Positions 1 through 64,000 of a stretch of 64,000 bases of DNA are shown here, piece after piece. The translations under genes and the position numbers were made by a program. Positions within the stretch are counted from its first letter, which is position 1, and each line of letters opens with the position of its first letter. The notes under the pieces are model-generated. The model did not search any database. It saw only the letters and a program-made list of their open reading frames with translations, and was not told the DNA's origin. Source of the DNA: Metallyticus violacea (lineage: Eukaryota; Arthropoda; Insecta; Mantodea; Metallyticidae); the NCBI GenBank assembly GCA_030762175.1, contig CM060831.1, positions 69,603,001-69,667,000 on the forward strand. The letters are read 5' to 3'.

Positions 1-887
1 CAAGTAGGTTAATTTTGCAACCAAAAAATCTATAACAACAGAAGAAATATGCAATTCAAAGTTCCTCCCGAGTACACTTTCTGTCAATGTTGTCCTCAGG
101 CAAGGATTAGCAGCTAATTCTGCTTTGTCTATTCAATAATTTCTTTTGTGTGTGTGCATGCATGTGCGCGTGGTTGGTTTTTTTCTTTCTTTTTTTCTTT
201 CTTTTTTTTTTTTTCCTCCCACTGAACAAGAGCCTAACAGGCTTGAAATATTTATTTTCTTAGTTGTGCTTTTTATGTTTTCTCTCCCTACAGTGAACAC
301 CTAGTTTGCCATGTTTATATATATTGTGCCCTCATTCCACTATGCAATCATAGTTTGTATATAATAGTGGTAACTAGTCAACCCTCATTAGTTGCACAAC
401 TCCCAGTAAAAACAGGAGTTACAATTCTGCTGATGTATGCAACTGAGCTTGCTCATTTATATTTATCATGCTGTTTCAGTTACTTTTCTGTAGGAGGTGC
501 ATGTTATACTCTATATATTTTTGAGTGTGCCAAGAGTGAGATGTATGCTAGAACCAGGAATATTTTTTTATGATAGTTATGTGCAAAAGAAATCATACAA
601 GTATTGTAGAAGAGATTTGGTGCTAAATTTCCAGGAGTAACATCTCCATTGGGAAGTGCAGTTTTCACTATAGTGAACGAAGTTTGAACTCAAAGCATTT
701 TCATTTACATCCCTATACATGCTCTTAATTGTTGTGACTTAATACTTTGTATATGATTGATAAGAAGAAGACTAAAACATGGGACTTTAACTTAGGGGCA
801 GCTTGATAAAATAGATTATCTCAAATGTTTTTTCTGAGAGGGTTTTAGAAAGTTTTGAAACTTTTATGGAGATAAGTGTTTTTGCAG
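1..887. other. Intron upstream of first visible RB1CC1 exon
   Basis: This stretch is non-coding. It has a TG/pyrimidine-rich tract around 150-215 and ends in a normal acceptor (pyrimidines then CAG at 885-887). Short open frames such as the one at 355-573 show no recognisable domain. I see no transposon here. Confidence 0.6.
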
Positions 888-1030
888 GTTAAGGTGGTGA
901 CAGATGCAGGATTAGCAAGCCATCTGGATCCCACACTTTTACAACCTTCTGAAGGTGAAACATCAGCTCAAGGTCAAAGTCCTAGTCCTGTTTCTCTCCA
1001 GGGTGCACCACCCAGCAGGGAACAAGACAG
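888..1030 (+). CDS. RB1CC1: RB1CC1/FIP200 exon (internal; linker region)
   Basis: First visible exon of the RB1CC1/FIP200 scaffold of the ULK1/Atg1 autophagy-initiation complex. It follows a TTTTGCAG acceptor and ends at CAG|GTACAC. The 47 codons plus 2 nt encode a Ser/Pro/Gln-rich, probably disordered segment starting VKVVTDAGL and ending SREQD. The remaining AG joins the A at 7238 to complete an Arg codon, so phases match the next exon. No catalytic residue is expected. Assignment rests on continuity with the downstream coiled coil and Claw rather than on this exon itself. The start in phase 0 is inferred because the preceding exon lies outside the window. Confidence 0.75.
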
Positions 1031-1925
1031 GTACACATCAATCCTTCAAATGTTGTATCAGAAGAAAATTGATCGTTTTCATTACCATTTTAGAGTCCAA
1101 ATATGCTGTGTGGAGAAATTAATTTTACATTAGAACCTCATTATAATGAGATCTCATAACATTTTCCAAAACCTTCATGTTGAAGAATGCTCCTTATAAT
1201 TTATTGATGTACCCATTAAGATCTGATTAAAAACAAAATCCTACTTACTGGTAAAATGTACTTGGCTTGATATCACACTTAAGAGTATCACAGTAGTAAA
1301 TATGATAATGTGGAAACTGCACACCACCATACCTGTGAATAGTAGCTAAAGTAAATTAACCTGCCGCCACGAAATGGATTCCATGAAGTACAAGCTAAAT
1401 GTTCCTATACTTAAACAGAAGTAGGAGCTATTAGGTAAAATGTAAAAGAGGTGTTAATAGGACACAGTTAAAGGAAGAATCATCTTGCATATGGTTGTAA
1501 TTGGTTGTGGTGTTCATTATCCTGATCTTGACATCATATGGCCACCAATTAATGTTGTCATCAGATACAGAAATTTTAATGGTTCATATTATGAATTAGC
1601 ACTGAGTGTTCAGTGTTAGTAAACAAGATAAATGTACCACTGAACTAATGAATGAATACCTGCAAATAGAATCTACTAAGACAAATGAATTTAGCAAAAA
1701 GATGATTAAAAAAAAAAAGAAGAAGAAGAAGAAGAGAGAGAGTTAAACAAAATATAGCTCTGTGTGACATATAGATATAAATATTCTTTTTAAAAGTTCA
1801 TTTACCATCCAGCAGCCAATCATAAATTTAAAAAAAAAATGTTCAAAGATTACAATGTCTTAGCATCCCAAGATCAATACAGTATGAAAAATTTATTAAA
1901 ATTAAACAAAACAGATTCAAGGAGG
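1031..1925. other. Intron 1, 5' part; no recognisable element
   Basis: AT-rich intron. An A-rich/AAG microsatellite lies at about 1708-1741. I see no coding homology or terminal repeats. Confidence 0.5.
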
Positions 1926-2447
1926 AAAAAAATTTAGAATTTACTAGATTAATTGTTGGGATTGTAAAAAAATCTATGTAGAAAAAACTTAAGAGAAATA
2001 TAGCCATAAGGTCAAAGGAACTTTGCAGAAATACCTGTTATAGACAAATAGAAAAATCAGCAGTGGCATGACATTTTTGGAATGAAAACTATGAGATAGA
2101 AAAAAAGCATCAAGTTATTAAAAAAAGTTCAACAGCCAAAGGAATTAAACATATTCAAAAAGATATAAATAAAGGATATATATACGCAACAAAATGAATT
2201 TTGATATTCCAGAACCAAACAGCTCTTTCTTTATTGCAAGACCATGAGAGTAACTCCTACACCTACCAAATCAACATCAGCAAATAATCCAACAGGCATT
2301 TAACAGAAGAGGATGTGGACAAAATCCACTTAGCATGTTCAGAGCAAATCTCCAGTAAGTGAAGCCAGAAAGAGTGTTTTTATGTAGTTTAACTCACAAG
2401 AGTTTATTACTGATAATAAAGTTTGTATTTAAATAGTTTTTTGTATC
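1926..2447 (+). mobile_element. Penelope-like element 3' tail (GIY-YIG C-terminus plus terminal repeat)
   Basis: With frameshifts, this translates to the tail of a PLE GIY-YIG endonuclease (a KIYVGKT-like stretch, then an EKSAVA.HFWNENYEIEKK-like stretch and a LLKKVQQPKEL-like end). It is followed at about 2307-2340 by a degraded hammerhead-like motif (GAGGATGTGGA - loop - TCCAC - CATGTTC). Comparable C-terminal tails occur near 11100, 42830, 44700, 49030 and 62220. The copy is broken in several frames. Confidence 0.6.
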
Positions 2448-3640
2448 AGGGATTTTCACAGTGAAATATTGTATAATATGACAAATTATGATTATGAAAT
2501 CACTCAAATTTTACTTTCCACTTTGTTCCACTTACTTGCTGTCCAAAATGTACTCACTCTACAAGACAGCACTGTTAAATTCACAGTGGAATTAGAAAAT
2601 ATCAAGGTTCTTCCTTTCTTGGATATAAAAATTATAAAAATGACAATATACTGGAATTTGGCATTTTCAGAAAAAAATACGCACACACATAATTATATAA
2701 AAAATAATTGCTACAATCCAAAACAACATAAATTAACCATAATCAACAGCCTCACATTCAGATTAACAAACCTGCCAATAAGCAATACAGGATACAAATT
2801 GGAGAGTACCAAAAAACCATAGATATAGCACCAAAAAATGGCTACACAATAGATTTTGTCAGCAAGAAAATGGAGAAATTCAGAAAGAAAAAAACGAATA
2901 AAGGACATCGCCACACTAAAAGGCTACAAAGGATATCATGTATATAAAAAATTCACATTCTACCCATGGGCACACTAAAAATTCCAGAAGATTTTTAAAG
3001 AGGCAAGCATCATTTTGGCCCCAATAAATAAATTTAGTTTAAAAAAACCACTTAAACACCAACACAAAAGACAAAATTCCAACAGGAAAGCAATCAGGCA
3101 TTTACAAAATTGATTGCAAAGACTGTGACATGACATAGGCAAAACAAAAAGAAATATTACCATACGTTTTAAGGAACACATGAGAAATGTAAAATATAAA
3201 CACACAGAAAAATCAGCAGTGGCAGACTATTTTTGGCACAAAAAAAAAAAAAAAACCACAAATTCCAAAAGGAACCAAAACTACTAAAAGCTCTTCAAAA
3301 ACCCATAGAATTAACAGCATGGGAAAATATATTTATAAACTAAAACAAAGATTTTTGGTTAACGTTGATCTCCCAAACAACATTTACCTCATCAATAAGT
3401 TCGTTAAAGCCACAGAGTGACATCTTAATACCATACTGGGAAGCGGCCAGTGGGACCAAGCTGAAGATGGAGGTAAATGCCTTTGAAACGTGTCCAAGTA
3501 AGTGGAACAAAATTAGTGAAATTTGAGTGATTTTGTAATAATAATTTGTTATATTTATATTTAAAATTTCATTTTTAAAAATCCACATGAAAATGCTCAA
3601 TTTCTGCTTGGAAGACATTTTCTTATAAAATGTCTTTACA
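2448..3640 (+). mobile_element. Penelope-like element relic with inverted terminal repeats
   Basis: A 5'-truncated PLE. At 2469-2822 a frame carries the RT 'thumb' signature NIKVLPFLDIKI followed by HKLTIINSLTFRL. Frameshifted GIY-YIG endonuclease pieces follow (a TIGKTKRNI-like stretch, FKEHMRNVKY, EKSAVAD-FWHK). The first ~95 bases (2448-2545) are roughly the reverse complement of 3485-3580, so the element is bounded by inverted copies of its terminal repeat. A hammerhead-like core lies at 3461-3494. Frameshifts and stops make it inactive. Confidence 0.7.
3461..3494 (+). ncRNA. Hammerhead-ribozyme-like core in PLE terminal repeat
   Basis: CTGAAGA, then a stem GGAGG...CCTTT with loop, then GAAACG and GTCC. 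All invariant hammerhead positions are present (position 7 may be any base). Helix III is very short, as reported for hammerheads of Penelope-like elements. Cleavage is predicted after GTC at 3494. Helix I is not obvious locally. Confidence 0.5.
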
Positions 3641-4824
3641 TAACCTATAAAATTATTTTCTAGCTATCCAGCAAAATCGGTTATTTGGCACTGGCTTTGT
3701 CCCCTAGTGGCTAGAAACGAGAGCTTTCATTATTGTATACTGATTTAAAAATATGCCTTGACATGATTGGCAATAATTTGAATAATATATGCATCTAAGA
3801 CTTCATTTTTGTAATGCAAGTATCCAATTAAATTTTTTAGGCACATTGTTTTCTATGTCATATTCTAAATATAGATAGATAATTCCATAATAAGCAACTG
3901 TTAGTACAATATTTAGTATTCATCAAAAGCAAATACTGAGTTTTATATAATATTTTAGAAGTAGCACTGTCACTTTGCTGTGAGGTAATGATCGTAGTAA
4001 AATATCCTTGTCCCAGATTGCCAGTTTACTAGTCTATGACATAACAGGGCACTCTTAGATTAATGATGACAATTCAGTGAAACAAAATGGTGCAAGGTAT
4101 TTTTATCCATATCTCTCACTTTAGTTGACTAATATGTCAATGACTAGACTGCAAAGGTTTAACTCCTGTCATTTGTTTGTTTACTTAACTTGACATATAT
4201 TGTAAGTAAGAGAAAAAGATGCTAAAACCTTTAGTGTATATTCTTCCTTAATTTCTTGACCATAAATTTATCCTCTAGGTTGTGATTTGTCACTGTGCAC
4301 ATACCATGTAAATAACCAATAAATTTACTCTCTAATGGACAGTGGACATTACTATGGTTGAGCCATTTCCTTGTCTTCCACCAAGATATCTCAGGCTAAC
4401 CCAGGGGCCAGATATATAATTTATGATGGGCAAAGTGACATTGGACAGGCTTTCTCTAGGTAATCTGGTTTTCCTATTGCTGCCACCTCCACCACTATCA
4501 GCATCATCACCATCACTAACAACATTCTACATCTTCAGAAATTCCTCATTGTCTAGTAGTATCTTGAATACCCAAAACTTGGCAGTCTAGCATATCAGCA
4601 ACTTAATACATGTATCATCAAGCACAAGAAGGAATTGGTTAAATTAGTAAGGAGATATTTTTTTATGATACACTAAAACTGTTCAAAGCAGATCCCTAAG
4701 GGACTGAAATATTTTTTCAATGAAGAAGTTTGTACATTTAACAATTTACTAATTACTAATTTTATATTATAACTTTATGTCCTCCCTTTATGAGTGTATT
4801 TTGTTCAGGAGCACGGATAAAACA
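3641..4824. other. Intron 1, no recognisable element
   Basis: AT-rich intron with a short CAC/CAT-rich run near 4484-4515. I found no homology, terminal repeat or RNA gene. Confidence 0.45.
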
Positions 4825-5570
4825 GCCTCAAATAATGGCAGACAACAAATGTCTATATGAGCTTGGGAAAGCATTGCAATTGAAAGTGCTATCTAGATCT
4901 GCAAAATAAAATAGTTTATAACACTATAATAAGACCTATAGTAATATATGCCAGTTAGATTTTAGTGCTGACTAAAAGTAGTCAAAAGATATTAGCAATC
5001 TAGAAAAGAAAGATTCTGAAAACATATTAAATGTAAAAATTATACAGAGTTATATAAATTATTTGGAGAACCAATTATAATATATTTTATTAAGACAGGT
5101 AAATTAGGTTGGCTGGGACACACAGAGCATATGACAGATTGCAGATTATCTAAAAGGGCATTATGTGGACATCCTGAGGGAGCTAAAGACCTATACTCTT
5201 TTTTTTTTATTTGTTTTATTTAAGGACGCTCTTTATCATCTGAAGTCATCAGCATCCCATTCAATTCAGGGCAGGAAATGGCAGACAAATTTTGCTCAGA
5301 GGCCTCTTCTTTCAGGCTTAAGGTTCTTTATCATGCTGTAAAAGTACGACATGGGACCCACGGCTTTACTTCCCTTCCGAAGGAAGCCATACTTATGATT
5401 TTTACACCCAAAAAAAATCCATCGATCCTGACCGGGTTTGAACCCATGATCTTGGGTTTAGAAGGCAAAGTATGGTTACCACCATACTGGACTGACTAAC
5501 CTCCTCAGACTAAATGTGGAGGACAACTTCAGGATAGTTGGTGTCTGAAGATGGAGCATATAATAGAAAT
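4825..5570 (+). mobile_element. LINE C-terminal fragment split by a SINE
   Basis: Frameshifted translation of 4930-5200 resembles the region after the RT domain of insect LINEs (a VIYAS..LVLTKSSQKIL-like stretch, KRKILKTY, then GWLGHTEHMTDCRL). The reading resumes after the SINE at about 5500 with LNVEDNFRIVGV-like residues, typical of the same C-terminal region. The 5206-5499 SINE therefore inserted into this older LINE copy. Confidence 0.55.
5206..5499 (-). mobile_element. tRNA-derived SINE, family 1
   Basis: On the minus strand it starts with a tRNA-like head: an A-box-like TGGTGTAGTGG-type segment (one base altered here) and B box GGGTTCAAACCC (around 5440-5453). A conserved body follows (GTACGACATGGGACCCACGG on + at 5344-5363) and the tail is T-rich on +. 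Two further copies lie at 22814-23113 and 41690-41970. The apparent open frame through it is not a gene. Confidence 0.8.
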
Positions 5571-6136
5571 GAGGTTTTTTATTATTTGAGGCCCTTCATA
5601 GACAGTAGCACCAGTGATTAATGAATTTATTAATATGGCATGTAAAACCAATATTTTTATTTTAGTACTTATATTTTTTCTGAAAACAAAAAAAAATGTT
5701 ATATTTAAACTCATAGTTTGTTGAAAATGATGCCCTCAATGACGATACATTGCCAACATCTGCATAGGAAAGTCCTGTATTTCATCTGACATGGCAGTTC
5801 AGAAATGTTTCTTGACATTGAGAGATTCTAACACTCATACATTTTTAGCAAGTTTGTGAACAATTTCTCTGCCTGGTGTATGATTTCCAGAATGTTTTCT
5901 TATAACTTACCTTACTTCTTACCTTCTCAGCAAGAGTTGATTTTTGCATTGTGTTGCACATAAACTTGTTCTTCAGATTATATTAGGTAGCATAGCTAAT
6001 GGACAATTTACACATAATGAAAGCATGGAATAAGACACATGAATGTACAATCATTTTTGGACAAAGCTTCCCACAAACTAACTATAAGCTTTAACTGCAA
6101 ATATATTTTATGACTTGATAATGGACTTCTCCCAGT
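5571..6136. other. Intron 1, possible degraded transposase
   Basis: The minus strand of about 5700-5990 gives broken frames faintly like a Tc1/mariner C-terminus. This is too weak to assign. Nothing else is seen. Confidence 0.25.
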
Positions 6137-6424
6137 ATGCAGCCATGTTCTGCTGGCCCATAAATCAAATAATCTTAACTTCTCTAGAAGGAACTAACCA
6201 CAGGACTGGATAAGATGACAGACTGTGGTTTTGAAGATAGTTATCAGTGAGACTCAAACTCAGTAACAATTATCAATTTTATGCAGATATGTTCTGCTGG
6301 CCCATAAATCAAATAATCTTAACTTATTCTAGAAGGAACTAACCACAGGACTGGATAAGATGACAGACTGTGGTTTTGAAGATAGTAATCAGTGAGACTC
6401 AAACTCAGTAACAATTATCAACTT
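6137..6424. repeat. Direct tandem duplication, two ~144-bp units
   Basis: The unit beginning ATGCAG..TGTTCTGCTGGCC at 6137 is repeated at 6281 with only a few differences, and both copies end in AACTCAGTAACAATTATCAA. The near identity suggests a recent segmental duplication inside intron 1. Confidence 0.9.
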
Positions 6425-7237
6425 TTACTGAGCTCCAATATCAAGAGACATGCTCCATAACTTCAATGCATTATTAAGAGACTTTTCATTAATATCTTGT
6501 ATTTGTAATTGTTCCAAGGAAATAATTTATTTTAATTAGCACATTATTATTACACAACAATAGCATGTCCACATACTTTGTTATAATACATTATATACCA
6601 GGGAAATGCAAGGAATGTCACAAAGCTAGATTTTAAGAATCTCCATCCTGGTATGGATAATTGCAGTTCACTAATGTTTTCAACCTAAAAACTTCTTGAT
6701 GAGTAGTCATGATTAAAAACAGTGCATTTCTGCAAATAGATTTGAACCCATGATTTCCCATACAGAACTTAACCATGATAGCAGTCATTCTAGTAGAATA
6801 TGCCTGAATGCATGATAAATTGAAGCTATTGACATTGCAATGGCGTAGAATATAAGAAATTGCCTATAAAATAGTAGAATTGTATAATTCACAGTTCACA
6901 TAATGAGTTAAATTACTGGCCCCAAATCTGCATTTTAAAGTGAGTTTTTTTATATCAAAAACCTTAAGATTTCTTTCCATTTCTTCAATGAACAGAATTC
7001 TGTTATATGTAAAGAAGTTCCAAATAAAATGTATTAAATCCATTAAGTCCAAAAAATAGAGCCTTTTTAGGCATATTTCATTCTAATGTAAATTCTGCTT
7101 TGACCAAGAGAAATACGTGAAACCTTTCATCTTGTTTCATTAACTGAAAATTTTAACAAAAATATCTTATTTCAGTCACTATTGAAGGGGAAAAAATGTG
7201 TATATGAAAAAATAAAGCTGTATATTTCACATTTCAG
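6425..7237. other. Intron 1, 3' part; no recognisable element
   Basis: AT-rich. It ends with acceptor TTTCACATTTCAG at 7225-7237. No transposon or RNA feature is seen. Confidence 0.5.
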
Positions 7238-7673
7238 AGGTTTTGAGTCTGAGACAGATACAGAAGAATTTGAAAAAGTTGGACAAAGTCCTGTGGAGCT
7301 GGTGTTTGACACCAAACAGGGGACCGTATCTGATACAGCTTTCAAAGAGGGTGGGGAGTCAGCGTCAGCACCAGCACAGGAGCAGCAGCCACTTGCCGCT
7401 CTGGAGGTTGGTGTCAGTGGCGGCGGGGCTGACTCTTCCCTCACTTCATCCTCTCCCCCACCACCCACTCCTTCTCCATCCTTCCAACAGCAGCTACACT
7501 TGCCTTCATCACAACAACAGGCACCACCGGAGTTTGCTACTGCTGACTTTTACATAGACGAATCGATGCCATCTAGTTACACGGAGAGTAACAGTGCGCG
7601 TTGCCAGCACCCAGTCGCCCCTGAACTACTCCGACAACTGGAAGACACAAACACTCTAGTTGCTCTTCTGCAG
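7238..7673 (+). CDS. RB1CC1: RB1CC1/FIP200 exon (acidic, Ser/Pro/Gln-rich linker; start of coiled coil)
   Basis: Long exon (436 nt) with acceptor CATTTCAG and donor CAG|GTATAG. The first base completes the Arg codon split at 1030 and the exon ends in phase 0. It begins with an acidic segment (FESETDTEEFEKVGQS) and continues through a low-complexity Gly/Ser, poly-Pro and Gln-rich stretch. It closes with FYIDESMPSSYTES and the start of helix (LLRQLEDTNTLVALLQ) that runs straight into the coiled coil of the next exon. In the animal family, this central region between the N-terminal dimer and the coiled coil is poorly conserved and disordered. GC content is clearly higher than in the surrounding introns, as expected for coding sequence. 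An antisense open frame over it is a shadow. Confidence 0.88.
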
Positions 7674-9416
7674 GTATAGAACCCCAGGCCCGAAATCGCA
7701 ATCAGTTTCGCATTAAAGAAGGCAGTCTGTTTCTTTCTTTTGTTAAAAGGAGTATCTGTTTATTTCACAAGCTATAAATTCCAAAGCTTTCTCAATCTTT
7801 TCTGCTAATGCTTTTGCTACTTCAAAGAATTCATTTGTCAGAATATTTTCTTCACTTCTTTGTCCTACAAATATTATACATTATAAAATAATGAGTGATC
7901 TTGTTTGTAAAACATTAATGCAATGAATGAGATATTAATAAGATTTATATTATAGCAGTTCATCCTGAAACTGTATACTGTCTGTAGAATTGCAGAAAAA
8001 GAATCACTTGAAAATGATGAGTAAACAAAGGGAAGGCATATGTGCCACACATTAGTTGCTGTTTAAGCACAGCAGAATGGTTTTTAAGAAACAATCATGG
8101 CAATGAATTCTTGAAGAGGAAATTAGCACAAAATCATGAGAAATATAGGCTGTAGTATGTGAATTAAACTACAAAATAATGTAGCTCACTTTTTTTATAG
8201 TTTTTTTATTCAGCAGTTTTAGTTCTAGAGAATTTCGGTGGTGTCTTTAGACTGGTTTGGGCAGGCAAACTGACTCATGGCTGGAACCTCATAACTTTTT
8301 TGGGCACTGTGTAATACACATTTTATTAACAGAAGTAACAAGAAATCTTTCTTGATATTTGCATGTGTATCATTAATGAAATTTTAGTTTGCATTTTATG
8401 TCAGTAAATAAGAAATTTCACCGATTATTTTAAATCTGAATTTTCACTTGTAAAACATATACCAATTTTGAGGTCAGGTAAGAACTCCTTCCAGTCTAAG
8501 GGTAGCATAAATCTAGACAGTTCATTTGTTTTCCCCATTTAAGTTTCCTTTGTTCTCAATTTTGCTTATTGCATTAGTGTATCTTGCATTCTTTTAATTG
8601 CTATTTTCTTCTTTAACTTTTGTGTTCAAGTAATATTGCATCTGGATTGTGAGCTATAAGTAGTAATTGATTAGCTGCACAGCTTTGGGCCTTGGGCGGT
8701 TGCCAGTCTCTCCTACCCCATACCATCCTACAGCCCCTTTGCCTATATCATATTTCATTCCCCACCATATATTAATCACCTTCATACATCTCTTCATTAT
8801 ACTGTATTCTTGAGCCCATTTGTAACACAATTCTGATGCAAAGTATAATTAGCCATTTTTTATGCAGATTTTATCAATTTTAAAATATTTAATTCTTTTT
8901 ATTTGGCATTGTTTTGTGTTGGTTAGAAACATTGTTATAAATGGACTCCCTTAGTTTATAAATGTAGAAGGATTTAGTTTATCTAATGTTAATATGTTGT
9001 ATTACTAAATAGATTTTTGTTGAGCAGTTCTCTAATTTTAACACATGTATTATGGTAAACAAAAGGATTTTTAAAGTGCAGCAAAGTTAATTTTAACTTT
9101 CCCTAGAAACATCAACATATAAACATTTCAATCTTATTGACTAGGGCATATCAGTGCCTCTGACATCATGATAAGCAGTCTTCTTTTTTTAAAGGAAATA
9201 AATGTTGAGACAAAATGATCTTAGAATATGCTATTTTTCATATACAAAAAGAAAAATTTTAAAACTTCTGGGGAGCCTGTAGGGTCATGGTCTTAAATTT
9301 TCTTCAAAACCAAAGCTTTTGCTGACAACTTCAGTCAGTGGAATGCTAAAAGATGAGTTGTTATTACTCATATAATGTTCACAGGTGAATGAAATAAATA
9401 CACAAGGTATTTATAT
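7674..9416. other. Intron 2, 5' part; no recognisable element
   Basis: About 1.7 kb of AT-rich intron with no coding similarity or repeats that I can name. Confidence 0.45.
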
Positions 9417-10261
9417 AGTTGACCAAAAAAGTTCTGTCACTTTTTTTGCAATGCTCAAATTTCAAGTTTAGGCAACAGTTAAAGGCAACAAATACCATTA
9501 AGATAAGAATGAATTTTTGTAGAGCATTGTGTTGTTAAGCTGGTAGGTTGAATTTTTCATAGTGTTTGCAAGAAGTGTGCTTAAATGAGCTTGTATGCTC
9601 TATAATTTTAAACTATGGATCAATGCAACTGCAGTAGCACAAAAAATATGCCAGATATTTAATGCTGATGCTAGGAATGACCATAGATATGCAAGGATGG
9701 CTCAGAAAGTTCCAAGAAGGCAATTAAACTCTCAAAAGGAACCATTTATAGGAAGACGAATAATAATGGATAACAAGGTTCTCTTAATGACTGTTGATAC
9801 AAACAAAGCCAGAACTTGTGAGTATGTGGCACAAAAATTCAACACCAATGCGGAAACCATACATTCCATCTCCATCTGCTAAGAAAAAGATAAAAGCTTG
9901 GTTGCTGGGTTCCACACAATTTGACAATGACTCAGAAAGTGACTTATGTTTGTAATGTCATATCAGCAAAGAATCCATTTCTTGATGGGTGCCGACATGC
10001 AATAATAATTAAAACATATCTTTTAAAAAAGAAATTATTTTAAAAAATACATATTAACCTCACAAAAATTTGCATAAATGAATCATTTTTTACATTTAGA
10101 GAAAAATTTTAAAATAACAAACAGGACTTACTATGGGCAGTCCTTTATCGCCTTTTTTGGCAAACCTCTACATGAGCAGATTTGAAATACTTACTTCTGC
10201 CTTTCCACACTTTTTTAAGATTTGGTACAGATATGTAGATATAGTAAATAAAAATCTGATT

Positions 10262-10409
10262 AATTGATATCATTGTATGATTCAGTTGAACTACACACTC
10301 TTAAAGCTTTAAGAGCTTTTGCTTTAACAGTGTGTAGTTCAACTGAATCATACAATGATATCAATTAATATGATAGGCTTCATTGTGCAAGATCCAATTT
10401 ACATTTAAG
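10262..10409. mobile_element. 148-bp foldback element with 13-bp TSD, inside the PLE
   Basis: Palindromic arms 10262-10303 and 10324-10366 (containing TGATTCAGTTGAACTACACA) followed by a short unpaired tail. It is flanked by a perfect 13-bp direct repeat TAAAAATCTGATT at 10249-10261 and 10410-10422. The PLE reverse-transcriptase frame resumes after the second copy, so this is a third-level insertion. The arm sequence is shared with PLE ends at 14914, 49163 and 62000. Confidence 0.85.
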
Positions 10410-11331
10410 TAAAAATCTGATTGATGATGCCTTAAAACTGCTGTATGTACAAGACAGAAACATTTCTTTTACATGTGAAATAGAAAATAATAACATTTTA
10501 CCATTTTTAGATATTAAAATTATGAAGAACCATTAGAATCTGAGCTTTGGGATACATAGAAAAAATACACAGATAATCATATCAAGGCAGATGGTTTTAA
10601 CCCTTAACACACAAACATGCAGTTTTCAATAAGTTGACATATCCTTTGGTTAATTTACCAATCAGTAAAGAAGAGTTTAAAAAAGAATACAGTAAAATAG
10701 AAGAATTGACAATTTTAAATGGCTTTAATAAAGACCTGGTACATAAAAAGGTGAAAAGATTTAAAAGGAAAAAACTTATCAGAGGTACCATCACATTATC
10801 AGCAGATATAAAAAAACCAATTTTTAAAAAATTTACATATCCAAAGCAATGAAAAAATTTCAAAATACTTTTTAAAGGTTTCAATATAAAATTAGCACCC
10901 ATCAACAGATTTAATTTAGGAAACATCTTGAAAGATAAAATAAAGACCCTACAAGAGAAAAAAGCAGGTATTTACAGAATAACATGTGCAGATTGTGAAA
11001 AGATCTATATTGGAAAAACAAAGAGGAATATAGGCACACGTTTAGAAGAGCATTTCAGGAACATAAAATATAAACAGATAATTTAGCTGTGGCATATAAT
11101 TTTTGGACAAATAACAACAAGTTTGTAAAGAAGGTGGATTTATTAAAAGAGACTCAGGGACATATAGAACTGGATACTTGGGAAAAAAATTTACATTCCT
11201 AAATGAGTTCGATTAATGAACTTTGATATTCCAAAGGTAGGAAACACCAACTTTAAGTACATTAAAACATCACCAGGGTGTCGCTTCAACTCTACAGAGC
11301 CGTTGGATTCTCCAATCAGTTGTACCCTTGG

Positions 11332-11367
11332 CCAAAGATGAAGACGAAGGTCTTCGAAACTGGTTCC
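11332..11367 (+). ncRNA. Hammerhead-like core (degraded) at PLE 3' end
   Basis: Reads CAAAGATG, then a perfect stem AAGAC-GAAG-GTCTT, then CGAAAC and TGGTTC. The CTGANGA box has decayed to CAAAGAT, so activity is unlikely, but the arrangement and position after the GIY-YIG tail match the other copies. Confidence 0.4.
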
Positions 11368-11904
11368 AAATATCATACAAGTAAGTGAAGCAATAAGAGT
11401 GTTTAGTACGACATATATCACATGAATTTATTCATATGGAATAATAAGTTGATCTACTGTGACATTCAAAATATCATCATTGCTGGTTGGCAGCCCATGA
11501 ACCTATCCCCAAACACTGAAACCATCATATACCAAAAGAAGGTTATGCTCTGTGTTTGGTGAGCTGTATTTTGTTCATTGTGAACTGCTGCCAGCTAACC
11601 AAACAATCAATGCCATTGTATATTTTAACCACTATGAAAAGCTGAAAACTAGGGAGTCTGCACTCATGAATTGCAAAGTTGATATTCTAATGCACAATAA
11701 TGCAAAACCACATACAGCTAAGGTGGCTTATGAAACCATTATTTGTCTTGGTTGGGATACTGTAGTGCAATGGTGTCCAATTACTGTTAACCTGGAGGCC
11801 ATAAAAATATTTACTATCAGATGGCAGGCTGCATCCTAAACTAATTAATCATGTTCTGCAATTGTATAAAATATAGTGAACTTTTGTAACAGTGGTGTCA
11901 AATA

Positions 11905-12216
11905 TTAACATTTTTAAAAAATTGAGTCAAAATTGTAACATACACACCACTAAAATTCAATAAAATGGAATACTAGTTTCGGGAGCCATCGCTCCTACCA
12001 TCAGTTCCTGGTCGACTGCCGGTCTCGTTGTTTGTGGTAGGTTGATTCATCTCTGGTGGAGGTTTAATGAACTTTTGTATTAGTAAATCACTTGGCGGGA
12101 TTTCGAAATTAAAAACTTTCTCTTTATTCTTCCAAATATACTAGTCTTCCATTTTATTGAATTTTAGTGGTGTGTATGTTACAATTTCGACTCAATTTTT
12201 TAAAAATGTTAATGTT
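11905..12216 (-). mobile_element. Short PLE-derived unit between ~65-bp inverted repeats
   Basis: Inverted arms (about 11905-11975 and 12146-12216) share the core CACCACTAAAATTCAATAAA. Between them the minus strand encodes only the C-terminal tail of a PLE protein (WKNKEKVFNFEIPPSDLL-like) followed by a hammerhead-like motif at 11971-12004. Sequences outside the arms repeat imperfectly (TGTTCTGCAAT at 11853 and 12211), a possible target duplication. There is no RT or endonuclease core, so it could only be non-autonomous. Confidence 0.7.
11971..12004 (-). ncRNA. Hammerhead-like motif
   Basis: Minus strand: CTGATGG, stem GGAG-loop-CTCC, CGAAAC, then TAGTA. A9 of the core is G, which would be expected to weaken or abolish cleavage. 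The rest matches the family seen at PLE ends in this window. Confidence 0.4.
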
Positions 12217-12618
12217 CTGCAATACTTAAAATATTAGTAATGTACCTGAAGGAGTAGGCAATTAATGCAACAGATGAGGATGATTGGCAGCACTCACAAG
12301 TCATAAGGGGTGGGATGTCAACATTGGTTCCTGTTGTTGCAAAATGGAAAACATTCAGAAGAGAACAGCCTGTAAAGTAGCTTTTCTACCAATTCTTAAC
12401 TAACTTCCAAACATTGATGCAGTTTTCCACCCAAAGTCACACACATTAAAAAAACATTCATTGAAAAGAAGTATGAAGAATTCTAATTCCCTTTTTCCTT
12501 CCTATTTTGAAGGAAAGGATCTCCATGTATTTTATGGTTAATTCTAATAAGGAATGGCATAGTAATCTGAATCTTATAGTAACATTTGTTTGTTGGAACA
12601 ACCATTGTTGCAGATTTT

Positions 12619-12885
12619 GAACTGTCATACTGCAGTATCATTATGTGCAGAAGTTATTTATACTGCAGACATGCAAAACTGCAAAATTATTTAGAGGAAG
12701 GTACAGAATTTTCTATTATTCTACTATTATTTGGATCAGACAGTTGCAAATGAACTGTCATACTGCAGTATCACTATGTGCAGAAGTTATTTATACTGCA
12801 GAAATGCAAAACTGCGAAATTATTTAAAGGAAGGTACAGAATTTTCTATTATTCTACTATTATTTGGATCAGACAGTTGCAAATA
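12619..12885. repeat. Direct tandem duplication, two ~133-bp units
   Basis: GAACTGTCATACTGCAGTAT at 12619 recurs at 12752, and the units stay nearly identical to ATCAGACAGTTGCAAAT. It lies inside the mariner composite and is a recent local duplication. Confidence 0.9.
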
Positions 12886-13210
12886 GGATGGGGGCCACAT
12901 AAGGATTGGTGGGCTGCCTTTTGAACAGCCCAGCCCTAGTGCATCCACCATATTCTCCAGACATTGCATCATCAGAGTAACATCTTTTCCTTTCTTTAGA
13001 TAATCAGCTGTGAGGAAAACTTTATTGATCTGGAAATTGCACTGAATGGATTTATTGCATTTATCACAATGGAATTAATAGTCTTCCATTATGTTGGTAG
13101 AAGGTTCTTAATAGCAATGGTTACTATATTTAATACTAAAGATTATTTTGTTCAGATAATGATGCTTTTGAATGTCTAGCCTGAAACATAAAGAACTTTT
13201 CTGATCACCT

Positions 13211-14905
13211 TATATATAGTTATGACTGCAATAAGCAGCTATTCTGTTCAAAAATGGTTATCAGTACATCAACATCATATAAATCAGCTGGATTTTCTGT
13301 GATTACTAAACATGCCCTCACAGATTGTCATGGCATTCATTTTAACAAATCACAAATAGTTGCTAAAATCCAAAGATATTTCATTGTGTCAAAATGGAAA
13401 CTTTGATGATAAAACAACACCTCCATAACATAAAGATAACGGGGTTCTGCTGAAGGAATACTTGAAAACTGATACTCAACAAAAATAATATCCTTTACGG
13501 TCTGCTGTACCTTCCCTCCCATAACAATTCCATTAACACTTACTAAACTGTAAATATCAAACATCATTTCACCTGTGGTCGTATACAAATATTAACTCAT
13601 TTACATTCCATTTAAGATGCTGAGCATAGTTGTCGGAAGAAGCTTTGGTTTTGAAGCAAACCTAAGACCGCAGCACAACAGCTTGGAAGTTTTAAATTTT
13701 AGCAATTTATTGCCAGCCATGAAAGCCTTAGAAATATAAAAAGAAAAGTGCTTTACTCTCTTTCTAAATTAAATAAATCACTAAAACAATTGCAGCATCA
13801 ATACACAGATTATGAATATGCTTTATTTTCATTTGACATCTGTAAATTCATACATGCATGCCAGTTTGGAGCAGAGCGATCTCCAGGCTTGACAGATATG
13901 AAGGTAATGCCCATAATTATTTTCTTTAATATTCATGGTGAAACATTAAAGATGACACAATTTATAGGGAATTGATAAAGCAAATGTGTAATGTAAGTAC
14001 CAGCAGATGTTCTAGGCTTGGAAGACCCAAAGGATCAGGACAAAAAAACTGCTGTAGTGAAATATGTTAACTGTAGTGATTTCATTTTAAAGAGAGAAAT
14101 ATCTCAGAAATATTTTTCTTTTCAGCTTTTACAGAATGTTTTAGAGCAGTGTTAATGCATGAAGGCTTTAAGCAATAGCACACATAATTTTTCACCATAC
14201 TCGTGCCTAAGTATGTGCACATTTGAAATGGTTTTCAATAATAAAGCTTACAAAAAAAACTTTTACTAAAAGCAGTTCTAGAAAAATTCAGTTTTTATTT
14301 CATTACAACTGAAGAGCATTTGTATGTGTGCCCAGCTTTCATATATGTAGTTTTACCAGTGGATTTTCAAATACTTTGTGTTTCACAAATTTACGTTATA
14401 TAGATTTCTGCAGTTCTTTGTGTGCTATTTAGAAACTAAACTAAATAACACACAATAGGTAACAGAAAATTGGAACTAAATAGCAGAGGTTTTAAAAATG
14501 CAGAGTGATTCCAATGAACTATGAACCAGCTATGATGTTTTTTTGCTATACATGTGCACACTGTTTTCCATCAATGACTGGAACAAAGTTCTGGCTGTTA
14601 GTATGGATCTGACTGTGGTTGAATTTCATTCAGTAATTACAAGTGGTGTTTTGTTCTGTATTTAATTGCTAAGGCTCATTATACATTTTTTACTGCACAA
14701 AATTTATTCATGTGTGTTAACTCAGTCAGCTCATCAAGTTCAAAGACAGTAGTAAGAAAGACTTGAGTGTAAAAATTCCAGGCTGTACAATAATCCATAA
14801 TCTTTATAATTAATTTCAGGCCATGGAAAGTGTTCAGTCTGAGAAACCTAACAGACAACTTAGAAATTAAAGTTGTAAATTGGAACTTGCACAGAGAAGC
14901 CAATC
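13211..14905. other. Intron 2, no recognisable element
   Basis: About 1.7 kb. Open frames (for example minus 13337-13588) show no known domain. No TIRs or arrays are seen. Confidence 0.4.
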
Positions 14906-14913
14906 ATATAAAT

Positions 14914-15028
14914 GGTATTGTTGCATGATTCAGTTGAACTACACACTCTTAATGCTTCCCTTACTTGAAGTGAATCAAGTAAGTGAAGCATTAAGAGTGA
15001 GTAGATCAACTGAATCATACATAATATC
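14914..15028. repeat. Foldback repeat (PLE end type)
   Basis: Arms of about 50 bp (14914-14963 and 14980-15028) share TTCAGTTGAACTACACACTC and are separated by a 16-base loop. This is the same arm family as at 10262. The hammerhead centre is absent, so it looks like a deleted PLE terminal repeat. Confidence 0.75.
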
Positions 15029-15239
15029 AATTATAGAGAACTTAGAATTTACATCAAAGAAATATTAGATGATATAGGCCAGTGTATGGAGAATTTTCCT
15101 AAAAAATTACTTAGACATCTTTTACAACAAACAGACACTTCTTATGGTTTTGTACAAAGAGGTATTAAATTTATAGAGTTGAAACCATAAATAAATAACT
15201 GTAGTATATGTGATTACAGTTTTGCATTTCACCTTTTTT

Positions 15240-15545
15240 CAACAGTACTGTGCCACAGATCATGCAGCAAATGCCTTGATGAGAGAACTTGAAAGAGTCA
15301 TTAGTAAGGATTTGTGATTCTCTATGTCCCCCAACCTAATCCCTTGCGATTTTTATCTTTGAGGTAAATTAAAAAATATTGTATACAATACAAACTCCAG
15401 TACCCTGAAAGAATTTAAACAAATTATCTTTTAGGAAACAGCAAGCATTTCTGTATTTGAACTACAGTGAGTGATGGATAGTTTTTAAAGATGTCAAAAT
15501 ATATGGACAATGACAGTGGCCAATTATAGCATCTTTTTTTAAGTT
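15240..15545 (+). mobile_element. Tc1/mariner-superfamily transposase C-terminal relic
   Basis: Translation with stops resembles the end of an IS630-Tc1-mariner DDE domain: AANALMRELERVISK, then NLIPCDFYL-GKLKN and STLKEFKQII, matching the usual SPDLTPCDFYLWG.LK and TL.ELK.I pattern. Only the last third is present. Confidence 0.55.
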
Positions 15546-16439
15546 GGTAAGTAAAAACTTTTAAAATAAATAAAGGAAACTGTTGTATGATGGTTGTGTC
15601 AGCACCACTATGATATCCACAGGTAGCATGCAATGCTGCTGTCGCCCATAGGCAAAACATCACAAATTGGTTTATAGTTCATTGAGTCTTGAGTACATTC
15701 TAGTTTAGTTAGGAACAAACATATATCCAAAAATTATTTTTGTTTCTATTCTTAAAAAAATTTTTTTACAGTCATTCCAGTAAAAAAGCCGAAAATGTCT
15801 ATTATGCTTAACAGCAGTACCAGTAATTATAGTATTAGTTATGGCAGTAACCAGTAGTGTGTATAAACAGACACAATGCAGTACATTCCTAAATTTTAGC
15901 CACATTTTTCTCCAGTTCTGTAGGAATAGCCAGCTTAGATAAAAGCTCTGTATTTTTTTAATTCATCGAAAATAAAAGAGTTTGGTACTAAATCATGGGT
16001 CTATAACTGTGGCCTATACCGCTAGAAAACTTTGTGGACCATAGAACAGTAGCTGAAATGGAAATCTTTATATGCATAAGAGGAAGATAAAATATGAGCT
16101 TTACTTCATATGTCACATCATATCACCCTGTTTTTCACTTTCATAACCATCTGCAATTTTGTAGACAGCAAATCTGCATATTTGTAAATTGTTTTTTGCC
16201 CATGTGTTGCCTAACTTCTTCAGCATATGTTGTAGCTCCTTGGTGTCTATATCTCTTGAATCTTAATTCATCTGGTTCCAAGTATTTTAAGAAGGATTCA
16301 GGTTAAATGGTTTACCTGGCATTAAAGTAATTATATATGGACAATTTGAAATGTTTTTAAATGAAGTTTAGAAAGGAATTAAATTATTAGTTTGAAGTGC
16401 TAATTGCAAATCATGTAATTAAATTACTGAATGACTGAG
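15546..16439. other. Intron 2, no recognisable element
   Basis: AT-rich intron. Nothing I can assign. Confidence 0.4.
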
Positions 16440-16640
16440 CCAAACTCACATTCTTGTGACTGCACTTGTTTGTATTTAAAACATGTTTCCCAGATCATAT
16501 TCTTTATTCTCAGCTAATTGTTGACTCTTAGCTTAGGATACAGACGATGGTCTGCAAAACATATTTTAAAAACAAACAAGTAAAGCCACAAGACTGTGTA
16601 GTTTGACTCAGTCATATAATAATTTAATTAAGGAATTAAG
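16440..16640 (+). repeat. PLE terminal-repeat foldback with degraded hammerhead motif
   Basis: CACTTGTTTGTATTTAAAAC near 16464 is the inverse of TTTTAAAAACAAACAAGTAAAG near 16565. A motif like the one at 62428 (GGATACAGACGATGGTCTGC then AAAACAT) precedes the right arm, and the unit ends in GTGTAGTTTGACTCAGTC, a diverged copy of the arm at 62500. Confidence 0.55.
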
Positions 16641-17135
16641 TCTTTGAAATTCTTTTTATTTTTCAACATAGTTTCCCTTAACATTAATGCTCCTTGCCCA
16701 ACAATGTTTCAAAATCTTTTTAATATTATGGCAATCAGATTTCTTCAAGCAGAAAATTTTTCATTCGCTGATTTAAGGTCTTCATGTATGAAAATCTCTT
16801 ACCAATGAGGAAATTTTTCAGCTTTGGGAAGAAATGAAAGTCTGGTGAAACCAAAACAGTTGAATAAGGCTAATGGAACAGCAAATTATATTTGAATTCA
16901 ATTATTTTCACCATTGCAATGGCTCATGTGGAAACAGGGATTGTCTTAGATAAAAATTTCTTTCTTCTTTGGCATTCTAAGCCTTTTCTTGCATGTTTTT
17001 TCTTCAGTTGGTCCAGAAAGTTGTATAATATCCTTCAGTAATGGTTGTACTAGCAGAAAGATAGCCAATGAGGGTGACTTCTTTAGCATCCCAGAAAAGT
17101 GAAACTATAATACTGCTTAGATGGCTATCTTTGGC
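16640..17135 (-). mobile_element. Mariner transposase C-terminal relic
   Basis: Minus-strand translation with frameshifts: FWDAKEVTLIGYLSASTTIT, then YYTTF, a PDFHFFPKLKNFLIGKRFSY-like block and a final NVKGNYVEK. This is the standard C-terminal order of mariner transposases. The N-terminal half is missing. Confidence 0.65.
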
Positions 17136-17514
17136 AATGGAGGAAAATAATTATTTTATTGTTTTTACTGTAGTTTTGATTCTGGTGTATAATTAATACA
17201 TATTTTATAATTTGTCAGGAACTAGTGCATAAAACTCTTATTGCTCTGGAAATTTCTGAACTATGAAATTAGTTGAAATTTTTGAATTAGGGTGTTAGTG
17301 GCTGCAATTCCATCTGGCAGACAATTTTTTCATGCATAATTCCTCCAACAAAATGTGATATACTCATTCATTTTAAAATAACTACAGCTTAAACAATTTA
17401 AGCCATCTTTAATTGGCAGTTTTCCAATAACGTGCATGCTTTTTCAATAATTCACATGTTGCAGTACATCGTGGCCATCCTCCATGAGAGTCACCTACAA
17501 GCTCTCACAACCTC

Positions 17515-18550
17515 AAATTATAATTTTGAACAGATAATCCAATTTCACTAATTTTGTTCCACTTACTTGGACATGTTTCAAAGGCTGTTGCCTTCATCTG
17601 CAGCATGGTTCCACTGTTAGTTTCCCAACAAGGTATTCCTTTATAAATTTGGTAATGAAGTTATTGTTGTTTAAAAGATCAATATAAACTAAATTTACTT
17701 TAATCAAAAATGTTAAATTTACTTTGATTCTGTTTATGAATATATTCTCCCATACTGTTAATTATATGGAGTGCTTTTAAGAGTTTTGGTTCATTTTGGA
17801 TTTTTTTTGTATGCCTGAAATGGTATGTTATTGCTTATTCATCCATATGTTTATATTTCTCATATGTTCCTTAAACCATAGGGAAATGTTTCTTTTTGTT
17901 TTACCTATATATTTCATATTGCAATCTTTGTAACTGAATTTGTAAATGCTTGATTGTTTTCTGGTGGATTTTGTCTTTTATGTTGGTTTTTAGGTGGTTT
18001 TTAAAATTCTATTTGTTTATTGGAGCCAAAATAATGTTGACAACTTTAAATATTTTCTGGAATTTTTATGTGCCGATGAATGGAATGTGACTTTTTTGTG
18101 CATATGATCTCTTTTGTAACCTTTTAGTGTCATGATGTCCTTTTTTTAATTGCTGTATTTTCTTATTGATCAGTCTATTGTGTAGCCATTTTTCTGTGCT
18201 ATCTATGATCTTTTGATTTTGATTTGTATTTTGTCTTGCTTATTGGTAGATTTGTTATGAGAATTTGAGGCTGTTGATTATTGGAAAATGTATGATATTT
18301 TTTTGGTTTTGGCTGTTTAAATGTATGGGTATCTTTTCTCAATATGCCACATTCTTGTATATTGCCATTTTTTATGATTTTTATATCCAGGAAGGGAAGA
18401 ACATTAATATTTTCTATTTACAGATTGTGAAGTTAACAGTGTTGTCATGTAAGTTGAGTAATTTTATTGCATTCTTTCCATTTTTCATTCACTATTGCAA
18501 GAACATCATCTACATAATAGTACGAAAACTGAAGACAGTCTGCTAGGGAA
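17515..18550 (-). mobile_element. Penelope-like element relic (RT YVDD and GIY-YIG remnants)
   Basis: Minus strand reads, in order: the RT catalytic core FSYYYVDDVLAIVNEK (about 18495-18540), ENINVLPFLDIKI, the linker with LITNLPISKQDK, a FHSSAHKNSRKYLK-like segment, and a GIY-YIG piece (YIGKTKRNIS, FKEHMRNI). The 3' terminal repeat has a hammerhead-like motif at 17570-17604. Stops and frameshifts are frequent. Confidence 0.75.
17570..17604 (-). ncRNA. Hammerhead-ribozyme-like core
   Basis: Minus strand: CTGCAGA, stem AAGGC-AACA-GCCTT, GAAAC, ATGTCC. The core differs from consensus at A6 (C here), so it is probably inactive. Flanks (AAGTAAGTGGAACAAAATTAG) match the copies at 3461 and 34184. 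Confidence 0.45.
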
Positions 18551-18755
18551 GTAATCAGCCATTTATGAAATCAGTTACAAAGACTGCATTATGAAATATG
18601 TGGGCAAAACAAAAAGAAATGCCCTATAGTTTAAGGAACACATGAGAAATTAAATATAAACATATGAAGAAATCAGCATACCATGTACCATTTCTCCCCC
18701 CCTCCAAAAAGCACCAATTCCAAAATGAGCCAAAACCCATAGAATTAACAGTTTG

Positions 18756-18795
<40 letters not shown>

Positions 18796-18960
18796 AACAT
18801 AGTTTCAAACATCATCACCACCAAGTTTGTAAAATCTATAAAATGACATCTGAATACCATACTGGGAAGTTGATGGAACAAAATTACTGAACTTGAGTTA
18901 TTTCCTCATAATAAAATTGCATAATTATACCAATTTTCACTGTGAAAATTCCTGCTATTT
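18551..18960 (+). mobile_element. Penelope-like element GIY-YIG fragment, opposite orientation
   Basis: Plus-strand relic of the GIY-YIG tail (NKKKCPIV-like, GTHEKLNI, then a WENIF-equivalent replaced by a repeat). It lies tail-to-tail with the minus-strand PLE before it. A (GAT)n microsatellite of about 13 units (18757-18795) has expanded in it, giving a spurious poly-Asp/Met frame. Confidence 0.55.
18757..18795. repeat. (GAT)n microsatellite
   Basis: About 13 uninterrupted GAT units within a PLE fragment. Open frames through it on both strands are artefacts of the repeat. Confidence 0.95.
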
Positions 18961-19369
18961 AAAACTACACTACTTGAACTTGTTTAGAAGGAATTTTTCT
19001 TCACCATGCATGAATCCATGCTCATAATGAAAGCAACCACCTTTGAAACATGACCAAATAAGTAGGTGAAAATGAGTGATATCTAATCAAATTATAATTT
19101 AATATTACATTTCACAGTGAACATTTCCACAAACAAAAAAGTCCAACAATCTTGAGTTGTTCTGTTAAAACCAATTAAAAATGATTAAGCAGAGTTTCAT
19201 TAAGTTTTTCTCATACCAATATTAATGGCTTTCAAATCTCCATTATAGATAAATTAACATTTAATGTTAGTTCATTATATGCATGTCCAGATGGCCTTCT
19301 TCAGAAGCATAATTATTGCCTGATGTTGTATATTTTCTAATAAATATGTACGTGTGTGCGGTACAATTA

Positions 19370-20260
19370 GCTTATGGAAGATCAGTAGCTCAGAGTTACA
19401 GAAATAGCAGCAAGGTTGGGCCTTTCTAAAACAACATTCCTTCAATTATTCATGAACATTTAAACATGAATATGGTTAGTGCAAGATGGGTGCTTCGATT
19501 TCTTTCCTCAGTCCAAAAGCAAAAACGATTCGTTTGTTTTGTCAGGAATTTTTGGAACTCTGCCAGGCAACAAGAGAGAAGTTCTGCACACCATTGTTAC
19601 AGGAGATGAAACTATGGTCCTCTACTACGATCCCTTGTCCAAAAGAGAACCATTGGAGTGGCGTATACCTGGCAAAGCACCACCTCTAAAATCCAAGGTC
19701 ACTCAGTCAACCAAGGAGGTCATGGCCACAATCTTTTGGGACTATGAAGGAATACTCTTCATTGACTTCAAGGAGAGGAACACCATAGTACTATGCTGGC
19801 CTACTGCACAGAGTACGTGCTTCCATCAAAGAGAAAAGGGGAGGAAAGCTGAGTGATTGTGTGGGCCTTCTTCATGACAACTCGCCTGTGCACACAGCTC
19901 TTCTGGCAAAGGAGTCTGTGAAGAAATGTGTCTTCACAGAGATCGACAATCCACCCCTACAGCTAAGATCTAGCTCCCAGTGACTATTTCCTCTTCTCAA
20001 ACTCAAGAAGGACCTTCCAGAAAGGAAATTTAAGTGTGACAAAGAAGTGATGGATGTTGAATATGCCCATTTTGCAGACAAGTCTTCTGACTATTTTTGG
20101 AGGGGGATTGAAATGTTATTTGGAGTAAGCCCTTCTTTTGTGAAGAACTTAACAGCTCAAAACTCCATTTTGAACCACAATCTTCTACACATAGCTTTCT
20201 TTGTGCAACTATATCTGAACAACTGAACATGGCAGGGTGGAAGTTACAGATACAATTATT
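19370..20260 (+). mobile_element. Mariner transposase relic
   Basis: The frame at 19479-19856 and its shifted continuations read IVTGDETMVLYYDPLS (first catalytic Asp), KEVMATIFWDYEGILFIDF, a CVGLLHDNSPVHTALL block (second Asp, around 19858-19905), then a DYFLF/LKKDL..RKFKCDKEVMD C-terminus. Two or three frameshifts separate these blocks. An upstream piece (HEHLNMNMVSARWV) fits the linker after the HTH. No TIRs were confirmed. Confidence 0.75.
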
Positions 20261-21724
20261 TACTTAACAGATAAGATTTTTGTGAAGGCTATAATCCATA
20301 TCAGTGAGACCAGAAACTTATGAAGCTACCAACATAGATGCTATTATGTTGTTATGGTACCTTTGTAGGCTTGTCTCTTAGCCATTTTCATATTGTGGCT
20401 GTGACATTGTCAAATCTCATTAAATTGCATCCAAAGAGCAAAGAGATGGAAACAGAAGATGCAAGATCTGGGGTAAAGAACTTTAGTCACATCTCTTTGA
20501 GGAGTTGAAGCTGCTTATTCAACTTTCAGAGCTATCTGATTCACTACAACAATAAATCAATAATTTTTATAATCCCTTTAGTCTCAGGAGAATATGTCCA
20601 TAACTTTACAAGCTGAGGCTGTTGTCTTCATTTTTTTTTTCCAAGGACAAGTTTAATAATGCCACTCTTAGGATTTCTTCAGGTCTTAGGCCTGAAGTGA
20701 TGCATCTATTTTTCATATCCCATTACAATACTGGGCAAGAAATTATCACCTTGAGCCTGATGATGAGCAATCTCTGAATTAATAATGGTTCTGTGTTTCC
20801 TTTGATAAGCCGTTACATTCTGCAAGATCCATTTAGCACAAATCTTTGAATATTCTAACTGATGTATAATTTTTTACCATTTTTAAAGAGATATTAGGTT
20901 AAACAGTAAGTTGTTAGTTGCTGTTTACCATTTATCCTGAATAAAAGTATGCATATTCTATTATTGCAGGTTTGATTTAGGTATGTGGTTGCCCAGTGCT
21001 TGGGTAATCAGTGCAAGTGTCTTTTTGTCCAGCAACTGACTTTACTTTTATCCATGTCATCTCCCCAAACACATTTCTTAAGCATATCTGAATACTTAAT
21101 AGCCTCATTTTTCACTAAAAAACATTAAATGAATACTCTTTGTTTATCATATATTCCTGTTTAATTATTTTACATTACTTTATTTTGAAAATTAACTACA
21201 GCACTACCACATTGCAGAAGAAGATGAACATGATAGAGTGTGTGAAAGTAAAAATATTCTATACATATTTTTTTCTCTCAAGATAAACACCAAGAAAAAT
21301 GCTTTTTATTAATTATTGAATGCCCCTTATAAAATATTTATAAATACAGATTTGCCTACTATTTCAGATTGTCCTCCATTATTTCTGATTTCCTCCCCAC
21401 CATTACAGATTACGGTTGAAGGTGAATTTATCATAGAAAAGAACAATTATTTTGACAAAAAAAATTCTGGAAAGGGGAAAAAAAAAGTCAACCCTGCTTC
21501 TTTCTGTGCACATCAATTGGCAAATAATCAGGGGATAAAATGGTCACTTCCATTCAGTACAGTTGCTGGTGTTACAAACTTAGTAGAACATAGATGACTT
21601 TTTTCAGTGTTAGTGTGTGTGCCACGTTTATCTATTAGGTGTGTAATTGGTTGTAATTAGAGTACTTTAATCAGAATTGAAAGAGATGTACACAATTTCC
21701 TTCTGGAAAGAGGAGTAAATGGGG
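20261..21724. other. Intron 2, no recognisable element
   Basis: About 1.5 kb. The frame at 21316-21597 has no domain that I know. The minus strand near 20420-20660 may hold a faint transposase trace, too weak to call. Confidence 0.35.
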
Positions 21725-22803
21725 GGACCTGTTATCACCAAAGCTCTTTACAAGCATACTGGAGAGTCTACTTCACAAAATAGAATGAGAAAATGAATAC
21801 GGAATCAACATAGATGGAGTAAGACTAACACAAAGTTTGCAGATGACATAATTTTGATAGCAGAAACAACTAAGAGATTGGAACAAATGCTAAAAGATCT
21901 AGAAAAAGTGAGCATGGAAGGGGACCTAAAAATGAATCCCAAGAAAAAAGTTAATGATCAATGATATGGCGATAGCAATAAACATCAATGAAAATCTGTT
22001 CAACTATGCACTGGGAATAAATGGGCCAAAACTTAATCATCCACATGAACATCGATAACAACATCAAAAAAAGGATAGGATAAGCCTGTGAGAAATTTTG
22101 GAGTCTGAAGCTTATCCTGATAGACACATTTCTGAGGACGAGTCTAAAAGCAGAGGTGCTCAAAAAATTGCTACCATTTCTGTTGTATGGCAGCCAAACT
22201 GGAGCATTAAACAGGAGAACAAAACTCATGATACAGATCTGCCAGAGAAAGATTTTTTTTAATATTGTTTAATGTCCGTTTTTACTACTGAAGCACCACA
22301 AGTGCTGGACACTGATGATACATAGATGAAATGATATATTGGGAAAGAATTTTTTTAAAGCCTAAGCTTTAGGGTATCTCCCTGGCATTTGCCATTTATG
22401 AGGACTGAGGAAAGCGCAAAAAACCTGTCAGGAGGACGGTCCTGGAGGGATTCAAACCCCAGATCTCCTGCTCGCAAGTCTGTACCTTAATGACCTCAGG
22501 CACCCATGGTGGACCAGAGAAAGATGGAGCAAAAGATACAAGTGACAAGGTAGGACAGAATATGGAATGAGGACCTAATGAGAGACACAATCAATGCAGC
22601 AGAATGCCTCAAATAACAGTGGGGCAGCCACATGGCAAAGATGGATGGAACCAGGTGGACCTACAGAGTATACAATCGGTATCCAGGATTGGCAAGAGGC
22701 ATGTGGGCAGGTGGAGAACCAGGTGGGGTGATATGTTCAAGCACCAGATGGGGAATCAGTAGACAAGACAAGCAAGAAGCAAGGAATGATGGAAGAAATT
22801 GAC
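21725..22803 (+). mobile_element. RTE-like LINE fragment carrying a SINE
   Basis: Broken + strand frames read ENEYGINIDGVRLTQ, then FADDIILIAETTKRLEQML (RT catalytic FADD, about 21839-21900) and KMNPKKK. After the SINE at 22254-22513 come IWNEDLMRDTIN, AECLK, WGSHMAKMDGTRW and GMWAGGEPG. This is the post-RT C-terminus usual for RTE-type elements of insects. The 5' part is absent. Confidence 0.7.
22254..22513 (-). mobile_element. tRNA-derived SINE, family 2, with perfect 12-bp TSD
   Basis: The minus strand begins with a tRNA Leu/Ser-like head: A box GGGTGCCTGAGGTCATTAAGG (B box GGTTTGAATCC nearby). A body shared with four other copies follows, and an A-rich end appears as T on +. It is flanked by CCAGAGAAAGAT at 22242-22253 and 22514-22525, so the exact insertion into the LINE is defined. 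Confidence 0.92.
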
Positions 22804-22813
22804 AATGAAGCTT

Positions 22814-23113
22814 TTTGATTTGTTTTATTTATGGACGCTCTTTCACATCTCAGGTCATCAGCGTCTATTTCTATTCAGAACGTGAAACGGCCGACAAATT
22901 TTGCTCAGAGTCCTCTTCTTTCAGGCTTGAGGTTATTTTTCGTGCCGTAAATGTACGACACGGGACCCACGGCTTTACTTCCCTTCCAAGGGAAGCCATA
23001 TTTAGGATTTTTATGCCCCAAAAAAATCCATCGACCCTGGCCGGGTTTGAAACCGCAATCTTGGGTTTAGAAGGCAAGTATGGTTACCACTACACCACCA
23101 GGACCGACATAAC
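22814..23113 (-). mobile_element. tRNA-derived SINE, family 1, with TSD
   Basis: Complete copy: tRNA-like head at 23035-23105 (B box GGTTTGAAACC on +) and body with GTACGACACGGGACCCACGG at 22948-22967. It is flanked by ACAATGAAGCTT (22802-22813) and ACAATGGAGCTT (23114-23125), a 12-bp duplication with one difference. Open frames inside it are not genes. Confidence 0.9.
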
Positions 23114-23825
23114 ACAATGGAGCTTGAAGCCCCGAAACATGTATGAGTATTGAACAATAGTGTAAAAGTGCAGATGTATCAATCAACTATGAACACAAAG
23201 TGACTGAAAATTGTATATAGTGAACAATAATGAAGGATTGGGGTGTAACAATTATTACTACAAACAAATACGGACATAAAAAAGACTCCATAGGTCTAGC
23301 TCACCTAAGGAGTATACTTCGAGTTTCCTTGCCATTGGGTAGGAGGCCTTAGACCTCAAGGGAAGTTATAGGCTGAATTCTAAAATTGTAAGTGAAGTAT
23401 GCCAGTTCTCAGCTTGCATCCACTTGCAAGAAGATAGCATTGTTACAAAAATACCAAGATGATTACCAAAGGGATGGCTGTGCTGTGTTCCTTTAATGTG
23501 CTGGTGAAAACCACATTTTCTGCAATGTGTGATTTTTATGTGTCATACACACATAATGAGATGACCGTAGAAGACATTAATTCTGACAGGCATGAAATGT
23601 ACAGTCAAGTGAAATCAGAAACAATTTTATTTCATCATTCTTTGTTAATAGTATTGAAACAATATTACAAATGTCAAAGTATTATTTATAGAAGAGCTGA
23701 CAAATAGCATACATATATACAAATTTATTTAGATCTGACATTGCCAAAAAGTGGGGCCAAGGTTTGCAAACAACATAGTAGAACATAGATGGAATTAACC
23801 CACTTAAAAGATTGACATGTCTGTA

Positions 23826-23891
23826 AATAATTTTGTCTGTCTGTCTGTCTGTCTCTCTCTGTCTCTGTCTGTCTGTCTGTCTCTCTCTCTC
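23826..23891. repeat. (CTGT)n/(CTCT)n microsatellite
   Basis: A run of CTGT and CTCT units. The flanking 23114-24009 shows no gene or named element. Confidence 0.9.
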
Positions 23892-24009
23892 TTAACTTTT
23901 TTTTTTTATGAAATTCTTATTTGCCAAATTATTACATATTTTATAAATCTTTACTTTATTGCTAATATGAATCAGAACAAATAAAAACACAATTTAAAAA
24001 TAAATTATA

Positions 24010-24990
24010 TTGAATCAATGAACAGATATAAAAGTAACATATCACTTTCCTACACAATCTCCTAATTTAAAAACAATTTTCCCATCAAAGTGGCAATGTT
24101 AAGTCAATCCTTGAAGAAAAGAGGACATGTTTGCAGTCAGTTGTGCACAAACTCTACCTCTGAGTCATTGTTAAATCACCATCCCTCCAATGCAATTGAA
24201 ACAAATGATAGTCATAAGGTGATAAATCTAGACTGTAAGGTGGAGGATATTCTGGTGGTGTTCAGTGAATTTCTTCCAGCTTATCTCATGTTAAAGTCAA
24301 CAATATTTCTTTCATTGTCATGGAAAACAGTGAGGTCTTAAATTGGTTGTCAACATCATTTGTAGCAATAGACAGCTTTTGCTTCATCTGGAAGCTGGCA
24401 GTAGTAAGCAGCATTAACTGCTCTTCATGAAGAAAAGCAAGCAACAAAATGCCTGTGGGGTCACAAAAAAAGTTACAAGCAGCTTTCCAGTGGACAAACA
24501 TCTTTTTGTATTTACTGGCACAGCTTCCCATTTCTTCTGCCACTCCCAGATTGCTTGTTTTGAATCAAAGGTATATTGATGGACCCAAATTTCATTGCAA
24601 GTGAGAATATAAAAAGCAAAAAGCCCTCTCCATTCTTCTTCAAGATAAGCATGATTTTGTTCTGGGTAAACAGACAAGGAACCCATCTGACAACATAAAC
24701 TTTCTGGTAGTCAAAGTCATTGTTGATAATTTTCTACTGCTGATGAAATTTCTGAAACCTTATGTGCCTATCTGTTTCAATAATGTCATGAACATGTGAA
24801 TGTATTTTTTGTGGCACTTGTCATCAGATGTAATTCATTCTTGAACAATTCCTAGAATTGGAATCAAAGTAGATGCAATCCTGATGGAAATACTCAGTTA
24901 TTATATGAGGTAAATGTGCTTCTTGTTTTTAAATTGTTTGGCTTATCAGTGATTGTATTTTCTGACAAACGACTGAAACTAAAATTTAGA
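24010..24990 (-). mobile_element. Mariner-like transposase relic
   Basis: The minus strand carries, with frameshifts: VVRWVPCLFTQNK, then LTCNEIWVHQYTFDSKQAIW (DETW.. block, Asp replaced by Asn), KLLVTFFVTPQAF (FFD.. block) and a C-terminal end resembling WLQTCPLFFKD..HFDGKIVFKL-GDCVGK. Several stops are present, so it is inactive. Confidence 0.6.
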
Positions 24991-25012
24991 GTCTATGGGC
25001 TGCAATAAAATT

Positions 25013-25013
25013 A

Positions 25014-25056
<43 letters not shown>

Positions 25057-25084
25057 GTTGTTGTTGTTGTTGTTGTTGTTGTTC
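25013..25084. repeat. (TTA)n then (TTG)n compound microsatellite
   Basis: About 14 ATT units run directly into about 9 GTT units. A compound tract like this usually arises by one mutation spreading within the array. Confidence 0.95.
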
Positions 25085-26890
25085 ATGGCAATTTTTGGTG
25101 TGGTTCATTTTCCACAGTTTCCCATATTGAAAACATTTATTGGGTCAATGAAAGAATTTGCTCCCTGAACTGTGCACAGAGCCTTCTCCAAGTGTCAATA
25201 GTTTTGACTCCTTCTTTGGCAAGAAATATTATGATATGCTGTGCAATAGATGGGCATATCTCTTGCTCACCCATTGTGCTACTGATGAGTGGAAACACTT
25301 ACTTCTATTGTGTTAGATGGGGATCAACTTCAGTCATCTCCACTACTATCATTCAAGGTTATAAACAGATCTGCTTGCTACCTAAATTTGCTAGATGAAC
25401 ATTTCAGTTGATATTTGATCTATTCTTAAATATTAATACTTTCATGTCTTCCTCTAGCCTACTGTATTCATCTAGAAATTAAATTCAATCAAACTTTGCA
25501 TTTTTCTAGAATTTGTTGGTAATATAATCACACACAAATTAAGTTTTAAAAAAGTAGATTTTTCTTTAATAGATCAATAGATTTTTCTGAACCTGTTTCT
25601 GCATATTCCTCATTAGTTCATCCTTCACAAAAAACTAAATTTTATCAGGGAAAACAACTTTCTTTGGGTTCTCAAACAATTCATTTTTGTATTTTCTAAC
25701 CCAATTTAATAATCTGTTCATTTGCACTTTCAGGAATTGTTTCTCTATAGATCTTCTTGATTTTCACATTTTTGAAAGGCTACAGTGCATTTTTCAGTTA
25801 TGTACCTTAACTCCTCTGCAAGCCAAAACTGTTTTTACAATAGTCCAGTTTCCTTTTCTTTTCTAGATAGGTATGTTCTCAGCTCTTATGGCTCTTTTTC
25901 TTCCAGAGCGCCATGCCCTCTTGGAACTAATTAACCCTTTTTTTTGGGGGGGGGTTCATGTTAATTATTTTATTGATTGCATTAAGACCAATCTAACATT
26001 TTTCTGCAATTTCATTCGTGTAAATGAAATATTGACATGTAGAGTTATAACAGCCAATCACTTCTTGTCGATGAGTCAATCATCAATATTAAAAAAATGT
26101 GAGGTCTGCTAACCACCGTTTAACTATCAGTATTTTCAGCAAATTTTTATGCATTCCAATAATAAGTATAATTCTAAGTATTAAAATAATTTAGAGAGAA
26201 AATGTGGAAGAAAAAATTATAGAAAAGATGGAAGCATAGAAAAAGAACTTTTATTTGTTATTCTCATTAAATTGCACAAATTGTATATGTATGAAGTTTT
26301 TTTTTTTTTTTTTCCCAGGAAGGGATATAATATAAGTGTATTTACACATATCTCCCTTACCTCCTATCATTGGTTAGAAATACACAATAGATTAATGTTT
26401 CTCTAAAGTGTGATATTTTTCAGCTGGTAGTATTAAAATCTTAAACTGATTTTATTGTGTTGCACTAGAAAATAGCAAAATGAAAATATCCTCATACTTG
26501 GAACATACTATAACCATTATAAGAAATCAGATTTTGTTATGCCTCTTAGCTGCTTAGCTATCCTCAGGATATTTGTATATTTAGCTGACATCACATGACA
26601 TAACTGTTTCTTTCTAATATAGTATCTTTATTTGTTCTAGGTTTTAAATCATTAGTTTAAAGCTTATTCCTACATTACACAGGTGTTTACATTTTACACT
26701 TGTAGTTACAAAGTCTGTGTAGTTACAAAGTTCCTGCATTTGTATCTAATTAGAAGTATAGTGCTTCTCTTGAAATAGGTACACTTTAAATTGGAAACAT
26801 TTCACTACTATAAAATTGTAAACTTAATAGGAATCAGAATCAGTGAAGCTCATTGATTATACACATAATGTGATACTATATTTTACTAAC
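25085..26890. other. Intron 2, mostly unrecognised
   Basis: The minus strand of 25560-25840 gives a lysine-rich broken frame (KIYRETIPESANEQII) that could be a transposase N-terminal region, unassigned. There is a poly-G run at 25946-25954 and a poly-T run at 26299-26316. Nothing else is seen. Confidence 0.35.
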
Positions 26891-26892
26891 CT

Positions 26893-27171
26893 ATTAATTT
26901 ATCAGAACATGTTTCAATAGCATTCACTCTCTTCTTCACCTGGGGATCAACTAATGCTGGCAGGTGTCGATATGACCTCTGGTGATTGCAATATAGTAAA
27001 GAAGGAAGTCCATTGGTGGGATGTGAAAATTTGTAACACATCCCACCAATGGACTTCCTATTTAACTGTATATTGAAACCCCCAGAGGTTACATCTTCTC
27101 CTGCCAGTATTAGTCGGTCCCCAGCTGAAGATGAAAGCAAATGCTCTTGAAACATGTTCTGGTGAATTAAT
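26893..27171. repeat. Long inverted repeat with a hammerhead-like motif
   Basis: Arms 26893-27025 and 27037-27171 pair over about 130 bp around an 11-base loop (core GGAAGTCCATTGGTGGGATG). The right arm carries CTGAAGATG...GAAACATGTTC (27125-27159) and the left arm a decayed inverse copy near 26909-26945. The layout matches the inverted terminal repeats of PLEs elsewhere in the window. Confidence 0.85.
27125..27159 (+). ncRNA. Hammerhead-ribozyme-like core
   Basis: CTGAAGA, stem AAAGC-AAAT-GCTCT (one mismatch), TGAAAC, ATGTTC. The core bases are intact. The cleavage triplet would be GTT, allowed but slower than GTC. Confidence 0.45.
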
Positions 27172-27688
27172 CAGTTAAGTATAATATTGACCTCTTTATG
27201 GGTATAATTTCACTAATAGTTTATTATTTTTCTGTGATGATTTGAGAATATGAAGAATGATGATAATGAGAATATGAAGAACTGACGATTTGTTAAGAAT
27301 TTTAATTTTTCCCTGCTTGAAGTGTTCATTATTATTGTTTTGTGAAATCTTCATCTTATGAGCTAATTAGTGTTTTATGCATACTGTGATTCTGAATGTC
27401 ATCGGTATGTAGTGAAAGAATGTTTCTCAAAACCTGTGGTAGCTACTTCAAACTACCTTCATTGAAATACATTTGTTACAAATAATTTCATCTTTCAGGA
27501 ATAAACCATTTTGACATATTTATAGTATAAAGAGTGTAATTTTAGTGTGTATTTATATTTTCTCTTTATTTTAAGCCATGATCAGAATTAATAAAGGGTG
27601 TTGATGTCTATCATATATTTTTCTTTGCATAAATAATATAGTTTTTGTTTTATATAATTTCACAGAGTTTTTATTTTAATATTTACAG

Positions 27689-28015
27689 GAAAACTTGGGC
27701 AATACACGGAATGAGGTGGAGCGGCTAAGGAGCTATTTAGGAACTTGTGAACGTGTTGCATCAGATGCCATAGGAAACCTTCGAAGTGAATTGGCAGGGA
27801 TGCGTGATCATATACATGGGGAGCGAACTGAGTTTGGCAGGCTCCATGCTCAGTTATTAGCAACTCTTAGCCAGCGCCTTGAGACTGAAAAAGCTCTGCA
27901 GCAAGAGCAGCTTCATCGTCTCACAGTTGATCATGAATTGGAAATGGACATCCTGAGGAAAGATGTAAAGATTGCTACTGAAACCAAGGAAGAAGAGATA
28001 AGGATACTTAGTGAG
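27689..28015 (+). CDS. RB1CC1: RB1CC1/FIP200 exon (coiled coil)
   Basis: 109 codons, phase 0 at both ends, between acceptor TATTTACAG and donor GAG|GTAAGC. The protein begins ENLGNTRNEVERLRSYLG and ends EEEIRILSE. It is almost wholly alpha-helical, with leucines and charged residues in heptad-like spacing (LRSELAGMRDHIHGER, AQLLATLSQRLETEKALQQE). This fits the long C-terminal coiled coil that makes FIP200 dimers and links the ULK1/ATG13-binding N-terminal half to the cargo-receptor-binding Claw. No gap or frameshift is seen. The opposite-strand frame here is a shadow. Confidence 0.93.
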
Positions 28016-28555
28016 GTAAGCAGCTCTAAACATTTATTAGTTTTTATTTATATATTTGTGGTTCAGTACAATATTAATATATATCCACACTTTGTAAAAT
28101 GCTAACATCAGGTGACCAGCAAAGTTTCCCCATACATTGACAAATGGAATATCTAATCACTATTTTTTAAAGAGACATTAGTACCTGCAAATGAAGGTAG
28201 ACTATGAATGTCCACTCAAAAGAGACAAATGAAAGGCAGTGCACCAGAAGGATAGCAATCCAGATGTGCTGAGGAAGTCCTCTGTTTGGTGATGTTGCAT
28301 GCTTTTTGCTCATATTTGTAGGCTGATATTTGGTATGGCAGCATTACATTTGCTATTAATGAATCAATAATGGCTGATGTGTTTTTCAACAATGAATACA
28401 TAAATGTTATTTTGACCTATGGAGAAACAGGTAGTAATGAAGTAGTGGCTTGCAGATGATATGCTCAACATTTCCAAACAGACATTAATAATAGACCCAT
28501 CTGTGACAATCCAAGTATTTGTAATTAGAACTAGTAAATTACAGTGATGATACAA
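28016..28555. other. Intron 3, 5' end; nothing recognised
   Basis: Starts with donor GTAAGC. AT-rich, no element recognised. Confidence 0.5.
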
Positions 28556-28669
28556 GAAGAAGAAGAAGAAGAAGAAGAAGAAGAAGAAGAAGAAGAAGAA
28601 GAAGAAGAAGAAGAAGAAGAAGAAGAAGAAGAAGAAGAAGAAGAAGAAGAAGAAGAAGAAGAAGAAGAA
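28556..28669. repeat. (GAA)n microsatellite, about 38 units
   Basis: An essentially uninterrupted AGA/GAA triplet run of about 114 bases on the transcribed (sense) strand of an RB1CC1 intron. Pure GAA tracts of this length can form triplex DNA and are length-unstable in other genomes. Confidence 0.97.
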
Positions 28670-29824
28670 TATAATGTGAAAACTTTTAATGCTACTTAGG
28701 GTAAAGAAGAGTTGTAGCTTTACTTATAGTGGCCTGAATGTCAATACAAAGAAAGGATCCTGAAAGAGAGACAATAAGTTGCATCCGCATGTATTAGCAA
28801 TTCTGTGAAGGTAATTTTGTTTGCGGGGTAATATTTTGCAGAAGAGCGACTGCTGCATTACAACAAGATCTGCACTTTTATCAGGCAAGTGCATGTAGTG
28901 ATAAATCTAACTGCAAATATTTCATCGTCAATATTCACAATTCTGATTTTTGGGCATCAGCAAACAGCATTGGGCTCAAGCACAATCAATATATGCAAAT
29001 CCAGTCGGGCATTAACTTGTAGAGTGGTATTATTACTACATTATTCGGCCTGTTGTAAGCTTCTAGGCTTACTGGCCAGCTAAATTTACTAGGTGAAATT
29101 GGCTTGATTAATAGAATAGTAAGATGAGCTTATTATGGCATTTATAATATTGATTATAAATAAATATATATATTCGATTTTCTGAACAATGCATAGGTTG
29201 TGCTAATCCCTCACTAGCTACCACAGTCACCCAATCTGAATATTTTCCTGTAGAGTTCTATGGCAGCCAAGTAAATGGAACAGAACTGCACAGTGTCAAA
29301 GAATGAAAATGAATTTGTGTGTGCTACAGTGAAACCTGCAGTGTTAAGATGTGTCTCTCCTGACATTACATGACATGTTCATCATTACATGAACTGTCAT
29401 GGAACATGTTTTTGAAAATATTTACTATGAATAGTAGTAAAATGATAATGACATATCCTCAAAAGCTGAATCCTATAACAATGAAAACTCCATGTTAACA
29501 TAGTTTCACTCTTACAAATGAAAATGCACAAAGGGTAACAGGGTTAATACAAATAGTATTATAGGGAAGTAGTTACTGACTCAGCTGTGAATTTGAATCT
29601 CCACATCCAAGTTATCAGATGGCATCCCAAAATAAGTGTTATAGGTAGCATGATGCAGTAACAGTTAAACAATAGTTCCATGGTTTCAAACAGTTATAAT
29701 AAAACACAGAACTTAATTGGTTCTCATAATATGCAGCAGTTAAGATTATTCAGGCACACTACATTAAATAGCTCAAAAACCTCCTCACTATTACACATAT
29801 TATAATCTCATTAACCGAACTGCT

Positions 29825-29826
<2 letters not shown>
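28670..29826. other. Intron 3, no recognisable element
   Basis: About 1.1 kb of AT-rich intron. No homology seen. Confidence 0.4.
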
Positions 29827-29862
<36 letters not shown>

Positions 29863-30115
29863 AGTAGTGTTTAACACCCGTTTTTACTACTGAGGCACCA
29901 CAGGCGGTGGACACTGATGATACATGAGATGAAATGATATATTGGGAAAGGATATTTTTTAAGGAAGGAAGCGTTCCAGGCCTAAGTTTAGGGTACCTCC
30001 CCGGCATTTGCCAGTAATGAGGACTGAGGAAAACCTGGAAAAAATCCCAGTCAGGGAGGACAGTCCTGGTGGGATTTGAACCCCAGACCTCCCACTTACA
30101 AATCTGTGCCTAAAT
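29827..30115 (-). mobile_element. tRNA-derived SINE, family 2, 5'-truncated
   Basis: Body and B box (GGGATTTGAACCCC on +) match the family. The A box end is missing. The 3' tail is a long poly-A, seen as about 34 T on + at 29828-29861, suggesting a fairly young insertion. Confidence 0.88.
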
Positions 30116-30969
30116 GCAGAAAGCATACAGCTGTGAAAAGCAGTGGTTGCACAATAGTCTAATTATAATGTAGAACAAATGTAGATACCTAACCTAAGCT
30201 TGTAACCTAATATGTAAACAGCTTCGTAAGTACAATATTTATAGATACAGTGTTTTTCAATGGGAAAGGGATTGATTGATCTCCCTCTAGCCAGCCAACA
30301 ACTTGTAGTGTTGCAATATTATGTCCCTGCTGAAGAGGAGCAATATCATAAGTGCCCCTAATACTGGGTGGAAATATTTCTATATCACATAAATTACCTA
30401 ACAAGACAGTAGAGCATGTACATCCAAACATCTTTTTAGTTCCAATGGATCTAATTTTACTACTGTTCTTATTTCACATGTACAATAGCTGAATATCCCA
30501 GTGTTAGTATGAGACTGATGGTATGAATGTGCTGAGTTTGTATAGATGTAAACACAACAATAGCAATGTCAGCAACATCTGTCAATAATACATCTGTAGG
30601 CCATAACATACCATTCTAACAAACATATCTTTCTTTCTGCTTACTCTTTAGTAAATGAATTTGCTAGTAGCCACTAGCCAGTCTGACAAGTGAAGTGGAA
30701 GTAAATAGTGCATGATTGCATTATTCATATGACACAGTAAAGCAAGTACAATGCTCCTAGTTCTAAAAGAGAAGTAGTAAGAAATCAGATGTAAAAGATG
30801 ATTTTTTTAATATACAACTTTTTTAAAAAAACATTCAGAAGAAGAAGAGAGACAAAATCTTAATTTTTAAAAGTGTCAAAAGCCTAACAGCAGAGGCCTG
30901 TAGAGTGAATAAAAATACTGTGTTATGCCTGTGTTGAGGTCAAAAGACCTGACTCTGGTAGTGCTCTAG
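30116..30969. other. Intron 3, no recognisable element
   Basis: Nothing assigned. Confidence 0.4.
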
Positions 30970-31700
30970 TGTTTGTGTTATCTTGAAAATATATATACTC
31001 CTAAGAGAATTACACATTTAAATGACTTTGATAAAGACATTGTACGAAGGACTGTTTGGGGCTTTTACATGAAGGGGAATTTAAAACAAACAAGATTTCC
31101 AGTTTTAAAAACCAATATTTCATATAAAGGCTCTAATTCATTCACCGATGGAATATTGCACAGTTTAGGGTTCAAATACAGAAATACAAATGATGGACGT
31201 AAATTCCTAATGCAGCATGGCTAAAATTCCTGTGAACAAATCAATAAATTTGAATTTCTGGGAATACAAGACCAATCTTTTATTTAGATGAAACTTGGGT
31301 TAATCAAAACCATACTCAAAAATCCATTTGGCAAGACTCTAATAATGGTAGACTGAAGTGAAGGTATCTTTGGGGAAGGGCAGCAGAATTTTCGTGTAAA
31401 ATCAGCAAAACAGGTTTTTTACAGTGAGTAAATAGGGTATTTGGTTCTAAATCAACTTGTGACTATCATTAGGAAATAACTGCTTCAACACTTGAATTGG
31501 TTTTGAATGATTTCCTAAATTATTTAGAAGAGAGAAGTATAGCAATAATTGATATAATGTCCATTATCATTTGACCACTGTAAACAAAATTTCAAATACA
31601 TCAACTAGAAAAGGAATAATTGAGGATAAAGAAGACCACAAATGGTTTGCCCCTCAGAAATAGATTATGTTCCAAATCATGTGGATTTACCCCTTAAGTT
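30970..31700 (+). mobile_element. IS630/Tc1-type DDE transposase relic
   Basis: The frame at 30973-31224 is an N-terminal helix-turn-helix region of a known insect transposase type (HLNDFDKDIVRRTVWGFYMK, then NISYKGSN, ILHSLGFKYRN). After frameshifts comes FYLDETWVNQNHTQKS (first catalytic Asp, 31279-31326), then LEERSIAIIDIMS, in place of the usual IDNASYH block with the Asp. The C-terminal end is lost. Confidence 0.65.
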
Positions 31701-31722
31701 TGCATCTACCTGCATTCCTCAT

Positions 31723-32295
31723 CCCTTGAGCCAAAGAGCTCAAGAAGAAATCTCTTCTAGTTAAAATATTTAAAAAAAAATTATGGTTCATTCCCCATCC
31801 CTTGAGCCAAATAGCTCAAGAAGAAATCTCTTCTAGTTAAAATATTTAAAAAATTCTTTATGGCTTCATTCCCATGGGATAAAAACAGTTATGTTAAAAT
31901 ATTTAAAATATCTGAAACATTCTTTATGGTTTCATTCTCAAGAATTAAAAAAACCAGGATATGTTTCATGATGGTTTCATTCTCAAGAATTAAAAAAACC
32001 AGGACATGTTTCGTGAGACATTTGTTCACATGGTCAACTGATGGATCACTCATTGAAGTTGAAAATGTAGGTATCTGCGAGGATTCGGTGGTCTAGGGAT
32101 GAACCTAAACAGGGTGCTGTCTACTTCAGGAACATCAAAATTTATGAGTTTATGCTCATTATAAAAATATTTTCCCATAAGCTAAGTTCCTTGGGTTGTT
32201 GAACAACTTTATGCCTTTTTCTATTTCATGATGTTACTTCCAGAAATATGCTGCCAGATGGGAGTTTTTTAAATATTTTAACTGGAAGAAATGTT
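31723..32295 (-). repeat. PLE terminal-repeat foldback with internal duplications and hammerhead-like motif
   Basis: TTCTAGTTAAAATATTTAAAAA (31766, 31830) is the inverse of TTTTTTAAATATTTTAACTGGAA (32265). The segment from CTCATCCCTTGAGCC is duplicated (31723 and 31795) and so is ATGGTTTCATTCTCAAGAAT (31927 and 31969). The minus strand at 32003-32040 reads TTGACCATGTGAAC...CTCACGAAACATGTCC, a decayed hammerhead-like motif. Confidence 0.6.
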
Positions 32296-32639
32296 ATACT
32301 TGTTTCACTGTGTGTGATTCCTGAATGTATTAAAAACTGGGAGCTCAAGATGAGTTACAAATAAACGGGGATTCAGATTTTGGCAAGTGGGAAAAAAAAA
32401 ATAAAATAAACTTTTGCAACATGTTTTACGTTTTAGTCTACTAAAATGTACGAACTTGATCAGCTGGCCAATGAAAGGAGGCATGATGTAATTTGGTTGT
32501 CCTCGTATCATTGTCATTACAATCCATTTGAGGATGTGAGGATATGTGGTCTCGAATAAAGTAGGAGAATGTAAATAAGAATAGGACATTATAATGAAAG
32601 ACATGGAATGACTCGTTAACAAAGAAATATGCATATGAC

Positions 32640-33838
32640 ACAGAAAGATTAAATGATTGCACATTAACATATTCTTTTTATGTTGTATTTTTGTTATTAT
32701 ATTTATTCTCAATAAAGTTAAAATTAAATTTGGGAGTCCTACATTCGACTGGCTGAAAAATTATAAGAGAAGAAAATACAATGTGATGAAATGTTAGAAC
32801 CAATAATAATACATTTACAAGATTCTCATAATGGCAGTGACAAACTGGTAACTAATAAAGACAATAGCAATGATAATGGTGGTAATAGGGACACTGACAC
32901 CTACGAGTCTCTAACACTTCTATTGGATCCAATATGATTTATTTTGAAAGTGCATGCATTTTTAGGATTTTTATAACAGATATGATGCTGCAGTTGCCTT
33001 TTAGGCAAAGATAAACACCAGAAACATGAATAGAGCACATTACATTTACAATTTTTAGAGATTAATGCATTGAAACAGAGAGCAAATACTCTATCTCAAG
33101 CTTCTTTTGGAGCTTGTAAAAGTAGACAAATACATGTCTTTCTTCCATCTTAATTTGGATGAGCTTCTCATATGAGCCAAATGTTGAAGTCTAAGAGTAC
33201 CATGAAGGTTAGTGTCCCGACTTACACTTACACTTGCTTGCATAAGTGCAACAGAGATGATAATAGAATCTGAGAGGGACACAAGTGCTAGTGGAAACTC
33301 GGTATAAGCATTTACATTCCATTTGGTGCAATGGAATTGAGGAGCATGTTTTCAAAACTCAATAAATGCATAATATTGAATTTTTCAGGAAATGTGTTCT
33401 GTTATTTTCACCTAGAGAGAGACATTCATATTTAATCTTTTCTCCAGTATTATATCTTACTGTTTTAAATAAAACACCCTAGTAAGATATATTGAAACAA
33501 AATGTTCACTGTGGAGGATTACAGGATAATTGTTTTAGGTTTTTTTCAAAAATCAATAAATACATATATACATAAGAGAGAAAAGTTCTTTTAATTATGT
33601 GTTACAATTTTTTTTTTTAAATTTATATGCAGTTATTTATTTATTTTTACAATAATTCCTATGCAAAAATAAGCTTTATGGTTTATTATTGTCTTGCATT
33701 ATTACTTATTAGATACTAAACATTTATTTAAATTTTTTTTAATTTAATTTTGTTAGCTTTATTGAGAATAAATATAATAACAAAAATACAATACAAAAAG
33801 AATAATATGTTTACATGCAATCATTTAATCATGCTTAA
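32640..33838. repeat. Inverted-repeat pair (~95 bp) 1.2 kb apart
   Basis: 32640-32735 (GATTAAATGATTGCA...TTTATTCTCAATAAAG) and the reverse complement of 33733-33838 are close copies. The sequence between shows no transposase. It may be a foldback or non-autonomous DNA element, or two opposed copies of one repeat. Confidence 0.65.
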
Positions 33839-34142
33839 TAATGCTATAATAGTACAGTAATCTAAGCTACTGCAATCATTCATACAATATTGGACTTACC
33901 TAGCCAAATATCTATATACGGTTAGATTTGTTGTTGTCTCCTTTATAGAATTCAGTTGCAACATCCAGTACTTCAAAATAATTTAAAAGTGCAGAAATGT
34001 CTTTTTTATTTTCTTTGCTAACCATATTTTGCTTTGGTAGAACAGTGGACAATAGTAGTGCTGAATGACATAGCTTTCTCCTGAATCTCCAAAGCATTTG
34101 CTTTCACTGATTCATTAATATTGTTTAACAAATTATTTATCA

Positions 34143-34277
34143 GGAAATCACTCACATTTCACTAGTTTTGTTCCACTTACTTGGACATGTTTCCAAGGCT
34201 GTTGCCTTCATCATCAGCATAGTTCCACTGGAAATCCAAATAAGTGGAACAAAACTAGTGAAATTTGAGTTATTTCC
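34143..34277 (-). repeat. PLE terminal-repeat foldback with intact hammerhead core
   Basis: Arms 34143-34184 and 34236-34277 (core TTCACTAGTTTTGTTCCACTT) are complementary over about 42 bases with two or three mismatches and enclose the motif at 34184-34217. Arm sequence is shared with PLE ends at 3495, 17530 and 18890. Confidence 0.85.
34184..34217 (-). ncRNA. Hammerhead-ribozyme-like core, best preserved copy
   Basis: Minus strand: CTGATGA, stem AAGGC-AACA-GCCTT with one or two extra bases at its base, GAAAC, AT, GTC, then CAAG. All conserved core bases (CUGAUGA, GAA, UH) are exact. Helix III is only about 2 bp, as in published PLE hammerheads, which work better as dimers. Helix I would have to use the distal inverted arm, leaving a bulge of about 18 bases. 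Confidence 0.6.
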
Positions 34278-35549
34278 TCATAAATAATTTGTTATATTAT
34301 ATTATATTTCACTGTGAAAATCCTTGCTATCTAAATCTATATTAACATTGTTCTTTACTTTCTTGAATGAGATGACGTACTGACTGTTAATTGTGAATGG
34401 TAATGTAGATTTTAGCACTTTCTGTGCCTATTCTTTAGGTTCTTGATTTTCCAGTCTTCATTGAGTACTTTGAGGGTGCCATATTCTTTTAAGATGTCAT
34501 AATATTCTTTAGGAGACAAGATGCTCTACCCCCTATTTTTTTTCTTTTTTTTCTTTTCCTGTATGCTTTCTCAATCTACCAAAGACTTGGTCTGGAGCCA
34601 TGTAGCTATGTCCATGGAATGTAAAGAAATGAAATTAACTCTTTTCCAAGAATGCTATAAGTAAGTCAAAAAGAAAGTCCAGCAAAGCCGATGCAACTTG
34701 TTTGCATCTTCTTGAAGATTCTGTTTTCAGCCAGGTATAGAAAACAATATTTTTCTTTTTTTAATCATTAGCATGAAACATGAATCATAGATTATATAAC
34801 CATACTTACCCAGCATAGAAAATTTTACTAACTAACAGTTTTGGAAGTGACTGGTTTTGCTGCATATTGAAGGCAATCTTAATGGGACCTGGATTTTCTC
34901 CTTTCATTATTCTATAAAACTGCTTTGCATGAAGTTTATGCAATATGTGACTTAGTTTTTAATTCATTTTTCTTCTCCAAACATTTCTCTCATTTTATTT
35001 TCATGAAACTAGCCTTACAAGTGGAGCATGTATCAGTGTGGGGAGTCTAAAATATTATATTTTGATAAAAAGCCTAGTTTGAAATGTGGCACCCTTCTTG
35101 TCTCTAGATCTTCTGCCACCTGAACATTCGTTTACCTTTACCACTTTTACCGTTATCGGAATCACTGTCCATTCTGATTTAACTTGAAATATTTCTTCTT
35201 ACAAACAAGACTGCATCGTTGATAACTTCTCTAAAAGTAACCTGGGAATTTGTTACTACAATGAAGTCTGGTTGTGGGATTATGAGCAGCCAATCAAAGA
35301 AGAAATATTGTTACAATAATGAGTAACATTGCATAGACTACACATACCTCTATTATGCCAACTGTTTGGTATGAAATGAAAGTAAAGAAGAATTTATTGC
35401 ATTTATGGATTTATCCTTTAACTCTCAGATTGCATATATCAATTTTTGCTAAAACCCTATGAGTTTGTCTGCTGCTATATATAATATTTGTCAACTTTTG
35501 CTAAAATTTGATTCACAGCACAACATGAAAGGACAAAATTATGCCATTA
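34278..35549. other. Intron 3, no recognisable element
   Basis: T-rich run near 34540-34558. No gene or element recognised. Confidence 0.4.
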
Positions 35550-35590
35550 CAAGGCATGTTCTAAAAGTTCTCTGCCTGACCAAGAAAAAA

Positions 35591-35634
<44 letters not shown>

Positions 35635-36481
35635 CAAATTTCAAATTTCACCTTGTATACATTTAGTCCAAGGAGTTTCCAACATTTTAATATCCTCAGT
35701 AAAATAAGATTTCTCCAACTGTGAAAAATAAGTGTCTGTCTCAGCTTCAGTTTCATCATTTGATGTGAATCTTCTCCACTCAGCCATTTCTTCATATTTG
35801 GGAACAAAAAGTATCTCTGGGAGTCAAATCCGGTGAATCTGGCAGATGGAAGCGAAGGTCATCAGTTTTGCAACAACAATCCCAGACGCATCACACCATG
35901 GGAATCTCAGAAAACTGTAACCATGATTTTTCCTGCAGATGGAACTATTTTACTTTCTTTGGTGCACTTTCACCTGTTGGCAGCCACGGTTTGAACTGTT
36001 GCTTCATCTCTGGCATGTCATGATAGATCCATATTTCATCTATTGTTATGAAACTTCAGAGAAACTAACTGGAATTTGCATAAACACTCTAGCAAAATGT
36101 TCATTCAAATGCATTTTTGGTCCATTGTTAACAAACTTGGCACCCATCTAGCAGAAAGCCTTCTCATTAATGTAAAATGTAGTGGACATGGCCTATTAAG
36201 ATCTTTACAATGTCAGCAAACTTGCTTATCTTCAATTGGTGATCATTGAGTATGGCATTGTGAATTTTTGTCACAATCTCATCGGTCATAGCAGTTTTAG
36301 GATGACCTGAGTATTCATTTGAATGGTTGTATGACCACTATTAAATTCAGCAGTCCACTTTTTAATAATTGAAAATGAAAGGGAAGAATACTTTATGGAA
36401 ACTCTTTTTGCATTTTTAACAACTATCATTGTAATTCATGACATCTCTAAGCCATGCCGAGAACTTTTAGGACACCCATCA
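35550..36481 (-). mobile_element. Mariner, internally deleted, with TIRs and TA
   Basis: TIRs: CAAGGCATGTTCTAAAAGTT at 35550 and, on the minus strand from 36481, TGATGGGTGTCCTAAAAGTT, each next to TA (35548-49, 36482-83). The minus strand carries N-terminal and middle transposase pieces including a FLTIDEIWIYHDMPEMK-like block; the part after the middle block is mostly gone. It is about 930 bp against 1273 bp for the sister copy at 45517. A 35-base poly-T lies just inside the left TIR. Confidence 0.85.
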
Positions 36482-36869
36482 TATGTAAGGTGTAAATTAA
36501 ATACATTACACCTGACAGGGATACAGCTTATTCATAAAAAAGTATATCTGCCACATATACTGCAATAAAGCAACATAAAACATGTATTCAAAAATCAATC
36601 CTACGAATAACAGTGCACAGAACTGTCTTGTCCATAATGTACAGTAGGCCTTGTGAATTGACAGAATGGTTCTTTCCAAAACAGGAGATTATTTCCTTAA
36701 GTTTAGAAGAATTAAATTAAAATGTTATTAAATAAAATACAAATTAATTATTATAAAATTAATTACCAACATTTTATGAAAATGACAAAATAATTTATTG
36801 TTTTAATTATTGGCAGTATCCAAATAAAAGATAACTGCATGCTTTAGAGTTAATTAACTAACTATTAGT

Positions 36870-36965
36870 TATCCTACATTAATGTGTTCAAGTTTTAACA
36901 CTAACTCCGCTTACTTTTTAAAACTTAGGACTAGTGTTAGAACTTGAACACATTAATGTAGGATA
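36870..36965. repeat. Short foldback repeat
   Basis: 34-bp arms (36870-36903, 36932-36965; core CCTACATTAATGTGTTCAAG) with one mismatch around a 28-base loop. The following GATATATTACCACTTCATTG resembles the PLE-end flank at 45421 and 42470 (inverted), so it may be a deleted PLE terminus. Confidence 0.8.
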
Positions 36966-37771
36966 TATTACCACTTCATTGCCTACAGCATTATAAATAC
37001 AATTTTACTTAACTATAAGTTGTTCATGGAACCATCGTGCAGATGTTGAATCAAGTAAGGCATGGCTGGGTCCTGGTTAAATCTTTACTGGTTTACATGA
37101 TGTCTTTGATTAAACACTAATACAACTGAATCGTGAATAGTTGATTGTGACTGTTTGTTGCCATTACCTGTGATTATATCACTAATGAAATGCTTTCATA
37201 GGGTATGTAATTTTGCAATTGAAATATAAAATATAAGCAGCTTCAAAAAATTGTGTAATAAGCAAGTTCAGAAAATGCTGAGTCTTGCAACTTTAAAATA
37301 GGTTATGCTTTCATAAATTAGTATAAAATCTTCTCTTAATCCTCAAAATTGTATTCATGAACTGCTGGTTTAATGAACATTGTGCCTATGGCTCTTCTGC
37401 TGAATCATAAAAACATTCTTTAAAATTGGTAGTTAATTGAAAGGGGAAATGCTAAAAGGGATTCTCTCATATATGCATAAAAATAGATGACATAATATTC
37501 CTCAATACATTTTTGGTTAATTGTTATGTTCAAATAACTTTCAGAGTGATATTTTCTTTAGTGCATCTACTGATTTTTAGTTCAGTAATAAAGAAATAGA
37601 GCTATTCTTATTCAGAAATTCATTTGAAAAATTTTGTACAGCACTTAGTGTGAGCATGTTATCATAGCTATGAAAATTAGTGCTTTCTGATCAAAAGCAA
37701 ATCAGTTGTATTTAATAAGGCATTTATCAGAGACATCACTTTGACTGTTATTTTTTTGTGTTCCATCACAG
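36966..37771. other. Intron 3, 3' end; nothing recognised
   Basis: Ends with TTTTTTTGTGTTCCATCACAG at 37751-37771, a good polypyrimidine tract and acceptor. Confidence 0.5.
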
Positions 37772-38068
37772 AAACTAGAGATGAAAGAAGTGGAGCTTGT
37801 AGGTCTAAGAGCAAATATGGAGGGTCGGTTAGAAGAGGAAGTGGCACTTCGAAAGAGAGCAACAGATGTGCTGGAAACACAGCTGACTGAGTTGAGGACC
37901 CAACTGGACCAGGCCGAAGTGGAAAAGCAGAAAGTTCTCAAGGAATTGTCAGATCGTCTCACTCATAATTACAAGACAGAACTGGAAGGACTTCGTTCAC
38001 GTTTTCGTCTTATGACCACAGCTTCGATGGAACGTAGCCCTAGCGACAGTAGTCTTGAGAAGATAGAG
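37772..38068 (+). CDS. RB1CC1: RB1CC1/FIP200 exon (coiled coil, conserved Ser motif)
   Basis: 99 codons, phase 0 at both ends, donor GAG|GTTAGC. It begins KLEMKEVELVGLRANMEG, continues as charged coiled coil (EEEVALRKRATDVLETQLTE) and ends with a Ser-rich motif RSPSDSSLEKIE. From memory, that motif in the sequence FRLMTTASMERSPSDSS is well kept in animal FIP200 proteins and is the strongest family signature outside the Claw. No signs of decay. Opposite-strand frames here are shadows. Confidence 0.95.
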
Positions 38069-38689
38069 GTTAGCAGAAAATTCCTACTTTATTTGTTTTC
38101 AGATTTTGATACTCCCATTACAGATATGAAATCAAAAGTTTGAATTACAAAATATATGAAATGGAATTAGAATTATAAATTCTCAGAATATGTTGTTTAA
38201 GATTAGTAACAGAATGGCAGGTAAGTGTTTGAATTGTAGTGCAGCTCTATAATTATAACGGCAAACAAATAGAACAAACATTGCCAGTATTACATGGTAA
38301 CAAATGAGTAACTAAATTTGTTATGTAGAATGAAGATATGAGTAAATATTTAACTAGAATAGAGTGCAGCTAATTTATAGGAACTGGTGAAGTTCGCTCA
38401 GAGATGGGTTTACCATTGTAGGAGTTGAGAAGTATATCTTGCATAGCCATTTTTAAAATGTTACTAATTTAAATCACTGTGCCATTCTGTCATCCTCACT
38501 ATCACTTCAGTAACATTTTCTGCAATAAGTTTCCAAATTTCATTCCACTTTGCAGCAAACACTGCATTTAAGTGAATGTAAGGGGCACCACTAATTTGAA
38601 ACTTAAAATCATAAAAAATGATTTTGGCATATTGTTGTATGGTATCTTAGAGTTAAGCCTGTCTGCTTCATAAAACAATCAAAACATAG
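38069..38689. other. Intron 4, 5' end; unassigned
   Basis: The minus strand of 38460-38610 gives a short frame (SGAPYIHLNAVFAAKWNEIW) that may belong to the transposase relic that follows. Not assigned. Confidence 0.3.
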
Positions 38690-38960
38690 AATTAATAATC
38701 ATACTATTGTTACATCTTGGAGCAATAACTCACCCACTCATGCTGTTGCCAAAAGAGTTGACATAGGTCAAAGAAGAAAAAGCTATTTCTTAAGGTGTTA
38801 CTAGTTACAGGCTTCCCATTCTTCCTCCTTTCATGTACGAATTCCAATTTTTTTTCTTCAATGCCAGGATGTCTTCCTTTGCAAAGACCAGTGAATTTCC
38901 TCCTACTACTTAGTCGCAAATAATGCCAATTTCTGTTACCGCCACAAACCAATGTTGCTC
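38690..38960 (-). mobile_element. pogo/CENP-B-type HTH transposase relic
   Basis: The minus-strand frame 38710-38952 contains GRHPGIEEKKLEFVHERRKN followed by GKPVTSNTLR. This is the pattern of the second (CENP-B-like) helix-turn-helix of pogo/Tigger transposases. No DDE domain is recognisable nearby. Confidence 0.5.
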
Positions 38961-40055
38961 TCAGCTACATTGAACTTTCTTCCTGCCTTTCTATTACATT
39001 TTTTTAGCATAAAGCATTACTTAACATTTGAAAGTAACATCATAAGATGTTCTTTCCTGTTTGCCCTCCATTTCATGTCTACCTGTTATTTAAACACTCT
39101 ATGCAATAATAGATCAACAATAAATATAATGAAGTTGAGAATTGCAGCAATACACTATGACACAATTAATGATAAATTTGAATGAAGTTACCTGTGAACT
39201 TGCATTCGAATCTAATGCGCACCACCTTGTGGTACTTGTTTAACACTGGAAAATGTTGGGATATTCCACCTGGAATCATTTAAATAATGAAATACAATAC
39301 AAAAATTTGTAAAACATCTAATGACAAAATAGCTATAAATTTCCTCAGACCGTAAAAGTCTTGACCCTCTTTCATGGTGCATTTTTCAGCAATGATTCTT
39401 GCATTGTCGCATAAATTGTAGTAAAGTTGGTATCTCTTTCATGCTGTGAGAACCTGTCCATAGATGTCGGTACTTTTTGTACTATGTGGCTGCTGTTTTT
39501 CCCACTTAGTTCACAGCTTTGATATAAGCATATTATGAATCATTCTACAGTGGTATTTATTTAAAGGAGCAGTAGTAATTATTCAGAGATTATACATTTG
39601 CCTTCATTATGCACACATTACTATCATCACCTACCCGTCACTTTATACAGTTAGTGGGACAATGCCTTCCATCCATCTGAAACCTCCATCACCTAATTCC
39701 TCCCACAGACTATTTCCGTCATTAACATTATCATTTATATATTTATATGATCAGAGAGCTGACTTTAAAGTGGTAAAAATTTATATATATTTATATTTTT
39801 ATGTAATAAAAAACACCAACATATTTATCAACCTTTTGGAAATATATAGTTTTTAAGCAATAAAGGTTTCAAACATAATTTATGTACTAAAACAAATAAA
39901 AACATTTTGCTAAAGATTGGAAATATTTTCTTATATTCATCATAAATGGCCTGGCCTTCATGCAATAAAAATATTTATTTACACAAGAATCTGCTCCTTA
40001 ATGATAAATTTAAAATGGGAGTAAATTTATATTATTCGTCAATTAAAATTAAATA
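38961..40055. other. Intron 4, no recognisable element
   Basis: Nothing assigned. Confidence 0.35.
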
Positions 40056-40830
40056 TCAGAATTTCAATGAACAGCAAAAGTCATCTCCAAATCATGCATA
40101 AAGAATTCGTGCTGATTGTCTCTGAGCAATGTCTTATACTGTGAAAATGATCTTTCAGCATCACAAGATGTCAGATTTGCATATTTAAAAGAGAGAAATG
40201 TTACTGATACTAATGCATGCAATTTCACCTGGTATCCTCCAGAACTGGAGCAACTTTACTTCCCCCCCCCCCCACCTATAGCTATAGTTTTTCCCTGAAC
40301 AAATTTTCAAATTTGTGTTTAAGAACTTATGACCTTGGCAATAATGGCTTGCACTTCTTTACTGCATTAAATAACAGATTCTTAGATGCTTCCAGTGTGT
40401 TGCACAAAAAACTCTTAGATTTGCAGTATGATTGGTTAAATAATTTTTTAAATAATCATCCTTCAAATCTTGTAGTATTTCATTAGATAATGCATAATTT
40501 TTTGTTTAATTCAAATATAATGAATGCAAAACTTTAAAAATTCTTCTCAAAGTACAGAACAGCATTTAGCCATGTACCCAAACATGTAACTACAGGCAAA
40601 AGTGGAAAAAAGAAGATAGAGTTTTTGTATTTGAAGAAATCAATTCTAAATGGAGATTTAAGAATGACTTTTTCCCATTTTACCAACCTATCCAAGCACA
40701 TGTTGCATCTACAAAATACTTCTACCATTATTCTTGTTTACGATTGCTTTGTATTAATTAGGCTGTTCTCTGTGAAGCTGTTGTCCACACATTCCCTAAC
40801 AGATACAGTGTGATAACTTCGTCTACAAAA
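40056..40830 (-). mobile_element. hAT-family transposase C-terminal relic
   Basis: Minus strand: EKVILKSPFRIDFFKYK, PLLPVVTCLGTWLNAVLYFE (the usual PVVTRWGTWL..A.YY), then about 300 bases on the dimerisation signature FKYANLTSCDAERSFSQYKT followed by LLRDNQHEFF. This order is that of hAT transposases domesticated or dispersed in many animals. Stops and a poly-C tract (40262-40272) show decay. Confidence 0.75.
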
Positions 40831-41413
40831 TAATCTAGCAAAAATGAACTTTAATTTTTTGTCAACAGAATCCATTTACAGCATGCACAATTACACATGT
40901 TTCATTACAAGCATTTTACAAAGAGTTCCATAACAAAATTATCCAAAATAGCTTTATATTTCTTTTTTTTAACTTCCCTAATATGACTCCTGTGATTCTC
41001 CCCATTTTTTCCTTGGGAAATTTAAAAAGACTGAGTGTATGGAACACATCCTTTCATTTATCATGAGGTATGTCTAATTCTTAAAGGGAACTACAAAAAA
41101 TGATGCTGAATTTTATCAACTGGTGCCAGATATGCTAATAAAATTAAAAACAACAACTTTAGCAGTTATTGCTAGTTGAAATCTAAACACATCTTAAGGT
41201 ACCCTAATAATTTATAATTTGTTTTGAATCCTGTTAATGCATATAATGCTTTCATTCCTGACAGGCACTGATACTTTGACATGCTACATATCTACTTGCA
41301 ATGGTGCAATATTGTGTAATGGTGGAATGATGTGTGAATCACCCATTTAAAGTATAGTGATTGCAATATTTACTCGAGGATATTGAACTGGAAACCATGG
41401 CTATTCACTGTTT
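40831..41413. other. Intron 4, probably more hAT relic then unassigned
   Basis: The minus strand of 40830-41000 may hold the preceding part of the hAT transposase, with no clear motif. Confidence 0.3.
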
Positions 41414-42053
41414 TTAATAGTGTTTAATACTGCTGAGATATTACAGACAGTGGACACATGATATATTAAATGAGATGAAATGATAAATTGGTGTGTTTTA
41501 ATGTGTTGACATGATTTTAAGTAGTTTTACTTTTAATCTACCTAAGGTTTTAAAGATTTCTTTTTTTAAGAAAGGAGATATTCCATATCTAATTTTAGGG
41601 TACCTTCCCAGCATTTGCCATTTATGAGGACTGAGGAAATCCTGGAAAAAACCTAAGTCAGGAAGGACATTCCCAGGGGGTAAATGTCAGTCCTGGTGGT
41701 GTAGTTGTAGCCATACTTGCCTCCTAAACTCAAGATTGCATGTTCAATCCTGGCCAGTTTTGATGGATTTTTTTCTGGTGTAAAAATCCTAAGTATGGCT
41801 TCCTTCGGAAGGAAAGTAAAGCCATGGGTCCCATGACATAGATTTACAGCATGTAAAAGAATCTCAAGCCTGAAAGTAGAGGCCTCTGAGCAAAATTTAT
41901 TGACCCTTTCATTTCCTGAATGAATGGGATGCTGATGACCTGAGATGTTAAAAAGTATCCATAAATAAACCAAATCAGCAACTGGCTGGAATGCAACCCC
42001 AGACCTCCCTTTCATGAGTATAAGCCTTAGTGACCTCAGCCACCCATGATGAT
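41414..42053 (-). mobile_element. SINE family 2 split by a family 1 SINE, with TSD
   Basis: Family 2 body at 41414-41688 and head at about 41975-42053 (B box AACCCC region, A box inverse CCTTAGTGACCTCAGCCACC). They flank a family 1 SINE in the opposite orientation. Outer flanks GCTATTCACTGTTT (41400-41413) and GCTATTCATTGTTT (42054-42067) are a 14-bp target duplication with one difference. The order of insertion is therefore family 2 first, then family 1. Confidence 0.88.
41690..41970 (+). mobile_element. tRNA-derived SINE, family 1, nested
   Basis: Plus orientation: head TCCTGGTGGTGTAGTTGTAG (A box) and GTTCAATCCTGG (B box) at about 41693-41757, body to 41940, and an AAATAAAC-like tail. This is the only plus-oriented family 1 copy in the window. 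The minus frame through it is an artefact. Confidence 0.88.
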
Positions 42054-42182
42054 GCTATTCATTGTTTCTATATTAAAAAGTAAAGTAAACTTAAATGTAA
42101 TTATAACTGGTCTTATAAGGCAGTTATTTTTTACCTCATATAAGCAGTGTTTTATATTTTTATGTTTTTTTGTGTTTCTTAG

Positions 42183-42362
42183 AGGCCAGATGTGATTGAA
42201 CTGGTGAACCATGAAGCAATAGTAGCACAGGTTCGCGAGGATCTTAGGTTAGAAAAAGAAACTGCAGTAAAAGCTGCCCTAGATGAAGAGCGTAATCGTT
42301 GGGAAACTCGACTTGAGTCAGAGTTACGTCAAGCAAGATCACGCTGTGAAGCGGAGAAGCAG
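42183..42362 (+). CDS. RB1CC1: RB1CC1/FIP200 exon (coiled coil)
   Basis: 60 codons, phase 0 at both ends, acceptor GTGTTTCTTAG and donor CAG|GTTAAC. It starts RPDVIELVNHEAIV, directly after SSLEKIE of the previous exon, and ends RQARSRCEAEKQ. Highly charged helix. The join EKIE-RPDVIEL is, from memory, also the family arrangement in vertebrates, supporting the splice choice. Confidence 0.95.
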
Positions 42363-42487
42363 GTTAACATTTCATTTGCTTTCGGCAAGATAATAATTTT
42401 CAGTGAATGTTGTAAAACTAGTAGCAAGCTCCATATTTAACTATTGTACTTATGAAGCTGTTGACAATGGAGTGGTAATATATTCTA

Positions 42488-43136
42488 AACTTAGGTATTC
42501 ATTTTTTACACTAAACTGCACTTACTTATATAAAAGTAAGACATGTTTCGGGAGAATCTCTCCCATCTTCAGTTGGTCACTGAACCACCATTACTCGAAA
42601 TGATGGCTAGACAATGGTTGTTCCTATGGTGGCCTCTGTTGGTTGATGTAGGAAGTTGCTGAGTTCATCCATAGGAGGAAACTCAAAATTCATTAGGTTT
42701 TCTCTATTTTTTAATATGAATTTTTTTTCCCAAGTGGATAACTTGAATGGGTTGTGAAGATATTTCAGCAGTTTAATTCCTGGTTTTATTTCATGATTTT
42801 TGGTAGCAGTAGCAGCTCACTTTTGGACCAAAAATCATGAAATGAAATCCGGAATTAAACTACTGAAACATCTTCACAAACCATTGGAGTTTTCCACTTG
42901 GGAAAAAAATTTCATATTAAAAAATAGAGAAAACCTAATGAATTTCAAGTTTCCTCCTATGGATGAACTCAGCAACTTCCTACTTCAACCAACAGAAGCC
43001 ACCACAGGAACATTGGTTGTCTAGCCATTGTTTCAAGCAACAGTGGTTCAGTGAGCAACTGAAGAAGATGGGAGAGATTCTCCTGAATGCATCTTACTTT
43101 TATGTAAGTAAGTGCAAAAAATGAATATCTAAGTTT
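42488..43136. mobile_element. Long inverted repeat made of two opposed PLE 3' ends (fills intron 5)
   Basis: Arms 42488-42804 and 42827-43136 are about 315 bp each around a 22-base loop. Each arm contains a PLE C-terminal coding tail (clearest on the right, 42806-43021: HFWTKNHEMKSGIKLLKHLH, then STWEKNFILKNRENLMNF) and a hammerhead motif (minus 42540-42572 intact; plus 43058-43095 altered). It starts 126 bases after exon 42183-42362 and makes up most of an intron of 1.14 kb, so the pre-mRNA should form a very long hairpin between two coding exons. Confidence 0.92.
42540..42572 (-). ncRNA. Hammerhead-ribozyme-like core, intact
   Basis: Minus strand: CTGAAGA, one base, perfect 6-bp stem GGGAGA/TCTCCC, GAAAC, AT, GTC. 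Every conserved core base is present. It is followed by TTACTTTTATATAAGTAAG, itself a small hairpin. It is antisense to RB1CC1, so it would not cut the host transcript. Confidence 0.55.
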
Positions 43137-43503
43137 AAGCTTCATATTATTTGTCTCAGTTCCCATAGTCAAGAACTAAAATGACTGAAGGAGTTTGTAT
43201 CTGAAATGTCTGTTCCTTAACTGGACTAATTTTTATCTCAACACTAACAAAGCATGTATGAATTTTCCAAAGTTGAGATCATCTGAAAAGTTTTTATTAA
43301 GTTGAATGCTATTAAAGAGAGAAAAATCCATAAAAATGTAGTTTATTGATGTCATTAATTGTCATGTCATTAATTGTCCATCATACAAGAATGATAGCTC
43401 TGATGGTTGCTAACCCATGCACTGAGTAGATAATAGAAAAAATTTAGTAGCACTGTATTATCTTATTTGGTTTAACATATGTACCCTAATGTTTGATTTT
43501 CAG
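43137..43503. other. Intron 5, 3' end
   Basis: No element seen. Ends at acceptor TTTGATTTTCAG. Confidence 0.6.
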
Positions 43504-43664
43504 GTGTGGTTTAATGAAGCAATGAGACGTTTGGTAGGTGAGAAAGAACGGCAATTAGAAGTATTAAGAGCAAGAGAAGCCACACTTATGGATGAATGTC
43601 AACGCCACCGTGATACCATCCGTCAGCTCACAGATACTGTTGGGACCCCTAGCAGCACTTCTGG
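43504..43664 (+). CDS. RB1CC1: RB1CC1/FIP200 exon (end of coiled coil)
   Basis: 53 codons plus 2 nt. It starts VWFNEAMRRLVGEKERQLEV and ends with TVGTPSSTS, the exit from the coiled coil into a Ser/Gly linker. Donor is CTGG|GTACAT; the GG left over joins G at 47706 as Gly. If the donor were skipped, the frame would stop five codons later (43676-43678), so intron retention would give a protein lacking the Claw. Confidence 0.93.
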
Positions 43665-44379
43665 GTACATTGATTAGTAAATGTAGCAACTTGTGTGTCA
43701 TGTTCTAAATATCAAGTTATGCAAAAGTTGTTTTCATTGAAAATGAGGAAGCTTTTTAAAGCTTTTCAGTCTCAGATATTTCAGTGTGTAAAGACTCATT
43801 TGGAAAACCAATCTTACTTAGAATATGTCTCACAGGTATTTTTACTGTTACCAGATGATATCAAAATGTGCATTTTTAGGAATATGAGCATTTAACTATT
43901 GCAGAATAAGCAATTGAACATATTGTACTAGATTTTACATTTCATTTGAATCTTTTGGATCATTCTTCATGTTTAGTTGCCTATCTATTTTCATCCATGA
44001 AGGCAGTATTTCAGAAAACTACTTAAGAGAATCCCAAGTCATACACTTTTTTGTTTCCTTTCTTTTATATTTTTTCCTTAAAGTTTTCGTTTAATATGCA
44101 GAACACAAACCATGAAATCAATAAGACATACTACATTTGAATAGTTATTTCCAAGAGAATTTGCACATGTTATATTGTTGCTTATAGAGGTACATTTATA
44201 CATTTATCTGATTAAATACTCTTAATTGGCTACTCTACTACAGTTATAGATAAATTAATCAGTGCAATTAAGTTATCGAATCCTTAGCATTGATGTTTAT
44301 AGTATTCATCAATTAAATAAAATTGATTTCATCATAAAAACTTAAATATATCTATTTTATAATCTCTTTAACCACTCTT
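43665..44379. other. Intron 6, 5' part; nothing recognised
   Basis: AT-rich, unassigned. Confidence 0.45.
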
Positions 44380-44405
44380 TATGGTTTCACTTAAATGAGA
44401 TTTAA

Positions 44406-44439
44406 GTATGTTTCATGGAACTATTATCCACATCATCAG
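44406..44439 (-). ncRNA. Hammerhead-like core
   Basis: Minus strand: CTGATGA, stem TGGA-loop-TTCCA, GAAAC, ATACTT. The catalytic boxes are exact but the cleavage triplet GTC has become TAC. Confidence 0.45.
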
Positions 44440-45336
44440 CGGTTAAACAACTGTTGTATCATTCATAGGAGCGGGGTAGGTAGGTATCCAAGTTGACTCA
44501 GGTGGTGTAGTGATAAACTTAAATAAAGTGCTGTCTGCTTCTGGGATGTCAAAATTCATAAGGTTATGCTCAGGTTTTTTTTTATATATATAAATTCTTC
44601 CTAAGTTCTTTTAGTGGTTGAACAGTTTTTAATAACTTGGTGCCTTTTTCTATTTCATGGTTTTCATTCCAAAATTGTGCTACCACAGCTGATTTATCTA
44701 TTTGTTTGTAATGGATGTTTCTCCAATGTTCCTTCTACCTAATGCCTATATTTCTCTGTCTTCCCTATGTAGATTTTTTCATAATTCTTACAATTAATAC
44801 GGTAAATACCAGATTTTTTTTCTATTTGAGTCTGGAATCTATTTTATTTAATTTCAGGTTTTGAGGTACTAAGACAATGTTGTACTGCTTGAAAATTTTT
44901 TGAAATTTCTTATTGGCTGATGGATGGTAAATGAACTTTTTAAATGTTTTTTCCCCTGATAAATCACTTAAAGCTGTTATTTGTTTAATTCTTTCTGGTT
45001 TCTGGAATCTTTTGATTTTTTGCTTAATCATCTGTTTGTTGAACCCATTGGATTTAGCTGCTTCTTTTATAGATATTCATTCTTGTATTCTTCTTTGCAC
45101 ATTGGTATATTTATTAGTCTGTATATCATGCTGTTGAGTGCTGCTTCCTTATGTGGTCTTGGATGAAACCATGGGCTTTGATATAGTTATCTGTATTTGT
45201 GTCCTTTATATAACTGCCAAATTCAAGTTTATTATTACATTTTATTATCTTCAGATCCAAAAATGGTAACATATCTCTCCCCTAAACTTAGGTATTCATT
45301 TTTTACACTAAACTCCATTTACTTACAAAAAATAAG

Positions 45337-45368
45337 ATGAGTTTCGGGAGAATCTCTCCCATCTTCAG
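45337..45368 (-). ncRNA. Hammerhead-like core
   Basis: Minus strand: CTGAAGA, perfect stem GGGAGA/TCTCCC, GAAAC, TCATC. Same subfamily as the 42540 and 63232 copies. The flank AAACTTAGGTATTCATTTTT (45285) is shared with 42487. Confidence 0.5.
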
Positions 45369-45516
45369 TTGCTCACTGAGCAGCCATTACTCGAAACCAT
45401 GAATGCACACCTAAGTTTAGGATATATTACCACTCCATTATCAATAGCTTTGTAAGCACAATATTTATCTCTCTTTCTGTTTTGACAGTGAACTTAGCAA
45501 GTTAATACATTGAGTA

Positions 45517-46789
45517 TGTGGGGTGTTCTAAAAGTTCTCTGTCTGAGTCAGAGAATGTCATGAAAATGGCCAAATTACTATGGTAGTTAAGTATCATCTT
45601 TAGATGGTGCGCTGTAAAGTTTCAGATGTGTAAATGTAGTCACTTATATATGATGATCATTTAAACAAACTAGTGTTCTACACAATGGATAAAGCTGAAA
45701 TACAGCTGTGATAAAGTACTTCATTTTGAAGGGTTTGACTCTATCAAAAATACAAAAAGAGTTAGATTCCACATTAAAGGATTCTTCCCCTTCATTTTTG
45801 AAATTTAAAGGTGGGCTGTTGAATTTAAGCATGGTTGTATATCCATTCAAGATGATGAGTGCCCAGGGCATTCCAAAACTGCTAGAACTGACGAGTTTGT
45901 GACAAAAATTCACAATACCATACTCATTGATCGCTGATTCAAGGTACACAAGTTGGCTGACATTGCAAGACCTCGACAGGCTGTGACCACTACGTTTTAC
46001 ACAAAGTTTTGAGTATGGGAAAGCTTTCCACTTTATGGGTGCTGCATTTGTTAACAATGGACAAAAATGGATTCGAATGAACATTTCACGAGTGTGTTTA
46101 GACTTGTTTAAATGCAGTTTCAGGAAGTTTCTCTGACATTTCTAACAGTAGATGAAACATGGATCCATCACTACATACCAGAGATGAAGGGGCACTCCAA
46201 ACAGTGGGTGGCAATGAGTGAAAGTGCACCAAAGAAAGCAAAACAGTTTCGTCTGCAGGAAAAGTCATGGCTATGTTTTTCTGGGATGGGATGTGGTGCC
46301 TGTAGACTACTTCCAGAAGGGCAGAACCATCAGAGGGGAGTATTATGCTTCACTGCTGGACCAACTGAAGGGTGCTGTGTTCAGGCTAAATATCTACTAA
46401 TTGCAAAAAGGAAAGTCCTGTTTCATCACAATAATACACCTTCAGACATGTCTGGGATTATTGATGCAAAACTGTATGACATTCCTTCCAAGTGCTTCCA
46501 CATCTGCCATATTTGCCAGATTTGGTTCCCAGCAATTACCTTGTATTCCCAAACATGAAGAAATGGCTGGATGGAAAAAGGTTCAAATCAAATGATGAGG
46601 TTGAGGCTGAGACAGACATTTATTTTTCACAGTTCGACAATCTTATTTTACTAAAGTTATTAAAAAGTTGAAAAGTCATTGGACTAAATATATTGATTTA
46701 CAAGGTGACTATATTGGAAAAAAAAAAAAAAAACTTTCTCTTATCGTGTGTTTTTACGGTCAGGCCAAGAACTTTTAGAATGCCCCTGA
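45517..46789 (+). mobile_element. Mariner, near full length, with TIRs and TA target
   Basis: 1273 bp, the usual mariner length. TIRs TGTGGGGTGTTCTAAAAGTT (45517) and, inverted from 46789, TCAGGGGCATTCTAAAAGTT; TA at 45515-16 and 46790-91. Transposase frames, with shifts: HTH region IKYFILKGLTLSKIQKELDS (45708 on), FLTVDETWIHHYIPEMKGHS (first catalytic Asp, about 46135-46190), a WDVVPVDYFQKGRTIRGEYY block and KVLFHHNNTPS, where the second Asp is Asn. The frameshifts and the Asp change make it inactive. The same family as the copy at 35550-36481. Confidence 0.9.
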
Positions 46790-47705
46790 TATATAAGGAC
46801 ATGAAATATTTGCTGATAAGTTCTTTACAAAGAATCTGTAAGCAATTCCTTTAATGAATAATAGCATTTATTTTATTCTTTAATTCTATTTTAAAATTAT
46901 TGTTAAGGCTGTGCTGCTATAATTGGCAAATAAAAATCAGATATTTTGTACAAATGCATACATGGAGTTAATCAGTTTAATATTATGCCATAAGTATAGC
47001 ATTTTTCATAAATGACTGTACATCTAAATGCCTATATTCCTTTTCAGCCCCAAATTATTTAGTTCTTATTAGCATATGAGATTTTTGAGATCTGTTTTAA
47101 TGGCAACTCTCAGAGTATTGTTGTTAAGTTTACAGTTCATTTTGGTGTAATTTTCATCCAAGATTCACATGTTTTGATTCACATAGTTATCCTGCCGTCT
47201 AGACTTCTAGAGTAAAATATTGTGTAGCTTTAAACAATTAGGGGAAACAATTTAGGAAAAGTGCTAGTTCAGAATATGAATAAAAATATACTATACTAGC
47301 TTAAACGTATTTCTTCTTTTAAGCAATTCTGCCGATTCTATTTTTTAACTTAGACAGTTCATGCAGAAGGTTTTAAACTTGACTGGTAGAAATTATACGC
47401 AAAGCGCAAGATTACATTTTTATCAATTAATGATCTGGTTTGCCATAAGGCAGATTTAGGAGCTAGAAAAAGAAAATTGAATATACTAATGTGTGTAATC
47501 TGTATTATAAATTTACAATGCAGTTTTAATGCTTTCTTGTGAACTATTATAAGAAACAATAAGGAGAGGTAGATGGCAAAAAAGAGAAAACAAAGTTTTC
47601 AATGTTCCAGATTCTATGATTAATAGAGCTGAAAAATAAATGTGAAAAAATTACAATTTATTTTATATCTTGTTAATTTCTGACTTTGTAATGATGTATT
47701 CACAG
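46790..47705. other. Intron 6, 3' part; nothing recognised
   Basis: Unassigned AT-rich sequence. Ends at acceptor TATTCACAG. Confidence 0.45.
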
Positions 47706-47852
47706 GAGTTTAACACAAGGTGGAGGAATATGGCCTCTTCAAGATCATGTAGAAGCATTGGAAGCAGAGAAAGCCAAATTACAGGCACAACTGGCAGAAG
47801 AGCGGGATAAAAAGGCTGCAGCAGATATGAATACATCTGTAGCAGTTGTTCA
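47706..47852 (+). CDS. RB1CC1: RB1CC1/FIP200 exon (second short coil)
   Basis: The first base completes Gly. There follow 48 codons (SLTQGGGIWPLQDHVEALEA, KAKLQAQLAEERDKK, ending SVAVV) and a leftover CA that joins T at 56724 as His. Donor CA|GTAAGT is perfect consensus. A short helix (DHVEALEAEKAKLQAQLAEE) follows a Gly-rich break, so the coiled coil is interrupted here. Confidence 0.92.
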
Positions 47853-47944
47853 GTAAGTATTTGTGAATTTAGGTTGAGTAATTTTAAGTGTTAAAATATG
47901 GTTAGTTGCTAGTGGCTATTGAGAATGCTGATTTTATCATTTTT

Positions 47945-48600
47945 TCCCTAGCTTCTCAATAAAGAGCTTCCAAATTAAATTTTATTTGTTTGTTGCTAGC
48001 AAGTTGGCTGGATTTCAGTAGATGTTTTGTATTTAAGATAGTATTCACGTCATTACGCAATGGGCAGTGGCTGCCCTTGACTAATTTTATCCGAAAGAGA
48101 TGTTCTGAGAGGCAATTATGCCCAACAATTAAACAAAATTGGTCAACTCCAATTTTTCTTGGTTTCATTAAAAGATGTTTGAGAATATTTAGATCTTCAC
48201 ATGATTTTCCTTTTAAGTTTTTGTTCGATATTTTGTTCTTGTTCACTTATTAATCTTTTTGTAAATTTCAATTTAGAGAAAAGTTCTATAGTTCAAAAGA
48301 TGATTTTAATTTTATGGTGGCTCCTTTTTTTGCTGAAGTGTCAACAATCTTATTCCCCTTTAATCCCACATAGCTCGGGATCTATTGTAAAACTATTTCT
48401 GTATTTCTGATCTGGATTGCATCATAGTTTTCTTATTTCATTTTATAGCTCATGTTCATAGGCAACTATAATACATTATACTTTGTAGTGCTGCTTTAGA
48501 GTCACTTAAGATAACAGTTCTTTTATTTATGTTAGGGTCTATACAGTAGATTTTCTAAAGCTGCCCTAATGGCCATTATTTCTCCATCAAAATTGTTAGC
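47945..48600 (-). mobile_element. LINE fragment with RNase H domain
   Basis: The minus strand reads NFDGEIMAIRAALENLLYRP (RNase H Glu helix), then NTEIVLQ.IPSYVGLKGNKI (the WIPSHVG.KGNE..D motif), and a C-terminal region LIVGHNCLSEHLFRIKLVKG typical of I/Jockey-type LINEs. Broken by stops. It may be the downstream end of the LINE piece at 52440-52700, separated by later insertions. Confidence 0.65.
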
Positions 48601-49252
48601 TTACTTGGAATTGGAGTACCAAAAAATCATGGATATAGCATAGAAAAATGGCTAAACAACAGATCTGGTCAAGAAAAAGATAGAAAAATTCATAAAACAA
48701 AAAAAAAACAAAAAAAGAAATTGCCACATTGAAAGGTTACAAAGGAGAGCAGATATATAAGAAATTTTCATTCCATCCATGGGCACACCAAAAATGTCAA
48801 AAGATTTTTAAAGATGCCATATTATTTTGGCTTCAGTAATAAATGCAGTTTGAAAAACCTCCTAAATACCAAAACAAAAGCCGAAATTCTGCCAGGAAAA
48901 TCAGGCATTTACGAGATCAATTGCAAAGACTGCAATAATAAATATATAGGTAACACAAAAAGAAACATTACCATACGGTTTAAGAAACACATGAGAAATG
49001 TAAAATATACAGAAAAATCAACAGTAGCATACCATTTCTGGCAAAAAAAAACATGAGTTCCAAAATGAACCAAAACTCTTAAAAGCTCTTCAAAAACCCA
49101 TAGAATTATCGGTGTGGGAAAATATATTCTTGATTGAAAACAAAGAAAATTTAATTGATATTATTGTATGATTTAGTTGAGCTACACACTCTTAATGCTT
49201 CACTTGTCATAACCAGTTTCGAGAACATTTCGTTCTCATTGTCAGCCAGGCT
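48600..49252 (+). mobile_element. Penelope-like element 3' half (GIY-YIG and terminal repeat)
   Basis: The frame 48814-49056 is the cleanest GIY-YIG here: SGIYEINCKDCNNKYIGNTK, RNITIRFKKHMRNVKY, EKSTVAYHFWQKK. It is preceded by frameshifted linker and followed by KALQKPIELSVWENIF. The end is a PLE terminal arm (TAGTTGAGCTACACACTCTT) and, on the minus strand at 49213-49245, a stem-loop with GAGAAC/GTTCTC followed by GAAAC (core box CTGACAA, not consensus). Confidence 0.8.
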
Positions 49253-49559
49253 AAAATTCAACTGTTGGATAATTCATTAAGCTGTGGGAATGTGCATTCT
49301 GCTCTGGTGGCAGTGAGATAAACTTGTAGTTTATGTTTTCATGCCCAGCAGTGTCAAAGTTCATTAGACTGTCTAATAGTATCTGTTATTATTAGCTAAT
49401 TCTGAAGGAATGAAACATTTGCAGTCAGCACCATGCAAAATCTGCTTATTTTTAAGCTATTTTATTTTTTTAGTGAATTCAGAAGGAATGTAAGCTATTG
49501 CTGTTGTACCAATAGAAAGAGTTTTTACTAATCTATCCAAATTGTACCTGCTAGATATC

Positions 49560-51565
49560 TAAAAAAAATTTTAAAAAAATGCTCTCTGTAATGGTCACAA
49601 TTTTTGTTTTTTCTAAATGAAACTTAGCACATAACCATTAATTAACAAATACTTCCAGTTCGTTAATAGCAAAATTGAACCTTAGATGTTGTCCTAAAGC
49701 AGAAGTTTTAAAAAAATTTGAAAAATTGCTCTTAGTGGCCGCAATTTTTCTTTATCTCGAAGAAACTCAGTAAAAAAACTTAAAATAAATTGATAAAGAA
49801 GTTGTGAAAAGTATGGCAATTGTGCCACTCTGAGTCTGGGTATATCTGAAGAATTTTGGGGGGTTAAGCAAAATTTTAAAATCGTTCTACCAGCTGCAGT
49901 TTTAAATGTTTTTAAAGGAAACTCAGTATATGTCATTGGCCATTGGGTGGGGAGGGGGTTACATAAAATTTAAAAATTGTTCTAGCACACCAGTAAGTTT
50001 TTTCACAACAGAACTTGGCATGGACCATTTAAATAAAATAAGAAAAATAGTTTTTGAAAATCATCAGATTATTGGAAATGGGGGATTACTGGAATAGGAT
50101 TTGGGTTTAAACCAAAATTTAAAAATCTCTCTAATGGTCGCCATTTGAATTTTTTTAAAGGAAACTCAATATATGTAATTGAAATAAAATAAGAAAAATC
50201 AATGAAAATAGACTTTAGTAGAGGGGGCTTTACACAAAATTTAAAAATTGCTCTAGCAGCATAACTGTTTGTTTTGCAATGAAAATCTATATATTTAAGT
50301 AAAATAAGAAGAAAAAAAAATAGTTCCTGAAAATCAGTGAAATCTGACTATTAGGAGGGAGGGTGTTTGCCTGCACCCCAAAATTTAAAATTTGCTCTAG
50401 TGGTATTAATATGTTTTTATGTAACGAAACACTGTATATACCATTTAAATTGAATAAGAAAAATAGTTTCTGAAAATTAGGGAAATGGAGCAATTAGAAG
50501 AGGGGTGTAACCTGATTTAAAAACTGCTCTAGCAGCACCAATAATTGTTTTTTCACAACAAAATTCAGCATATACCATTTAAATCAAATAAGAAAAATAG
50601 TTCAATTAAAAATGAATGTAGGAGTCCACACAGTGAAACTATCATAAATCTTGTTGAATTAAAAGTAAAAGTTTTAAAATCATGTCAACATATTAAAACT
50701 CTGTTGGCATTTCACATTAAAACTTTTTTTATTAAAAAGTAAGTTGGGACTAGTTTTGTGAGTCACTTGCTCACATTGTCAACCAATTGTCAATTGAGCA
50801 AATGACTCACGAAACTAGTCCCAATCTACTTTTTAATAAAAAAAAAATTTTAATGTGAAACGTCAAGAGAGTTTTAATATGTTGACATGATTTTAGAAGT
50901 TTTACTTTTAACTCAACAAGAACAATGATTTTTAAAAATTATCAGATTATTGGTGGGTTACCTGAAAAATGAGTGGGGGTTAAAATGAAAAAATTGCTCT
51001 AACGACTGCAATTTTAAATTTTTAAAAGAAACTCAATATATGCCATTGAAATAAAATAAGAAAAGTGGTTTCTGGAAATCAATGAAAGAATTGGGCTATT
51101 GTATTAGCAGGGTGGTTTACCCAAAATTTAAAAATCTCTCTAACGGTGTTAATATTTGTTTTCCAATGAAACTCTGTATATACCATTTAAATAAAACAAG
51201 AAGAATAAAAATAGTTCCTGAAAATCAGTGAAATCAGACTATTAGGAGGGGGTTTGCCTGTGCCCCAAAATTTAAAAATAACTCTAGTAACATTAATATA
51301 TCTTTTTTGCAACAAAACTCTGTATGTGCCATTTAAATAGAATAAGAAAGATGAAACTCAGAGAAAGCAGGCTTTTAGATGGGGTGGGGAGTGTTACCTC
51401 AAAACCATAATTTAAAAATTGCTTTATCAGCACCAATATTTGTATCTTCGCAACAAAATTCATTATATTCATATAAATAAATAAGAAAAATAGTTTCTAA
51501 AATTAGGGAAATTGAACTATTAGGAGTAAAGGTATACTTGTAAACCAAAATTTTAAAATTGCCTT
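49560..51565. repeat. Degenerate tandem array, ~140-bp unit, about 13 copies
   Basis: The block AAAATTTAAAAATTGCTCTAG recurs near 49570, 49714, 49870, 49966, 50114, 50235, 50380, 50516, 50985, 51123, 51267, 51408 and 51546. Spacing is mostly 136-148 bases. Each unit continues with AAACTC.GTATATACCATT and AATAAGAAAAATAGTT and TGAAAATCAGTGAAAT and a GGAGGGG run. Units differ by 10-30 percent by eye. There is no open frame. The array is broken by the foldback at 50650-50920. Confidence 0.88.
50650..50920. mobile_element. Foldback element inside the tandem array
   Basis: Arms 50650-50778 and 50791-50920 are about 130 bp each (core GTTGGGACTAGTTTTGTGAG and its inverse) around a 12-base loop. Each arm holds a decayed hammerhead-like string (GAGCAAATGACTCAC then GAAACTAGTCCC on + at about 50795-50821). 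It has no coding tail, unlike the unit at 42488. Confidence 0.88.
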
Positions 51566-52222
51566 GCATTTAATTTTTTCTATATTGTTTTAAAATAAAA
51601 TGAGAAATTAATTCAGCATATAAACTGTATTTATAACTTATATGTATAATTTTTGAAGCTGTTTACAGTGAAATCATCATATTTAATTAAAATGATAGTG
51701 TATTTATAACGTTGCATATGATATATATTTAACAAAAGAATTGTGGTGAAGGTAGCAGCTGTGAAACATAAATCTAATATAGTTTAAGAATTATATCTGT
51801 ATATAAGAGTCCTCGGTAATAACCTTCAGAAAATGTTTGCATTATATGTTTTTAATACAATAGCATTTAAATGGAATTAAATTTCAAAAGTCAATAAGAA
51901 TCTATAAAACTTTTTATTGTTCTTTGCTGATTCTGTATATTTGCATACTACATCAAAATTGTTTTTAAATAGTAACATGTTTTTGTTTTATTGAAACATA
52001 TTAAATAATATTCTTAAATACAGAATGTAACTTGAAACTTTCTGATATTTTCCTCTTTTTAAGTGAATGTGAAGGTGTAAATGAGTAAATTCAAAATGAG
52101 TAAATTCATAAACGTGGTTACGTTTAAAAATACCCACATAGTATAGCTTTGTCTATCAGTGGTCATATATTTCATTTAATTAATAATATACCATTAATTC
52201 TTGTGGTTTAATCTCAATTATA
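51566..52222. other. Intron 7, unassigned
   Basis: AT-rich with no recognisable element. Confidence 0.4.
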
Positions 52223-52225
52223 ATA

Positions 52226-52267
<42 letters not shown>
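52223..52267. repeat. (AAT)n microsatellite
   Basis: About 15 AAT units. Confidence 0.95.
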
Positions 52268-52439
52268 TTTAAAATTATTCGGTTTCTCTTTTGAAATACT
52301 TATAGATTGCAATAAGTCTAATTTTTTCCCCTAATACCACACAGTAATGCCATAACTTATTTAATTTCATTAATTAATAAGGCCTAATTTGGATTTTAAA
52401 TTTATACTTTTCATTTTTATTAAAACTTATTCAACTGGT

Positions 52440-52700
52440 CAAGAATTCACTTACTTTACACCTCTCCTGTGTGACAGACTTTTATTTTTAAAAACCTAGA
52501 TTGTATAGTATCCAAATTAGTTTTAAATTGGTTATTTATTATGGATATTAGCTGACGTCCGTAGATCAAATTTGGCTTTATGTAACTTTTGTACATGTCA
52601 TTAAGGAGATCTATGAATCCTCTCCATTTGATGCCTGTTAGTCTTCTCAGTATGTTCTTATTCACTTTCTTGGTTATATAGATGTTAAAATATGTACACA
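52440..52700 (-). mobile_element. Jockey/I-type LINE fragment, target of the RTE insertion
   Basis: The minus-strand frame 52456-52701 reads TKKVNKNILRRLTGIKW, LLNDMYKSYIKPNLIYG, then NLDTIQSRFLKIK. This is the region between RT and RNase H of I/Jockey-type LINEs. It ends exactly at the RTE element's 3' target duplication, so the RTE element landed in or at the edge of this older copy. Confidence 0.7.
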
Positions 52701-52712
52701 TATAATTAATAC
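52700..52712. repeat. Target-site duplication of the RTE-like LINE (3' side)
   Basis: ATATAATTAATAC, identical to 55991-56003. It abuts the (ATC)n tail. Confidence 0.93.
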
Positions 52713-52896
52713 ATCATCATCATCATCATCATCATCAATCACGGTTTAAGCCTTTATTGGCTTGTTCCGGTCCCACATTTTAGAACTGCTCTGTCCATCT
52801 TCTTTTAGGTCGGCCAACATTTCTTTGGCCTTTTGGTGTATATCTTAAAACCAGTTTACTATAGCGGTTTTCCTCCATCCTCTCCACATGTTGTTT

Positions 52897-55515
52897 TCAG
52901 TTCTTTTGATTTTCTTTAATTCTTTCTATTAGATTAAAGATTCTTAGTTCTTCTCGTATATCTACACTTCTTCTCCTGTCTTTTAATGTATATCCTGCTA
53001 CATGTCTTAAGAAGCGCATCTCTGCTGATTCTAACCTTTTCTCTATTTGTTTGGTCATTGTCCAACATTCAGACCCATATGTTAAAACTGGAACAGCCAT
53101 CACTTTATAAAATTTTATTTTTGTCTCTTTCCTCGTGGTTTTTAAGTTTTGTTTGATGGTGCCGCATATTTGGTTAAATTTATTTATTTTGTTTATTATA
53201 TCATCATTTTTTGTGTATGAGACGCTGCAGCCTAGATAATTGAAACAGTTTATTTGTTCTAATATTGTCTCTTGTATTATTATTTTTGCTCTTATTGTTT
53301 CTGGTCCTCTAAAAGCCATTACTTTGCTTTTATTTGGTGATATTTTTATTTTATATCTTTGGCTTATTTTATTTAGTTGAAATAGAGCTTTTTGCATATT
53401 TAATTCTGAGCCACTTATTAAAACTAGATCGTCTGCAAATAACATTACATCTAAAATTGTATTGTTTATTTTAAAATGTACATTTAAATTATTCTGCCAT
53501 TCTCTGACAATGTCATCTATATATAAATTAAATAATGTGGGTGATAATGGGCACCCTTGTCTAACTCCCTTATTTATTGTCGATGTTCTATTTTGATTTG
53601 AATCGATCATTATCAAGTTGTCCTTATATAGCTCTCTAATTATTGTTATCAAATGTTTTGGTATGCCTTTGTTTTCCATTATTTGCCATAGTATATTTCT
53701 ATGTACATTGTCAAAAGCTTTTTCAAAATCTAAAAACACCATATATGTGGGAATATTATATTCTCTGTGTTTTTCAATTATTTGATTTAGGACAAATACA
53801 CAGTCGATACAGGATCTTCCTTTTCTAAACCCATTCTGAGCTTCTAGTACTATATTTTCCATTATGATATTTAATCTATTTTTTATTATTGCTGCATATA
53901 GTTTATAGCAAGTATTCAATATACTTATTCCTCTATAATTACTGCAGTTATTTCTATCCCCTTTTTTGAATATTGGGCATATTGATGCTATTTTCCATTG
54001 TTCTGGGACATAGCCAAACTTCCAGCATATATTAAACAATGCCAGTAATCTATATTTTAGCTTTTCTGAGGCATGTTTGATTAGTTCATTGTTAATATTG
54101 TCTATTCCTGGCGTTTTTTTGTTCCTGCAGTTCTTATGTAAGGTAAGCTGTAGCTCTTCGTATGTGATAGGGTCCACTTCTTCATTTATTTCCATTGTAA
54201 ATTCTTCGTTTTCTTCTTCTGTTTCTTTTTTTGTCCACAAATTCTGAAAATATTGTAACCATTCTTCACTTGTTATTCTATTTAATTTTATATCATCTTT
54301 TTCTTCTTTATTTAGGTGCTTTAGAATTTTGTAGGCTCTCTGTTGGTTACCATGTACATCATTTTCTAAGTCTGCTATATATTTATCCCACGATTCCCTT
54401 TTAATTTTTCTTGCTTCTTTTCTTGCAATAGCTGTTTTTCTTTTGTAATCTATTAGGGTTTCTTCTGTTTTTTGACTCAAGTGTTTTATGTAGGCTTCTT
54501 TCTTTTCTTTTATTATTTGCGCAATATTTTCGTTCCAAATTTTTAAGCCTTTCTTTCTTTTGTTTATTTTTCTTGTACCTAATGCTTCTGTTGCTGCTTG
54601 TATTATTGTTTGCTTTATCTCTTCCCATTCTTGGTTTATATTTTTACTTATTGGTTTGTGTTGTATGAGTATATCTAGTCTTTTCTTATATAGGCCTCTT
54701 ATTGATTTCTCACTCAGTAGTTGAGTCTTAAATGTATATTTATCTTTTTCTTGATTGGTTTTATAATTCTTTACTCGTTGCTTTCTCCATCTAGCTGGTA
54801 TTGCTAATTTTGAAATTAAAAGGAAATGGTCTGAGGTGATATCACTTTCTCTATATACCCTTGTATCTAGAACTATCTCAGCTCCTTTTTGATTTGCTAT
54901 TGTATAATCTATTATACTTTTGTGACCTCTGGCACACCACGTGTATTTGTGTATATCTTTGTGTGGATAAAAGGTATTTGTTATTTTCAGATTATTGAAA
55001 TTTGCAAAATCTATTAGTCTTTTTCCATTAGTGTTTAGTGTATCCTCTCCATATTTGCCCATTATCTTTGGTATTGGTTTATTTCCTACTCTGGCATTCA
55101 TATCTCCTGCTATTATTAAATAGTCATTTAGATTACTTTTGTTTATTTCTTTTTGTAGTATTTTGTAGAATTCTATTGAGTCTTCTGTTTTCCCTTCTTC
55201 TGGGCTATATACTCCTATCACTTGTAAGTATCCTCTTGTTACTTTTATTCTTGTTTTGATTATTCGCTCATTTACAAATTCGTAACTATGTATTTTATTT
55301 TTCAATTCTTTTCTTATTAGTATTGCTATTCCCGCTGCAGCTCTTTTTGTTTGTGGCACACCTTGATAAAACATTAGATACTTTTCTAGTTCTAATGATC
55401 CTTTTAATTTCTTTTTTGTTTCTGGTATTACAGCGATGTCTATATTCATTTTCTCTAGTTCTTTTTGTAGCTCGATTTCTTTGTTATTTATTCCTCTGGG
55501 ATTCCATACATACAT
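52897..55515 (-). CDS. RTE-like ORF2: APE endonuclease / reverse transcriptase, C-terminally truncated
   Basis: 872-residue open frame. The N-terminal ~230 residues are an apurinic-type endonuclease: WNPRG at the start, the Glu of VIPETK, GDMNARVG and the final SDH. The central half is a reverse transcriptase: NGFRKGRSCIDCVFVLNQII, MVFLDFEKAFDNV, QGCPLSPTLFNLYIDD and the catalytic LFADDLVLIS. The C-terminal part reads YGSECWTMTKQIEKRLESAE. The start ATG (55515) is only three codons before the WNPRG motif, so the protein may really begin earlier or by reinitiation. The stop (TGA, 52897-52899) sits where family members usually have Trp; the same frame continues for 38 more codons to a normal stop at 52780-52782. 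One nonsense change is therefore the only lesion I see. Confidence 0.93.
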   Translation of the reverse strand: MYVWNPRGINNKEIELQKELEKMNIDIAVIPETKKKLKGSLELEKYLMFYQGVPQTKRAAAGIAILIRKELKNKIHSYEFVNERIIKTRIKVTRGYLQVIGVYSPEEGKTEDSIEFYKILQKEINKSNLNDYLIIAGDMNARVGNKPIPKIMGKYGEDTLNTNGKRLIDFANFNNLKITNTFYPHKDIHKYTWCARGHKSIIDYTIANQKGAEIVLDTRVYRESDITSDHFLLISKLAIPARWRKQRVKNYKTNQEKDKYTFKTQLLSEKSIRGLYKKRLDILIQHKPISKNINQEWEEIKQTIIQAATEALGTRKINKRKKGLKIWNENIAQIIKEKKEAYIKHLSQKTEETLIDYKRKTAIARKEARKIKRESWDKYIADLENDVHGNQQRAYKILKHLNKEEKDDIKLNRITSEEWLQYFQNLWTKKETEEENEEFTMEINEEVDPITYEELQLTLHKNCRNKKTPGIDNINNELIKHASEKLKYRLLALFNICWKFGYVPEQWKIASICPIFKKGDRNNCSNYRGISILNTCYKLYAAIIKNRLNIIMENIVLEAQNGFRKGRSCIDCVFVLNQIIEKHREYNIPTYMVFLDFEKAFDNVHRNILWQIMENKGIPKHLITIIRELYKDNLIMIDSNQNRTSTINKGVRQGCPLSPTLFNLYIDDIVREWQNNLNVHFKINNTILDVMLFADDLVLISGSELNMQKALFQLNKISQRYKIKISPNKSKVMAFRGPETIRAKIIIQETILEQINCFNYLGCSVSYTKNDDIINKINKFNQICGTIKQNLKTTRKETKIKFYKVMAVPVLTYGSECWTMTKQIEKRLESAEMRFLRHVAGYTLKDRRRSVDIREELRIFNLIERIKENQKN

Positions 55516-55841
55516 ATTTTCCTTATTTCCGCTCTTCTTAATCGTTTATTCCGTTGGCTGACTGGGGTTGTCATCGTTTGGACCGTCCTGTTTCTTCTTG
55601 TGAGACTTTTAGTAATTAAATTTCCCCTGAGCACGTAACTAGCGTTCTGCAGGGTAAGATGTATGTTGGGGCTGCCAACTTTAGGTTATACATCATAGCC
55701 TTCCTTTGTATTTCCCCAAAGGAAGGGTTGCCTCCTCCGCTCTCTATTTGGACCGTTGAGGACTTTGTCCTTGTTATCCCAGACATGGATCTGCTTATTC
55801 TTTTCCCAGCAAAAAGGGCACCTCTTCTGCACATTTACCAT
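55488..55841 (-). pseudogene. Possible ORF1 of the RTE-like element, one internal stop
   Basis: A minus-strand frame from ATG at 55839-55841 has 51 codons, a TAA at 55686-55688, then 65 more codons to TAA at 55488-55490, overlapping the ORF2 start by about 28 bases in another frame. It has CPFC near its N-terminus and a basic C-terminus (TKSLTRRNRTVQ, SQRNKRLRRAEIRK), as expected of a small nucleic-acid-binding protein. An alternative 72-residue frame (55616-55834) overlaps it, so which is used is unclear. Confidence 0.4.
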
Positions 55842-55990
55842 ATCCGTTGAGGTCTTCACACGTAACCTTGTGTAAGGGACCCTGAACCAGGTACTTCACA
55901 CCGGGCCAGTGTGACCTGGAGCTAGCGAGGGAAGGGACGCTATCCCCTTTGGAGAGACTACCTCTATGAGGGTTCTCTCCCGCTACCCTA

Positions 55991-56003
55991 ATATAATTAA
56001 TAC
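55991..56003. repeat. Target-site duplication of the RTE-like LINE (5' side)
   Basis: ATATAATTAATAC, identical to 52700-52712. Confidence 0.93.
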
Positions 56004-56146
56004 CTTATACCATATTCTGTTAACTGGTAGCACTAAGATTTACATCAGCAAGACATTTTGGTATGAAAAAAAAAAAAAACTTGACTTTGGAAAAGAAATT
56101 CAGTGAAGACTCAAATCATAAATCTCTAGCTGACAATGTAAATACT

Positions 56147-56429
56147 GCCATGGGTGGCCGAGGTCATTAAGGTACATACTCGTGAGCGGGAGGTCAAATC
56201 CCATCAGGACCGTCCTTTCTGACTGAGGTTTTTCCAGGTTTTCCTCAGTCCTCATAATAGCAAATGCCGGGAAGGTACCCTTAACTTAGGCTTGAACATT
56301 TCCCTCCTTAAAAAAAATCCTTTCCCAATATATTGTTTCATCTCTTGTATCATCAGTGTCGCCTCCTGTGATGCCTCAGTATTAAAAATGAGCTTTAAAC
56401 ACTAAACACAAAAAAAAATAATAATAATC
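56147..56429 (+). mobile_element. tRNA-derived SINE, family 2, full length with TSD
   Basis: Only plus-oriented family 2 copy. Head GGGTGGCCGAGGTCATTAAGG has a Leu/Ser tRNA A box; the B box is slightly decayed (GAGGTCAAATCCC). Body to about 56400, then A-rich tail ending AATAATAATAATC. Flanked by ACAATGTAAATACT (56133-56146) and ACAATGTAAATGCT (56430-56443). Confidence 0.92.
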
Positions 56430-56723
56430 ACAATGTAAATGCTCTATCACTGAGCATCAGATTCTGTCTGGTCATGTACTTCAGTTTATTCTGTTTGAGT
56501 GTGTGAAATCATTGCAGTTTATCTCATTGAAAGAAATTCAAGTTTTCGAGTTAGCTTGAGTGATTAAGTGATTTTAGCTTTTGGGAGAACAATGTCCAAA
56601 TATGACCTGGCTTGATTTCTGCTGAAATCAGAGAAATGATCAAGCAGTGTAATTGAAAGACATTTAGACAATGTGTAATGCCTTAAGAATATTTACATCA
56701 TATAATAAACATTTTTATTACAG

Positions 56724-56814
56724 TGAAGGAACAGGTAGCAGTAGAGATGCTGCCACTAGCCCAGACCCACTTTCACGCCATATGCAAGAAGAACATTCCA
56801 TCAGAGAAAAACTG
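56724..56814 (+). CDS. RB1CC1: RB1CC1/FIP200 exon (Ser/Pro linker)
   Basis: The first T completes a His codon. Thirty codons follow (EGTGSSRDAATSPDPLSRHM, then EEHSIREKL), ending in phase 0 at CTG|GTAAGG. Acceptor ATTTTTATTACAG. The linker between coiled coil and Claw is short here (about 90 residues over three small exons). Confidence 0.9.
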
Positions 56815-58130
56815 GTAAGGATATCATGTTTTCATTCCATTCAGTTTTACTGTGAAAGGATAAATTGTGAAAATTAGAGGCTGTTGAAGCTAAGCAGGTA
56901 TCTCAAAACTGGGACTGGTGCAATTCTGTTTAGAGGTCTTCATCAAAAAGATCCCTAAATGTAAAACCACATCTGGGTAAATATATACATATATAACAAG
57001 TGAAACCTTGATCTATCATTTCCTGCAGGGTAAGCAAAAGAAAATGATGGATAGTGGAAGAGGTCTAAAACATGGGCATATCTGGCATGTTAAAATTGCA
57101 GGAGGTTGTATTGATTAAAATGGAAGAAAGCCTGCAGAAAATACAAATATATTATTATATTCATTTTAAAATATGTAAATAATGAGAGGGGTCACATCCA
57201 ACCCACCAGAAATGCTCATGGTCAAAATGTCCTGTAGGTCTTTTCATCAGGTGTCCTCATGTGATTTAAGGGGCATGCCTTGACCTCAGTAACAATAATA
57301 CTTTAGTTCCTTTTTTTGCACCAAATGCCTACTGCAAGGTTTTGCAATGGACAATGAAACTTTATCGTTTGCATCTTCGTTTCTGTTTGCACGTTCCCTC
57401 CACCGCAAACACTTCCACTAAAATATATATTCTGTCTTTGAGCCCTCCTTTTAGTGATGCCTTGCTGCTTCACACATAAGGAAACAATATGGGTCGTGCT
57501 ACAGTAAGTTTAAAGAGCATTGTACTGTATACTTGTTACAATTTATCAATGATTCATGATTAAAAAAATTGTCCTCCAGGAACAATCTATGTAGGTTTTA
57601 TTCCTATTGTGTATAAGAAAATTTTATCTATGACTACATAAATCGAATATGTCTTAGGAAACAACTCGTCATCAAATAATGGATTGAGGTATCACTGTAA
57701 TAATAAAGATGGTGGTAAAAATCACACCTTCTTTAACTAATTATTTCCATTATAAATTATTACTAAAAAACTTAGTAAATATTAATGGTTTGTTTTGTTT
57801 GTGTTTATATATATTTATGAATATTGTATGAAACCAAACCTGAGTCTTCAGGTAATTCCAATGAACAATGACTGATGAGCTAAAGACCAAGGTGGGTAGT
57901 AAATTGAACATTGTTAACTGTTTATTTAAATATTTTTGGTAAATAAATTCAGATTCAAATAATTTCCAAAATGCATTGTTGTAAATTTTGCATTGCAAGT
58001 GACAAGATGATGAATTGTTCCAATGAAAATATACTCTTATTTCCTTTCTGTGACACACGCATATTTAAAAAATGGCAAAACCATAATGTGTATCCTCTCA
58101 CTAATAAAGCATTATGATTTCTCATTTCAG
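56815..58130. other. Intron 8, no recognisable element
   Basis: 1.3 kb. I see no transposon or RNA gene. Acceptor TTTCTCATTTCAG at 58118-58130. Confidence 0.5.
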
Positions 58131-58180
58131 TCAAGAAGTGCAACATCATTAGTACAGCAAGGCAAGATTAGCATTTCATC
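58131..58180 (+). CDS. RB1CC1: RB1CC1/FIP200 micro-exon (50 nt)
   Basis: Sixteen codons (SRSATSLVQQGKISIS) plus TC, which joins A at 63732 as Ser. Acceptor CTCATTTCAG and donor TC|GTAAGT are both strong. Supported because it alone bridges the phases of the exons on each side, and the joined KISISSCNVGD matches the start of the Claw fold. It is too short for an ORF search. Confidence 0.9.
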
Positions 58181-58974
58181 GTAAGTAGAAAAAGAAATTT
58201 TTAAATTTAAAAAAACACCCAAACCATAAAAATATTCAAGTATTTTTATAGTTTTTTAGGGGGAGGGATTTTTCTATTTTTGGGGGGGGGTTTGTTTTTA
58301 AAGCAAGAATTTTTAGTAATCTCACATACAAAAGATTATTGCAACTAGTTTCTTGAATAAAGAATGATACAGATATTATTGCAATGCAGTTGCTTTGTTA
58401 TAAAATAACTTGGGCTGTTTTATCATCGAGAGTCTAACAGTAATCAGCAGTGATCCTTGATTTCTGTTACTAGTACATCTTAAAACAAAATAAATGAGCA
58501 GGCTCTTGAACCATTAATTTTTCTAAGTTCTGCTCAGATCCACCACGCTTGATTTACATCGATATGTGTCTGCATGCAGATTTTACAAACTTTGACTTCA
58601 TACTGTTATCATCAGTCATATCAAGTTCTCCATGATAAACATACTCAAACTGTTAAAAACAGTTATCTAGCAATAAGAACTATGGAAGTCCGAGTCCTAA
58701 CCTTGCATGAATTTTTATTTGTTATTGTTTGCAAGTTAAAATATATTTTAGCAATACACAAATGATGATATTAGCTTCCAAATGAAAAGGCTAATTCACA
58801 TTTTAAGATTTTATGCTCTCACACATGTGCATGCACTCTCACACACAAATATGTGTACAGAGAATCTTTTTGTTTTATAAGTAAATAGTTAATTAATAAT
58901 ATTAAATGAAAAACTAAAAAAATATAAATAAACTTAATATTGAATAAACCCTCTACTTCTATTACTGCCATCAT
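58181..58974. other. Intron 9, 5' end; unassigned
   Basis: A poly-G run at 58281-58290. Nothing recognised. Confidence 0.45.
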
Positions 58975-59880
58975 ACTTCAGGGTATGAAGAGCCTAGAAT
59001 AAATTTTGACAGGAGGACTCTTCCTCCAATAGGGCCTCTTTTATCCTTTGCTGTCATCCAGACAGTTTAACTTCCAGCACTTTTTTCACTTCTGCCACAT
59101 TTTCATTGGGATCCAAATCTGGAAAGCCAAGAGGCCACTCAATTATTATGATATGTTGCCTCTGTAGGAATCAGTTTGAAACCTGTAGAAATGTGTGGAC
59201 AGGATGATTATCCTGTTGGAAATCAATGATTCCATCAGGATATCTCATCCCAGAGAAGGAACCATGATGTGTTTGAGAATGTTTTTATAATGAGCCTGAT
59301 TAGTGTGTTGTCCAGACATCACAACACACCTAAACTGTCCTATGATGTCCAACCCCAACATAACATAGATAAGAGACTGATATTTTAGTTGTCATCTATT
59401 TTGCATGACATCATGTTCCCTAGGACAGTAGAAAGGATGGAAGATTTATAGATGAAAATATCATCTTGTATGTGGATATACTCCTATTGCAGTTGTAGTG
59501 CAAAATTTCTTCTGCAAAAGTGATTTAAAGTGACCTGCAATCTTCTTGAAGACGCTCCTGCTTAGCAGCTGAAACAGCCCTGCATCATTTAAATGATATA
59601 CAGCTATGCCGTTCAACCCAGGGAAATGAGAATTGCTTCTCATTGCAGGGACATACTTGAAGGGTTTGCTGTTTGTATCTTCAAACAGAGTAGCATCCTG
59701 CTGAAGAGCGGACACCCATTTTTGTTCTGAACCAGGATGATTGTGAGCAATTCATTTCTTGGATAACCACACTCATCTCTTGGCTGTAGATATACTGACT
59801 TCCAGGTATCTTGAGGCAGGCAATGCAATGGTTACCAATGTAAGGAGTAATTTCCTTATGAATTTTTCTTTTATGTGAGC
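58975..59880 (-). mobile_element. Tc1-like transposase relic
   Basis: Minus-strand pieces in order: a WFRTKMGVRS and GCYSV (N-terminal side), then RHSCISFK, a broken first DDE block, HYKNILKHIMVPSL, YPDGIIDFQQDNHPVHTF (second Asp, about 59170-59250) and IIIIEWPLGFPDLDPNENV (third acidic residue: Tc1-like N/E context). Frameshifts separate the blocks, so it is inactive. Confidence 0.7.
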
Positions 59881-60244
59881 ACTCAGCCCTAGTAAAATAT
59901 TTAGCTGATTGCTAGCAAACAAATTAAAGCTCAACATTGTTTTAATGTACCTCTATAAAATGTACGTGCATAAACATGCCAGTGCTAGAGATAACTGAAT
60001 AATGAGGCAATATTAGAATTGGAGGGTTTGCATATCAGATATTAACGTAATTTGTATTCTCTTTTTGGTTTTAAAACGTTTATTAATATGGCATTTATTT
60101 TGAAATTAAATTCCATTTTTGTATTGTAGCATAAATATTTTAAAATTTAAATACCCCTTGTTCTTTAAAAAGACATATTATTGCTGTTTATTAAACATTA
60201 GTTCTGAGAGAATGTAGGCTTTCACAGTCAGAGTCATAGATGTA

Positions 60245-61325
60245 ACTACAATTTTCTTCTGGGCTGTTGTGCGTGGTCTGCTGGAGATGAGAATTCCAGA
60301 CGTTTCATCTGCAACACTTGGACACACCATGTACTGCAAGCCCACTCATAATGATCGCTATTTAAACAAGAACTTCAATCATTATTCAAGGCAGAAACAT
60401 GCCATGATTAAAACTCTTGTAAATCATGCTTCATGCATTTGCAAGCCTCGGTTACTGCCACAAGGACTGCACCACCTAGAACTAGCATTACAGTCCAATG
60501 GTTATTCAATTCAGGAAGTAAAGAGCTTGCCGCCCAGCAAAACCAAAACCTGCAGCCTAAAATCAGACCAATCTCATGTAAAGGGCAAAGTTTTTCTACC
60601 TAATTTCGAAAACATCACAGACTATATTGAACATATACTGCAACATCACAGGGTCAAGATAGTCTTTAAGCCTACTAAGCAGCTAAGCAATCTACTATGC
60701 TCTGTCAAAGATCCTCGGGAGCCTTTGTCATCTGCCGGTGTTTACTATATTCCCTTACAGTTTGGTTTACATCAGTACTCCAGAATGCAGCATTAGAACC
60801 AGACACAAAGAACACAAAAAGAACTGTCATCTGGGTCAAATAGATAAGTCCTCGGTAGCAGAACACTCCATCAAAGTGGAGGGGGAACATATCAAGTTTC
60901 AGGACACTAGCATCCTTTCATCTATTATATGCTACCATGCAAGACTTTAACGAGAAGCTATTGAAATTTACAAATATCCCAACAATTTCAACAAGAAAGA
61001 AGAAGCTCTCAAATTAAACAGCTTCTGGTATCCAGCAATTGGAAACAAAGCACAACACACAACACATGAAAACATAGCAAGCCTATCATAGGAGAGGCGA
61101 GGCTCCTCCCACCAGCCGACTGACTGCCTGTCCCAGACCAACCAGCAGAGAGCAGTATAAATAGAGCAACTCAGACAGCCAATACTTCAGACGCAGTCAT
61201 ACCTTCTCTGAGGAGATTTCATCCAATCCACTGAAGATGTCTGCCATTGTTGCGGACGAAGCATCTGGAATTCTTAACTCCAGATTATCATGCCACAGCA
61301 GCCCAGAAGAAAATTGTAGTTACAA
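60245..61325 (+). mobile_element. Penelope/Poseidon-type PLE relic
   Basis: Distinct from the other PLEs here. The frame 60269-60796 reads GHTMYCKPTHNDRYLNKNFN, KHAMIKTLVNHASCIC, LPQGLHHLELALQSNGYS, then SSAGVYYIP (GIY-YIG start). One frameshift later come RTRHKEHKKNCHLGQIDKSS, VAEHSI and YPNNFNKKEEALKLNSFW. A TATA-like TATAAATAG at 61157 and a hammerhead-like motif at 61231-61264 follow; an inverse GAAACGTC lies at 60290-60310, so the ends are inverted relative to each other. Confidence 0.82.
61231..61264 (+). ncRNA. Hammerhead-like motif of the Poseidon-type PLE
   Basis: CTGAAGA, TGTC...GGAC stem, GAAGC, ATC. A15.1 has become G, so it is probably inactive. The matching inverse segment at 60290-60310 keeps GAAACGTC. 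Confidence 0.4.
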
Positions 61326-61984
61326 ACATAAGTTTTACTTTCAAAAATAAAAAATAAAAATTCAAGTATAAGAGGATTCAAACTTAGATAGTATTACTAA
61401 ACATGCACATTTGTTCACTCAGCTATCAAATCATATGGTTTGAATAAATTATTTTCTGTTTATGGCATAACTTAAATATGAACTAAAAGTGACATTGTAA
61501 AATCGACATCAACAAATGGTTCCGTAGTTCTGGATCAGTCTTGGCTTCTGGCTGTTGCTCATTCTATCTTAGGGTGAACTTAAATAAATGCATAGAACAA
61601 GAAAGAAGCATTATGACTAAGACTTTCTTTAATTCCACAACCTTTTAATGTAATTTAGTGTCCTATGAACTTTTGGAATGAAAAAATTACATTGATGATG
61701 TGAAGATAAATTAAGAAAAGGTGTTTTCTGTCATAACTTTCATATAAATATAAAGTTAATTACTTCATAAAACACAGATTTTTCAAATACTTGTTCAAAG
61801 TAGATGATACCAAATATTGCATTCTATATTTGTGGGCAAAACGCATTTGATATATGCCTTGCCTTTGATATATGCAATTCAAATGGCTACAGAGTTGTAA
61901 ACTATTAAATCTGCTAACATTTTTATACAGACAAGTGGCATAGGCAGATGCATTATGTCATGATTTAATTGAAGTCTAATGAAA
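61326..61984. other. Intron 9, unassigned
   Basis: AT-rich; nothing recognised. Confidence 0.4.
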
Positions 61985-62530
61985 AATGTATAATTAAGAT
62001 TATTGCATGAATGAGTTGAACTACACACTCTTATTGGCTCCACTTGTTTATATTTAGAACATTTGCATCCTCAGCTGTCAACTGCTAGATAAATCATCAT
62101 ATTCCTTTGGGGATGCATACTTTGCTCTGGTAGAGGTATGTTTTAATCCCAGGAAATATCGAATTTCATTACTGTCAGCAGTGGTATCTCATTTCTGACA
62201 GAGAACCATGACATAATGAAAAAAGCAAAATTATTGAAGTCAGCACAGGGACCCTTGGAGCTAGCAACATGGGAGAAAATCTGCATTTATAAATACAGAA
62301 ACAGATTGATGAACTTCAACACTTCCAGTGAAGAAAACATGAACTTTGAGTTCATCACACCTCCATACCAGAGCATGATATGGATCCCCAAAGGAACGCT
62401 GTGAATTACCCGGCAATCTAAACTCAGCTGAGGATGTGGATGATGGTCTGCAAAACATGTTATAAATGTAAACAAGTAAATGGAGCCTATAAGAGTATGT
62501 AGTTCGACTGTGTCATACAATAATCTTAAT
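61985..62530 (+). mobile_element. Short PLE-derived unit: coding tail and hammerhead-like motif between inverted arms
   Basis: Outer arms (TTAAGATTATTGCATGAATG at 61994 and the inverse near 62500-62535, sharing GTTGAACTACACACTC-type sequence) enclose only a PLE C-terminal tail (62216-62404: IMKKAKLLKSAQGPLELATW, EKICIYKYRNRLMNF) and CTGAGGATGTGGATGATGG... AAAACATGTT at 62428-62462. There is no RT or GIY-YIG core. Same architecture as 11905-12216 and each arm of 42488-43136. Confidence 0.75.
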
Positions 62531-62749
62531 TATATGATTTGCTTCGCTCTACAAATTCCAATTAGCACTTCAAGACAAAAATATATTTTTGTACTATTAG
62601 ATACCTCATTTAATAAGACTAAAATAATTCCATTATATGTACATATTTTTTAAATATGAATTTTTATGCTGTAATAATAGTGTGAAAGATAACAGTATAC
62701 TTTTGCATTTTGAAATCCAGGCCTTTGAAAATCAGTATTTCCTTTCCTT

Positions 62750-62960
62750 TCTTTTTTTTTTTCTTTTTTTTTTTTTTTTCTGCATAATGTACTTTAAAAT
62801 ATGGGTTCTAGGCCTAAGTCTAGGTTCTCCTGGACATCATTAATGAGGACTGAGGAAAACCTGGATAAACCTTAGTTAGAGAGGACTGTCCTAGTGGGAA
62901 TTGAACCGCAGATCTACCAGTGACAAATCCATGCCTGGTAATCTTGACCACCCATGTAGG
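62750..62960 (-). mobile_element. SINE family 2, internally truncated
   Basis: T-rich tail at 62752-62779 and body from 62808 (CCTAAGTCTAGG, ATTAATGAGGACTGAGGAAA), B box inverse GGGAATTGAACC at 62897, head to about 62957. The middle of the element is deleted. Confidence 0.8.
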
Positions 62961-63139
62961 TATAGCCATTTAGGGATCTACAGATATAAAATATTGTGCA
63001 GTGTCTGTTGCCTTTTTTAGATTTCAATCCATCATCATGAGAAGAAGGCCATTTAAGGGTTGTGCTATTTTAAAGGAAACATTAATTACCTGATTCATAT
63101 ACCATATGAACAGAAAATATTTAATTTCCATTAGAAAGT
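62961..63139. other. Intron 9, unassigned
   Basis: Nothing recognised. Confidence 0.4.
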
Positions 63140-63325
63140 AGTAAATGTAGTATATATATTGTACTGTACGAAGCTGTACACAATGGAGTTGGTCCGTCCA
63201 TCGTTTTGAGTAACGGTTATTCAGTGAGCAACTGAAGATGGGAGAGATTCTCCTGAAATATGTCTTACTTTTGTGTAAGTGAGTGGAGTTTAGTATAAAA
63301 ATGAATACCTAAGTTTAGGTTAATA
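63140..63325 (+). mobile_element. Solo PLE terminal repeat with hammerhead-like motif
   Basis: Matches the right end of 42488-43136 and the inverse of 45285-45440: GAGCAACTGAAGATGGGAGA (63226), then TCTTACTTTTGTGTAAGTGA and GAATACCTAAGTTTAGG. No coding tail is attached. Confidence 0.75.
63232..63264 (+). ncRNA. Hammerhead-like core in sense orientation
   Basis: CTGAAGA, stem GGGAGA/TCTCCT, GAAAT, ATGTC. The core is intact apart from a wobble closing pair. It is on the RB1CC1 sense strand 470 bases upstream of the Claw exon, so it would be part of the pre-mRNA. Confidence 0.5.
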
Positions 63326-63731
63326 TGTAGGTTATTGGAAAAGAAACCTCAAACTTGTGTTGTTATGGAACCTGTGTTAAACTGGGGCATCCATAATGAT
63401 ATGTAGAACAACATTAGTTTAAAGATATCTTAAGTGAATATCAATGACAAAAATATCTCTAAAAACAAAAATTTGCAATGTTCCGAATGTGATGATAAAA
63501 ATCTTACATGATATGATTATAAACTCCAAAAAGGCATCAAAAAGTGGTTAGTTTATGGCTTCATTAGCAGTAAATAACTGCACATGTGCACTAAATGTTG
63601 AAAGACTGCTTAAGCCAGAAACATTTTCAATGCTTTTTATAAACATGTTACAAAGACGCAGTTTAATTGCCAATTTATGATTCATTATTATTCTTTTGTT
63701 ATTGTGTATTCAAAGAGATTTTTGTTTACAG
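63326..63731. other. Intron 9, 3' end
   Basis: Unassigned; ends with acceptor TTTTTGTTTACAG. Confidence 0.5.
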
Positions 63732-63865
63732 ATGCAATGTTGGAGATCCAGTGCTTGTAGTGTGGGATGAAGAACATAGGAACTACACCATTCTACAGGA
63801 GACAAGCACTCTGTACTTCTTACATTCAGACAGCCTAGAACTGTTGGGCTTGAGACCTGGGTCTG
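63732..63865 (+). CDS. RB1CC1: RB1CC1/FIP200 exon (first half of Claw domain)
   Basis: A completes Ser, then 44 codons plus 1 nt: CNVGDPVLVVWDEEHRNYTI, LQETSTLYFLHSDSLELLGL and RPGS, donor CTG|GTATGT. This is the beginning of the FIP200 Claw, a small beta-rich domain that binds FIR motifs of selective-autophagy receptors; the VGD..L...DE.H.NY and TLYFLHS.SL motifs are what identify the whole gene. The rest of the domain (about half) must lie in exons beyond the window. This is the most conserved exon here. Confidence 0.97.
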
Positions 63866-64000
63866 GTATGTACAAGAATTTGAAAGTTGTGTTTATACTG
63901 TATACTTTGTTAAAAGCATTCTAGAGCTCTGACTGGCTTTTATGTAGTTGGATTTGATAAGTTGTTATATAGTTATATAGTTGGATAAACAAAAAGCTAA
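63866..64000. other. Start of the following RB1CC1 intron
   Basis: Begins GTATGT; an in-frame stop at 63922-63924 confirms that the exon does not continue. Confidence 0.8.

Follow-up and report, generated by a model that had tools for sequence, protein, structure and literature searches.

The stretch of DNA analysed here, 64,000 nt in length and referred to as the window, holds about 20 mostly decayed copies of a Penelope-type hammerhead motif, whose conserved fold CUGANG-AUG-(6-bp stem II)-GAAAC-NN-GUH recurs throughout. These motifs are very probably minimal type I hammerheads carried at the 3′ ends (pseudo-LTRs, or pLTRs) of about ten decayed, endonuclease-bearing Penelope-like subfamilies. 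The kind itself is already known, and the window contributes several divergent Penelope subfamilies that carry minimal hammerheads. An earlier note had proposed a family of hammerhead-like motifs at the ends of Penelope-like elements. The family is borne out by an excess of the pattern, by cross-tested covariance models and by covariation, and its assignment to the element ends is supported by the core, the covariation of stem II, helix I, a putative helix III of two pairs, upstream coding and inverted repeats.

Motif copies and covariance models

The pattern CTGANGA-N4..30-GAAAC occurs 10 times in the window where 0.82 occurrences are expected, and none of 100 shuffles of the window reached 10. 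Six of these matches are motif copies (3461, 27125, 34189, 42545, 44410 and 45341) and four are not (24740, 27953, 35675 and 56335). The complete pattern of the earlier note, ending in GTC, was found exactly at 3461, 34184 and 42540 only, the other sites differing by at least one base (site 27125 ends in GTT). The motif is also longer than that pattern: CUGANGA is followed by U in 15 of 16 aligned copies and by UG in 13, owing to an ATG start codon that shares bases with the core (ATG occupies columns 13-15 in 13 of the 16, and the start codon begins at A9 in most copies). The additional U separating A9 from stem II is not known from the classical hammerhead consensus. The CUGANGA and GAAA parts of the core stand in type I order and the consensus core is intact; all nine core bases are kept in 7 of 16 aligned copies, six of which also keep U16.1 and H17 as read by eye from the alignment.

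Covariance model R1 recovered 13 of the 15 sites listed in the earlier note at E <= 2.1e-06, these sites having belonged to its training set. In cross-tests, 12 of 16 copies were found by whichever model had not been trained on them. Model R3, trained on part of the subfamilies, recovered 8 of 9 unseen copies at E <= 0.001 and missed 44406; R2, trained on the reverse split, recovered 4 of 7 at E < 0.01, its failures being 49213 (E 0.24), 16480 (E 2.2) and 50742 (not listed). The copy at 16526(+), outside every training set, obtained E-values of 2.7e-07 (R1), 0.088 (R2) and 5.9e-06 (R3). Of the 15 sites, 13 are supported, 2307 counts as a copy through descent alone and 61231 is unsupported. Copies beyond that list lie at 26906(-), 16526(+), 43053(+) and 19015(+) and, less surely, at 16480(-) and 50742(-). 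Grouped by hand from sequence comparisons, the copies form about ten subfamilies (A-I and H2):

3455..3500 (+): A1, intact core and a poor helix I, cut predicted after 3494; found at E 0.001 by R3, in whose training it had no part
17564..17609 (-): A2, A6 changed to C; R3 E 9.2e-04
34178..34223 (-): A3, core intact, G-G at the base of stem II; R3 E 8.1e-05
19015..19060 (+): decayed inverted copy of family A, in no training set; R1 E 0.0095, R2 E 0.0015, not listed by R3
42534..42578 (-): B1, core intact; R3 E 1.9e-06
45330..45374 (-): B2, nine core bases kept, G16.2 changed; R3 E 1.1e-04
63226..63270 (+): B3, core intact, U at 15.2; R3 E 2.8e-05
43053..43099 (+): inverted counterpart of 42534-42578 in family B, with 3 nt inserted next to the core; outside the training sets, R1 E 0.0053, R2 E 5e-05, not listed by R3
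44399..44445 (-): C1 (the 44406 copy), retains all nine core bases, GUC site no longer present, upstream frame closing with a stop codon 3 nt ahead of the core; missed by R3
2283..2379 (+): copy of family C near 2307 with a decayed core, 69% to the 44406 copy over 99 columns; listed by none of R1, R2 and R3
27119..27164 (+): D1, core intact, helix I CCAG/CUGG; R3 E 9.6e-07
26900..26945 (-): D2, inverted partner of D1, C3 changed to G; R3 E 9.6e-04
11326..11371 (+): E, helix I UUGG/CCAA, perfect 6-bp stem II, U4 and G5 changed; R2 E 0.001
49205..49251 (-): F, G8 changed, 3′ side probably deleted; R2 E 0.24
62422..62467 (+): G1, G12 changed to A; R2 E 6.9e-04
16474..16519 (-): G3, helix I UUAG/UUAA, G8 changed; R2 E 2.2, weak
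16526..16571 (+): G4, inverted partner of 16474-16519; R1 E 2.7e-07
31997..32043 (-): H1, decayed core, helix I UCAG/CUGG and a further A-U pair; R2 E 4.7e-06
50742..50788 (-): H2, inside a palindrome, helix I UUGG/CCAA; missed by R2
11965..12010 (-): I, helix I GGAA/UUCC, A9 changed to G; R2 E 0.0016

Three doubtful model matches were not counted: 18971-19014(-) (E 0.057 with R1, 0.34 with R2, 1.1 with R3), 23111-23149(+) (E 0.16 with R2) and 61225-61271(+) (E 0.084 with R1, 0.7 with R3). The last of these is site 61231, which is unsupported as a copy; by eye it carries no GTC-like site, and a search with the Penelope C-terminal profile returned no tail match upstream of it.

The hammerhead models of Rfam, by which the earlier note proposed to check the motifs, gave no match in the whole window at the gathering score or at E <= 10, and laxer filters returned no hammerhead in two 121-base stretches around 42540 and 11332. 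The Rfam models thus report none of the copies that our own models find in the window. The curated models probably need longer helices, and an absent match does not exclude hammerheads of the minimal kind.

Helices, covariation and predicted folds

Over all paired positions, 81.3% of the alignment cells are paired, compared with 64.4 ± 1.9% in shuffled alignments and at most 45.7% in slid registers. The covariation score is 0.602 (0.280 ± 0.031 in shuffles; reached by 0 of 500), and both sides change in 5 of 6 pairs of stem II and 4 of 5 pairs of helix I; two of the five covariation measures are not clearly above shuffles (266 and 60 of 500 shuffles). Covariation of the stems between subfamilies, as the earlier note had described it, is therefore upheld, that of stem II being strong. 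Stem II consists of 6 bp and a short loop with 90.6% of its cells paired, a figure that includes a one-base edit of the H1 row favouring pairing.

Helix I, which had not been obvious in the earlier note, is present: the core is immediately flanked by four pairs (CCAG/CUGG, UUGG/CCAA, GGAA/UUCC and UCAG/CUGG), which exceed chance. Over the full set of 54 selections with a single copy from each family, 26-30.5 of 40 pairs are formed where 18-20 are expected by chance (p 0.00025-0.0055, 10 families), and p is 0.0044 or 0.015 when related-looking families are dropped (without H1 and H2, or without D and E, respectively). Only 66.3% of helix I cells are paired: the helix is missing or interrupted in C1, F and G1, and weak in the families of 3461 (A) and 42540 (B), where the third pair is mismatched. 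The putative helix III comprises only the A15.1-U16.1 and C15.2-G16.2 pairs with two nucleotides between them; 90.6% of its cells are paired and, being nearly invariant, it shows no covariation. The enclosed dinucleotide is AU, UA, UG or GU in 15 of 17 rows; B2 has UC, and G2 is uncertain by eye.

Some of the copies were folded as monomers and dimers, a check that the earlier note had suggested for each copy. Among eight monomers, the minimum-energy folds contained stem II in five and helix I in three, both being present only in E and I; among eight dimers, a joined helix III was predicted only for I (6 pairs) and A3 (4 pairs). Most predicted folds disfavour the hammerhead, and they argue against strong self-cleavage by most copies on their own.

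A helix III this short agrees with the published work mentioned in the earlier note and with two reviews (PMC7761336, PMC6466107), according to which small hammerhead variants of Penelope elements cleave as dimers (Lunse, Weinberg and Breaker 2017; Cervera and de la Pena 2014). As described there, those variants are likewise minimal, of type I and located in pLTRs, with a helix III of at most 2 bp or lacking. The U or UG after CUGANGA may set the copies in the window apart from them. We infer cleavage, dimer use and a life-cycle role for the motifs: in a tandem or read-through transcript, two motifs could pair through the mostly self-complementary AC-NN-GU, and cleavage past GUH would then release a unit RNA that begins with the nucleotide following the cut site.

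Penelope-like elements and their inverted ends

GIY-YIG and Penelope C-terminal coding sequences lie upstream of about half of the copies. The element ending in the 11332 motif carries an endonuclease fragment:

10853..11083 (+): GIY-YIG endonuclease, Pfam PF01541, E 8.1e-08, above the cut-off

A weak PF01541 match, below the cut-off, is found at 17831-17977(-) (E 0.0071). The tie to Penelope coding tails drawn in the earlier note holds for 10 of 21 copies, upstream of which a Penelope C-terminal profile was detected (i-E < 0.01; four of the ten were seeds of the profile), and was not seen for the remainder; one significant tail (49037-49174(+)) has no motif after it. The Pfam search returned no reverse transcriptase, and protein searches with the Penelope-like frames found neither a homologue nor a match among solved structures. 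A YVDD-containing fragment at 18448-18570(-) and fragments with LPFLD may derive from the telomerase-like reverse transcriptase of a Penelope element, which they resemble.

Eight of nine palindromes among those listed consist of the 3′ ends of these elements, and inverted terminal repeats are present; family A has an optional tail extension of ~30 bp. One palindrome joins two family B 3′ ends:

42486..43137 (no strand): head-to-head palindrome, 84.65% over 671 columns

Penelope elements of Adineta vaga, as described in passages of PMC3846280, similarly have GIY-YIG, pLTRs that include the first codons and stand inverted head to head with a palindrome at the junction, and an optional tail (31 bp); unlike them, the arms in the window are mostly 5′-truncated fragments. 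The PAc hammerhead of a Penelope/Poseidon element of Anolis carolinensis also carries its start codon within the core, preceded by C3 and G8, and is cut 26 bp downstream of that start (portions of PMC11167929), compared with a predicted 27 nt from the A in copy B1. The PAc ribozyme cleaves in vitro only together with its protein. PAc is a single element, whereas the window contains several divergent subfamilies.

Tail arms, the predicted cut site and competing readings

Three fairly clean tail arms, from two families whose sequences after the cut differ, start at most 2 nt from the predicted cut:

2453..2538 (-): inverted tail belonging to the 3461 element, first base equivalent to the one just past the predicted cut
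34235..34320 (+): tail of the 34184 element in inverted orientation, starts 2 nt short of the predicted cut, or right at the cut should two additional matching bases be due to chance
36910..36996 (+): family B tail lacking a ribozyme, begins right at the predicted cut or 1 nt ahead of it

Twelve tail-only pieces were considered (2453, 34235, 18867, 36870, 36910, 12140, 14893, 14973, 10252, 10321, 45402 and 41495), leaving out 31879, which is a tandem duplication, and a broken copy at 61969-62080. Five of the 12 start within 2 nt of the predicted cut, a count made after the pattern had been noticed and including two pieces that are fuzzy on inspection (18867 and 36870). Piece 12140 starts at -6, 10252 and 10321 at +11 to +26 by query used, 14893 and 14973 at +6 to +13 by query used rather than by the cut site of their own family, and the remaining two at +37 and +49.

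The three arms are a hint of cleavage in vivo. We tentatively propose, as a possibility rather than a probability, that inverted head-to-head copies record the reaction: both ends of the target cut would be primed on element RNA, yielding the inverted copies, and the short arm would end where the RNA template ended, at the hammerhead cut. The palindromes might instead arise by self-priming, as proposed for Adineta vaga in PMC3846280, in passages that carry no discussion of hammerheads. If template ends at the cut were general, the ribozyme would set the 5′ end of the template in vivo, a role termed a "mystery" in a 2020 review. The start positions of short arms across the genome would provide a cheap readout of what the ribozyme does for these elements.

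The motif could also be an inactive relic, kept only for the start of the Penelope frame and for signals that start reverse transcription, with an inherited likeness to hammerheads. The predicted folds, most of which differ from a hammerhead, agree with this, as do the loss of core bases in 9 of 16 copies and the similar short peptides of A, D and E (MKATALETC, MKANALETC, MKTKVFETG); according to parts of PMC11167929, PAc core mutants still insert in vitro and its cut site is without RNA-seq ends. However, lost core bases are expected of dead copies anyway, stem II and helix I stay paired while both sides change, the peptides of B, C, F and G do not resemble the A, D and E set, and H1 and H2m stop after one codon. 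Because pairing persists while the peptides differ between families, constraint at the RNA level looks likely; with three tail arms from two families starting at most 2 nt from the predicted cut, the relic seems unlikely, if far from negligible. The ET common to the A, D and E peptides comes from the GAAAC core read in frame.

Non-autonomous retrozymes, small tandem repeats that form circular RNAs, are home to most classical animal type I hammerheads (sections of PMC7229834), but the tandem-repeat listing of the window shows no array whose period lies between 150 and 400 bp, and Penelope coding precedes 10 of 21 copies, making this origin highly improbable. Chance matches in AT-rich repeats would fit the observation that 4 of the 10 CTGANGA..GAAAC matches are no motif copies and that six stretches with a longer pattern in viral contigs had no model match at E <= 10; for the main set, cross-validation, covariation and genomic position refute chance, leaving it next to no probability, and for 61231 chance is the likely reading. 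Permuted hammerheads (parts of PMC10085705), weighed because helix I had been called missing, were rejected: the block order C-G-S is that of type I and helix I is in place. AAGTAAGTG, which follows the cut, looks like a 5′ splice site; a spliced first exon is not claimed, because the phase of the preceding short frame differs between families (hand count).

Matches to Rfam microRNA families (E < 0.01, below the curated scores) lie within five palindromes formed by Penelope ends:

10259-10369
14907-15035
26856-27208
42486-43137
50641-50929

Fold and detection of the motif

Sixteen copies of the motif, in ten subfamilies of our own grouping, were aligned in hand-set blocks, with one base inserted or removed in each of seven rows. 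Pairing by the type I hammerhead fold covered 81.3% of the cells; shuffles gave 64.4 +/- 1.9, and slid registers no more than 45.7%. The stem covariation proposed in the earlier note is borne out by the covariation score (0.602, compared to 0.280 +/- 0.031 in shuffles) and by stem II, with 90.6% of cells paired and both-side changes in 5 of 6 pairs; in helix I, 66.3% of cells were paired and 4 of 5 pairs changed on both sides. Two of five summary measures were not clearly above shuffles, pairs changed on both sides being equalled in 266 of 500 and further pair types in 60 of 500. Helix III is near-invariant and gives no covariation signal because it hardly varies.

The same note had recognised no local helix I; one is present, directly adjoining the core.

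Helix I pairings, by position of the motif copy
27125: CCAG/CUGG
11332 and 50782: UUGG/CCAA
32003: UCAG/CUGG
11971: GGAA/UUCC
16480: UUAG/UUAA

The third pair is mismatched in families A (3461, 17570, 34184) and B (42540, 45337, 63232), and pairing is poor in 44406, 49213 and 62428. When 3' flanks were shuffled among families, all 54 choices of one copy per family gave p values of 0.00025-0.0055, which are somewhat optimistic because the families may be related; without two look-alike families, p was 0.0044 or 0.015, depending on the pair dropped.

The pattern CTGANGA..GAAAC was found 10 times in the window compared to 0.82 expected, six matches being motif copies and four other sequence. Seen in context, the 15 sites listed earlier share CUGANGA, U (mostly UG), a 6-bp stem, a short loop, GAAAC, NN and GUH. 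The full pattern first ascribed to them, ending in GUC, is exact in 3461, 34184 and 42540; 27125 has GUU and the remaining sites are substituted. Curated Rfam models gave no hammerhead in the window, nor in two copies under laxer filters, whereas covariance models built from aligned copies, with E-values that the tool itself calls rough, did detect unseen ones. Taken literally, the covariance-model check set out in the note therefore goes against the motif with the curated models, and not with the motif-specific ones. Model R2, trained on families A to D, recovered 4 of 7 unseen copies from other families at E < 0.01, and R3, trained on the remaining families, 8 of 9 at E <= 0.001, the top matches outside the motif family having E 0.16 and 0.7, respectively. 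A further model, R1, gave two doubtful outside matches (E 0.057 and 0.084) and detected 16526(+), part of no training set, at E 2.7e-07. Six pattern matches in viral contigs were not matched by the motif model. Judged from sequence, the set consists of real, well-formed Penelope hammerheads in mostly decayed copies, with cleavage as a prediction, and adds to an already known kind.

A dispersed repeat bearing GAGGACTGAGGAAA (22253-22509, 29842-30116, 41561-41680, 56148-56427, 62805-62936; 74-87% identity between copies) imitates the hammerhead core when scans use loose patterns.

Carrier elements and palindromes of their 3' ends

A C-terminal tail profile was seeded from the tails at 44406, 42540, 62428 and 11332. 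For 10 of 21 copies (2307, 3461, 11332, 11971, 32003, 42540, 43053, 44406, 49213, 62428), six of them non-seeds, it had a match at i-E < 0.01 in the 600 nt upstream; the Penelope coding tails earlier placed before the motifs are thus found for these. One significant tail match, 49037-49174(+), has no motif downstream. A GIY-YIG domain lies upstream of 11332 (E 8.1e-08); Pfam did not confirm a reverse transcriptase domain.

Nine palindromes were listed in the 64 kb of the window; one is 40417-40470, and the eight examined are built of outward-facing Penelope-like 3' ends.

Head-to-head palindromes of Penelope 3' ends
10259-10369
14907-15035
16416-16630
26856-27208
34116-34304
36870-36965
42486-43137
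50641-50929

Tail homology in family A stops about +55 to +58 past the cut site, or at about +86 and beyond. Head-to-head palindromes and two tail lengths are likewise described for rotifer Penelope elements in the portion of PMC3846280 available, which gives self-priming as the origin of the palindromes. They would also be produced by a protein cutting and extending both strands, as the PAc protein does according to an excerpt of PMC11167929. Several palindromes match plant or animal Rfam microRNA families below curated scores, and such Penelope palindromes could give rise to false microRNA calls.

Start codon within the core

In Anolis PAc, as excerpted from PMC11167929, the reading frame starts within the ribozyme, with C3 and G8 ahead of the start codon and the cut 26 bp downstream of the start. 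Here too, ATG occupies alignment columns 13-15 in 13 of 16 copies, and the predicted cut of 42540 follows the 27th nucleotide from its A. The U after CUGANGA (15 of 16 copies) is explained by this PAc-like overlap of start codon and core. At 44406, the reading frame upstream ends in a stop codon 3 nt ahead of the core, so that stop, ribozyme and start codon are closely packed. The short frames after the start codon are unlike between most families; those of A, D (27125) and E (11332) are mutually similar, so that some coding constraint may act on them.

AAGTAAGTG follows the predicted cut at a short distance of about 1 to 13 nt, e.g. at 3496-3504(+), 42519-42527(-) and 11379-11387(+), within flanking sequence that differs between copies. 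Of the 16 copies, it is exact in 3461, 17570, 34184, 42540 and 11332 and, by eye, slightly altered in 45337, 63232 and 62428. It resembles a 5' splice site, but its reading phase is inconsistent, so no such role is claimed.

Predicted cleavage

Monomers should be weak because helix III has two pairs; among eight copies, minimum-energy folds combined helix I and stem II in 11332 and 11971 only. If wobble pairs are counted, 15 of 17 rows have a self-complementary AC-NN-GU (one row uncertain, 45337 not), as would fit a double hammerhead linked by helix III, an arrangement reported for Penelope elements in the parts of PMC6466107 and PMC7761336 seen. Predicted dimers had the joined helix III in 11971 and 34184 only. 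The PAc ribozyme requires its protein (PMC11167929, in excerpt).

In the 3461 element, the inverted arm starts with the base right after the predicted cut; that of the 34184 element begins two bases before it, or at the cut if two matching bases are chance, and a family B tail at 36910 has its start at the cut or 1 nt ahead of it. Among 12 tail-only pieces, 5 begin no more than 2 nt from the predicted cut, three of them clearly; this is a small count made post hoc. The sequence that follows the cut is not the same in families A and B, so that a shared ribozyme site is the simplest common factor. That these starts are a trace of hammerhead cleavage is a tentative reading, which we hold to be somewhat improbable; a transcription start at the same position would look the same.

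Other elements in the window include an uninterrupted 882-aa non-LTR retrotransposon frame at 52897-55545(-) that encodes an endonuclease and a reverse transcriptase domain (Pfam RVT_1, E 1.6e-41), perhaps recently inserted, and mariner-type transposase fragments at 19470-19853(+) (Transposase_1, E 1.2e-08) and 9589-9879(+) (HTH_48, E 0.00048, below its cut-off). At 49861-51562, direct repeats that have diverged to about 65-85% similarity overlap one another.
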